Shown: piece by piece, positions 1 through 41,450 of the stretch
How the letters are laid out: each line of letters opens with the position of its first letter
Numbering within the stretch: the first letter of the stretch is position 1
DNA from: Candidatus Schekmanbacteria bacterium
GTDB taxonomy: Bacteria; SZUA-182
Direction: 5' to 3'
Length of the DNA stretch: 41,450 nt
Assembly (NCBI GenBank): GCA_016235675.1
Contig: JACRJN010000171.1
Location: 1 to 41,450 of the forward strand
Translations under genes and position numbers: made by a program
Notes under the pieces: model-generated
Told to the model about the DNA's origin: nothing
Database searches by the model: none
Seen by the model: the letters and a program-made list of their open reading frames with translations, nothing else

Positions 1-24
1 TAAACAACAAAGAGGAGGATGGTA

Positions 25-552
25 ATGGGAAAGATCTATAACTCTACGAAAAAATTAAGTCTTCTGATTTTGCTTGTATCGATAACCGCTTGTCCGATGC
101 GAGGTAAAAAAATGGCTACCGATGCGGCCAAAGCTTCCGGACAGGAAGAAAAATCCGGCCGGGCTTCGGGAAATATCGCCGGCATCACCGCTAATACCAT
201 TGAAGAATTGGGTTTAAAGCTGACTAAGGAAGGGATAGAATTCAGCAATACCGATTGCGCCAGTGCTTATACCAGCGAGGTATCCGATACGGTCACCGAT
301 GCCAATAAACGCCGCAGCGCCTATAAGATTACTTCTACTTGCACCAGCAGCGGCGATAAGTATATTTGGTCTTTAAGCGATCTTAAATATAACGCTTTCG
401 GACAGAGAACGGGCTATAATCTTAAATTAAGTTCCACTAAATTCCCCACGGGATATGATATAACGGTATTCGATATTTTGCTAGATAACAATTGGCAGGT
501 TTTGAGTTACAAAGCCCAAATCGACGGAAAGTTATATAGTTTTAAACGCTGA
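25..552 (+). CDS. Small predicted lipoprotein, function unknown
   Basis: No family recognised. Two ATGs are possible (19 and 25). The AGGAGG at 13-18 sits 6 nt before the ATG at 25 and directly abuts the one at 19, so 25 is chosen (175 aa). The N-terminus has a Lys-containing start, a hydrophobic stretch (about residues 11-22) and a lipobox-like ITAC with Cys23, so it is probably exported and lipidated. Residues 25-55 are polar and Ala/Ser/Gly rich, like a flexible tether. The rest is a compact mixed domain with two more Cys (in NTDCAS and TSTCTS) that could form a disulfide. It is transcribed towards the polymer locus, from which a MITE-like element separates it. The start of its transcription unit lies outside the window. 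Confidence 0.7.
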   Translation: MGKIYNSTKKLSLLILLVSITACPMRGKKMATDAAKASGQEEKSGRASGNIAGITANTIEELGLKLTKEGIEFSNTDCASAYTSEVSDTVTDANKRRSAYKITSTCTSSGDKYIWSLSDLKYNAFGQRTGYNLKLSSTKFPTGYDITVFDILLDNNWQVLSYKAQIDGKLYSFKR

Positions 553-566
553 AAATTTAGTTGTCG

Positions 567-705
567 GATGTTATATCGTTTTCTGGTTGATATGGCAAAC
601 TGTCATTCCCGAACGCCTTTATCGGGAATCTGGTTTTTCAAACAGTTAAAATCATATTCCCGATAACACCATTCGGGAATGACAACCAGAAAACGATGTT
701 ATACC
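567..705. mobile_element. MITE-like element with 11-bp flanking direct repeats
   Basis: Terminal inverted repeats GTTTTCTGGTTG (578-589) and CAACCAGAAAAC (683-694) bound a 117-bp core. The core holds an inner inverted pair, GTCATTCCCGAA and TTCGGGAATGAC. The core is flanked by near-identical direct repeats GATGTTATATC (567-577) and GATGTTATACC (695-705), as expected of a target-site duplication. It has no coding capacity. It lies between two convergent genes and could also act as a bidirectional terminator. Confidence 0.75.
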
Positions 706-803
706 CGGTAGCACAGGCATCTTGCTTGTGTCATGTGCTGGAAGCTCTGCTAGGGATTGGATTTTTGTACGGGGCTTGTTCTTTAGCTACGCTAAAAAGG
801 TTC

Positions 804-1817
804 TTAACCGTGTGTCCGTTTTCCCTTGACCACAACAGTCTTGTTTTCCGCAGATAAGGACGAACTATTTATCATCCCCCAGATTATTCCCGCCCCCAAT
901 GAAGCGGCCCTTAAAGAAAGTAAAAAGGGGGATAACAGCCCCACTAAAGAGTCTCGTTTAACAGCAAACGCTGTAAAAGGTATGGTCAATAAAACAAACA
1001 CTGCTCCGCTAAGAATGCAAGGCAAATTCAAACAGGGCAATATCCTGGCCGGCAACCATAAACCTAAAGAAACATATAAAAACAGAATTTGTAACTTCAA
1101 CGTCTGAGGGGTGTAGGTATCTTTAATCATTTTCCCCGGGAATTTTTTATAAACCACCATCCGCCAATAACCCCTCCAGAATTTAAGCCGCGCATATTTT
1201 CTGATAGAATCCGGGTGGTTTAAATGATAAACCTTTGCCTGAGAATTGAACGCCATTTTATAACCGAGATTTGAAATCCGGTAAGAAAGTTCGGTATCTT
1301 CATTATTGGCTTCTGGAAAAGACGTGTCAAAACCGCCAATCTTCAGGAATAGCTCTTTACGAAACCCGGCGGAGTATGTATCTACCATATCTATCGATTC
1401 AGCTTTTTCCAGCATTTCAAATCGTTCTTCAAACTCGATTTGCGCAAATCTGGCCACAATACTCTTTTGCCGGGTTTTATAGGCGCCTTTAACCGCGACT
1501 ATCTCCGGCTTTTCAAAAGGAATTAGCATTTGGTTAATCCAGTCGGTATCCGGCACGCAGTCCGAATCGGTGAAGAGAATAATCTCCCCCCTGGCTGCAT
1601 TGGCTCCCTTATTCCTGGCCGCCGCCGGCCCCTGGTTTTCCTGGCGAATATATCTGACTGCGTATTCCTGAACGATGGCTTTCGTCCGGTCGCGGGAACC
1701 GTCATCCACTACGATAATTTCGTACAGGTCGGCCGGGTAAGCTTGGGCAACCAGGGCGTTTAAGCATTGGCGGATGGTTTTTTCTGCGTTATAGGCTGGA
1801 ACGATGATTGAAAGCAT
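804..1817 (-). CDS. Family 2 glycosyltransferase with C-terminal membrane segments
   Basis: Transfers a sugar from an activated donor to an acceptor, here probably a lipid-linked glycan at the inner membrane. The N-terminal GT-A fold starts directly at the Met (MLSIIVPAYNAEKTI) and shows DDGS at about residue 38, GPAAARNKGANAARG, the metal-binding DSD (LFTDSDCVPD, about residue 90) and NNEDTELSYR (about residue 167) as acidic catalytic region. About 90 C-terminal residues form two to three hydrophobic segments (LQILFLYVSLGLWLPA and onwards), so it is membrane attached. At 337 aa it is normal for such enzymes. It is the last gene of the locus. A poorly matched ribosome site and a palindromic repeat separate it from the upstream radical SAM gene, so it may be expressed less well. 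The donor sugar cannot be read from sequence. Confidence 0.9.
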   Translation of the reverse strand: MLSIIVPAYNAEKTIRQCLNALVAQAYPADLYEIIVVDDGSRDRTKAIVQEYAVRYIRQENQGPAAARNKGANAARGEIILFTDSDCVPDTDWINQMLIPFEKPEIVAVKGAYKTRQKSIVARFAQIEFEERFEMLEKAESIDMVDTYSAGFRKELFLKIGGFDTSFPEANNEDTELSYRISNLGYKMAFNSQAKVYHLNHPDSIRKYARLKFWRGYWRMVVYKKFPGKMIKDTYTPQTLKLQILFLYVSLGLWLPARILPCLNLPCILSGAVFVLLTIPFTAFAVKRDSLVGLLSPFLLSLRAASLGAGIIWGMINSSSLSAENKTVVVKGKRTHG

Positions 1818-1857
1818 AATGAGTCAAGCGCCTTAGGAACTTAGAAGATATGAATAT

Positions 1858-1939
1858 ACCCCCCACCCTAACCCTCCCCATCAAGGGGGAGGGAACTTAT
1901 CCCCCTCCCCCTTGATGGGGGAGGGACGGGGTGGGGGTG
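1858..1939. repeat. GC-rich palindromic repeat (REP/MITE-like)
   Basis: An almost perfect inverted structure. CCCTCCCCATCAAGGGGGAG on the left is mirrored by CTCCCCCTTGATGGGGGAGG on the right, and the outer ends are ACCCCCCACCC and GGGGTGGGGGT. It occupies most of the gap between the GT2 gene and the radical SAM gene upstream of it. Open frames through it have low-complexity Pro/Arg/Gly content and are not genes. It may act as a transcription attenuator inside the operon. Confidence 0.75.
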
Positions 1940-1983
1940 ATTATCACGATCCAGAGACGGTATCTTTGAAAATTCCATGTCCC

Positions 1984-3441
1984 TTAATGGGTTATGTCCG
2001 ACCCTCGAAGCAGGTATTTTAAAAAGGTTCGGAAGGCTTTGAATGTCCGGCGGATTTCCTGGGGATGGGTAAACATTTGCCCTGTTTTGTAAAACAGGTA
2101 ACTTGGCCTTAAATAAAATTCCCGCCGGGCGTAATCGCAAAATCTGACCAATTCTTCTGACGACAGGGTTTCCGTACGGATAACCGTATTATGCAAACCT
2201 TCGGGGGTAATCCATTTGGAGAAATCCGGGGTTTTGATTAGTCCCCGCTCTTTATACCAGTTATATGCCTCGGTTCCGGGGTAAACCATAACCGGATAAA
2301 ATTGGACTGTATCGGGACGAATCTTTTTGGCCAGTTCAAGGGTTTCGTGCATAGTCTCCCTGGTTTCGCCGGGAAGACCCGCCATAAAGCAGCCATGAAT
2401 CAAAATTCCCGCCCGCTTGGCATTGGACATGAATTTCCCCATTTCCTCCAGCGCCACCTTTTTCTTCATATTATCCAGAATCTTCTGACTTCCGCTTTCA
2501 AATCCCACGCACAGGGAGCGGCAGCCGGCCCGCTGCATTGACTTCATGGTTTCATAGTCCAGACCCACTCTGGCATTGGCTGTCCAGGAAATTTTTATTT
2601 TATTCTGGAGTATAAGTTCGGCCAGTTCGCCGCACCTGTTTTTATTGACGGTCAGGGTGTCGTCTTCAAAAAAGATGGCTTTAGCCTGGGGGAAATTAGC
2701 TACAATATATTTCATTTCGTTGACCACATTTTCTATACTCCTCAGCCGGAAATTTCTCCCCATCAATGTTTGTGGATAGACACAGAAAGTGCAAGGGAAA
2801 ACACAGCCCCGGCTGGTGCTGATAGTTACCATGGGATAGAGGGCATTGGGATTGAAATAATTTTCTATCTTCAGGAACTTTTTGTAAACCTCGCTTACGA
2901 AAGGCACCGCGTCCAAATCTTTTATGAATTGCCGCCTGGGGTTATGAATAATTTTGTCATTGTCTTTGAAGATAATTCCGGGAACATTCCTCAGATCGCC
3001 TTTTTGGGCCAGGGTTTTAGCCAGTTCGGCCAATGTATAATCGTATTCATATTGGGCTATCGCATCCACCCGCTGATCAATATTCAGAGATTCTTCCGGC
3101 AGGGCAGATACATGGGTTCCCACCAGAATAACGAATGATTCCGGCAAGATACCTTTAAGTTTCCCGGCAACCCCTGCGTCATTGTATATACTGGGGGTAC
3201 TGGTATCTAAAACTATAAGGCCGGGATTTAATTTACCGGCCCGCTCAATAATGTAATCCAACTCATACCCATCGGCCGGGGCATCTATCAAATCCACTTC
3301 ATGCCCTTCTTTTTGTAACACCCCGGCGGCAGATGCCAACCACATGGGGAAATAGAGGGTGCCGCTCTTGGTTACAGCCGGGCTTCTCTGCGGACGGGAA
3401 AATTTCTTGAGAAACGGGGGATTGAGTAATAGAACCTTCAT
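1984..3441 (-). CDS. B12-binding-domain radical SAM protein
   Basis: Residues 1-150 look like a cobalamin-binding Rossmann domain (MKVLLLNPPF start, WLASAAGVLQKEGHEVDLID, then GTHVSALPEE). Residues about 200-420 are a radical SAM core with C213, C217 and C220 (RGCVFPCTFC) to bind the SAM-cleaving 4Fe-4S cluster, followed by EDDTLTVNK, GFESGSQ and GLPGETRETM, typical of the B12-radical SAM class. Such enzymes often methylate unactivated carbon; substrates are rarely predictable. The ATG lies directly after the TAA of the DUF362 gene (TAAATG), with AGAAGGA 8 nt upstream, so the two are co-translated. It is more distant from the other three radical SAM proteins here than they are from one another. 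485 aa is full length. Confidence 0.9.
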   Translation of the reverse strand: MKVLLLNPPFLKKFSRPQRSPAVTKSGTLYFPMWLASAAGVLQKEGHEVDLIDAPADGYELDYIIERAGKLNPGLIVLDTSTPSIYNDAGVAGKLKGILPESFVILVGTHVSALPEESLNIDQRVDAIAQYEYDYTLAELAKTLAQKGDLRNVPGIIFKDNDKIIHNPRRQFIKDLDAVPFVSEVYKKFLKIENYFNPNALYPMVTISTSRGCVFPCTFCVYPQTLMGRNFRLRSIENVVNEMKYIVANFPQAKAIFFEDDTLTVNKNRCGELAELILQNKIKISWTANARVGLDYETMKSMQRAGCRSLCVGFESGSQKILDNMKKKVALEEMGKFMSNAKRAGILIHGCFMAGLPGETRETMHETLELAKKIRPDTVQFYPVMVYPGTEAYNWYKERGLIKTPDFSKWITPEGLHNTVIRTETLSSEELVRFCDYARREFYLRPSYLFYKTGQMFTHPQEIRRTFKAFRTFLKYLLRGSDITH

Positions 3442-4683
3442 TTAGCTAATCCTTCTGGTTATTTCTTCGTATTGTTTAAGCTGCTCAGCCATAAAACCGA
3501 GTCGGCCTTTAAATTCAATGGCCTTGCCGGGACAAACCAGAAAGCAATACAGACAGCCAATACAACCCTGGGAACCCTGATCGAATTCGCGGGGTAATTT
3601 TAATCCCATCGGGCAATAATCCGCACATTTGGTACAACCGGCTCGGCATTGATTCCGATTAAATGAAAATCCCTCAAAAATCATTTCTTCTGCGATAAAA
3701 TTGTCTTGCCTCAGCCCTGTTCCAAAGAGGATTTTCCCGCCAAGTCCCGTGGAGCACAGATAATTAAAGAAGGGCGTATTCCGTAGGGCCAGAAAATACC
3801 GTTGCCGCTTGGGGTGGTGGATAAAGGACACCAGGGGGTTTGCCTTGGGCTCCTGAAATTTTCTGGTTACCGCGGACAAATCCAGGGATTTAATAAATTG
3901 ATGATAATCCTGGGTAAGAATACCTTCGTCTTCGGCCAACTTTAGCGTTTTAATCTTTCGGTAGTCGAAATCAGCAATTCTGGCACAGGCCAGGTCTACC
4001 AGATACGGGTCTGTCCCAACAATGATAAGCCCCGTATTAACCGGCGTTCCCCGCGTCGGGCCAAGCCCTTCCATGGCAATCAGGGCATCCACGATGTGAA
4101 GCTGGGGTTTTACCCGCCGGTTGATGTTTAAAATATTCCGGGACAGGTTTTTGTGGGTTTTTTTCTTGTTCTCTTGTCCAACCAGACATCCCATAAGACT
4201 CTTTAAACAGACGCTCATACCCACCTCAAAATGGGTTTTCAGCTTGGGCAGATTGATAAAAAAATCCGCCTCGAAACATTCCTTGGCCACGCTGGCCTTT
4301 ACCCCATCGGCAAAATCTATTTCCACCTTACGGGCATGGTTAAAATCAACTACCTTTACCCCGTAATACTTAGCCAGCCTATCCACCTTGGTTCTGGAAA
4401 TAACGTTTATGTTGTTCCGGTAATAACCGCTGTTAGTGCCTTCACCGATAGTTATATTGTTATACCCCTTGCCTTTGATAAACTCTATCACTGCGGCTAA
4501 CAATCTAAGGTCTGTAGTATTGCCGGTCAGGGCATTCATGTTGCTGTTCAGATTCGGCTTCAGCAATATAGACGCCGTCTTTGAGGAGGGCAACAAATCC
4601 TGATATTTTTCCAGAACAGGATATAATTCTTGGCGGATATCTCGCAAAGAATACGCTCTTATAAAATCTATTCTAAATCCCAT
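3442..4683 (-). CDS. DUF362 protein with C-terminal 2x[4Fe-4S] ferredoxin domain
   Basis: Residues about 35-235 match the DUF362 type (LLKPNLNSN, IGEGTN, INLPKLKTHFEVGMSVCLKS, VGTDPYLVDLACARI). The C-terminus holds two four-Cys motifs, C346-C350-C353-C357-Pro and C374-C377-C380-C384-Pro, expected to bind two [4Fe-4S] clusters. It is therefore probably an electron-transfer protein or Fe-S oxidoreductase; the substrate is unknown. It is directly upstream of, and abuts, a radical SAM gene, which suggests that it feeds electrons to that enzyme (inference). GGAG lies 9 nt before the ATG. A 32-bp segment covering its ribosome site and first codons is duplicated downstream of the previous gene. 413 aa. 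Confidence 0.85.
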   Translation of the reverse strand: MGFRIDFIRAYSLRDIRQELYPVLEKYQDLLPSSKTASILLKPNLNSNMNALTGNTTDLRLLAAVIEFIKGKGYNNITIGEGTNSGYYRNNINVISRTKVDRLAKYYGVKVVDFNHARKVEIDFADGVKASVAKECFEADFFINLPKLKTHFEVGMSVCLKSLMGCLVGQENKKKTHKNLSRNILNINRRVKPQLHIVDALIAMEGLGPTRGTPVNTGLIIVGTDPYLVDLACARIADFDYRKIKTLKLAEDEGILTQDYHQFIKSLDLSAVTRKFQEPKANPLVSFIHHPKRQRYFLALRNTPFFNYLCSTGLGGKILFGTGLRQDNFIAEEMIFEGFSFNRNQCRAGCTKCADYCPMGLKLPREFDQGSQGCIGCLYCFLVCPGKAIEFKGRLGFMAEQLKQYEEITRRIS

Positions 4684-4798
4684 GATATTTCACTCCATCG
4701 CTCGCTTTGCTTGATTGGGATTTGCAGCCCCCTTGGGTTTCGGCCTGAGGACAGGCCGAAACATCGAAATCTATTCTAAATCCCATGATATTTCACTC
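4664..4798. repeat. 32-bp perfect direct repeat flanking a hairpin
   Basis: Positions 4664-4695 and 4767-4798 are identical over 32 bases. The first copy carries the start codon and ribosome site of the DUF362 gene. The second copy carries the stop and last codons of the GT9 gene and a spare ATG with no long frame behind it. The 71-bp segment between them contains a perfect 11-bp hairpin, GTTTCGGCCTG (4737-4747) and CAGGCCGAAAC (4752-4762) with a 4-base loop. Confidence 0.85.
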
Positions 4799-5963
4799 TG
4801 CCATTTGTTTCGTTCAAGACCTCTCTGGCCGCCGCCAAAACATCCTCCACCTGGATAGCCTCCATGCACACATTGAAATTATTTTGCAGACAAACATCTT
4901 CATCGCAACTGAACCTACAGGGAAAACCCTTTTCCACCACCCGGTGAATGTTTCCGTAGGGGCCGGTTTCCCGGCTTTTCGACGGCCCGAAGATAGCCAC
5001 CGTCGGCGTTTTCATAGCGGAGGCGATATGAATGGGGGCGCTGTCATTGCAGATAAACAAATCGAGCCGGCTTATCAGACCGGAGATAATCCTGAGATTG
5101 GCTTTACCAGCCGAATTAACAGCCTGTTTATGATTTTCCATTTTCTGGATTATATCAGCAATAAGCCCCGTTTCCTGCGGGGAGCCGGTAAAGATTATCT
5201 TCGCCCCGTATTCGGATATAAGCCGATCCGCCGTTTCTGCAAACTTAGCCGCCGCCCAGCACTTCAACCCCTTCCTGCCTCCCGGATGGATTCCCACCAG
5301 TAAATCGGCCGGCAAAATTCCCACCTCACCGAGTAATGCCTTCACCGCAACCTTTTCTTCCGCAGTCAGGGATATTCCCCATTCCACTTTACCTATGTTG
5401 CCGCCTAAATGTTTCACCATGTCCAAATGATAATCAACCTTGTGCTTAATCTCCCGATAAGGGACTACATGGGTAAGCAAATAGCCCCCGCCGCCGACAT
5501 TGTAACTCACCCTGTACCGTCCCCTACACAAATAGGTCAACAGAAGGATGTCCCGGATATCCGCCCGGCTTTCGATTACCATGTCGTAACGTTTGGAACG
5601 AAGAATCTTTAAAAATTTTAAATAATCCCCGATCCCCTCTTTAGAGGCTTTGGGATAAAACCAAAACGCATCATAGGCCAGGACGTCATCCACATAGGGA
5701 TTGTTAAGAAAAATGTCCCTGGCGGCAAAGCTGGTTAAAAAAGTTATTCTGGCATCGGGATATAACTCTCTAAGCGGTTTCAGAACAGGGAGCGTCATCA
5801 CCACATCACCGATATACGCCGTCCTGATAACCAGTATCTCTTTAATGCCGGTGAGAGGAGTGTTTTTTTTGAAAATATTTACGGGCAACCATAGGAGATA
5901 CCCCAAAAGATCGGCCATCATAGTGGCGATTTTCTTCTTTTTGTTTATGATCTTGTAATGCAA
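4776..5963 (-). CDS. Family 9 glycosyltransferase (heptosyltransferase-like)
   Basis: A GT-B enzyme of the lipopolysaccharide heptosyltransferase type. It shows ILVIRTAYIGDVVMTLPVL at about residue 44, GIHPGGRKGLKCWAAAKFAE in the middle and the donor-site signature LFICNDSAPIHIASAMKTPTVAIFGPS near the C-terminus. It probably adds heptose or a related sugar to a lipid-linked glycan on the cytoplasmic face of the inner membrane. The start is a TTG with GGAG 7 nt upstream; an ATG at 5921 is the alternative and would remove a Lys-rich leader of 14 residues. Its last residues (KYHGI) are encoded by the second copy of a 32-bp duplication, so the original C-terminus may have been replaced. It follows the acyltransferase gene closely. 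Confidence 0.88.
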   Translation of the reverse strand: MHYKIINKKKKIATMMADLLGYLLWLPVNIFKKNTPLTGIKEILVIRTAYIGDVVMTLPVLKPLRELYPDARITFLTSFAARDIFLNNPYVDDVLAYDAFWFYPKASKEGIGDYLKFLKILRSKRYDMVIESRADIRDILLLTYLCRGRYRVSYNVGGGGYLLTHVVPYREIKHKVDYHLDMVKHLGGNIGKVEWGISLTAEEKVAVKALLGEVGILPADLLVGIHPGGRKGLKCWAAAKFAETADRLISEYGAKIIFTGSPQETGLIADIIQKMENHKQAVNSAGKANLRIISGLISRLDLFICNDSAPIHIASAMKTPTVAIFGPSKSRETGPYGNIHRVVEKGFPCRFSCDEDVCLQNNFNVCMEAIQVEDVLAAAREVLNETNGRVKYHGI

Positions 5964-5987
5964 ATCCTTACTCCGTCAACGTTCCTA

Positions 5988-6941
5988 TTAATCTGTAAAT
6001 AATGGGATATTCAGCCCTCTTTCTGCCTCTTTTCGGGTGCAGTACAAAATCATGCCAAAATGACACGGATAATTCAGAAGATATTTCTCAAAAATTCTGG
6101 CAAACTTAATGGTATTCATCTTTAGAGTTTCTTCCTTATTGTCAACCAACTCCATCTCAAACGGCGGCTCTAAGATCAGGGTATGCTTGTCATTTTTATC
6201 CCTTACCATAAACGTAGGGATTATGGCCGCCCCGGTTTTCAAAGCCATATTAAAGGGGCCGGGGGAAAACTGGGCGGTACGGTCAAGAAACTGCACCGGA
6301 AACCGCTTGTTGCCGGTTCTGCCGTCAAACGCCAACACTATAATCTCGTTTTTGTTAAGCGCCTTGACCACAGAACCCAGGTACTTGTCGGTCTGAATAA
6401 AACTAATCGGCAGTCTGTCGGTCTCTCTCTTTCTGATTTCGAACAGCTTGCGGTATATGCGTCTGTTATTTTCCAGCAAGGGTTTACCGGCGACCTGAAT
6501 AATATTATACCCCTTGTATCCCAATACCGGCAGGGGCAAGAGGAACGAGCCGAAATGCGCCGTCAGCAAAATAACCCCCTTCCCTTTTTGGAGAGATTCT
6601 TGTAGATGCTCCATCCCCTGTATGGAAACCAATTTATCCAGCTTATCTTTGGTAAAACCACCGAAAATCAGGTTTTCGACTTGCCTTTTCAGGTATATTT
6701 CTAAACTCTTTCTTACGATGGTATCAACTTCTTTTTTGTTGAACCTGGCTCCATACAGCATTTCTATTTCTTCCGCCAAGGTGTTTCTTCTCTTTGTGTC
6801 AGCCAAAAAAAACAATTTAGCGGCAACATCCGCAAAAAAGTAGCTCATGCTCAACGGCAAACAATCCAAAACCGGACGCACCACAACCCAAACAAACCAA
6901 ATACCGATGTCTATTATTAAGGTTGAAATTTTACCTTTCAC
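5988..6941 (-). CDS. LpxL/HtrB-type lipid acyltransferase family protein
   Basis: Resembles lauroyl/myristoyl acyltransferases that transfer fatty acyl chains to lipid A at the inner membrane. There is an N-terminal hydrophobic segment (about 8-28) and the family core LTAHFGSFLLPLPVLGYKGY at about residue 128, followed by AFDGRTGNKRFPVQFLDRTAQFSPGPFNMALKTGAAIIPTF. In the usual HX4(D/E) catalytic motif the acidic residue is Leu here (H-F-G-S-F-L), so activity by the standard His-Asp/Glu dyad is doubtful. The GTG start overlaps the TGA of the upstream ligase-like gene (GTGA), with AGGAAC in front, which indicates translational coupling. A paralogue is at 16881-17852. 317 aa is normal length. 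Confidence 0.85.
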   Translation of the reverse strand: MKGKISTLIIDIGIWFVWVVVRPVLDCLPLSMSYFFADVAAKLFFLADTKRRNTLAEEIEMLYGARFNKKEVDTIVRKSLEIYLKRQVENLIFGGFTKDKLDKLVSIQGMEHLQESLQKGKGVILLTAHFGSFLLPLPVLGYKGYNIIQVAGKPLLENNRRIYRKLFEIRKRETDRLPISFIQTDKYLGSVVKALNKNEIIVLAFDGRTGNKRFPVQFLDRTAQFSPGPFNMALKTGAAIIPTFMVRDKNDKHTLILEPPFEMELVDNKEETLKMNTIKFARIFEKYLLNYPCHFGMILYCTRKEAERGLNIPLFTD

Positions 6942-8413
6942 TTTTTTAGTTCCTGCTTAACCAAATTTAAAGTAGCTACGGCTGTCCCGAGGTAAAGCCA
7001 GACTATTGACCTGTTATAATCGAAATCCACCAGGCCGTGAAACGCCAGGGCTAAAAACCCACCCCAAATAGCCACGCCCATTACCTGAAGGTAGGAAGCC
7101 TGAAATTTCTTTATGCCGGAAAAACATTTATACAGGTAAACCACAATATAAAGCAAACACAATACCCCAATAAGTCCGAAATCGAACAGAAGGGAAAAAT
7201 ATATGCTATGGGCATGAGGCGAGGTAGTGTAGTATGTTAAATTTCCGATCCCAAGCCCTTGAATTATAGAATGTCCATACAGCTTAAAGGCTTTTTCCCA
7301 AAGTTTCTTTCTTCCAGGCTTACTTTTAGACAGCCCCGGTTCAATAACGCCTCCACTCTCCACTACCTTACCGGCAATGTGCAGCAACCTCGTCCCGAAG
7401 TCTTTTTTCAGGAACACGTTCCAAACAATATGCCTGGAGGAAATATATACGACTAGCGACCCCGCAAAGAAACATATAAATAGCGGTAAAAACACCTTGC
7501 GCAGTTTATTTAAACCGGAGAACAGATAGAAAGACATGATAAATAACCCGCCAAAACCCGCCCGGCTCTCGGTTTGAAAAACTATAAATGTGGAAAGCGA
7601 CATAATGCCTATCAGCAAACCCTTCCTGAACCGGCTTTTTTCCACCATGAACAACCCAATAGCCATAGCAAACACCAGGTTCATAAGCAATGCCGTCTCA
7701 TGGTGATCTTGTATGCCGGAAGCCGGACGGGGCCAACCCGAAGGCTGAAACCAGCCTGCGGGTATACTGATTCCAAAGGTGGAGGCTGAGAATATTTTTT
7801 TGGCAACCAGTATAGGGTCGAAAAAATACAATGTCACCGCCAGAACCCCTTGAATCAATCCAGATATGAGCCAGCACCATATTGTTTTTCTGTGAGTGGC
7901 TTCATCCTTGACAACAGAATTCAGCAATATAAACAGCATGATATTCATAGCCAGCGTGAAAAGCTGAAACAGGCTGTGTTTTAAGTTTCCACTCCAGGTA
8001 AGGCTTAGCAAAGAGTACAGTAAGAGGATTACCAGGGGGATTATTAATGGGTTTTTAAAAGATGGCAGCCTGATTTTTGCGCACCTGGTTAATAAAAGGC
8101 CACAAAAGGATAGTATAATGACTGGGACAAATACCGGTATCAGGTCAATCGGTTTGTTTCCGACTATAAAATTCCATTTTCCATGAACCGTCAGATGGAC
8201 ACAGGCCGTGGTAACCGGAATCAGGAATATCAACAGGTAAGCCCCCCACTCCGGCTTAACCAAAAATATACTAAGAATCAACAAGATAAGGTAAGCGGGA
8301 AATGTGATATACCACGGCACAAAAACGCTTAAAAAAGCGATTAAGGCCAGGCATAAAATGGCAAAATATCGCCCTATATGTCTGTTGGAATCTTGATTAA
8401 AATGGCTTGGCAT
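6938..8413 (-). CDS. O-antigen ligase / polymerase family membrane protein
   Basis: A 491-aa polytopic membrane protein with roughly 10-12 hydrophobic segments starting at about residue 15. A large extracytoplasmic loop near residues 330-390 ends in GHSIIQGLGIGNLTYYTTSPHAHSIYFSLLFDFG, the pattern of the Wzy_C region (RAGFGG before it, then the PHAHS segment). Such proteins either ligate undecaprenyl-linked glycan to a lipid core (WaaL) or polymerise repeat units (Wzy); sequence does not decide between them. It follows the methyltransferase/hydrolase fusion by 18 nt and overlaps the acyltransferase by 4 nt. No convincing ribosome site is visible before the ATG. Confidence 0.87.
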   Translation of the reverse strand: MPSHFNQDSNRHIGRYFAILCLALIAFLSVFVPWYITFPAYLILLILSIFLVKPEWGAYLLIFLIPVTTACVHLTVHGKWNFIVGNKPIDLIPVFVPVIILSFCGLLLTRCAKIRLPSFKNPLIIPLVILLLYSLLSLTWSGNLKHSLFQLFTLAMNIMLFILLNSVVKDEATHRKTIWCWLISGLIQGVLAVTLYFFDPILVAKKIFSASTFGISIPAGWFQPSGWPRPASGIQDHHETALLMNLVFAMAIGLFMVEKSRFRKGLLIGIMSLSTFIVFQTESRAGFGGLFIMSFYLFSGLNKLRKVFLPLFICFFAGSLVVYISSRHIVWNVFLKKDFGTRLLHIAGKVVESGGVIEPGLSKSKPGRKKLWEKAFKLYGHSIIQGLGIGNLTYYTTSPHAHSIYFSLLFDFGLIGVLCLLYIVVYLYKCFSGIKKFQASYLQVMGVAIWGGFLALAFHGLVDFDYNRSIVWLYLGTAVATLNLVKQELKK

Positions 8414-8431
8414 TGTGTTTGACGAAGGTAA

Positions 8432-10858
8432 CTACCTTAACTCCTGAACAAATACAGGCACTTCACTAAGGTCTAGGGTTAATTCACCGTTATCGGCATT
8501 AACCACGGTTTCTTTAAAAGCACTGGCATAATTTTTTACGTCCAGCCCCGATTTTCCTTCGGGAACCACCAGAATTGTCCTGGCTTTGGGCAATTTAATA
8601 CCGCTGATATGCGCTTTTTTTGTTTCATGGGTATCATTCCAAGCTATCCAGATATTTTGGCCCTGCCTGGTAAACTTATAAATATATACCCCGTTTTTCT
8701 CGCTAACCGTTTTTATATTATTCCACTCAGCCCCTTCTAAAATCTCTATCATCTTCTTGTAGGTATAAAACGCCAGTTTTCTGTGGGATTGACCATCATT
8801 CAAAGGATTATTGACCAAACCGTAAAAATTAAAACAATCCATCGAACTTCCCCCGAAGTTATGTCTTTCCAGTATCTCGTTCCAGAAGATTTTGTCTACC
8901 CCCTGGGCCAGGGCATATGCAAAAATTTTGACCATGGCAGCCGCCTGCTGAACCTCCGTCTGGACAGGGAGGTCCAGGCGGGATAATGGGTGCCCGATTG
9001 AATAGCCGGGAGAGCCGGCATAAGTCGCTGTCTCCAAAAATACCGGGATTTTTTTTATATCAACGCCATAACTTGAGAGTATTTTCCCGCAAACCTCCAG
9101 CTTATTACTTAGCAACAAATAATCTTCCGCCTTGAAATGGTGCTGCTTAAACGCAAAAACATCGAAACTCCCCGCCGCACCGGCCTCCAGGATATCCTTT
9201 AAAAATTTGGCATTGGCTTCATTTTCGCTGAAATTTTTCCCTACTCCCGGCATTCCTCCTATAACCACTTGGCAATCGGGGCATTCTGTTTTTATTATTT
9301 TGTATGTCTTCTTTAACAGGGCGGCATATTCTTTAGGATATCCCCGCCAACCCTTTGGTGGGGGTAATCCACCCGGTTCGGTGTAGACTTCCCAGTATTT
9401 GATCCTTGATTTATGTTTGGCGATCAACCTTTGGAGTCCGCTTTCATATTTTTGATAGTCAATATTGGGCGGCGGCCCGCCTTCTGCGCCGACTCTGGAA
9501 TAAACGTTAATTGTCTTGGGAATATCATCAATATTTTTGGGCATCTCCTGCACCCATTTCACCCCAAGCTCTGATAGATATTCATCTACCTTGTCTTTGG
9601 TAATAACATCCCGGCTGTCTAATTTAAACTGGTAGGGACCAAAGCTTCCAAAGGGAGAACCCAGATATTTCCCAGCCTTGATACTTTCTTCTGCATCGTC
9701 TTTACTTGGAAACACTCCCCTCCCCCTATCTTCTTTCCCAAAGGGAGCGATTTGGGGGGCGGAAGATATTTTGGCTCCTTTTTGTAAGAGCGATATGGCT
9801 TCTTTCAGCAACTCCTCGGTTCGATGGGGATTGCCTTCCGCCAGGGCTTCTCTTGATTCTTTACCAAGTTTTTCCGCTTCAGCGACGTCATGGCCGTTGT
9901 TTTTGCCGTCGCGTAAAAGCATTTGAAACTCTCTCACCAAAACGCCAATTTTACCGGATTGCGGCGGCGCTTTCCTTTCCAGGCCAAGATTCAGGATAAC
10001 GAAAGCCAATAAAGCAATTACGGAATAATTTTTTTTCCCTTTATACATAGGTGAGGGGGGGATTTTATAATTTTCTGTACGGCAAGAAATATAACAATAA
10101 AAAGAAAATTTTCTTATGCAAGGGCAAAGATAATAACTAGCTGTATCCAGTTGCCAGCAAATATGATAAATAATATTTTTAAATTTCAGAGGCAGCAATC
10201 TCAAAAACGGCATGCTATAAATCCTAGCCACAAGCCTCCATAAAAACATTTCGGGGTAATAAATACATGAGCGGGCAAATAAATGTTCGACTTCTTTAAA
10301 ATTTTTTCTGGAAAGAGGGAATTCATCCGGCGTGCTTCGCCGTTTGATGCCGAATTTTCCGACTACATGCCTTCTCAAAAACATTAAGAGCGGGTTGTCT
10401 GACGACGTCTCGCGGAATACCGCTTTTCCATCGGGACTTAAATATCGCTTTATTTTTTCCATCGCCCGTCTCAAATCCACATGGTGAAGCACCATGCAAC
10501 CGCATATGATGTCGAAACAGCCGTCGGCATAATTTATTTCTTCAAAGGCATTACATTCAAAATGAATTTTATTGGAAACATTCCACAGGCCTGCCCTGCG
10601 CTTCGCCACTTCCACCATTTTAGGGGATGTGTCAAACGCCCAAACGGTAGCACCTTGGGATGCCAAGTAACAAGCCAACAGGCCGTCGCCGAATCCACAT
10701 TCAAGTATTCTTTTATTCGAGATATCGCCCAGTTGGCGAAGAAAAATTTGTTTGTCACGCAAAAGAGCCGGTTCATTTTTTCGAAAATCTTCGTCGGATA
10801 GGGCTAATAATTTCTGGGCCAGATTATCATGAAATTCTATATCTTCTTTTAAACTCAT
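8432..10858 (-). CDS. Fusion: SAM methyltransferase, membrane segment, GH39/GH5-like domain
   Basis: An unusual 808-aa chain. Residues about 45-215 are a class I SAM methyltransferase (motif I ILECGFGDGLLACYLA, then VWAFDTSPKM, FDIICGCMVLHHVD). Residues 279-294 (YSVIALLAFVILNLGL) are one hydrophobic span. Residues about 405-800 resemble a TIM-barrel glycoside hydrolase, with KYWEVYTEPGG (E494, candidate acid/base) and PVFLETATYAGSPGYS (E609, candidate nucleophile). Topology would put the methyltransferase in the cytoplasm and the hydrolase outside. The ATG at 10858 follows GGAG by 7 nt and is preferred to an in-frame TTG at 10885. Residues 266-275 and 367-383 look like translated palindromic repeats. 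Met271 (position 10048) begins what looks like a signal sequence, so two ancestral genes may have been fused. Confidence 0.75.
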   Translation of the reverse strand: MSLKEDIEFHDNLAQKLLALSDEDFRKNEPALLRDKQIFLRQLGDISNKRILECGFGDGLLACYLASQGATVWAFDTSPKMVEVAKRRAGLWNVSNKIHFECNAFEEINYADGCFDIICGCMVLHHVDLRRAMEKIKRYLSPDGKAVFRETSSDNPLLMFLRRHVVGKFGIKRRSTPDEFPLSRKNFKEVEHLFARSCIYYPEMFLWRLVARIYSMPFLRLLPLKFKNIIYHICWQLDTASYYLCPCIRKFSFYCYISCRTENYKIPPSPMYKGKKNYSVIALLAFVILNLGLERKAPPQSGKIGVLVREFQMLLRDGKNNGHDVAEAEKLGKESREALAEGNPHRTEELLKEAISLLQKGAKISSAPQIAPFGKEDRGRGVFPSKDDAEESIKAGKYLGSPFGSFGPYQFKLDSRDVITKDKVDEYLSELGVKWVQEMPKNIDDIPKTINVYSRVGAEGGPPPNIDYQKYESGLQRLIAKHKSRIKYWEVYTEPGGLPPPKGWRGYPKEYAALLKKTYKIIKTECPDCQVVIGGMPGVGKNFSENEANAKFLKDILEAGAAGSFDVFAFKQHHFKAEDYLLLSNKLEVCGKILSSYGVDIKKIPVFLETATYAGSPGYSIGHPLSRLDLPVQTEVQQAAAMVKIFAYALAQGVDKIFWNEILERHNFGGSSMDCFNFYGLVNNPLNDGQSHRKLAFYTYKKMIEILEGAEWNNIKTVSEKNGVYIYKFTRQGQNIWIAWNDTHETKKAHISGIKLPKARTILVVPEGKSGLDVKNYASAFKETVVNADNGELTLDLSEVPVFVQELR

Positions 10859-10886
10859 TAATGCTCTCCATTTATCTTTTCGCAAT

Positions 10887-12164
10887 CTACCCCAACATTT
10901 TGCTTTCCCTTATTTTTAACAGCCAACGTCCATAACCCAACCGGTAGAAATTTAGCCGGCGGAGATCAGTATCAGAGGATATAACTTCTTGCTTGAGGGC
11001 AATTTTCTCCAGTTCAGTATTTGGCTCAATATACAATCCGTTGACATTAATCCATCTTAAATTTTTTCTTAAAAATATCTTAAGCTTTAAACAAAACAGG
11101 ATAAATCTGGCTAAATTAAAAACATTCTCTCCAGGAACACCAGTTGTGAAATTATATCCAACTTTTATCTGCGGTCTTTTCCTGATTAAATGATAAACTT
11201 GATGTATATGCTTTGTCTTGATATTCTTTCCCAGCCATTTTAAACTGCTGTTATTATAGCCATCCGGAGAAAGCTCAATACCCCAGCAGCCTGCCCGGAT
11301 AATCAAGTCTATAAATTCTTCATCCATAAATTCCTCGCTAAACCAAGCGCTCCATTTAACTTTAATCCCCCGATTAATGATCTCTTGACATATCTCTTTA
11401 GCATGGTTAAGAGGCACATTAAAAATATTATCTACAAAAGTAAAGTTTTGTACCCCATAGGTTTTCACCAGGTTTTCAATCTCAGCCACAACATTCTTTG
11501 GAGAACGTAACCGGATGACATTTCCGCTAAGGAAAGGATACGAGCAATAAATACACCTCAACCCGCAACCACGTTTGGTTTGCACTCCAATTGCCTCTAT
11601 CTCCGTATAGTCCTGCAAGTTAACTATATCCCTTTTCGTCTCCGGTAATAATTCAAAGTTCAAGGGGATGTTTTTGCCGGTAAAGACAATCTCTCCATTA
11701 TTTCTGTAAAATATCCCTTTTACCTTCTCAGGTGAATTAATATTTTCCAAGAGTTGAGGGAAGGATTGCTCGCCTTCCAAAAAAACCCCAAAATCAATTT
11801 CAGGTTCATCCCGCAAAATTTGTACTGAAAACATTGAAAAACCAGCCCCACCGACTACAATAACTGCTTTGTTATTTGTCTTCTTGATAATTTCTATGGT
11901 TTGTCTAAGATTTTCATGATAGGTTATATATCCCTTTTTCTTAAAAAAATGAGTCCGAATATTTCTAAGCGAAATCCCGACCGCATCCGGTTGAAAATCT
12001 GACAATGTTTTTTCTGTTTCAGCAGAGGGATAGCTGTCATATACACCTTGATCCAGTACCTTAACATCATGTCCAGACAACGCGGTTGAAAGATAAGCCA
12101 GACCCAAGGGATAAATAATACGATTTACCTTGCCGGAAAATAATTGTATAAGCAAGACCTTCAT
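10887..12164 (-). CDS. B12-binding-domain radical SAM protein (paralogue A)
   Basis: Cobalamin-binding N-terminal half (MKVLLIQLFSG, YPLGLAYLSTALSGHDVKVLD, VGISLRNIRTHF, VVGGAGFSMF) and radical SAM half with C200, C204, C207 (TKRGCGLRCIYCSYPF). The ATG at 12164 has GGGGAGG 9 nt upstream; the in-frame ATG at 12182 would place that ribosome site inside the coding region, so it is rejected. 425 aa. Conserved blocks shared with the genes at 12222 and 17842 (GISxRNI, GGxGFS, FLEGE/YLEGE, the KRGC motif, the FTFVD.xFNxP segment) show one recently expanded subfamily. Reaction unknown; the class suggests radical methylation or rearrangement of a substrate made in this locus. Confidence 0.88.
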   Translation of the reverse strand: MKVLLIQLFSGKVNRIIYPLGLAYLSTALSGHDVKVLDQGVYDSYPSAETEKTLSDFQPDAVGISLRNIRTHFFKKKGYITYHENLRQTIEIIKKTNNKAVIVVGGAGFSMFSVQILRDEPEIDFGVFLEGEQSFPQLLENINSPEKVKGIFYRNNGEIVFTGKNIPLNFELLPETKRDIVNLQDYTEIEAIGVQTKRGCGLRCIYCSYPFLSGNVIRLRSPKNVVAEIENLVKTYGVQNFTFVDNIFNVPLNHAKEICQEIINRGIKVKWSAWFSEEFMDEEFIDLIIRAGCWGIELSPDGYNNSSLKWLGKNIKTKHIHQVYHLIRKRPQIKVGYNFTTGVPGENVFNLARFILFCLKLKIFLRKNLRWINVNGLYIEPNTELEKIALKQEVISSDTDLRRLNFYRLGYGRWLLKIRESKMLG

Positions 12165-12221
12165 AATGCTAATCCTCCCCATTTTGCATCATAATTTACA
12201 GCCTGTTTTTCTTATATTGCC

Positions 12222-13616
12222 TTAGGCGTCGTATAATGATTTTTGTCCCCTGATTTTACCGATAATGCGAAATAAAAATATGGCTAACGGCTTCATAACG
12301 CTTTCCGTCATAAACAGGACAAAATCGAAAACCAAGGTAAAATGCCGCTGATGGGAGGGGACATAAAACAATTTTAACAACTCATCTTCATTTTCCGGCA
12401 GAAAATTAGCGTCCTTGGCGATAACCCCTTCCTTGACCGCGGTGGAAAAAATTTCCGTATGCGGTTCAAGCCTTATCCAGTTAAGCCCCACCCCGCCCCG
12501 CCCCGGAAAAAGGAGGGGGATTTTAAAAAAGGTGGTCACTGTTTTTACGGCGGCTTTCAAGTCCATATCGGGATAGGCGCAGAAGAAGTTGAATCCCACG
12601 GCCATACCCTTTACCTGCCTGGCAATACGCATGCTTTCCTCTATCTCCCTAACCGCATAACCTTTCTTCAATGACCGAAGCCCTTTATCCGTTACCGCAT
12701 CAGTGGAAAATCCTATATGCCGGCAGCCGGCCTCCCGGAGAAGCAAGAGAAAATCTTTTGATAATTTGATCGGCGTAAGCCAGGTTCCCCATTCAACATT
12801 AACATTCCGCTTAATCATCTCATGACATATTCCCCTGGCATGTTCTTCAGGAATATTAAAAACGCTGTCCACAAAAGTAAACCCCTTGACGCCGTACTTA
12901 TCCACCAACTCCACAATTTCATCAACCACGCTTCCGGGATTTCTAAGCCGGAGTTTCCTTTCGTTCAAAAACAGGTAGCTGCAATAGGTGCAGTTAAAAA
13001 CGCATCCCCGTTTGCTCTGAACACCGATGATATTATGCAGTGGCCCGATATATTTGGCCATGTCTATGACTTCGGGGTCTTTTCTGGTTATAGGGAAATC
13101 GCTGAAATCCGGCAAATCCCTTCGCCCGGTGAATATTACCTGCCCGTTTTTCCGGTAAAAAATGCTTTTAACCCTTTCGGGAGCATTCAGATTAGCCAGC
13201 AGGTCAACCGCGGTTTCCTCACCCTCCAGGTAAATTCCGTAATCTATTTCAGGAAGATACTCCATAATTTCATTGGCGTAGATGGAAAAACCTGTGCCTC
13301 CGGCCATTATTGCGATGTTCGGATTAACCCTTTTGACAGCCTGGATGGTGGGTTTAACCGTTTTAAAATTTACGAAAGGGTCTTTCCGATTGGCGGTATC
13401 AATATTTCTTATGGAAATGCCGACGATATCCGGCTGGAAATTCCTTGCCTCATTTTCTAATTCTTTGAAGCATTCAGGGTAGTCGTATACATTGGGGTCG
13501 AATATTTTAACCTGGTGATTTTTCAGAGCCGTAGCAATGTAAGTTAATCCAATCGGAAACAGGGGATATCTTATCACCCTTCTTCCCGTATCTTGCTGAA
13601 CAAGCAAAACCCGCAT
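12222..13616 (-). CDS. B12-binding-domain radical SAM protein (paralogue B)
   Basis: Same architecture as its downstream neighbour. It has the N-terminal cobalamin-binding fold (MRVLLVQQDTGRR, FPIGLTYIATALKNHQVKIFD, IVGISIRNIDTANR, MAGGTGFSIY) and a radical SAM core with C205, C209, C212 (SKRGCVFNCTYCSYLF), then GFTFVDSVFNIPEEHARGI and VEWGTWLTP. A 50-residue C-terminal extension with a hydrophobic stretch (FVLFMTESVMKPLAIFLFRIIG) suggests membrane association. GGAGG lies 4 nt before the ATG, a strong if tight site. It lies 21 nt downstream of the phosphatase-superfamily gene and 57 nt upstream of paralogue A. The substrate is not predictable. Confidence 0.88.
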   Translation of the reverse strand: MRVLLVQQDTGRRVIRYPLFPIGLTYIATALKNHQVKIFDPNVYDYPECFKELENEARNFQPDIVGISIRNIDTANRKDPFVNFKTVKPTIQAVKRVNPNIAIMAGGTGFSIYANEIMEYLPEIDYGIYLEGEETAVDLLANLNAPERVKSIFYRKNGQVIFTGRRDLPDFSDFPITRKDPEVIDMAKYIGPLHNIIGVQSKRGCVFNCTYCSYLFLNERKLRLRNPGSVVDEIVELVDKYGVKGFTFVDSVFNIPEEHARGICHEMIKRNVNVEWGTWLTPIKLSKDFLLLLREAGCRHIGFSTDAVTDKGLRSLKKGYAVREIEESMRIARQVKGMAVGFNFFCAYPDMDLKAAVKTVTTFFKIPLLFPGRGGVGLNWIRLEPHTEIFSTAVKEGVIAKDANFLPENEDELLKLFYVPSHQRHFTLVFDFVLFMTESVMKPLAIFLFRIIGKIRGQKSLYDA

Positions 13617-13637
13617 GATTCCTCCATAATGAACGGT

Positions 13638-15344
13638 TTATAAATACCCTAAGTTCTTGAGCCGTTCTTCAACCTTCCTCGCCTCTTCATCGGTATAGCT
13701 GTCACCGGGAATGTCCGCCCCGGAATCATCAGCTTGGGTATAACCAACGGGTTTCTTTTGCACGAAATTTTCCTCAAAAATATGGGTCAGCACCTTCCCG
13801 TCCATATCCTCCGGTATAGGCAACCCCATCAGATAAAGCAGCGACGGCGTTATATCTATGATTTCCGCATCTTTCAGTTCATTCCCCTTTTTTATATGGG
13901 GTCCTTTGGCAATGAATATGCCGTAATTTGAATGCTCGCCAGACCATAGTCCCCGGTATAAACCCAGGGATTTGATTTTTACGTGCTCCCCATTTCCATT
14001 AAGACAAGAAATTCCCCTTATTACAAAATCCGCCGCCCAATCCACAATCAAATCCGGGGCGTCTTCCACATGCTTTCCGTGATAAACATCTTCCCGTTTG
14101 TATACATTGGTAACGATTTTCTTGCCGGTAACCATATCCCGGCTCTCATGGAGCTTGGCAATTATATAATCGCGAAGTTTTTCATATTCTTCCCCCGGCG
14201 AGACAATACCGTGAATCTCCCGCCCCTTGAGGTTTATCCTTATGTTTGGGCCTGCCTCATAAGCCCTGGTTTGCAACCAATCATATTTTGACAATTCGAA
14301 TTCAGATACGGCCTCAAAACCGCTTCTTTTACCTCCCAATAACCTCTTCAAAAATTGTTTGGATTTATCGCTAAGCAGGCTGGAAATTTGAAAATACAAC
14401 ATCCCTTTGATCCTTCTGAATATATTTTTACCATTTTTTATTGATGGAGACCTTATAAAATCTTTCAGGATATTCATTCTCTTAGCCAACCCCAACTGGT
14501 GCAACCAGAGAGGGAGATAGATAACTCCAAGAGAGTTTATGGTTGCGCCATGGTCGGACATAATTACTATGGTAGTGTCTTCATCGGCGTCCGTTAATAA
14601 TTCTCCGACAGCCTGGTCGCATTTTTGGTACACATCAAATATGGCGCTTCCGTATAACCTGGCTTTATCCGGGTTATATAACATGTGCCGCTTATCCATA
14701 TGGTGCCAGAAGTGATGCTGTACCTCATCCGTAGCAGTATACACGGTTATAAAAAAATCCCACTTGTTTTTCTTTTGGAGATACCTCGACAACATGGTTC
14801 TGAAATCCAAGAGATGATGAATGTCTCCGATAGCTAGATCAGGATGACTGTCCGTGGTATATTTCTTTATAGTAGGCGTAATAGGAAATTCCTTGAATTT
14901 TTCCAGGAGTTCGTCCAATAAGTTTGCGGGATAGGTAAACCCGGCGCTATCTATAGAGGGCGAATCCCAGCCGGATATCATAAGGCCGTTGACTTTATCG
15001 GCGGGAAAAGTAAAGGGAACATTAATTACGCATACCGATTTCTCTGCATTGCTGAGATACGACCATATCGGGTTCCCATCCCGGCAGGTTGCATTGATTA
15101 CGCGCAGTTTCAGGGCGGAGGTATCCATGGCGGTAAAATGGTAAATACCATGTTTCCCGGGGTTTTTCCCTGTCGAAAAGGATGTCCAGGCGGCGGGGCT
15201 TATTTTTTCGGGGGTGGATTTGAGTTCCCCGTAGCTTCCTTCCTGCATGAGCTTCGCCAAATTCGGCAATTTACCTTCCTTCACCCATGGTTTTATAAGT
15301 TCAAAGGTCGCCCCATCTAAGCCAATAACAATTACCTTTCCCAC
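13638..15344 (-). CDS. Alkaline phosphatase superfamily protein (type I phosphodiesterase-like)
   Basis: Belongs to the nucleotide pyrophosphatase/phosphodiesterase-like branch of the alkaline phosphatase superfamily. It shows the metal-binding start VIVIGLDGATFELIKPW (D10), the nucleophile region SPAAWTSFSTGKNPGKHGIY, the His-rich segment DEVQHHFWHHMDKR, TTIVIMSDHGA and the closing GEHSNYGIFIAKGPHI. There is no signal peptide, so it is probably cytoplasmic. It could hydrolyse or transfer a phospho-group on a nucleotide-sugar or lipid intermediate (inference). It starts with GTG, 6 nt after GGGAAGG. It sits between the flippase gene and a radical SAM gene in the same direction. 568 aa is close to normal for the group. 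Confidence 0.85.
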   Translation of the reverse strand: MGKVIVIGLDGATFELIKPWVKEGKLPNLAKLMQEGSYGELKSTPEKISPAAWTSFSTGKNPGKHGIYHFTAMDTSALKLRVINATCRDGNPIWSYLSNAEKSVCVINVPFTFPADKVNGLMISGWDSPSIDSAGFTYPANLLDELLEKFKEFPITPTIKKYTTDSHPDLAIGDIHHLLDFRTMLSRYLQKKNKWDFFITVYTATDEVQHHFWHHMDKRHMLYNPDKARLYGSAIFDVYQKCDQAVGELLTDADEDTTIVIMSDHGATINSLGVIYLPLWLHQLGLAKRMNILKDFIRSPSIKNGKNIFRRIKGMLYFQISSLLSDKSKQFLKRLLGGKRSGFEAVSEFELSKYDWLQTRAYEAGPNIRINLKGREIHGIVSPGEEYEKLRDYIIAKLHESRDMVTGKKIVTNVYKREDVYHGKHVEDAPDLIVDWAADFVIRGISCLNGNGEHVKIKSLGLYRGLWSGEHSNYGIFIAKGPHIKKGNELKDAEIIDITPSLLYLMGLPIPEDMDGKVLTHIFEENFVQKKPVGYTQADDSGADIPGDSYTDEEARKVEERLKNLGYL

Positions 15345-15408
15345 TGTAAACCTTCCCTTCTTTTATAAATAGACGCAAAAAAATCCGCCACTCCGAAAAA
15401 CACGACCA

Positions 15409-16875
15409 TCAGGTGTTCAGGGCAATTTCCCCATCCTGGGGCATCCTCTTTCTTACCATCTGCTTTAGCAGATTTATTTCGTCTTCAGTAAATACCTTGA
15501 ATATGAAGAGGCTTCCCCAAAAAGCCACCAAAAATCCCGGGAGTGAAATAAGCATATTCACATCGGCAAGTTTATATAAAATCCCTCCCCAGAAGCATGA
15601 AATCAGAAGAGGGAGGTAAATTAATTTTGAAAGAGAACTATATTGTAAATGCTTTAACAGCACGGAAACATTTATGCCAGCCAGGGCGATAGCCGCCGAT
15701 AAAGTGCCTATGCCTGCCCCTATACAACCATACCGGGGGACCAAAAGCAAATCTGCCGCCAGGTTGACCAAAACGCAGATTATGTTGCCGGTCATCAGAT
15801 ATTTTTGCCGGCTGATAGCCACCAGGGATACCCTGGCAAGAGAACTTATAAAAAAGAATGGCAGGGCAAAAAATAGTATCTGCACTACCGCGGATGCCGG
15901 TAAGAATGCAGCTCCAAACAGAAAATATACAATATTACGGGCATAGACTATCATAGGAATCATAATAAATAAACCCAGCACCAGAAAGAATTTACAAGCC
16001 TTGGCAAAGGCATTTCTCAGTTTTTCAAAAGAAGGATCAGAAACGGCCAGCTTGGAAAAAAAAGGCATAATTGCCACCCCAATCGAGAGGGGAATAGGCA
16101 TAAAACCTAACAAAATCCTCTGGGAGGATTGATACAAGCCTATTTCTGAATTACCGGCATAAACTCTTAAGACAAACACGTCAATATATGCAAAGGCCAT
16201 CATCGAAAATTCGGCAAATATTATAGGGTATGCCTCTTTTAAAAGATATTTCAATCTGTCTTTATTGACTTTAATCCTGGGCAATACGAACCATTTCCAC
16301 AGCATGAAAAAAGTCATTATTAATCCCGCAAAATTTACTATCGCCAGTGCGGCAAAGAGATAAATAAATCCCAAATCGAGATGGATCACCTCCAGAACCA
16401 GCAAGAATTCCAACCCACGAATAAGGAATACGGAAACTGTTTCGTATTCCATTTGTTCGAAGCCTAAAAATATGGAGATAAATCCCCTTCTCACTTCCCT
16501 GGTAACTAAAAAGGTGAGGCCGATAAGCAGGGCGGTATATGCGTCAGAATGCAGGTTTAAAAAAGATGCGGCGATAAGAGCGATTATTATAACTGGCGTT
16601 ACGGCTAAGCCATTTAAAACCAGGGATGTTCCCAGAAAATCACCCGCTTCTTCCTTTTTTTGCGCAATCTCTCTGGGTAAAATCTGGGGAAGCCCCAAGG
16701 CTATAAAGGGGGAAAGTACCATGATAATAGCCGTTACCAATGAATATCTCCCAAAATCGTCCACGCCCAGATAACGAGCTATAAATACGCCCATGAGGAA
16801 ATTAAAGATGGTTTCTATGCCCCTGGTGACCAGAATAAATATGGAATTTTGAGCTATTTTACGTACGAAATGCAT
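15409..16875 (-). CDS. Wzx-type polysaccharide flippase
   Basis: A 488-aa protein of the MATE/MOP superfamily with about 14 hydrophobic segments evenly spread from residue 8 to 460. The N-terminal pattern NSIFILVTRGIETIFNFLMGVFIARYLGVDDFGRYSLV is characteristic of O-unit translocases (polysaccharide biosynthesis protein). It should move undecaprenyl-linked repeat units, or another lipid-linked glycan, across the inner membrane. It follows the second acyltransferase gene by 5 nt, so the two are probably co-translated. The ATG has no obvious ribosome site. Its presence with a Wzc/Wza pair indicates a Wzx/Wzy-dependent rather than an ABC-transporter route. Confidence 0.9.
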   Translation of the reverse strand: MHFVRKIAQNSIFILVTRGIETIFNFLMGVFIARYLGVDDFGRYSLVTAIIMVLSPFIALGLPQILPREIAQKKEEAGDFLGTSLVLNGLAVTPVIIIALIAASFLNLHSDAYTALLIGLTFLVTREVRRGFISIFLGFEQMEYETVSVFLIRGLEFLLVLEVIHLDLGFIYLFAALAIVNFAGLIMTFFMLWKWFVLPRIKVNKDRLKYLLKEAYPIIFAEFSMMAFAYIDVFVLRVYAGNSEIGLYQSSQRILLGFMPIPLSIGVAIMPFFSKLAVSDPSFEKLRNAFAKACKFFLVLGLFIMIPMIVYARNIVYFLFGAAFLPASAVVQILFFALPFFFISSLARVSLVAISRQKYLMTGNIICVLVNLAADLLLVPRYGCIGAGIGTLSAAIALAGINVSVLLKHLQYSSLSKLIYLPLLISCFWGGILYKLADVNMLISLPGFLVAFWGSLFIFKVFTEDEINLLKQMVRKRMPQDGEIALNT

Positions 16876-16880
16876 ATTCG

Positions 16881-17852
16881 CTAAAGTATTTCATTCAGGG
16901 TTATTTCCCCTTTGGGTTGACTTGACAACAAACGGTTTTCCATCTCATCCCAGAAATGCCAGAGATAGGGATATTTATATACATAATCTTCCATCAATCG
17001 GGCAAATTTGGCGGTATTTGCTTCTACAGGGTTAATATCCTGTCCGTTACTGGCTAGATTTATCGGCTTATGAATTATAGTTTCATAACCGCCGGTTTCT
17101 TTCATTATGGTAAACATCGGCAGCAGGGGTGCGCCTTTTTTTTGGGCTAAGGTGGCGGCTCCGAGGGGAAATAAAACGTTTTTTCCCAAAAACTTCACCG
17201 GTATAAATTTGCCGACAAATTTCCCCCCTCCCGCTCCGTCGCCGGTCATCATTAACACCCCGTTGTTTTGGAGGCATTCCATAACCGGCCGCAAAAACGA
17301 AGTGGCCATGATTATCTTGGCGGGAATCTTCCCCTCGTATTTCATTCTTAACCTGAAGGCTACTTTTCTGCCAACAAAACTCAACCCCTCATCGGTGGGC
17401 AGCCCCAATTGAATCACCGGATAACCCAGTATGCCCAGGGCGCACAAAGGAAGCTGCGCCGGGCCGAAGTGGGGATGCAGCAGGATGCAGCCGTTACCCT
17501 TTTTCAGCGCCTGGTCCAGATTTTCCAGCCCTTTAAACCTATGAATTTTTTCAAGGTTGTTCCGGTTGAGCTTGGGAAACAGGAAAATCTGAAGCTGGTT
17601 TACATAGTGATTCCGGAAATAATTTGCCGCAATCCCCGATAGCTCATGATCGCTCAACTTATCTCCCAAAACCGTCTTGAGATTTCTAATTACCACATTT
17701 CTTTTGTTTTCTGACAATCCAGAGTGGATATCTCCCATCGTTCTGAATACGGCTAATCCCTGCTTTACCGGGATAGCCTTAATCAGCCATCTTAACGGAT
17801 ACCATACGATTAACCGGAGGACATCCCTGGATAAACTTTCCTTAACCAGCAT
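16881..17852 (-). CDS. LpxL/HtrB-like lipid acyltransferase family protein (second copy)
   Basis: A paralogue of the product of 5988-6941: an N-terminal hydrophobic segment, then LLHPHFGPAQLPLCALGILGY, GDGAGGGKFVGKFIPVKFLGK and GAPLLPMF. The expected HX4(D/E) dyad acid is Gln (H-F-G-P-A-Q). Both copies share an HFGxxxLP pattern in place of the usual HxGNWE, so they may form a subgroup with another mechanism or acceptor. The start overlaps the 3' end of the upstream radical SAM gene by 11 nt, which ties their translation together. 323 aa. Acyl donor and acceptor are unknown; the setting suggests a glycolipid. Confidence 0.83.
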   Translation of the reverse strand: MLVKESLSRDVLRLIVWYPLRWLIKAIPVKQGLAVFRTMGDIHSGLSENKRNVVIRNLKTVLGDKLSDHELSGIAANYFRNHYVNQLQIFLFPKLNRNNLEKIHRFKGLENLDQALKKGNGCILLHPHFGPAQLPLCALGILGYPVIQLGLPTDEGLSFVGRKVAFRLRMKYEGKIPAKIIMATSFLRPVMECLQNNGVLMMTGDGAGGGKFVGKFIPVKFLGKNVLFPLGAATLAQKKGAPLLPMFTIMKETGGYETIIHKPINLASNGQDINPVEANTAKFARLMEDYVYKYPYLWHFWDEMENRLLSSQPKGEITLNEIL

Positions 17853-19230
17853 AATTATCCGAAACCACCGATAATTGTTTACCCTTGTTTCTGCCCAGCA
17901 ATTTCTTTAAAGTGGGTTTAAATTTATCCTGCATCCCCAGGATAAAATCAAACACCGGGTCAGCATACCATTTGGTAGCGGGACAGCTATAAAACAGCCC
18001 CGAAAGTTCGGCTTCTGTTTCCGGCAGCAGCTCCGTCTCTTGGGAAATAATGCCTTCCGCAACAGCCAGCTTGTATATTCCGGTTTCCGGCTCGATCCTG
18101 ATCCAACCGAGATTTGCCACCCCTCTCCCCATAAATGTCAGATTAACCTTTAAAAATAAAGCCAGTGTCTTTAAAAATCCTATAAAATTTTGGCCGGGCG
18201 GGGTACAGAAAAAATTAAACTCAATCCTAACCCCTTGGGCTTTTTTCAGCAATCTTATCGTCCGGGATATATCCTGTTCATTGATACTCTTTCCCAAAGC
18301 CGCAAGGGAGGTATTGGAAGCGGCATCCGGGGAAAAGGATATATTTTTACAACCCGCCTCGAGCACCAAGGTTAATATCTCCTCCGAAAACCCCTTGACA
18401 TCGAACCAGGCGCTCCACTCCACTCGAAGCCGCCTTTTTATTATTTCCCTGCATATCTCTTCGGCATGTCCTTTAGGAATATTGAACACACTGTCGGTAA
18501 ACATAAACCGCTTTATCTTAAATTCATTAATCAGATACTCTATCTCGTCGGCTATTTTTTTGACCGGCCTGATCCTTATTTTGTCCCCGTTGAGAAAGGG
18601 ATAGCTGCAATAGGCACATTTCAAGGAGCAGCCCCTTTTGGTCTGAATCCCGATATTGGCATACACGGGATGGTTGTATTTTTCGATGTCTATAAGGTCC
18701 CGCCGGGGTACGGGCAGTTTGTCTATATCCGGAAACGGCCTTGTCCCGGTAAAGATAGTCTTGCCATTCTGCCTTATAAATATTCCCTTTACCCCTTCCG
18801 GCTTATCCAGTTTTGACAAAAGTTCGGGAACGGATTCATCCCCTTCAAGGTATACGCCAAAATCTATCTCCGGGATTCTATCCATTATCTTAGCAGCAAA
18901 CATGGAAAAACCCGCCCCCCCCACCATTATTTTTGTGGCCGGGTTAACTTTTTTAATCATCCGAATGGTGGGTTCCAGGCTTTCGTAGTAATAGGAAATA
19001 TTTCTCCTTTGAGTGGTATCAATATTTCTTAATGAAATTCCCGCCACCTGCGGGTTAAAGTCTTTCAGCTTCTCTTCCAGTTCGGGGAAAGGGGATTCGC
19101 TTATATTGGGATCAAATATTTGCACGTTGTGTTCCGGCAGGACGGAACTAATAAAACATAAACCCAGCGGCAAGACCGCCCCTTCGGTTTCGTTTTGACC
19201 TAAATAGGATTGTATCAGCAGCACATTCAT
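17842..19230 (-). CDS. B12-binding-domain radical SAM protein (paralogue C)
   Basis: Third member of the closely related set. Cobalamin-binding half MNVLLIQSYLGQ, LPLGLCFISSVLPEHNVQIFD, VAGISLRNIDTTQR, VGGAGFSMF; radical SAM half with C201, C205, C208 (TKRGCSLKCAYCSYPFLNG), FMFTDSVFNIPKGHAEEI and VEWSAWFDV. It is followed after overlap by an acyltransferase gene, which hints that the radical product is a lipid or acylated compound (inference). No good ribosome site precedes the ATG at 19230; the alignment with paralogues A and B supports that start. 462 aa. Confidence 0.88.
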   Translation of the reverse strand: MNVLLIQSYLGQNETEGAVLPLGLCFISSVLPEHNVQIFDPNISESPFPELEEKLKDFNPQVAGISLRNIDTTQRRNISYYYESLEPTIRMIKKVNPATKIMVGGAGFSMFAAKIMDRIPEIDFGVYLEGDESVPELLSKLDKPEGVKGIFIRQNGKTIFTGTRPFPDIDKLPVPRRDLIDIEKYNHPVYANIGIQTKRGCSLKCAYCSYPFLNGDKIRIRPVKKIADEIEYLINEFKIKRFMFTDSVFNIPKGHAEEICREIIKRRLRVEWSAWFDVKGFSEEILTLVLEAGCKNISFSPDAASNTSLAALGKSINEQDISRTIRLLKKAQGVRIEFNFFCTPPGQNFIGFLKTLALFLKVNLTFMGRGVANLGWIRIEPETGIYKLAVAEGIISQETELLPETEAELSGLFYSCPATKWYADPVFDFILGMQDKFKPTLKKLLGRNKGKQLSVVSDNYAG

Positions 19231-19263
19231 AAATATAATTTAATCAAGAGGATGTTCTGTTTG

Positions 19264-21315
19264 TCAGGAGACGTTGTTTTTTCGCGATTTAATCAAGATA
19301 TTTCCCAGGGGAGAAAAATTGGCATTTTTTAATATTTCATTAGCCCTGGAAATAGCCTGGCGAGGGGTTGTCTCACTTTTTAAAACAATTATCATATTAC
19401 CCAGACAGTTCATTAACAAAACCGCATCGTTCTTTATTAAAAGCGGGGCGGAATCGAATATAAGGAGGTCATACATTACCTCTAATTTATCAATAAGTTC
19501 CCGCATTTTATTGGATTTAATCAAAGAACCGGTATCCGGCGGTGTCGGTCCGCTGGCAAGAACGCTCAAGTTTTCGATCCCGGTAGGCTGAATGGTTTTT
19601 TCTGCTGTTGCCGCTTCCAATAACAAGCTGGTGATCCCTTCGCGGTTGGAAAGATTGAAAAACTGGTGCAAACTGGGTCTTCTGAGGTCAGTGTCTATCA
19701 AGAGAACTTTTTTATTTTCCTTGGCATACATAATCCCCAGATTAACCAAAGTGGTTGAGTTTCCCGCTTTGGGAACCAGACCGTTTAACAGCAGTTTATT
19801 AAAGGGCTTATCCATACCGGCAAAATGAAGGCCTGAAATTACTGCCCGGTATGATTCATATAAAGGATCATTGGGGTCCACACTGGAAACCAAGGGCGAT
19901 TTTAATGCCATCGGAATCGATCCCAAGAAAACAAAGGGAGAGTCTTTAAGGTCTTCCGCTCCCTTTATGGTATTGTCGATGTACTCCAAGAAAAAGGCCA
20001 GTACAAGTCCCCAGAACAAGCCGAAAAAGATTCCCAGCAAAAAATTTAATTTTTTCTTGGGGAAAATCGGTTTGTCTGAATCAGGCGCTGTGGCGGGCTC
20101 AACCAGCTTGACATCCGAAAGGGTCATGGATTCGGCAAGGCCGACCTGGGTTAAATAGCCCAGCAGTTTTTGATAAACCTCTTTATAAACCGTAAGGGAA
20201 TGTTCAATTTCTGAATTTTCCATGCTTATCAGAGGAATTTTTATCAAAGCATCCTGAAACTTGTCGATATGCTGTTTCAGGGTATTGGTTTTTATCTCTT
20301 CGAGCTTTTTATTAATATAGGCATCCTTTAACTCTTTTATCAGGTCTTCCTGAACAGGAACAACCGATACTTCTTCCTTGCCAAAGACAATGTCCGTATT
20401 ATCCCGGAGCAGCTTTCTAACCGCTTCCATCTGCCGGTTAAGCTGGGCAATATCAGGGTTTTCTTCTGTAAATTCGCCGCTTTTACCCGCAATGGTCACG
20501 ATTAAATCGTTTAATTTGGATTTCAACTGATCCGCCTGGGTGCTGGAAATATATTCTTTCCCGCCAATCTTCTTTTCTATTAATTTGATATTTTCGTCCG
20601 CCTGAGCGATGGCAATCTCACTTCTTCTGTATTCGTTTTTTAACGCCGATATATTATCCAATAGATTTTTGATCTCTGTGGGCAGATCGATGACCCCTGC
20701 TTTAAGCATGAAGTCTTTCTTTTGCAGTAAAGAGTTAACATATTTTTCTTTTACGTCTTTTAGTTGATTCTCCATAAATATGCGGGCAGATTTGTACTCG
20801 GTCCTCTTTTGTTCAAGCCTGTCTTCTATATAAAGCCTGGCCAACTCGTTTGACATCTTGGCTGCCTCTGCCGGACTTGTGGAATTTGCCGTGATTTCCA
20901 GCATATCCGTCTCTTCATATTGCTCAACTTCCATATATGGTTGGGGAAACAGCTTGCGCAATACAGAGGATTTAATCAGATCTTCCGGTTCTAATTTATC
21001 ATTATCCCTATCCCGGAGATTTAAGTTTGATATAAGTTCTCCCAGAAGCGGCCTGATTTTTGCCAGGGCAATCTCTGTATCATAAGATTCTTCCTCAGTG
21101 GGATTCGGCATACGGCCGGCACTTTTCAACCCCAGTAAAGACATCAAGGACGAAAGGGAATCGGAAGATTTCTCGATTAGAATTTTAGCCTTTGCCTCAT
21201 AAACCGGCTTTGCCATCAGGGTTCCTATAAATATTGTTGTAAAAACAGAAAAAAACGTAAGGTAAATTGTTTTTTTTCTTCTAATTAGTAATTCCCAGAT
21301 TTTTAGAAATTCCAT
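19264..21315 (-). CDS. Wzc-like polysaccharide chain-length protein with degenerate kinase P-loop
   Basis: Wzz/Wzc architecture: N-terminal membrane span (about 17-37), a periplasmic region with long coiled coil (about 160-370), a second span (about 428-452, NFLLGIFFGLFWGLVLAFFLEY) and a cytoplasmic BY-kinase-like domain (about 500-680). Family knowledge: these proteins set glycan chain length and gate export through Wza. In the kinase domain the Walker A' segment KKVLLIDTDLRRP and Walker B LLIFDSAPLL are intact. Walker A reads GLVPKAGNSTT, with Asn519 where the nucleotide-binding Lys is expected (codon AAC). The C-terminus lacks the usual tyrosine cluster. It may bind ATP poorly and work as a structural copolymerase only. 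683 aa, 33 nt before the radical SAM gene. Confidence 0.88.
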   Translation of the reverse strand: MEFLKIWELLIRRKKTIYLTFFSVFTTIFIGTLMAKPVYEAKAKILIEKSSDSLSSLMSLLGLKSAGRMPNPTEEESYDTEIALAKIRPLLGELISNLNLRDRDNDKLEPEDLIKSSVLRKLFPQPYMEVEQYEETDMLEITANSTSPAEAAKMSNELARLYIEDRLEQKRTEYKSARIFMENQLKDVKEKYVNSLLQKKDFMLKAGVIDLPTEIKNLLDNISALKNEYRRSEIAIAQADENIKLIEKKIGGKEYISSTQADQLKSKLNDLIVTIAGKSGEFTEENPDIAQLNRQMEAVRKLLRDNTDIVFGKEEVSVVPVQEDLIKELKDAYINKKLEEIKTNTLKQHIDKFQDALIKIPLISMENSEIEHSLTVYKEVYQKLLGYLTQVGLAESMTLSDVKLVEPATAPDSDKPIFPKKKLNFLLGIFFGLFWGLVLAFFLEYIDNTIKGAEDLKDSPFVFLGSIPMALKSPLVSSVDPNDPLYESYRAVISGLHFAGMDKPFNKLLLNGLVPKAGNSTTLVNLGIMYAKENKKVLLIDTDLRRPSLHQFFNLSNREGITSLLLEAATAEKTIQPTGIENLSVLASGPTPPDTGSLIKSNKMRELIDKLEVMYDLLIFDSAPLLIKNDAVLLMNCLGNMIIVLKSETTPRQAISRANEILKNANFSPLGNILIKSRKNNVS

Positions 21316-21406
21316 ATACCCATCTCAAATTTATTGACATAACCTAAGCCGGACAAGCCGGAAGCGAACAAGGTTGTCGGTTGTCGGTTGGATGAAGAGA
21401 ACTTTA

Positions 21407-21617
21407 TTAACCTGAGTTCGGGATAAGAAAAATCGTAGTCCCAGCCCTTTAGGGCTGATTTTCATGGCAAAGCCATGCAATAACGACTCACAAGTGGTTA
21501 AATCTTCTCAAATTAATTCACACCTTTCGGACTGAACATGCCTTTTATCTCAGCCTAAGGCTGAAAATGCGTGGCTAAAGCCACGGGACTACATTTATTA
21601 TCCTGAACTCAGGTTAA
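21407..21617. mobile_element. MITE-like element with 20-bp terminal inverted repeats
   Basis: The ends TTAACCTGAGTTCGGGATAA (21407-21426) and TTATCCTGAACTCAGGTTAA (21598-21617) are inverted copies with one mismatch. Inside are four short palindromes (CAGCCCTTTAGGGCTG, CATGGCAAAGCCATG, CAGCCTAAGGCTG, CGTGGCTAAAGCCACG). It has no coding capacity. Its right end encodes the last five residues and stop codon of the dehydrogenase gene. The same end sequence recurs alone at 41313-41330. It fills most of the gap between the dehydrogenase and the Wzc-like gene. Confidence 0.8.
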
Positions 21618-22764
21618 CTAATATCTTCCCATCTTTCCTGTCTACAGATTTTCTTAATGCCTCTATCCCCTTTGCGAACGGGTATTTTAAGGTAACCATT
21701 TTGCTCAAATCCAGCTTTCGGGAGGCAATTAGTTTGATGATTTTCGGGAAGATGCCGTAACCGGAATGCCCCCTGGCGCCAATTATTTTGTTGGCCCCGG
21801 AAACTAACGTGTCCAGATACATGGATGTTTTGGTGGCCGCCCTTCCCAGATAGATAATCTTCCCCTGGCTGGACAAGGCTTTCTCCATTTCAGGGATGGT
21901 CTGCGGGGCTGCCCCGGCGGCTTCCACTAAAATATCGGCTCCCTCCCCCTGGGTAAGTTCCATTACCTTATCCCCGGAGCCGGTTCCCATTTTCTTTATA
22001 TTGAAAGCATAATCCGCACCCATTTTCCTGGCTATTTCCACCCTTTCATCTATTACGTCAAAGGCAATAATCCGACTGGCCCCGGCGATTCCGGCCAAAG
22101 CCACGGCCCCGAGTCCAATTGGCCCCACCCCGTATACTACGACCACCCCTCCGGGTTTAAACCCGCCGCCGGCAATAAAAATGCCGTTGTAGGCGCAGCC
22201 CACAGGTTCAATCAGAGCGCCCAGGGCAAATGCTTCATCCTCCGCATATACCTCCATCAAATCATTAATCTTCCAGCAATACCGTTCGTTTACAGCTACA
22301 TATTCGGCAAAGGCTCCGTCCCTGCTCAATCCCAGCAGATTGACATTTTTGCACTGATTTGGATCGCCGCTTCTGCAGGACGAACACGTACCGCACCACA
22401 TTACGCTTTCTACTGCTACCCGGTCGCCTGTTTTCAGGCCGGTTACCCGACCCCCGGTTTTTCCCACCACTCCCGAAAATTCATGCCCTAGAATGCACGG
22501 TAGCCTGGTCAGCCCTGAAAAGATTATATATCCGTCCTTGCCGGTTTCATATAAATGCGTGTCCGACCCGCATACGCCGCAGATTTTTACCCGGATCAGA
22601 ACCTCATCTTCTTTTATGTCCGGCGTCGGCGCATTTCTTATCTCAAAACTCGGATTACGCCATACCTGGCTGCCTACCAAAGCCATCCGGTATGTTTTTT
22701 CCTTATCGGTTAAGGCGTAGTTTGGCCTGGGCATCCACTCGGCTTCCGCAATAAGCGCTCTCAT
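21598..22764 (-). CDS. Zinc-dependent medium-chain alcohol dehydrogenase
   Basis: An MDR-family NAD(P)-dependent dehydrogenase. Catalytic zinc region KICGVCGSDTHLYETG and GHEFSGVVG; structural zinc Cys in CGTCSSCRSGDPNQC; nucleotide fold GVGPIGLGAVALAGIAG. Oxidises or reduces an alcohol/aldehyde or polyol; the substrate is undetermined, though the type is close to threonine/sorbitol dehydrogenases. The ATG at 22764 overlaps the ligase TGA (ATGA) with AGGAG 6 nt upstream, so it is preferred to the ATG at 22770. The final residues NLSSG and stop lie inside the terminal repeat of a MITE-like element, so the native C-terminus may have been trimmed. 388 aa. Confidence 0.9.
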   Translation of the reverse strand: MRALIAEAEWMPRPNYALTDKEKTYRMALVGSQVWRNPSFEIRNAPTPDIKEDEVLIRVKICGVCGSDTHLYETGKDGYIIFSGLTRLPCILGHEFSGVVGKTGGRVTGLKTGDRVAVESVMWCGTCSSCRSGDPNQCKNVNLLGLSRDGAFAEYVAVNERYCWKINDLMEVYAEDEAFALGALIEPVGCAYNGIFIAGGGFKPGGVVVVYGVGPIGLGAVALAGIAGASRIIAFDVIDERVEIARKMGADYAFNIKKMGTGSGDKVMELTQGEGADILVEAAGAAPQTIPEMEKALSSQGKIIYLGRAATKTSMYLDTLVSGANKIIGARGHSGYGIFPKIIKLIASRKLDLSKMVTLKYPFAKGIEALRKSVDRKDGKILVNLSSG

Positions 22765-24260
22765 GCACACTCCTGCTGTAACGCGTTTTTATTGATTTTC
22801 CCGCTCCCGATTTTAGGCAGGGATTCTCTTATTTCCACTATTTTAGGTAATTTATAATGGGGCAACTGCTCTTTGCAAAATCTTAAAATATCTTTTTCTG
22901 CTAATATTTTCCCGTTTTTGGGAACAATAAACGCCTTGGGAACTTCACCCCTCAATCTGTCTTTAACCGAAATGACCGCCGCTTCTTTTACATCTGCATG
23001 TCCCATCAAGGCCAGTTCGATTTCCAGGGGATAGACTTTCAACCCGGCAACCTTCATCATGCCGGTTTTCCTCTCCACAAAATAGAAATTTCCGGCTTCA
23101 TCCCTTCTCCCCAAATCTTCGCTAAAATACCAACCGTTATTAAAATTTGCAGAGTCGTCCGGCTGGGCGGCATAATAGCCTTTGACAACCGCCGGGCTTT
23201 TGAATATCATCTCGCCGGTTTCCCCGGTGGGGACTTCCGCTCCATGCTCATCAACTATTTTGCCCGCATAATATGGGCAGAGCCTTCCTGCTGAACCGGT
23301 CGCCATCTGTTCGCCGGGACGGTTGGCCAAAGCGATGCCGGTGGTTTCCGTGCTGCCCCAGACCGGAATAATGGGCACGCCCAGTTTCTGCCTGAATCGC
23401 TCGATAAGCTCTGGCCGGGTGAACATGCCGCCGCTTTCGGGAATCCGCAGGGAGCTTAAATCATAAGCTTTATGTTCCAGCGCCTCCAACAGGTTTTCAT
23501 ACATCGGCGCCAGCCCCATCACGCAACTGACCCTGTGGCTGGCTACCGCTTCCGCCAGCGACTTCGGGTATATGTTGTCCACAAAAACCATGGTTCCACC
23601 CAGATAAACCGGCCTGGCAAATATCTCATGGGGATGGGCGAAAGGAGCAAACATGCACAGATGAATATCTTCAGGGGTTAGTCCCAGGGCTTCCACTGCG
23701 CCAATAGTGTTATAATATATATTCGAATGGCTGGTTATCGCGCCTTTGGGATTTCCGGTCGAGCCGGAGGTATAGTTCAGATAAACCAAGTCTTCCTCAT
23801 TAACCTCCAGGCCGGGATTGTTGGGCTTTCCGTTCTTTAGCGCTTCATCCCATGCTATATAGTTCCCGCTGTCGTTACCGACCGTTATAATTTTTATGGA
23901 TACGTTTTCAGGAATAGATTTACCGACAATGTCTAAAAAGGAGGCGTGTACAATAAGACATTTGGGGGTTATGACCTCAAAAATTCCCCGGATTTTAGCC
24001 TCAAAAAGCTCAAAATTAATTGGCACGGCTACCCCCTGCGCCTTGGCTGCCGCCATGAAGCTTATAACCAGTTCAGGGATTCTCGGCAACATCAGCCCGA
24101 CCCGGTCTCCTTTTTTTATCCCCCCCTCTATCAGAAAAGAAGCCAATCTGTTTACGGTTTCGTTGAATTTGCTATAGGTTATTTGAGTATTATGGAAAAT
24201 AACAGCCGCTTTATCGGGAACCCTTCCGGCATTATTCTCTAACATTTCCACCAGCGTCAT
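22761..24260 (-). CDS. AMP-forming acyl-CoA ligase (ANL superfamily)
   Basis: Activates a carboxylic acid through an acyl-AMP, normally to the CoA thioester. Core motifs: YTSGSTGNPKGAI (ATP loop, about residue 164), WGSTETTGIA (about 290), YFSEDLGRRDEAGNFYFVERKTGMMKVAGLKVYP (hinge) and PKIGSGKINKNAL with the catalytic Lys at the C-terminus. 499 aa is full length. AAGGAT lies about 9 nt before the ATG. It overlaps the dehydrogenase by 4 nt, so they act in the same process. Within a glycan locus the likely job is preparing an acyl group or an aminoacyl-like substituent for attachment (inference). No carrier protein gene is visible nearby. Confidence 0.9.
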   Translation of the reverse strand: MTLVEMLENNAGRVPDKAAVIFHNTQITYSKFNETVNRLASFLIEGGIKKGDRVGLMLPRIPELVISFMAAAKAQGVAVPINFELFEAKIRGIFEVITPKCLIVHASFLDIVGKSIPENVSIKIITVGNDSGNYIAWDEALKNGKPNNPGLEVNEEDLVYLNYTSGSTGNPKGAITSHSNIYYNTIGAVEALGLTPEDIHLCMFAPFAHPHEIFARPVYLGGTMVFVDNIYPKSLAEAVASHRVSCVMGLAPMYENLLEALEHKAYDLSSLRIPESGGMFTRPELIERFRQKLGVPIIPVWGSTETTGIALANRPGEQMATGSAGRLCPYYAGKIVDEHGAEVPTGETGEMIFKSPAVVKGYYAAQPDDSANFNNGWYFSEDLGRRDEAGNFYFVERKTGMMKVAGLKVYPLEIELALMGHADVKEAAVISVKDRLRGEVPKAFIVPKNGKILAEKDILRFCKEQLPHYKLPKIVEIRESLPKIGSGKINKNALQQECA

Positions 24261-24281
24261 TCCAATTTTATCCTTTCCGGT

Positions 24282-25613
24282 TTATTTTGTCGGAACAGCC
24301 ACCTTCCCCGAAGTTTTGCCGCCTTCCATCTGTTGGCCTATATAAATAGCGCTTTCCAGCGTCAGCAGCGGGGAAATTATAGTTGAAAGATGGGTAAAAA
24401 ATCTATCCACATCGGCAATAAAGGTTCTCGGCACAAAAACAATATCCCCCCGTTTAAGCGGAATATCAGACAACGGAGTGTTTTCTTCAAATGCTTCGTC
24501 TATGTTAAAGGTTATCAACTCACGACTGGGATTGTTCATCCCGCCTCGTACCAATAAAATACTATCCTCTCTTGCATTGAGGGTCATGCCCCCCGCCTGG
24601 GAAATGGCTTCCAGCACATCCGTGTGGCCGTCTGCCAAATATACGCCGGGAGAGGATACTTCTCCCAGCACAAAAATTTTCTGGCCGCTGAAATTAACCA
24701 CTTCGATACTGACCTGGGGGTCGGCAATTCTTTTCAGATTGGTGGCCTTTTTTATATCTACGGCCACCTGGGGATCGACTATAATTTTCGGCAACTCCGA
24801 ACTAACCAGATTGACCTCTACCTGGGGATTTACAATATGCTTCAAAAGCCCCGCCGAAATAGCTTCCCTGACCTGTTTAAGATTCTTTCCCTGAATCTCT
24901 ATTTCTCCCACCAGCGGGTAAAATATAATACCCTCCGGGGGGATGATTAATTTCCGGTTAAGCTTTTCATTGTCATAGACGGTAATAGAAATCTCATCTC
25001 CAGGCATCAGGTAATATTTCTTATATTTAGATAATTCAGTTACAATAACCTGTCTTAGCTCTTTGCAACTTTTCCCTTCAGCCTTTATCTCTCCCGCCAT
25101 TGGATAAAAAATATAGCCGTCGGGAGGAATTACAAACTCCCGGTTAAATTTTTCTTGCTGAGATACAGTAATTGATATTTCGTCTCCGGGCAAAAGTCTC
25201 TGGTCATTGTGCTCCGATAAGGCTTGGACAATTATTTCCCTCAGTTGCTCCAAGGATTTTCCGGTAACATTTATTTTCCCCGCGGCCGGATAATAAACTA
25301 TTCCGTCGGGAGGAATTTTTACCTTCCGCGACAGTTCATCATGTTGAAATACGGTAATGTTTATCTCGTCCCCGGGCGAAAGCACAAACTCCCGGATCTT
25401 TACTTCGCCGATTTCTTCCGGAACGTTCTGCGGATTGGCCGACAGGGAGGCTTTTTGGGTGCCGGCACATCCTCCCATGCAAAGCGAAAAGCTCAGGATA
25501 AAAAAACCGGTTTTTAATCCAAAGGCCGGATAAAAACAGGGATTCCCGCAAATTTTCTCCGTAAATACCGCAAATATTTTCCTGATAGCTTTCTCAATCC
25601 TGACCAGACTCAT
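24282..25613 (-). CDS. Wza-like polysaccharide export lipoprotein with three tandem export domains
   Basis: Outer-membrane/periplasmic export protein of the Wza type. A hydrophobic stretch (33-47) ends at C49 in MGGCAG, a likely lipidation site; the 30-residue leader before it is long. Residues 77-137, 139-199 and 201-260 are three copies of the polysaccharide export module (each SPGDE/LPGDE/MPGDE, IPPDG or IPPEG, YYP or FYP, GKS/GKN). A second triplication follows, VNPQVEV, VDPQVAV and ADPQVSI (261-305), and an SLBB-like domain (IFVLGEVSSPGVYLADGHTDVLEAISQAGG, about 313-342). Typical relatives carry one export module. GGAG lies 6 nt before the ATG. It lies 21 nt upstream of the ligase gene. 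Confidence 0.9.
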   Translation of the reverse strand: MSLVRIEKAIRKIFAVFTEKICGNPCFYPAFGLKTGFFILSFSLCMGGCAGTQKASLSANPQNVPEEIGEVKIREFVLSPGDEINITVFQHDELSRKVKIPPDGIVYYPAAGKINVTGKSLEQLREIIVQALSEHNDQRLLPGDEISITVSQQEKFNREFVIPPDGYIFYPMAGEIKAEGKSCKELRQVIVTELSKYKKYYLMPGDEISITVYDNEKLNRKLIIPPEGIIFYPLVGEIEIQGKNLKQVREAISAGLLKHIVNPQVEVNLVSSELPKIIVDPQVAVDIKKATNLKRIADPQVSIEVVNFSGQKIFVLGEVSSPGVYLADGHTDVLEAISQAGGMTLNAREDSILLVRGGMNNPSRELITFNIDEAFEENTPLSDIPLKRGDIVFVPRTFIADVDRFFTHLSTIISPLLTLESAIYIGQQMEGGKTSGKVAVPTK

Positions 25614-25645
25614 TTTTTGCTCCGGAAACAGATTTCGTAGTGCGG

Positions 25646-25792
25646 GGGATTGTCCCCATAAGCGCTAACTTAAACGTAGCGCAGGGCTTTAGCCCTGCAA
25701 GCAGACACAACGTTTGTGTTCAATCCATGGCAGACCTAAAGGTCTGCGCTACATTATAAATACCTTAAGTTAACGCTTATGGGATTGTCCCC
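25646..25792. mobile_element. MITE family 1, copy 1, with 12-bp flanking direct repeats
   Basis: Core 25658-25780 starts ATAAGCGCTAACTTAA and ends TTAAGTTAACGCTTAT. It contains CAGGGCTTTAGCCCTG and CAGACCTAAAGGTCTG, each a palindrome, next to GTAGCG and CGCTAC. It is flanked by identical direct repeats GGGATTGTCCCC at 25646-25657 and 25781-25792, which fit a target-site duplication. The target itself is palindromic. Copies 2 and 3 are at 34571-34715 and 40285-40433, all in the same orientation. Confidence 0.85.
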
Positions 25793-25832
25793 CGTACGGA
25801 CAGGGCATAAAGCCCTGCGCTATACGTTCGTA

Positions 25833-27590
25833 TTAATACGCTCCGCCCTTTTTGAAAACAACCGAAATCGTTTTAAATAGTATTTTTAAATCCAGCCACA
25901 GGCTCTGATTTTTGACATAGTTTATATCATACCTTATCCAATCGTGGAAAGGACTTTCGCTTCTTCCCTGAATCTGCCATAAACCGGTTATACCCGGTTT
26001 TACCTTGAGCCGTATATTCCTCCAGGACGGGCTGAATTTCATCTCATCCATTATTAACGGCCTTGGCCCGACCAGGCTCATTTCCCCTTTAATAACATTG
26101 ATTAGCTGAGGAAGCTCATCCAGGCTGGTTTCCCGCAGTATCTTGCCAAAACGGGTGATCCTGGGATCGTCTATCATCTTAAACATAGGGCCGTCTGTAT
26201 TTTTTTGGACCGCAAGTTCAGCCTGTTTCTTTTCGGCATCGGCAAACATGGTGCGAAACTTGTACATATTAAATAGCTTGCCGTCTTTTCCGCATCTTTT
26301 CTGGATGAAAAAAACAGGCCCCGCCAAATCTGCCTTGATTAACAGCGCAATTAAAAACAGCAGCGGCAACAAGATTAAAAACAGGATCAGCGATATAAAT
26401 ATATCCAGAGTCCTTTTTATGAAGTTAAAGCACCACTTGTTAACCTGCTGGGATAAATTCTTTCCTCCAACAGCCGTTACCCCATAGTGAAGGGGCGTTA
26501 AATTAATATCGCCTACTCGCAAATCACCGACTAATATTAAATTGCTTATTCGTTCATCCCCCGAAATCTTTAAACCCTCATCTACAACACAATATTCGCT
26601 CTTGGCCCTTTTTCCTAAAGAAACGCCCCGCCACAAGATGCTTTCCCGGAGAATAACGTTTTCCGAAATCCTGCATTCATTGCCTATAACAGCAGGCCCG
26701 ATTATCTGAGCGCCTCCGGCTATATTGCAATTACTTCCTATAACAATCGGCCCCATTAAATATACGGCAGGCGAAATAACGGTGTTTTTGCCGACCCATA
26801 CGTTTTCCGTCACCTCTTCCTTGTCCTTAAAATAATCCACCTTACCATTTATCCCGAATAAATCTCTATGTATTCCAAAATAATCTTCGATATTATTTAT
26901 ACTTCTGGAATAGCCGTTTAATTCATAGCCGTAAACCGGTAAGGACGCCTTCTGCATTAACGGTATTAATTGTTCCTTAATATCGAAATATTTCTGGGGG
27001 TCAATAAATTCAAACACCGCCGGGGTGAACAGATAAATGCCGGAGGACACCCAGGGAGACCTCCGGTCTTTAGAATGATGAATGACATGGATTTCCTTCA
27101 GCAATTTCTCTGGCGATAGCGCAATAGATTCTTCTGACTCAAAGCCTTTATTGTTTTTGCGTTTTACACATACGGTGGCTACAGCTTTTTTGCTGTGCTG
27201 AAAATCAAACAAACCTTTAAAGTTAATGTTTCCTATATAAAGACTGCTGTTTGCTACCAGGAAAGGTTGATTTTCCAACAAAGGCATTATGTCTGTCAAA
27301 ATACCGGCGGTTCCTCTGGGTCTTTTCTCTTTATAGAGGTGAAGCTTAATCCGCCCATTATTTTTCTCTTTTAGATATTCTACATATGAGAAATCAACGT
27401 TATCCGAGGAAGCGATAATCAACTCTTCTACGCCGTTTTCCACCAAACTATTTATATTATGTTCAATAAGAGGTTCATTAAACAACGGAAACAAAAACGT
27501 CGGGTACCGTTTGGTTAATGGCGACAAATGACCTCTCCCTCCCGCGAGAAAGACCGCCTTATTGATTTTCATCTTGACGTCTATCCCCAT
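25833..27590 (-). CDS. Phosphoglycosyl transferase fused to degenerate nucleotidyltransferase and beta-helix
   Basis: Three domains in 585 aa. Residues 7-235 look like a sugar-1-phosphate nucleotidyltransferase but read AGGRGHLSPLT where GTRLxPLT is expected and YPTFLFPL where PKPLxP is expected, so the key Arg and Lys are absent. Residues about 255-345 are hexapeptide-type beta-helix (IGSNCNIAGGAQIIGPAVIG). Residues about 385-585 are a polyprenyl-phosphate sugar phosphotransferase: a hydrophobic span (LDIFISLILFLILLPLLFLIALLI), FNMYKFRTM, the Asp-Glu pair in ETSLDELPQ, and GEMSLVGPRP. The last domain should start glycan synthesis by placing a sugar phosphate on undecaprenyl phosphate. An alternative start is ATG 27572. 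It lies 77 nt downstream of the oxidoreductase gene. Confidence 0.87.
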   Translation of the reverse strand: MGIDVKMKINKAVFLAGGRGHLSPLTKRYPTFLFPLFNEPLIEHNINSLVENGVEELIIASSDNVDFSYVEYLKEKNNGRIKLHLYKEKRPRGTAGILTDIMPLLENQPFLVANSSLYIGNINFKGLFDFQHSKKAVATVCVKRKNNKGFESEESIALSPEKLLKEIHVIHHSKDRRSPWVSSGIYLFTPAVFEFIDPQKYFDIKEQLIPLMQKASLPVYGYELNGYSRSINNIEDYFGIHRDLFGINGKVDYFKDKEEVTENVWVGKNTVISPAVYLMGPIVIGSNCNIAGGAQIIGPAVIGNECRISENVILRESILWRGVSLGKRAKSEYCVVDEGLKISGDERISNLILVGDLRVGDINLTPLHYGVTAVGGKNLSQQVNKWCFNFIKRTLDIFISLILFLILLPLLFLIALLIKADLAGPVFFIQKRCGKDGKLFNMYKFRTMFADAEKKQAELAVQKNTDGPMFKMIDDPRITRFGKILRETSLDELPQLINVIKGEMSLVGPRPLIMDEMKFSPSWRNIRLKVKPGITGLWQIQGRSESPFHDWIRYDINYVKNQSLWLDLKILFKTISVVFKKGGAY

Positions 27591-27667
27591 GCTTATCCAT
27601 AAACCCTTGAATCTTTAGCGCAAAGGCTTATCCCCACAAAGGGGTAGGGAGTATATAACTTTTTGCT

Positions 27668-29551
27668 TTAGCTGCATAGATCGGCAAGCCCTAAAGTGGT
27701 CAGGGTCTCTTTTTTAGGAACACCGCTGTCCACATCCCATCCGTGCAGCAAATAGTATTCGGTTAGCATTTTATTGAAAGAATCTCTTTCAAGTCTTTCC
27801 CCCTTAAATTGTCCTATAGTCATCGGTTCATCGAAGTACCTGTCGGGAAGGGTATCGTCCTTCCGGGTTATGCCTTCACGCTGCAAATACAGGCGTTCCA
27901 AGGTGACTATCCTTTCCCCGGTTTCAAAAAGTTCGGCCGGGGAAATTTTCATATCGGTTGCCAGATAAATAAGCCGGGAAAATTCCTCTACCCCCAAATG
28001 ATCAATACTGTTAAACTTTTGTACGAACCGGCATAATCCCAAGGCATCCGCCAACGCATAATTTATTTCAGACCACCAAACCATCCGGGCCTTGCCCTGG
28101 CAAGAGGTTTGACTGCTGGCAATTTCTTCTGCTCCCCCATATATTTGACGAAGCATCGCCCCGGAAAGATTCAGGGCTTCCATAGTAGGCCGGGACATCA
28201 GGTGATCGGCTCCCCTGGAAGCGGTAGCCACCCCCAGGGCAAATCCCTTAAACGCCCTGACATCCACAGAATCTGATTGGGGAAGATATTTAGACCAGAT
28301 CAGATACCGTTCCGAACCTTTCCCGATCCTGGCAGAGGACAATCTGGCGCCATCAGCCAAAAGTGCGCCAAATCCATCCCGGCGGGCAATCTGATGAATG
28401 AGTTCTATTACCGTTTCCTCCCGTCCCCAGCTTAAGTTCAGCCCGTTCGTATCTTTTTCATTTATAATTCCCCGCTGGAACAACTCCATAGCCCAGGCAA
28501 TAATATTACCTGTAGAACACGAATCCAGGCCATAGCGGTTGAGAATATCATTAATTGCCAATATGCTTTCGATGTCCTTAATTCCGCAAATCGCACCGAA
28601 AGCCCCCAACGTGCCATATTCAGGCCCCTCTCCATAGACCCCTTTAAAACGCCCCTCTTTTATCTGATACCGATGCCGGCAGGCAACAGGACAGGCAAAA
28701 CAGGCCTTCTTCTCCACGTAATATTTTTTCTTCAAGATGGCCGAGCTAAGGCAGCGGCCATCTTCAAATTTATTCTGTTGGCCGTTGTGCGTCCTGATAA
28801 CTCCGGCCTGGTTATGAAGATCATAAAGAAACGGGGTGCCGTATTCGTGCAACACATTACGGGTATTGGTTTTTCTAAGTTTGACGTTTATATTTCTGAC
28901 ATATTCCTGAAGTTCCCTGGGATGAGCCGCCGGAATAATGCCTTTTCCCTTTACCACAATAGCTTTAATATTTTTGGAACCCATCAGGCAACCCATGCCG
29001 GTTCTGCCGGCGGTGTTTTTCCAGCCGTGCCTTATTCCGGCAAAACGCACCAGGGCTTCCCCTGCCTGTCCTATACACAATGACTCACTGGATGCTCCAT
29101 AGAGGTTTTTCAGAATATACATCGTTTCGATACTATCTTTCCCCCATAAATTACCGGCAGCTTTAAAATTGATATTTCCTTCTTCGATAAGCAGATAGAC
29201 AGGGGTTTCTGCCTTCCCCCTCAACACTAGATGGTATATACCTGTCTGACATAGAGCCGCTCCAAAATGTCCCCCTATATTGGAAATGCCCAGCAATTGG
29301 GTTTCCGGCGACTTGCCGGAAATAGAACACCGGGCGGTAGCCGGGCCAGTCATTCCCGTAAGCAATCCCCCTCCTACAATCAGTGGATTGTCGGGAGATA
29401 AAGAATCCATCTTGGGATTTACTAATTTATAAAGTAAAGAAGTGTTTATCCCTCGACCGCCCAGAAAAAACCGCCGCATTTCCGCTGAGATAATCTGAAA
29501 ATCAACCCGGAATTCCTTTAAATCTATAAAAGCTATTTTCCCCTGTTCCAT
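27668..29551 (-). CDS. Aldehyde:ferredoxin oxidoreductase family protein (tungsten pterin)
   Basis: Oxidises aldehydes to carboxylates with ferredoxin, or the reverse, using a tungsto-bispterin and one [4Fe-4S] cluster. The N-terminal domain shows RRFFLGGRGINTSLLYKLV and TGPATARCSISGKSP. Cluster Cys are C284, C287, C291 (CFACPVAC) and probably C507 (ALGLCRFV). Other family features are GNIIAWAMELFQRG, and RGADHLMSRP near 447. 627 aa is standard. The ATG at 29551 is preferred to the GTG just before it; the ribosome site is weak. It heads the long minus-strand run. Its aldehyde/acid chemistry could connect with the acyl ligase and dehydrogenase downstream, but that is inference; the enzyme may equally serve general anaerobic metabolism. 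Confidence 0.9.
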   Translation of the reverse strand: MEQGKIAFIDLKEFRVDFQIISAEMRRFFLGGRGINTSLLYKLVNPKMDSLSPDNPLIVGGGLLTGMTGPATARCSISGKSPETQLLGISNIGGHFGAALCQTGIYHLVLRGKAETPVYLLIEEGNINFKAAGNLWGKDSIETMYILKNLYGASSESLCIGQAGEALVRFAGIRHGWKNTAGRTGMGCLMGSKNIKAIVVKGKGIIPAAHPRELQEYVRNINVKLRKTNTRNVLHEYGTPFLYDLHNQAGVIRTHNGQQNKFEDGRCLSSAILKKKYYVEKKACFACPVACRHRYQIKEGRFKGVYGEGPEYGTLGAFGAICGIKDIESILAINDILNRYGLDSCSTGNIIAWAMELFQRGIINEKDTNGLNLSWGREETVIELIHQIARRDGFGALLADGARLSSARIGKGSERYLIWSKYLPQSDSVDVRAFKGFALGVATASRGADHLMSRPTMEALNLSGAMLRQIYGGAEEIASSQTSCQGKARMVWWSEINYALADALGLCRFVQKFNSIDHLGVEEFSRLIYLATDMKISPAELFETGERIVTLERLYLQREGITRKDDTLPDRYFDEPMTIGQFKGERLERDSFNKMLTEYYLLHGWDVDSGVPKKETLTTLGLADLCS

Positions 29552-29700
29552 CACTGATTTTCTCTGTTTTCAAGCGGCTTTGGCATATAGTTTTGTATCT
29601 GCATTTTTGGCCTGATCTGTTGATTTGTCTTAGTCTTTGACGACTTCAATCTTGACAAAACTTGAGCAAAATATCTCGCAAGTACTGTAATTATCGCTAG

Positions 29701-29865
29701 TTAGGTTTAACCACAGAGAATACAGAGGTTAAAATTTTGTTTTTTTCTCTGTGCTCTCGCTCCGGGGCAAAATAATCACACAAAGGCACGGAGGCACAGG
29801 GAAAACAAAAATTGAAATATTTTATTTTTCCTTGCGGCTTTGTGGCTCTGTGTGAGCAAACCTAA
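29701..29865. mobile_element. MITE-like element, short terminal inverted repeats
   Basis: Ends TTAGGTTT (29701-29708) and AAACCTAA (29858-29865). Next to them inside are imperfect inverted blocks, AACCACAGAGAATACAGAGG on the left and GCTTTGTGGCTCTGTGTGAG on the right. The interior also contains CACAAAGGCACGGAGGCACA. No open frame. Similar cacagaggcacagag-type repeats occur in many bacterial genomes. No clear target duplication. Confidence 0.55.
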
Positions 29866-29963
29866 ATTCTGACACTTTTTTTGGAGAACACAGAAAATAT
29901 TCTGTACCCTTCTATGTTAAAAGTCAAGTCTCATCTTTAACCCGGATTATTCATAAAACAGGG

Positions 29964-30121
29964 CTAGTAGAGTGTTCCATAAATAATGATGTACAGAACC
30001 TGTCATTGCGAGCGGAGCGAAGCAATCTCGATTTTATTGTAGCGTCTGAGATTGCTTCGGCGGTAAGGCTGCCTCGCAATGACATTAAACGTGCTATCTT
30101 ATTTATGGAACGTTACACTAG
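29964..30121. mobile_element. MITE-like element with GTCATTGCGAG core
   Basis: Outer inverted ends GTTCCATAAATAA (left, 29974-29986) and TTATTTATGGAAC (right, 30099-30111), extended imperfectly to CTAG on both sides. The inner inverted pair is GTCATTGCGAGC and CTCGCAATGAC with GAAGCAATCTC/GAGATTGCTTC arms. The inner core is the same, in reverse orientation, as that of the element at 33538-33693, although the outer ends differ. Confidence 0.75.
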
Positions 30122-30287
30122 ACATCCGCAACTATTGGAACGTCTTCCAATCCGTTAAAATTTTATAATTGGGACACGGAACAACCGTGGATAAAGAGGG
30201 CTGAGAGTCTGTCCAGAACAGGGTTTTTGAATTTGGGGGAAAAACGCAAATTTTATTTACGTTTTTGAACTACAAAACCGTAAAAGC

Positions 30288-30323
30288 AAGAGAGCCGGGC
30301 AGGTTAACCTGCCCGGCTCTCTT
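30288..30323 (-). terminator. Strong intrinsic terminator of glnA
   Basis: A perfect 16-bp stem, AAGAGAGCCGGGCAGG and its complement, around a TTAA loop. It begins 6 nt beyond the glnA stop and is followed on the minus strand by GCTTTT. Its position and GC-rich stem fit rho-independent termination of glnA. Confidence 0.85.
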
Positions 30324-30329
30324 GGTATT

Positions 30330-31766
30330 TTAATGATCGAAATACAGATAGAATTCATAGGGATGAGGTCTCAGGCGCATGGCGTCGATTTCCCTTGTGC
30401 GTTTGAATTCAGTCCAGACCTCGATTACGTCCTTGGTAAATACGCCGCCGCGCAACAGATATTCATGATCCTGTTCCAGGGCGTTGATGGCTTCCGCTAA
30501 TGACCCCGGTACGGTGGGGATGTTAGTCCCTTCCTTACACATCTCAAACAAGTCTCGGTCTGTCGGTTCACCGGGATCGATCTTGTTGATAATACCGTCC
30601 AAACCGGCCATCAGCAAAGCGGCAAAAGCTATATAAGGATTGGCGGTCGGATCGGGCGGTCGGAATTCTATCCGCTTGCTCTTCGGGCTGTCACTGTAAA
30701 CCGGAATACGAACGGCAGCGCTGCGATTACGCATAGAGTAAACCAAATTTACCGGCGCTTCATAACCCGGCACCAGGCGTTTATAGGAATTGGTGGTCGG
30801 GGCGCAAAACGCCATCAGACTTTTGGCGTGTTTGAGCAATCCGCCGATATAATATTTGGCGTTCTGAGAAAGCAGGGCGTAACCATTGGGATCATAGAAG
30901 GTGTTGACGCCGTTTTTCCATAATGATTGATGACAATGCATACCGGAACCGTTATCCTGAAAGAGCGGTTTGGGCATGAAGGTCACCACCTTATTATGCT
31001 TTCGGGCGACATTTTTCACAATATATTTATACATCATCAACATGTCCGCCATATGCACCAGGGTATCGAAGCGGATGTCGATTTCGGCCTGTCCGGCGGT
31101 GGCGACTTCATGATGCTGGGCTTCGATGGTAATGCCGGTCTTGATCAGGGTCAGCATCATTTCGCTGCGCAGGTCTTGATAAGAATCATGGGGAGCGGTC
31201 GGGAAGTAACCTTCCTTGTAGCGCGGCTTATAGCCTAAGTTGGGTTTTTCATCCCGTCCGGTGTTCCAATCGCCTTCGACGGAATCAATGTGATAATAAC
31301 CTTCATGTTCGTTCTGGTCAAAGCGAATATCATCAAAAATGAAGAACTCGGCTTCCGGCCCCCAGTAACTGGTATCGGCCAGACCGGTAGTCTTCAAAAA
31401 CGCCTCGGCTTTTTTAGCGATATAGCGCGGGTCGCGGCTGTAAGCCTTTCTGGTCAGTGGATCGCAGATGTCGCAGATTACGCTTAAGGTCGGATGAGCG
31501 CAAATCGGATCCAATATCGCGGTGGTCGGATCGGGAATCAATAACATATCCGATTCCTGAATCTTCTGGAAACCGCGGATGGAGGAACCGTCAAAGCCTA
31601 CGCCCTGTTTCCAGGGGCTTTTGTTCACATCGTCAAATTCCAGTAACTCACTGGCCGGAATAGTGAAATGTTGCCAGAGACCGGGCAGATCATTGAATTT
31701 CAGATCAACGATCTCGATCTGGTTCTCCTTGCAATACTTGATCACATCTTGGATCACATCGGACAT
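30330..31766 (-). CDS. glnA: Type I glutamine synthetase
   Basis: Makes glutamine from glutamate, ammonia and ATP; cytoplasmic dodecamer. Metal and substrate motifs are complete: WGPEAEFFIFDD (about 135-146), AQHHEVATAGQAEID, FMPKPLFQDNGSGMHCH, PTTNSYKRLVPGYEAPV, RNRSAAVRIP and FRPPDPTANPY. The sequence around 148-190 fits the beta subdivision. Beta enzymes are normally shut off by adenylylation of a Tyr in an NLYDL-like motif; here the site reads RDLFEM with Phe407 (codon TTT). So adenylylation at that position is impossible. The ATG at 31766 has GGGGAG 8 nt upstream and gives 478 aa; an ATG at 31844 adds 26 residues unlike the family and is rejected. Monocistronic, followed by a strong terminator. 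Confidence 0.96.
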   Translation of the reverse strand: MSDVIQDVIKYCKENQIEIVDLKFNDLPGLWQHFTIPASELLEFDDVNKSPWKQGVGFDGSSIRGFQKIQESDMLLIPDPTTAILDPICAHPTLSVICDICDPLTRKAYSRDPRYIAKKAEAFLKTTGLADTSYWGPEAEFFIFDDIRFDQNEHEGYYHIDSVEGDWNTGRDEKPNLGYKPRYKEGYFPTAPHDSYQDLRSEMMLTLIKTGITIEAQHHEVATAGQAEIDIRFDTLVHMADMLMMYKYIVKNVARKHNKVVTFMPKPLFQDNGSGMHCHQSLWKNGVNTFYDPNGYALLSQNAKYYIGGLLKHAKSLMAFCAPTTNSYKRLVPGYEAPVNLVYSMRNRSAAVRIPVYSDSPKSKRIEFRPPDPTANPYIAFAALLMAGLDGIINKIDPGEPTDRDLFEMCKEGTNIPTVPGSLAEAINALEQDHEYLLRGGVFTKDVIEVWTEFKRTREIDAMRLRPHPYEFYLYFDH

Positions 31767-31800
31767 AAAAATAACTCCCCTCAATGATGGTGAAACTCTT

Positions 31801-31827
31801 ATCAAACAGCCAACCTGGCCGTTTGAT
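31801..31827 (-). promoter_or_regulatory. Inverted repeat in the glnA leader
   Basis: ATCAAACAGCC and GGCCGTTTGAT form an 11-bp inverted repeat with one mismatch around a 5-base spacer, 35 nt upstream of the glnA start. It may be an operator or a leader hairpin. No poly-T follows it, so it is not a plain terminator. No known riboswitch was recognised. Confidence 0.4.
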
Positions 31828-32362
31828 TTACCTGGAGACAACAATTACTTTCAGTAAGCGAGCTATTAAGCAAATTGTATACCAATTTTTGTTTCGTAAT
31901 TATATCCAGTTGATATAATATTTAAATCTTAAAATTATTAAAGCTATACCAGCCTTAAAACTTGGGCGAAAAAGCTACATTTAGGTGGGATTAGACTACA
32001 AAAAACACCACAATGTAGGAGGATTTTTTGTTTTTCCAGAAAGCCGTCACGGGTACATGCCCGTCGTAGTGCCAGCCGTAGTGCCAAGGCTTTAGCCCTG
32101 GAAATGCAGCCCTAAAGGGCTTTAGACTACGAAATCCATGAATTTTATTTCCAGGTGAAAAACCGAAAGTGCAAAAGCGCTATAATTATACCAAATTTAA
32201 AAAATCTTTCAATGTTTTAATTTGGTTTACTTCAATTTGTATCAGCGAATCATGCGCAAATAAATGTAACAAATTCTTGACTTGGAGGCAAAACAATGGT
32301 AGGTTATCCATGTTTTATCAACTTGACATTAGCATATTATTATACAAGAGGAGGTTTCTTTA
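31828..32362. other. Divergent control region between glnA and sat
   Basis: About 530 AT-rich bases. It should hold the promoters of both genes. A TATAAT-like box for glnA is visible on the minus strand at 31899-31904 without a good -35. On the plus strand TTGACT (32277) and TTGACA (32323) are possible -35 boxes, neither with an ideally spaced -10. Around 32060-32131 is a REP-like block with GTAGTGCC twice, AAGGCTTTAGCCCTGG and CAGCCCTAAAGGGCTTTAG. A 64-aa frame at 32169-32363 has no ribosome site and is not called. Confidence 0.5.
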
Positions 32363-33532
32363 ATGCCTATCAGTCCACACGGGGGGGTGTTAATTAATCG
32401 TATTGTCGTAGGAGAAGAGCGGGAGAAAATCCTGGACAAGGCGGAAAGCCTGGAACGCATTCATCTCTCGGCGCGGGAGATTTCCGACCTGGATATGATC
32501 GCGGTGGGGGCTTTAAGCCCGCTGGAAGGCTTCATGTGCCGGGAAGATTATAATATGGTGCTGGATTTGAAACGTCTCGGCAACGGCCTGCCCTGGACGA
32601 TTCCCATTACCCTGTCCGTTACCAGAGAAGAGGCCGCCCAATATAAAGCCGGCAACGACATCGCTCTTTGCGAAAATGATAAAATAGTAGCCGTTTTGCA
32701 CCTGGAAGAAAAATGGGAATGCGACAAGCAAAAGGAAGCCCAGGCGGTTTTTCTCACGATCGATAAGGCCCATCCGGGCGTGCAATATCTGGATGCCAGC
32801 GGGGAAATATTACTGGGCGGGAAAATCACCGTAATCAATCGCCCGGCTCCCGGCCCCTTCAAGGACTATCAGCTCGACCCTATCGAAACGCGCATCCTGT
32901 TCAAGAAAAAGGGTTGGAAGCGCATCGTGGCTTTCCAAACCCGCAATCCGATACATCGCGCCCATGAATATATCCAAAAATGCGCCCTGGAAATGGTGGA
33001 CGGCCTGCTTTTGCATCCTCTGATGGGGGAAACCAAAAGCGACGACATCCCCGCCGATGTGCGTATGAAATGCTATCAAATCTTATTAGCCGATTATTAT
33101 CCGCATGATCGGGTTACCCTCTCCATTTTCCCGGCAGCCATGCGTTATGCCGGGCCAAGGGAAGCCATTTTCCATGCGCTGGTCAGGAAGAATTACGGCT
33201 GCACCCACTTTATCGTCGGACGCGATCATGCCGGCGTAGGCAAATATTACGGCACTTATGACGCCCATTACATATTCAATGATTTCGATCCGGAAGAAAT
33301 CGGCATCACCCCGATGTTTTTCGATCACGCTTTCTTCTGCAAACGCTGCGACGGTATGGCTACAACTAAAACCTGTCCTCACGGCGCGGCAGATCGGGTT
33401 ATGCTGAGCGGTACCGCTGTTCGGGAAATGCTGCGGGAAGGCAAGGTTCCGCCCAAAGAATTTACCCGTCCGGAAACCGCTGAAGTGTTAATCGAAAGCG
33501 TCCGCAAGATGGAAATCGGGATGGGGCTGTAA
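32363..33532 (+). CDS. sat: Sulfate adenylyltransferase (ATP sulfurylase)
   Basis: Converts sulfate and ATP to adenosine 5'-phosphosulfate and PPi, or the reverse. A homomeric Sat-type enzyme, not CysDN. Active-site motifs: QTRNPIHRAHE (192-202), MRYAGPREAIFHALVRKNYGC (260-280) and GRDHAGVGKYYGTYDAH (286-302). A zinc-binding-like group C326-C329-C338-H340 (FCKRCDGMATTKTCPH) is usual in prokaryotic Sat. 389 aa is normal and there is no APS-kinase domain. A strong AGAGGAGG lies 8 nt before the ATG. No aprAB, dsr, cysC or cysH genes are adjacent, so the window does not say whether it serves assimilation, sulfate respiration or sulfur oxidation. Confidence 0.96.
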   Translation: MPISPHGGVLINRIVVGEEREKILDKAESLERIHLSAREISDLDMIAVGALSPLEGFMCREDYNMVLDLKRLGNGLPWTIPITLSVTREEAAQYKAGNDIALCENDKIVAVLHLEEKWECDKQKEAQAVFLTIDKAHPGVQYLDASGEILLGGKITVINRPAPGPFKDYQLDPIETRILFKKKGWKRIVAFQTRNPIHRAHEYIQKCALEMVDGLLLHPLMGETKSDDIPADVRMKCYQILLADYYPHDRVTLSIFPAAMRYAGPREAIFHALVRKNYGCTHFIVGRDHAGVGKYYGTYDAHYIFNDFDPEEIGITPMFFDHAFFCKRCDGMATTKTCPHGAADRVMLSGTAVREMLREGKVPPKEFTRPETAEVLIESVRKMEIGMGL

Positions 33533-33537
33533 AGCGT

Positions 33538-33693
33538 AAATTATTGGTAGCGTTCTCAAAAGGAGACCTACCAGTATGCTACTTACAAATGTCATTGCGA
33601 GGCAGCCGTATCGCCGAAGCAATCTCAAGCGCAGAGATTGCTTCGCTCCGCTCGCAATGACGGGTCTCCTATTGAGAACGCTACCAAATTATT
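33538..33693. mobile_element. MITE-like element with 8-bp flanking direct repeats
   Basis: Core 33546-33685 begins GGTAGCGTTCTCAAAAGGAG and ends in its near-perfect inverse CTCCTATTGAGAACGCTACC (one mismatch over 23 bp of arm). Identical AAATTATT repeats lie at 33538-33545 and 33686-33693, a good target-site duplication. The inner part is a GTCATTGCGAG/CTCGCAATGAC hairpin with GAGATTGCTTC arms. It starts 6 nt after the sat stop and could also terminate sat transcripts. Confidence 0.88.
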
Positions 33694-33738
33694 AAGAGAC
33701 TATACTTTCTCGGCCACTTTTTAATTATTCGAAAAACT

Positions 33739-34140
33739 ATGCGAGAAATAATTTATAAATTTATAAACATAGAGAAAAATATTGCCAGGGAAAAAGGTGA
33801 TTTCTGGCTTTTTGCCTTATTTTTGCGGGAAGACGCCCCCAATGTTTGGGATTTAGTCGTTTCCGCTCCCTGGATTAAAGATGATTACGATACTTTAAAA
33901 TATTTATCAAGGGAAATTAATAAAGTTTTAACAGACAGCGAGTTACTTAAGTTGTCTCATATTGCTATTATCAGCGAAGATAATCCGAATCTTGCCTCTT
34001 TAAATAAAATCAAGATAGAACACGGCGATGTAGAATTAAAAAATTGTAATTTTTTTGGTTTGGAAATCAAACACGCCTTTATAATTACAAGCAAGACAAA
34101 AGAAAAGTTAGAAACGGTATCTGCCGCTCAACCGGCTTAA
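33739..34140 (+). CDS. Hypothetical protein, 133 aa
   Basis: Not recognised. It is a soluble, mixed alpha/beta protein without signal peptide or membrane span. Noteworthy stretches are an aromatic-rich start of the domain (GDFWLFALFLREDAPNVWDLVVSAPWI), a middle DTLKYLSREINKVLTDSELLKLSHI and a C-terminal FGLEIKHAFIITSKTKEKLE. The base composition is clearly more AT-rich than sat or fxsA. No ribosome site is visible before the ATG at 33739. A MITE lies just upstream. Coding is supported by its length in a spacer, its balanced amino acid content and its orientation with its neighbours. It could be an acquired gene. Function unknown. Confidence 0.65.
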   Translation: MREIIYKFINIEKNIAREKGDFWLFALFLREDAPNVWDLVVSAPWIKDDYDTLKYLSREINKVLTDSELLKLSHIAIISEDNPNLASLNKIKIEHGDVELKNCNFFGLEIKHAFIITSKTKEKLETVSAAQPA

Positions 34141-34180
34141 ATAAAAAGCATTTTCTGGCAACAACACCCTGGCATAATAA

Positions 34181-34576
34181 ATGTTCCTCAAACTACTCCT
34201 CCTTTTTACCATCCTGCCGTTGGTAGAACTTTCCATTTTAATCAAGGTGGGTGGGCAAATCGGCGCTCTCAATACCATCGCCTTGGTTCTGGTCACCGGG
34301 ATTATCGGTACGCTTTTAGCCAAGACTCAAGGGATGGCCTTGCTCAGAAGGGTACAGAATGAATTGGGGCAGGGAAGGCTGCCTGCGGAAGAATTATTGA
34401 ACGGGGTTTTTATTTTAACCGGTGGGGTGTTATTACTGGCTCCCGGGTTTCTCACCGATATATTGGGGATTATCTTTCTTATCCCGATTACCCGGAATTT
34501 ATGCAAGAAATGGTTGCGCTATAAGCTGATGCAGAAACTGGAATCGGGGCAGATTCATTTGCGCCTGTGGGGTTAA
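34181..34576 (+). CDS. fxsA: FxsA family membrane protein
   Basis: A small inner-membrane protein, 131 aa, with a cytoplasmic tail. It starts with the family's MFLKLLLLFTILPLVELSILIKVGGQIG, continues TIALVLVTGIIGTLLAKTQGMALLRRVQ and then the amphipathic GRLPAEELLNGVFILTGGVLLLAPGFLTD, which are all typical. In E. coli the homologue relieves phage T7 exclusion when overproduced (suppressor of F exclusion); its normal role is unknown. No clear ribosome site precedes the ATG. The stop codon TAA lies within the left GGTTAACCG direct repeat of the adjoining MITE. Confidence 0.9.
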   Translation: MFLKLLLLFTILPLVELSILIKVGGQIGALNTIALVLVTGIIGTLLAKTQGMALLRRVQNELGQGRLPAEELLNGVFILTGGVLLLAPGFLTDILGIIFLIPITRNLCKKWLRYKLMQKLESGQIHLRLWG

Positions 34577-34715
34577 CCGTATATGCGCTAACTTAAATGT
34601 AGCGCAGGGCTTTAGCCCTGCTTTCGGGCACTCATCAAGCCCGGCAGCCGGTAGCAGACCTAAAGGTCTGCGCTACATATAAATGCCTTAAGTTAGCGCT
34701 TATGGAGGTTAACCG
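34571..34715. mobile_element. MITE family 1, copy 2, with 9-bp flanking direct repeats
   Basis: The core runs from about 34580 to 34706: left end ATATGCGCTAACTTAA, right end TTAAGTTAGCGCTTAT, inner palindromes CAGGGCTTTAGCCCTG and CAGACCTAAAGGTCTG. Direct repeats GGTTAACCG flank it at 34571-34579 and 34707-34715. The target GGTTAACC is itself palindromic. It lies between fxsA and the end of a minus-strand gene. Confidence 0.85.
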
Positions 34716-34719
34716 CTTA

Positions 34720-35142
34720 TCAGGAAGAAGCAGCTAAAGCGGTGTCGTTTAACCAACTTAGATTAGTAAGTGCGATAACATCATTTTTTTCCGTTTTCGC
34801 TTCCACTTTTTCCGGCTCCTCCACTTTATCCGCCTCCACCTCTTTGGCTTCATCTTTCGGCTGACCGCCGGTTTTATAACTTTTTAATAGTATAGGGAAG
34901 CAAAATAAGATATGACTTTTATTTAAGGCAATAAAATCATATTTTTCCTCTTTGCCATCGGGACAAATAATTTTAACGTCGGTAATCGGCAGATACGGTT
35001 TTTGGGCAAAATGCATATTCAGGGTTTCTATCATCCGGGTATTGGGGGGTAAATGGAGAGTGGCCACCATTTTTATACCGTTGGCTAAATAAAAACAGAC
35101 CTTGCTGGCGATCTTAGCTGTTTTTAAGGGGTTGACGTCCAT
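34720..35142 (-). CDS. Hypothetical protein, paralogue of its upstream neighbour
   Basis: Not recognised as a named family. The ATG at 35142 (140 aa) follows a purine-rich GAGAAGAG; an ATG at 35193 would overlap the upstream gene by 23 nt and add 17 residues. Residues about 10-85 align by eye with the 79-aa product just upstream (FYLANG versus LFLNNG, RMIETLN versus RMIDMFN, FIALNKSHI versus WILVNRQSV), so the two share one small beta-rich domain. After this come a hydrophobic ILFCFPILL and a Lys/Glu-rich tail (DEAKEVEADKVEEPEKVEAK) that looks disordered, then a short hydrophobic end. The pair may form a heteromer (inference). No signal peptide. Function unknown. Confidence 0.7.
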   Translation of the reverse strand: MDVNPLKTAKIASKVCFYLANGIKMVATLHLPPNTRMIETLNMHFAQKPYLPITDVKIICPDGKEEKYDFIALNKSHILFCFPILLKSYKTGGQPKDEAKEVEADKVEEPEKVEAKTEKNDVIALTNLSWLNDTALAASS

Positions 35143-35170
35143 TGTTCTCTTCTCATTAATTGGGCTGCTT

Positions 35171-35410
35171 TTATTCAGAGTCGTCAACATCAATAACGCT
35201 CTGACGGTTGACCAAAATCCAGGGTACGGTCAAAACACGTGAATTGGCTAATAATATTTTAGCCTGGTGAATGATCAAAAATTGTTCCTTGTCAGACTTG
35301 GCATTAAACATATCAATCATACGGGATCCCGCAAAAACATTCAGATAGCCGTTTATATTGCTTCCGTTATTGAGAAAAAGCTGGATCGGTTTTTTATAAT
35401 AGTTATCCAT
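35171..35410 (-). CDS. Hypothetical small protein, 79 aa
   Basis: Not recognised. A single compact domain with no membrane span: KKPIQLFLNNGSNINGYLNVFAGSRMIDMFNA, then EQFLIIHQAKIL and VPWILVNRQSVIDVDD. The pattern of short beta strands resembles small Sm-like or PilZ-like folds, but I do not claim either. It is the upstream member of a tandem paralogous pair; its product lacks the acidic tail of the other copy. It stands between smpB and the second copy, all on the same strand. The ATG is followed by a normal frame and the stop TAA lies at 35171-35173. Confidence 0.65.
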   Translation of the reverse strand: MDNYYKKPIQLFLNNGSNINGYLNVFAGSRMIDMFNAKSDKEQFLIIHQAKILLANSRVLTVPWILVNRQSVIDVDDSE

Positions 35411-35457
35411 AACAGTTTATTATGCAATTACAGTGCCATATAAATAAGTATTGGAAA

Positions 35458-35934
35458 TCAGCGGTAGGAATTTTTCAGCGCCCGTGCCATGTATCTGGCG
35501 TCTTCTTTTTCTTTCAGGCTTTCCCGCTTATCATAAAGCTTTTTGCCTTTGGCGATCCCCAGGGCTATTTTAGCCCGGCCTCCGCTAAAATAGATTTTCA
35601 GCGGCACCAGGGTCAGCCCTTTTTGGGCGGTAAGACCAATAAGCTTTTTAATCTGGGAGCGGTGCAGCAGTAATTTGCGGGTACGCAGCGGGTCATGGTT
35701 TTGGATATTGCCGAATTCATAAGGGCTGATGTGGCAATTCAGCAGGTAAACCTCATTGTCTTTGATGTGGGCGTAGCTATCCTTCAGATTCGCCCGCCCA
35801 TCGCGCAGGGATTTAACCTCGGTGCCTTGCAGCACGATCCCGGCTTCCAGGGTATCTTCGATAAAGTAATTGAAATGCGCCTGGCGGTTGCTGCAAACCA
35901 CCTTTTCTTCTTCTTTGCCCGGTTTGGCGGACAT
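35458..35934 (-). CDS. smpB: SsrA-binding protein SmpB
   Basis: Binds tmRNA and brings it to stalled ribosomes for trans-translation. Nearly the entire family signature is present: [104 protein letters not shown]. The basic C-terminal tail ([10 protein letters not shown]) is the part that mimics a helix in the decoding centre. 158 aa is typical. The ATG abuts the TAA of the upstream PmbA-like gene (TAAATG), with GGGAGG 7 nt before it, so the pair is co-translated. No ssrA gene was found in the window. Confidence 0.97.
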
Positions 35935-37275
35935 TTATTCGCCTCCCAGCATAATATCCCGGCAGCGGAAAGCGGGAGTGCCGACCGAGCCGAAGAAGCG
36001 CAGATTATCGGCCACCGCGTCCACCTGGACAAGCAGCTCCAGGAAATTCCCGGCGATGGTCACCCCGCGTACCGGTTTAGTCTTTTGCCCCTGCTCAAGC
36101 CACAACCCCATCGCTCCGACCGAAAAGTCGCCGGAAATCGGATCGCAGGTATGGGTGCCCATTAATTGGGTAACCAATAAGCCCTCGCCCGTACCGGCTA
36201 ATAACTGTTCGAAACCGATCGTCCCCGGCGCAAGAAAGAAATTGCTGACATCCACATCGGGCAGGGATTTGAAGCCGCCGCGCATTCCGTTACCGGTAGA
36301 TGCGGTCCGGGCTTTGGCGGCGGTATAGCTATTGTGCAGCAATCCCACCAGGACACCGTCTTTAACCAGCGGTGTGGTCTGCATGGGCACACCTTCCCCA
36401 TCGGCGGGTGCGGAATGAAAGGCGTCCTTTTTCAAACCGTCGTCGTTGATGTTAATCAAGGGAGAGGCGATCTGCTTTCCCTCTTTGCCGATCAATAGCG
36501 ATTTGCCTTTTTGCACTGCATCGGCGGAAAAGGCGTGGGAAAACATCCCCAAAAGCTCATGGGCGGTATAATTGTCAAAAATTATCGCGGTGCGGCGTGT
36601 GCCGATGATTTGAGCCCCCAAAAGAGATACCGACATCCGGGCTGCACTCTCTCCAATCTTTTGCGATGCTGCCAAATCCTGGTAACGGCGGGCCAGATCG
36701 AATTCCCAGCCGGTCTGGGAATCGGCGCCTTCGGTGGCTACAGCCAGAATGCTCAAGGAACACAACCCGCCGTCATAGTACAGTTCCAGGCCATGATTAT
36801 TGGCGATCCATACCTCATATTGACTGTCACTGTAGGTAGTATGGCGGACTTTATCCACACGCTTGTCATAGGCGTAGGCGGCGCGCTCGATTTCTTTGGC
36901 CCGCTCTATTTTATCCCGCACGTTGACCTTGACCAAATCCGGGTCTTTGCCTGGTACCTGAGGATATGAGGCGGCAAGCCGCGGCAGATGGTAATATTCA
37001 TCCGGGTCGCCGCTGAGCGCCGCGCTAAGCGCATGGTTAATCAACTGATCGATTGCCGCTTGGTTCCGCTCGGAACAAAAGGAAAAACCGATTCTTTGGT
37101 TATTGATAATTCTCAAACCGATCCCGTCTTCCTCGGTAAGTTTGAAGGTATCGACCTTTTGTTCCTTTATATCGATGCCGGTGGCCTGCGCTTTTTCAAT
37201 CCAAACCTCAGCCTCCTGTATCCCCTTTTTCTCCAGCCGCCCGATTATTTCACGCGCTAATTTTATTTCATCCAT
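35935..37275 (-). CDS. pmbA: PmbA/TldE-like metalloprotease subunit
   Basis: A member of the TldD/PmbA family. The TldD-TldE heterodimer in E. coli processes microcin precursor and helps degrade antitoxin CcdA. The N-terminal half shows IDIKEQKVDTFKLTEEDGIGLRI and RIGFSFCSERNQAAIDQLI; the C-terminal half shows SPLININDDGLKKDAFHSAPADGEGVPMQTTPLVKDGVL, GNGMRGGFKSLPDVDVSNFFLAPG and SGDFSVGAMGLWLEQGQKTKPVRGVTIAGN. The HExxxH zinc site of TldD is absent (HELLGMFSH has the wrong spacing), so this is the non-catalytic TldE/PmbA type. No tldD is in the window. GGAG lies 8 nt before the ATG. 446 aa is full length. Confidence 0.92.
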   Translation of the reverse strand: MDEIKLAREIIGRLEKKGIQEAEVWIEKAQATGIDIKEQKVDTFKLTEEDGIGLRIINNQRIGFSFCSERNQAAIDQLINHALSAALSGDPDEYYHLPRLAASYPQVPGKDPDLVKVNVRDKIERAKEIERAAYAYDKRVDKVRHTTYSDSQYEVWIANNHGLELYYDGGLCSLSILAVATEGADSQTGWEFDLARRYQDLAASQKIGESAARMSVSLLGAQIIGTRRTAIIFDNYTAHELLGMFSHAFSADAVQKGKSLLIGKEGKQIASPLININDDGLKKDAFHSAPADGEGVPMQTTPLVKDGVLVGLLHNSYTAAKARTASTGNGMRGGFKSLPDVDVSNFFLAPGTIGFEQLLAGTGEGLLVTQLMGTHTCDPISGDFSVGAMGLWLEQGQKTKPVRGVTIAGNFLELLVQVDAVADNLRFFGSVGTPAFRCRDIMLGGE

Positions 37276-37297
37276 TGGTTAGACTCCGTTTTAATGC

Positions 37298-37356
37298 CGA
37301 GATACGAGATATGAGATACGCAAAAAGCTCTTTCGTATCTCGTATCTCGTATCTCG
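37298..37356. repeat. Hairpin built of short tandem repeats
   Basis: Left arm 37298-37320 (GAGATACGAGATATGAGATA) and right arm 37334-37356 (CGTATCTCGTATCTCGTATC) are nearly perfect inverse copies around a 13-base loop. Each arm is itself a tandem of a GAGATACGA-like unit. It lies between the membrane-anchored unknown and the pmbA-like gene. Confidence 0.7.
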
Positions 37357-37361
37357 ATTTA

Positions 37362-37811
37362 CTATTTCCACATCTTCCGCAATTCCTCCAAATCAAATTG
37401 ATCATCCAGGGAGGAAAATTGAATCACCCGCCATTTATCTTTCTTTTCCATTACAATAAAATAAGTCAGTTTGCGCACACCGAAAAATATGTCTTTTTCC
37501 TCTACCTCGATCGAAAAACGGCTGCTGGTAGGGGTAAAATAACCGTTGGCGTCCCGCTCCCTTAAATCGGAATAACTGAGAAGCTGCTTGGTAAACCCGC
37601 TGCGGCAGTAAAGATATTTATAGGTTTCAAATTCTTTCGGATCCACCATCTCTTGTAATAATTTTAAATCCCGACGGACAAGTGAATCCAAAAACATAAC
37701 CGCGGTCTTTTTTTGCGGACGCAAAATTATCAAATACCAGGTAAGAGAAACAGCAACCATTATTCCGATTGTAACCGGCAGCACCAAAACGCGTTTTGTA
37801 TATTGATTCAT
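37362..37811 (-). CDS. Membrane-anchored hypothetical protein, 149 aa
   Basis: Not recognised. It has a short basic N-terminus, one hydrophobic span at about residues 9-29 (VLVLPVTIGIMVAVSLTWYLIIL) and a soluble domain of about 115 residues that should face the periplasm. The domain (AVMFLDSLVRRDLKLLQEMVDPKEFETYKYLYCR, then KLTYFIVMEKKDKWRVIQFSSLDDQFDLEELRKMWK) looks like the small cone-shaped folds of the SnoaL/DUF4878 kind by general pattern, but this is only a guess. GGAG lies 11 nt before the ATG. It is isolated by tandem-repeat hairpins on both sides. Confidence 0.75.
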   Translation of the reverse strand: MNQYTKRVLVLPVTIGIMVAVSLTWYLIILRPQKKTAVMFLDSLVRRDLKLLQEMVDPKEFETYKYLYCRSGFTKQLLSYSDLRERDANGYFTPTSSRFSIEVEEKDIFFGVRKLTYFIVMEKKDKWRVIQFSSLDDQFDLEELRKMWK

Positions 37812-37844
37812 GAAGAGCTTTACTCCTTCTAAACATTTATTGAG

Positions 37845-37930
37845 GAAGAAGCCAGAAGTCAGGAGTCAGGAGTTAGAATATTTCATATAATTTATTTTTT
37901 CTGACTCCTGACTTCTGTCTCCTGTCTTCT
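37845..37930. repeat. Hairpin built of GTCAGGA tandem repeats
   Basis: AGAAGTCAGGAGTCAGGAGT (from 37854) is mirrored by CTGACTCCTGACTTCTG (from 37901), with an AT-rich loop. It lies between cbiJ and the membrane-anchored unknown. Same design as the hairpins at 37298-37356 and 38744-38814, with a different unit sequence. Confidence 0.65.
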
Positions 37931-37971
37931 CTAATTTTGTTTTTTGAATTTTTAATTAGTTACCAATGCTA

Positions 37972-38724
37972 CTATAACGAATTTACCTTTGTCAATAATT
38001 CCTGATAATTATTTACCTGGTTGGGATAAATTACCGCAGGTCGCTGAATTATTATTATGGGAATAGCTAAACTCAAAGCCGCTTCAATTTTGGCCTCCGT
38101 TCCCCCCTCACGCCCGCTGTCTTTGGTAACTATCACATCGGTTTGATATTCCTGAAACATGGCTTTGTTTAAAGCGACCGAACACGGCCCCTGCAAGGCA
38201 ATTATCCGGGAGGGCGATAAATATTTCAGACAATTTTCCAGTACACCGGGGGAAGGAAGCACACGCAAAACAATTTCCGCCTTCGATTTCTTGGCCAAGG
38301 CGCAAAAAACGGCAATGTTCTTACTGCCGATGGTCAGAAAAATTCTCTTGCCAGTCGTCACTGCCAAACGTGCGGCTTCCGGGAAATCCTTTACCAGATG
38401 AATCAAGGGCGATTTAGGTAAAACAGCCTTTTCCCGTTCGAAACGGATATATTCGACATGCTTTTTTTTGCATACGTCGATGGCATTTTGCGAAGCTTCC
38501 ACCGCAAAAGGGTGCGTTGCGTCAATCATTAAATTGATACGATGATTGACGATAAATTCGGCTAATTGTTCCTGGTTCAATTTGCCTTGATGGCACATCA
38601 CATTGGGGGGCAGCAATTTCTTGCCGTAATTGTCCGTCACCGAAACAATTAGCGGATAGCCTTCCTGGATCAATAAATTGGCGATCTCCCGTCCCTCTTT
38701 GGTGCCGGCAAAAACCAGAATCAT
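37972..38724 (-). CDS. cbiJ: Cobalt-precorrin-6A reductase
   Basis: Reduces (cobalt-)precorrin-6A with NAD(P)H in corrin ring synthesis. Family markers: MILVFAGTKEGREIANLLIQEG at the start, LMIDATHPFAVEASQNAIDVCKK (about 75-97), ITIG-type LTIGSKNIAVF, PSRIIALQGPCSVALNKAMF and KDSGREGGTEAKIEAALSLAIPIIII near the end. 250 aa is typical of CobK/CbiJ. It is last in the order cbiF, cbiG, cbiH, cbiJ; the presence of CbiG and CbiF makes the cobalt-early anaerobic form likely. No obvious ribosome site; an inverted tandem-repeat hairpin separates it from cbiH. Confidence 0.92.
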   Translation of the reverse strand: MILVFAGTKEGREIANLLIQEGYPLIVSVTDNYGKKLLPPNVMCHQGKLNQEQLAEFIVNHRINLMIDATHPFAVEASQNAIDVCKKKHVEYIRFEREKAVLPKSPLIHLVKDFPEAARLAVTTGKRIFLTIGSKNIAVFCALAKKSKAEIVLRVLPSPGVLENCLKYLSPSRIIALQGPCSVALNKAMFQEYQTDVIVTKDSGREGGTEAKIEAALSLAIPIIIIQRPAVIYPNQVNNYQELLTKVNSL

Positions 38725-38743
38725 ATTGGATGACCTTTTTTTA

Positions 38744-38814
38744 AAAGGCTGAAGGCTGAATTATGAAGGCTGAATTAACTTTTTTCATCCTTCCGCCTTC
38801 ATCCTTCCGCCTTT
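38744..38814. repeat. Hairpin built of GAAGGCTGA-like tandem repeats
   Basis: Left arm 38744-38774 (AAAGGCTGAAGGCTGAATTA and onward) pairs with right arm 38784-38814 (TTCATCCTTCCGCCTTCATC and onward) with a few mismatches. The right arm overlaps the cbiH stop codon by two bases. It lies between cbiH and cbiJ. Confidence 0.65.
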
Positions 38815-39622
38815 AGATTTGATACCCTCTCGGTGTAATCAACATCTCCTTATAAACGATAGTCTGGGAATTGCCGATAATCACGGTGGTGCTCATATCG
38901 ATCGGCTCTTTAAGAAACTCAGCTAAGTTGCTGATTATCCGCTTCTCATCTTCCCGCCCCGCCTTTTGAACTATTCCCACCGGGGTATCCGGACGGCGGT
39001 GTTGCAAACAAATACTCTGAGCCTGCTCAATTTGCCTGGTGCGATGATTGCTTTTAGGGTTATAAATCACGATCACCCAGTCTCCCTGCGCCGCCGATTG
39101 CAGGCGTCTTTCAATCAACGCCCATGGGGTGAGTAAATCGCTTAGGCTGATTACCGCAAAATCGTTCATCAGAGGGGCGCCCAAAGATGCGGCGGCCAAG
39201 CTTGCGGCGGTAATACCCGGTACCACTTCAACCGCCACATCCAGCGACTTTTTCTGCAACAGCCCCAAAACCAGACCGGCCATCCCGTAAATACCGGCGT
39301 CTCCGCTGCTGATTACCGCTACGATTTTTCCGTTCTGCGCCTCCTGAATGGCCAATTCCGCCCGCTCCACTTCCTGGCACATGCCGGAACTGATCACCAG
39401 TTTATAGGCCAGCAAATTTTTAATCAGCCGCAGATATTCGCCGTAACCCACCACCACTTCGGCTTTTAAAATCGTCTCCAGCGCCTGGGGGGTAATCTGC
39501 CGGGAGTTCCCCGAACCGATACCTACCAGGTAGAGTTTTCCTGGGCTATGGATATAGTCATCCGGTTTATGATCGTCCTGGGCAAGATAATTTTCGTCCT
39601 CTTCCCGCTTAACAGGGCACAT
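38813..39622 (-). CDS. cbiH: Precorrin-3B C17-methyltransferase
   Basis: SAM-dependent methylation at C17 with ring contraction in corrin synthesis. Motifs: KLYLVGIGSGNSRQITPQALETILKAEVVVGYGEYL (about 31-66), ISSGDAGIYGMAGLVLGLL (the SAM-binding GDAGIYGMA loop), VVPGITAASLAAASLGAPLMNDFAVISLSDLLTPW and YNPKSNHRTRQ. The family fold begins near residue 31; the first 30 residues overlap the 3' end of cbiG by 100 nt, with no ATG, GTG or TTG nearer to the fold. GGAGG lies about 12 nt before the ATG, a rather long gap. Either a long overlap is real, or some start or frameshift joining the two is used. 269 aa. Confidence 0.92.
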   Translation of the reverse strand: MCPVKREEDENYLAQDDHKPDDYIHSPGKLYLVGIGSGNSRQITPQALETILKAEVVVGYGEYLRLIKNLLAYKLVISSGMCQEVERAELAIQEAQNGKIVAVISSGDAGIYGMAGLVLGLLQKKSLDVAVEVVPGITAASLAAASLGAPLMNDFAVISLSDLLTPWALIERRLQSAAQGDWVIVIYNPKSNHRTRQIEQAQSICLQHRRPDTPVGIVQKAGREDEKRIISNLAEFLKEPIDMSTTVIIGNSQTIVYKEMLITPRGYQI

Positions 39623-40272
39623 GGCTGGGCTACACCTCCAATTCCTAAATGCTTTTCGACCAGGGCTGAACGCTCATAATCCAAATCTGCGTCTTTCAGC
39701 CAAGCCTGGGGTATAAAATTAATCGGAAGCCCCAAATTCCGGGCGGCCTCCAGTAAACCGGTCTCATCATGTTTTATATCGATACTGGCCAGTAAGCGCA
39801 CTTGGTTTAAATCACGACCGGCCAGTTTCAAGCCTTCCTGAATTGTTTCCAGCACTTGCTGACAGGTCACCCCCCGCCGACAGCCCAAGCCGATGACCAA
39901 ATCCTTGCGCGCTTCGGTCGCGGTTGTAATCACCGCCTCAGCGCACAAAGCCGTTGCCAGCCTTTGCGCCAAAAGATTTGCGCCGCCTTCGTGACCGCTT
40001 AAGGTGCTGATAAAATAGCGTCCGCCTTCATCCACTGTAACCACCGCCGGATCGCGGTACTTACTCTTGATCAAGGGAGCAATGATCCTGATCACCACCC
40101 CTAAAGGCAAGACAAACACCCAGGCGTTAAAATCCCCCCACCGACTGACCAGCCAATCGCTCAATTTCTCTTCCGGCGGGGCAAATAAGACCGCCTCATC
40201 GCCCAGGTAATTTTTGATTTTTTGGGCGACGGCCTGACTGTATGGATTGAGGGCTAACACGGCTGTCGGCAT
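39523..40272 (-). CDS. cbiG: Cobalt-precorrin-5A hydrolase, short form
   Basis: Opens the delta-lactone of cobalt-precorrin-5A and releases acetaldehyde in the anaerobic route. The N-terminal domain (WVFVLPLGVVIRIIAPLIKSKYRDPAVVTVDEGGRYFISTLSGHEGGANLLAQRLA) runs into the C-terminal one (LVIGLGCRRGVTCQQVLETI, SIDIKHDETGLLEAARNLGLPINFI, VAQPCALL, KIILPRTIINRMTISIA) at TTATEARKDL. The middle domain of about 90 residues found in ordinary CbiG is missing, which explains 249 aa rather than about 340. Its last residues, NSTW and stop, are read in the other frame as the start of the CbiH fold. GGAG lies 8 nt before the ATG. A MITE separates it from cbiF. Confidence 0.92.
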   Translation of the reverse strand: MPTAVLALNPYSQAVAQKIKNYLGDEAVLFAPPEEKLSDWLVSRWGDFNAWVFVLPLGVVIRIIAPLIKSKYRDPAVVTVDEGGRYFISTLSGHEGGANLLAQRLATALCAEAVITTATEARKDLVIGLGCRRGVTCQQVLETIQEGLKLAGRDLNQVRLLASIDIKHDETGLLEAARNLGLPINFIPQAWLKDADLDYERSALVEKHLGIGGVAQPCALLSGKRTKIILPRTIINRMTISIAQENSTW

Positions 40273-40284
40273 GAATCAGGCTCC

Positions 40285-40433
40285 AGGCTATGGGGGCATA
40301 TGCGCTAACTTAAACGTAGCGCAGGGCTTTAGCCCTGCTTTCGGACACTCACCAAACCCGGTAGCCGGTAGCAGACCTAAAGGTCTGCGCTACACATAAA
40401 TGCCTTAAGTTAGCGCTTATGAGGCTTAGGGGC
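40285..40433. mobile_element. MITE family 1, copy 3, with imperfect flanking direct repeats
   Basis: Core 40298-40421: left end ATATGCGCTAACTTAA, right end TTAAGTTAGCGCTTAT, inner palindromes CAGGGCTTTAGCCCTG and CAGACCTAAAGGTCTG. Flanked by AGGCTATGGGGGC (40285-40297) and AGGCTTAGGGGC (40422-40433), probably a worn target duplication. It sits between cbiF and cbiG, and next to it is a further small palindrome GGTGGGCACAGCCCACC. Confidence 0.8.
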
Positions 40434-40460
40434 TGCCACTCATGGTGGGCACAGCCCACC

Positions 40461-41219
40461 CTACAAATCTTTACTTCTATATTCATGGCTAAACACCGCA
40501 TCGTATAACAAAGACCGCTGACGATTATCGCCCAAAGCTTGCCCAATAATTATCAGGGCGGTTTTTTTTACCCCCATTATCTCAACCTGCCGCTTCAATT
40601 CCCCTATGGTGGTGAGCACTTTCTTTTCCTCCGGCCATGAAGCCTTAACCACGATTGCCGCGGGGGTTTGAGAAGAATATCCGCCGATTAGCAATTTATC
40701 AATCAGTTCATCAATTTGCGGAACGCTCAAAAAAAGAATCAGGGTCGCCTGATGCTGCGCAAGACGGCTTAATTCCTCTTTTTCCGGCACCGGAGTGCGG
40801 CCTCCCATGCGGGAAAGGATAACGGTCTGGGTGATTTCGGGAATGGTCAATTCCTTGCCCAAAGCAGCGGCTGCGGCACAAAAGGAGGAAACACCGGGGA
40901 TTACCTCAAAGTCTATTCCCTGCTCTTTCAGCCAATCGATTTGCTCGGCTATCGCCCCATAAATCGAAGGATCGCCGGTATGGACGCGGGCTACATCCTT
41001 ATTATCTTTCTGCGCCTGTTTATATATAGCAAATATCTGCTCTAAATGCAAATGGGCGCTGTCGTAAATAACCGCATCATCCCGATGCCCTTTTAAGACC
41101 TGGGGATTGACCAGCGATCCGGCATAGATAATCACCGGCGCCTGATCGATAATGCGCCGCCCCTTAATCGTCAATAATTCCGGATCGCCGGGGCCGGCAC
41201 CGATAAAACAAACCTTCAT
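40461..41219 (-). CDS. cbiF: Cobalt-precorrin-4 C11-methyltransferase
   Basis: Transfers a methyl group from SAM to C11 of the corrin precursor. Motifs: MKVCFIGAGPGDPELLTIKGRRIIDQAPVIIYAGSLV at the start, VARVHTGDPSIYGAIAEQIDWLKEQGI (SAM loop, about 77-103), EVIPGVSSFCAAAAALGKELTIPEITQTVILSRMGGRTPVPE and LILFLSVPQIDELIDKL. 252 aa is normal. The ATG overlaps a TGA of an upstream frame (ATGA) and has AAGGGAAG in front, which suggests that it is coupled to another gene at the window edge. It is first of the visible cbi genes. Confidence 0.95.
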   Translation of the reverse strand: MKVCFIGAGPGDPELLTIKGRRIIDQAPVIIYAGSLVNPQVLKGHRDDAVIYDSAHLHLEQIFAIYKQAQKDNKDVARVHTGDPSIYGAIAEQIDWLKEQGIDFEVIPGVSSFCAAAAALGKELTIPEITQTVILSRMGGRTPVPEKEELSRLAQHQATLILFLSVPQIDELIDKLLIGGYSSQTPAAIVVKASWPEEKKVLTTIGELKRQVEIMGVKKTALIIIGQALGDNRQRSLLYDAVFSHEYRSKDL

Positions 41220-41395
41220 GCGCTTCCCTTCCCATATTGCAGAAAAAAATCAGGTAACGTAACAATTCCCAGATTATGCTTATGGGCATAACTTCTTACA
41301 CTTTTTTTAAGTAACCTGAGTTCGGGATAACAAGCTTTTGTTTCCCCCTTTGGCAAAGGGGGATTAAGGGGGATTTTTATATGGTAATCTTCCAT
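41216..41395 (-). pseudogene. Possible gene remnant ending in ATGA overlap with cbiF
   Basis: The frame is open from about 41440 down to the TGA at 41216-41218, which overlaps the cbiF start. An ATG lies at 41395 (59 aa). The last 30 residues (KKSVRSYAHKHNLGIVTLP and on) look like real protein. The part before them (KIPLNPPLPKGETKACYPEL) is a read-through of two repeats: a CCCCCTTTGGCAAAGGGGG palindrome (41344-41362) and the AACCTGAGTTCGGGATAA end motif (41313-41330) of the element at 21407-21617. So an upstream gene may have been interrupted or its C-terminus rewritten. I recognise no family; it could be chance. Confidence 0.3.
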
Positions 41396-41450
41396 AAAAA
41401 AATCATATTTTTCAATAAAATACTGTATTTGAATAATTACTTAAGGTTGA

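Follow-up and report, generated by a model that had tools for sequence, protein, structure and literature searches.

The window analysed here is a stretch of 41,450 nucleotides that forms one whole contig of a 2.98 Mb metagenome-assembled genome (MAG) of a Candidatus Schekmanbacteria bacterium. Positions 804-27590 are occupied by 18 genes, all encoded on the minus strand (Table 1). The genes named in the first-pass annotation, which had described an envelope-glycan locus, were all found in their place on this one strand, and we have little doubt that the locus is real and forms a functional unit. RNA families and tRNAs were absent from the window. An aldehyde:ferredoxin oxidoreductase gene (27668-29554), which the annotation did not list, lies 77 bp upstream of the locus; no other examined locus has it, and it was dropped as a conserved member.

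Table 1. Genes of the envelope-glycan locus, with their positions in the window and supporting profile matches.
Gene	Predicted product	Position	Strand	Profile evidence
GT2	GT2 glycosyltransferase, core cassette	804..1817	-	PF00535 3.7e-40
J	HpnJ-like B12-binding radical SAM protein, core cassette	1984..3441	-	TIGR03471 407.6 bits, cut-off 577.6
DUF362	DUF362 (LarA-fold) domain + 2[4Fe-4S] ferredoxin-type domain fusion, core cassette	3442..4683	-	PF04015 1.8e-46, Fer4
GT9	GT9 (heptosyltransferase-like) glycosyltransferase, core cassette	4776..5963	-	PF01075 2.5e-28
LpxL2	Second atypical LpxL-like acyltransferase (HFGSFL)	5988..6941	-	PF03279 5.2e-31
Wzy_C	Wzy_C-type polymerase/ligase	6938..8413	-	PF04932 3.2e-11
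	Methyltransferase domain (~residues 1-285) + glycosidase-like domain fusion, 817 aa	8432..10885	-	PF08241 5e-20
rS_C	B12-binding radical SAM protein	10887..12182	-	PF02310, PF04055; 39% to rS_A
rS_A	B12-binding radical SAM protein	12222..13616	-	PF02310, PF04055
PDE	Soluble type I phosphodiesterase/nucleotide-pyrophosphatase family, 568 aa	13638..15344	-	PF01663 9.6e-41
Wzx	Wzx-type flippase	15409..16875	-	PF01943 8.9e-25
LpxL1	Atypical LpxL/PatA-fold acyltransferase (HFGPAQ; HX4E acid lost)	16881..17852	-	PF03279
rS_B	B12-binding radical SAM protein	17842..19230	-	PF02310, PF04055
Wzc-like	Chain-length/copolymerase protein	19264..21315	-	PF02706, PF13807, PF13614; TIGR01007 142 bits vs 108
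IolM	IolM-type Zn-dependent dehydrogenase, 10 bp overlap with ACS	21598..22770	-	NF041097
ACS	AMP-binding acyl ligase	22761..24260	-	PF00501 1.9e-81
Wza-like	Outer-membrane polysaccharide export protein, Poly_export unit x3	24282..25613	-	PF02563 (three stretches), SLBB
PGT	Nucleotidyltransferase + left-handed beta-helix + polyprenyl-phosphate hexose-1-phosphate transferase fusion, 585 aa	25833..27590	-	PF02397 4e-70, PF00483 4e-18

The locus unites a PGT, Wzx, Wzy_C, a PCP (Wzc-like) and an OPX (Wza-like) protein, the set of a Wzx/Wzy-dependent OPX system. The fused PGT has a 53% identical orthologue of equal length in a related locus (L021), and the Wza-like protein shows PGDE repeats at residues 80, 142 and 204. 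In the Wzc-like protein the Walker A lysine is replaced (GNST) and a C-terminal tyrosine cluster is absent. The export, chain-length and ligase families of XrtA/PEP-CTERM systems stayed below their cut-offs (TIGR03027, 161.8 of 180 bits; TIGR03007, 122.8 of 278.9; TIGR03098, 236.7 of 592), as did GT9 with TIGR02201 (156 bits, cut-off 170). Only two glycosyltransferase genes accompany the PGT, and hence the repeat unit may need genes located elsewhere.

ACS has 62–64% identical orthologues in L021 and in another genome (G050), and it adjoins the dehydrogenase gene in five loci. The dehydrogenase matches the scyllo-inosose 3-dehydrogenase IolM equivalog NF041097 (522.5 bits, cut-off 450), a family match from which its substrate here is only predicted. 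ACS was found in 11 loci and IolM in six, while many related loci are without them. The phosphodiesterase and the methyltransferase-glycosidase fusion also belong to the locus, and had been missed at first. The former occurs in one to three copies in ten loci. The C-terminal part of the latter is 40% identical to a separate 553-aa open reading frame in locus L015, and its G050 counterpart carries PF01229 (GH39) at the corresponding place. The methyltransferase profile drifted onto this glycosidase part, and the 'MT' labels from that search were left unused.

The three sister radical SAM proteins combine PF02310 and PF04055 with the CxxxCxxC motif of the B12-binding radical SAM superfamily. The other two show 44% and 39% identity to the first, and GISxRNI and KRGC are invariant columns in all three, as had been noted earlier. 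Orthologues of rS_A (52–60%) occur in magnetotactic and other Nitrospirota MAGs, and rS_B has a 58% orthologue in locus L023. The close trio is special to the source genome, however; other loci have one or two genes of the sister type and as many as three that are more distant.

The family scores of these proteins bear on a reading in which the locus makes a specialised lipid, ladderane-like or otherwise branched, such that the radical SAM enzymes act on acyl chains and the sugars are a mere head group. The sister enzymes reach 229–235 bits with TIGR04072 ('lipid biosynthesis B12-binding/radical SAM protein'), and a radical SAM gene usually adjoins an acyltransferase gene, which fits acyl-chain modification. 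Yet, the TIGR04072 cut-off (360) is missed, BzaD scores higher (242–284 bits, although also below its cut-off of 450), and genes for an acyl carrier protein, a ketosynthase or a desaturase are absent from the window. We consider this reading improbable.

A further alternative takes the family names at face value. LpxL1 and LpxL2 (PF03279) would then carry out late acylation, GT9 would act as a core heptosyltransferase and the Wzy_C protein would ligate O-antigen, so that the locus would make or decorate lipopolysaccharide. LpxC was found in all 11 carriers tested, which indicates that these carriers make lipid A. The structure model of LpxL1 (pLDDT 90) matches PatA and LpxM (Z 23.7–24.3) and thus has the LpxL/PatA fold. 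However, the acid of the HX4D/E motif of lipid A late acyltransferases is absent from 31 of the 32 proteins of the locus subfamily, which keep the His and a DG. The other PF03279 proteins examined, from ten of the 11 tested carriers, all retain HX4E (14/14) and form one clade (100). The source genome itself encodes two such canonical proteins on other contigs, with higher scores (231 and 165 bits), and LpxL1 and LpxL2 were therefore rejected as its lipid A enzymes. The Wza-like and Wzc-like genes, moreover, point to OPX export. Judged from their sequences, the locus acyltransferases make up a subfamily of their own, apart from the lipid A enzymes, and they very probably do not serve late acylation of lipid A; a lipopolysaccharide variant is unlikely, although its O-antigen part may apply. 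Without the HX4E acid, the locus acyltransferases could be inactive or perform other chemistry. The HFGxxxLP motif given for them in the first-pass annotation fits both proteins in the window, but only HFG is kept across the family.

The fourth, more distant radical SAM protein, J, directly abuts the DUF362-ferredoxin gene, so that the proposed pairing of the two holds. J orthologues are 53–76% identical, and the radical SAM cysteines 213/217/220 are invariant in 22 sequences. J matches the HpnJ model over its full length, and the HpnI/HpnJ pair also combines a glycosyltransferase with a radical SAM protein (PMC12583986). This could suggest a glycosylated hopanoid or other polycyclic lipid, with J as HpnJ and GT2 as the HpnI equivalent forming a cyclitol ether on a hopanoid. 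The match of 407 bits is under the cut-off, though, whereas true HpnJ proteins in other genomes reach 766–775 bits with the same model. In the tree, J falls in a group of 40 sequences (100/99) that excludes H_L140 and H_L141, a clade separate from HpnJ. Squalene-hopene cyclase was not found in the source genome (90% complete), and a strong match (>400 bits) occurred in only 3 of 27 genomes. On these grounds the hopanoid reading is largely refuted and retains hardly any probability; by sequence, J is not HpnJ. Its nearest relatives, HpnJ by family model and AprD4 among solved structures, both modify sugars. Tentatively, J may remodel a sugar as well. Methylation of sp3 carbons, put forward at first for the radical SAM enzymes, is thus one option but not the sole one.

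The partner of J is more than the ferredoxin initially recognised. It does have a ferredoxin-type domain, with eight invariant cysteines at 346–384, but its DUF362 domain adopts the fold of lactate racemase, LarA (Z 15.9 over ~209 residues, 3.2 Å; next unrelated match 5.9). Its orthologues are 46–68% identical. H151, K161 and H177 are in register with nickel-pincer residues of the malate racemase Mar2, where K161 and H177 align to K181 and H197 in a weak alignment (E 0.22). The cofactor residues of LarA are R75, K184 and H200 in LarA numbering (PMC7583248); by manual reading of the alignment, DUF362 has Asp/His at the Arg site. LarC is present in 25 of 26 carriers, a count among carriers alone. 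In 14 control genomes it accompanied three of the four holders of DUF362, and no LarC match was obtained in B. ihuae, which has DUF362. Co-occurrence with LarC was not taken as proof of nickel-pincer use.

One possibility is that the DUF362-ferredoxin protein transfers hydride as a nickel-pincer enzyme of the LarA type, using one catalytic His, and passes electrons via its own iron-sulfur clusters to J, so that GT9-DUF362-J-GT2 would couple nickel-pincer redox and radical chemistry on a glycan. We regard this as a speculative and rather unlikely proposal. If it were true, the Lys/His signature would identify members of the DUF362 family more widely as nickel-pincer proteins. Our literature search found no paper combining DUF362 with radical SAM, and the chemistry of this core pair appears to be without prior description.

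Relatives of the locus occur in Nitrospirota, Desulfobacterota and other bacteria. Carriers made up 14 of 295 sampled Nitrospirota genomes and 9 of 395 from the phylum of a Desulfobacteraceae MAG. Two modules are conserved across phyla. The first, seen in 18 of 24 loci, consists of a radical SAM gene and an adjoining LpxL-like gene (in the window, rS_B overlaps LpxL1 by 11 bp). Scattering of these genes in related genomes, which the first-pass annotation had named as evidence against its reading, was not found. The second is the core cassette GT9-DUF362-J-GT2. Here DUF362 adjoins J in 24 of 29 loci (two of the remaining five are cut by contig ends), J adjoins GT2 in 20 loci and GT9 adjoins DUF362 in 18. 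Adjacent module genes often overlap by 4 bp or are less than 20 bp apart. The loci were collected with baits and several are closely related, so that these counts are not independent. The idea of one co-occurring set holds for the radical SAM/LpxL-like linkage but not for the whole, as at least five members of one lineage have the cassette without radical SAM/LpxL-like neighbours. Its tie to the rest of the locus may hence be loose. A search for further conserved neighbours of these stand-alone cassettes found none. An Fdh-alpha-like molybdopterin oxidoreductase (58–68% identical) immediately follows GT2 in four loci and is encoded close to the cassette in 11, but was rejected as an obligatory member, because the source genome lacks an orthologue.

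Glycan islands are mosaic, and the differing composition of the loci would be consistent with an ordinary exopolysaccharide island that gathered unrelated modification genes by chance. Wzx and Wzy_C are strongly divergent between loci (mostly 22–36% identity; profile-based family labels for Wzx, Wzy and glycosyltransferase genes are loose below ~30%). Against this, both neighbourhoods recur across phyla with overlapping genes, and J and DUF362 are well conserved among orthologues. Recurrence of these gene pairs in other genomes is more than chance, which makes a fortuitous assembly very unlikely.

We lean towards a pathway separate from lipid A that makes a lipid-linked envelope glycan, and the product is probably acylated. 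In the proposed sequence, PGT would put a sugar phosphate on the polyprenyl carrier, and GT9 and GT2 would extend the lipid-linked sugar. Radical chemistry by J would rearrange or deoxygenate one sugar, with the DUF362-ferredoxin protein as dedicated redox partner. The BzaD-related B12 radical SAM enzymes could add further changes, most simply C-methyl groups. ACS would provide activated acyl groups, which the LpxL/PatA-fold enzymes would move onto sugar hydroxyls. Once Wzx has flipped the unit, the Wzy_C protein would polymerise or ligate it, with export by the Wzc-like and Wza-like proteins. This would yield an acylated and radical-modified cell-surface polysaccharide or glycolipid. The earlier proposal, in which radical enzymes modify a glycolipid or lipid-linked glycan, is thus partly supported and remains the best fit, with its chemistry and product predicted. 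No described pathway with this gene set was found in our literature search, in agreement with the original impression.

If this is correct, an envelope glycan pathway of a class without prior description would operate in bacteria that are uncultured or have received little study, magnetotactic Nitrospirota and Desulfobacteraceae among them. The changes that its radical enzymes install on sugars or acyl chains could be useful as biomarkers, and the locus could yield new radical SAM chemistry. In addition, a group of proteins annotated as 'lipid A acyltransferase' is set apart from lipid A. The LarA fold makes DUF362, a family long without a name, testable, and the compact four-gene cassette allows the functions of the DUF362-ferredoxin and HpnJ-like proteins to be tested together.

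The locus shares its PGT, flippase, Wzy_C protein, copolymerase and Wza-like exporter, as well as a glycosidase-like gene and acyl ligase, with Wzx/Wzy-dependent OPX exopolysaccharide and capsule loci, including those of XrtA/PEP-CTERM type, whose family cut-offs it does not reach. What sets it apart from them is the presence, within the locus, of at least two B12 radical SAM proteins, LpxL-like proteins of an atypical subfamily and a DUF362-ferredoxin protein. BzaD and TIGR04072 proteins have the same domain architecture as the sister enzymes and give their best family scores, but the sister enzymes score well below both cut-offs and have an envelope gene context. Like LpxL and LpxM of lipid A and PatA of mycobacterial PIM, the locus acyltransferases have a common fold and catalytic His; in contrast, they carry DG instead of DQ, have mostly lost the acid, and form a separate clade linked to radical SAM genes. 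PatA transfers an acyl group onto a mannoside glycolipid. The HpnI/HpnK/HpnJ system of hopanoid cyclitol ether formation likewise pairs a glycosyltransferase with a radical SAM protein related to J over its full length, but J belongs to another clade, its carrier is without squalene-hopene cyclase, and a DUF362 partner stands where that system has a deacetylase. AprD4, an aminoglycoside radical SAM dehydratase, is by sequence the closest solved structure to J and the three sister enzymes, although the similarity is distant and the locus has a glycan-export context rather than an antibiotic cluster. Finally, the LarA/Mar2 nickel-pincer racemases share their fold with the DUF362 domain, and its His/Lys/His are in register with their catalytic His, cofactor Lys and Ni-ligand His. 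In DUF362, however, the second catalytic His is apparently Asn, the cofactor-site Arg is apparently not kept, and the domain is fused to a ferredoxin.

The window spans one whole contig, G000:C135, of the 2.98-Mb host assembly (190 contigs, 90% complete). At 804-27590 it carries 18 long minus-strand ORFs, with overlaps or gaps mostly below 100 bp. The first-pass annotation had described a Wzx/Wzy-style set with three sister B12-binding radical SAM genes and two LpxL-like genes. Pfam and NCBIfam searches recovered every gene that it had listed, and the sisters are indeed similar (44% and 39% identity to the first, with the GIS.RNI and KRGC...C..C stretches invariant in a three-protein alignment), which confirms the observation. 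Missing from that description were a PF01663 phosphodiesterase-family protein (PDE), a methyltransferase-glycosidase fusion and an aldehyde:ferredoxin oxidoreductase; the last was absent from the other loci examined. The methyltransferase/glycosidase-like ORF may be a genuine fusion or reflect a lost stop codon. In L015, a locus from a relative, the glycosidase part is an ORF of its own, whereas it shares one ORF with the methyltransferase in the window. The cobalamin-ring genes on the same contig point to a host that is probably able to make the corrinoid needed by the radical SAM proteins.

Features of the window and of related loci
Feature	Position	Remarks
J, HpnJ-like B12-binding radical SAM protein	1984-3441	
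DUF362-ferredoxin protein (DUF362)	3442-4683	
Methyltransferase + glycosidase-like domains	8432-10885	single 817-aa ORF
Wzc-like protein	19264-21315	GNST where Walker A has GKST; without tyrosine-rich tail
Wza-like protein, 443 aa	24282-25613	three Poly_export units in tandem
Aldehyde:ferredoxin oxidoreductase	27668-29554	same strand as the phosphoglycosyl transferase (PGT), 77 bp upstream of it
CbiJ/CobK, a tetrapyrrole methylase, CbiG (cobalamin ring)	37972-40272	same contig as the locus
Fdh-alpha-like molybdopterin oxidoreductase	L016:9615-11717	also L064, L109, L112

Used as query against 84,980 species genomes, the alignment of the three sister proteins yielded 22 loci. The best matches (49-60%) came from Nitrospirota MAGs, including Candidatus Magnetomicrobium and Magnetominusculus, followed by Desulfobacterota and others, and in most of the better matches an LpxL-like gene adjoins the radical SAM gene. 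Most other loci have one gene of the sister type, accompanied by as many as three B12 radical SAM genes that are more distantly related. In the family tree, the first sister (rS_A) groups with proteins of Magnetomicrobium and other Nitrospirota, and the second (rS_B) with those of two other genomes (G147 and G646). Because each is placed with different relatives, the tree identifies them as old lineages assembled together, not recent duplicates.

Flanking DNA of the relatives was annotated with profiles made from the window genes. In the resulting counts, which carry a bait effect and include some closely related loci, DUF362 and J are adjacent on one strand in 24/29 loci (in the other five, a contig end cuts two, one ORF intervenes in two, and one has no J nearby), J adjoins GT2 in 20 and GT9 adjoins DUF362 in 18, and a radical SAM gene lies beside an LpxL-like gene in 18/24. 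Bigger loci also carry Wzx, Wzy_C, Wzc-like, Wza-like, PDE and acyl ligase (ACS) genes, and sometimes an IolM-type dehydrogenase. Whole-genome searches gave clear DUF362 orthologues in 9/395 genomes of the phylum of the Desulfobacteraceae carrier and in 14/295 of that of the Thermodesulfovibrionales carrier.

The GT9-DUF362-J-GT2 cassette is separable from the rest of the locus, because five related Nitrospirota genomes (G604, G625, G641, G676, G692) have it with no radical SAM or LpxL-like genes within the 20-39 kb examined around it. Their J proteins form one supported tree group, so this stand-alone state may reflect a single evolutionary event. Near the cassette, 11 loci have an Fdh-alpha-like molybdopterin oxidoreductase (58-68% identity across phyla), which in four of them comes immediately after GT2; the host genome has no orthologue. 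A GDSL-lipase-like gene (415-431 aa) follows the radical SAM/LpxL-like pair in five Nitrospirota loci (L016-L020), which suggests an acyl-removing or acyl-transferring partner.

LpxC is encoded in all 11 carriers tested (genomes with the locus or its core genes), and each has additional PF03279 proteins outside the locus. Control proteins, 14 non-locus PF03279 members from ten genomes, all have HX4E and form a single clade (100). The LpxL-like proteins of the loci, ACYLTRANSFERASES, sit outside this clade; the His and the DG pair occur in 32/32, the acid at H+5 in 1/32. That the acid matters in LpxM is indicated by the title of a solved entry, 'catalytic residue substitution (E127A)'. The LpxL1 model (pLDDT 90) matches PatA and LpxM (Z ~24). 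Taken with the lost acid and the separate placement, this match gives the enzyme a glycolipid acyltransferase fold and sets it apart from standard lipid A acyltransferases.

Loss of the Walker A lysine and absence of the tyrosine tail make tyrosine kinase activity of the Wzc-like protein improbable; it is expected to serve as a copolymerase and not as a kinase. Relatives of the Wza-like protein in other loci are far shorter (253-275 aa) than that of the window.

With gene content, order, conservation, subfamily status and folds established here, a pathway can be proposed. PGT would prime a polyprenyl carrier, on which GT9 and GT2 would extend the glycan; J together with DUF362 would remodel one sugar, and the sister enzymes would introduce further changes. 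Acylation would be the task of ACS together with the LpxL/PatA-fold enzymes, and the Wzx, Wzy_C, Wzc-like and Wza-like proteins would flip, assemble and export the glycan. Conceivably, PDE trims or transfers a phosphodiester. The literature searched, with most subscription journals outside its coverage, contained no description of this gene set, and we file the locus among OPX glycan loci, as one that carries a conserved apparatus for radical chemistry and acylation.

HpnJ is the enzyme that makes the cyclitol ether of hopanoids (PMC12583986). J resembles it in that the HpnJ model covers J from end to end, yet the score of 407 bits is short of the cut-off (577.6). Genuine HpnJ proteins in other genomes reach 766-775 bits and form a separate clade. 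No squalene-hopene cyclase was found in the host genome, and only 3/27 genomes searched had a strong one. The solved structure closest to J is AprD4.

The DUF362 domain model (pLDDT 85) has the LarA fold (Z 15.9; first unrelated row 5.9), and both domains belong to one Pfam clan (PMC11770544). The only solved chain found by sequence was malate racemase Mar2, at an E of 0.22 that is weak alone; in this same weak alignment H151, K161 and H177 of DUF362 face Mar2 171, 181 and 197. The Mar2 cofactor residues include K181 and H197 (PMC7583248), and by our own residue count position 171 corresponds to LarA H174. In our own alignment, other DUF362 proteins of these genomes, encoded far from the locus (L046-L056), keep the H151 and K161 equivalents, which line up with the catalytic His and the cofactor Lys of LarA, with a His near the third position, and hence the question of a nickel-pincer cofactor spans the whole family. 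LarC occurs in 25/26 carriers, a weak figure with no background rate, and one control genome has DUF362 and lacks LarC. Possibly, one cassette couples nickel-pincer and radical chemistry. Homologues without the catalytic residues could run another hydride reaction (PMC7583248). DUF362 has the LarA fold, and in the weak Mar2 alignment its His/Lys/His match the Mar2 positions, yet the second catalytic His and the cofactor Arg seem, in our own alignment, to be replaced by Asn/Ser and Asp/His, respectively.
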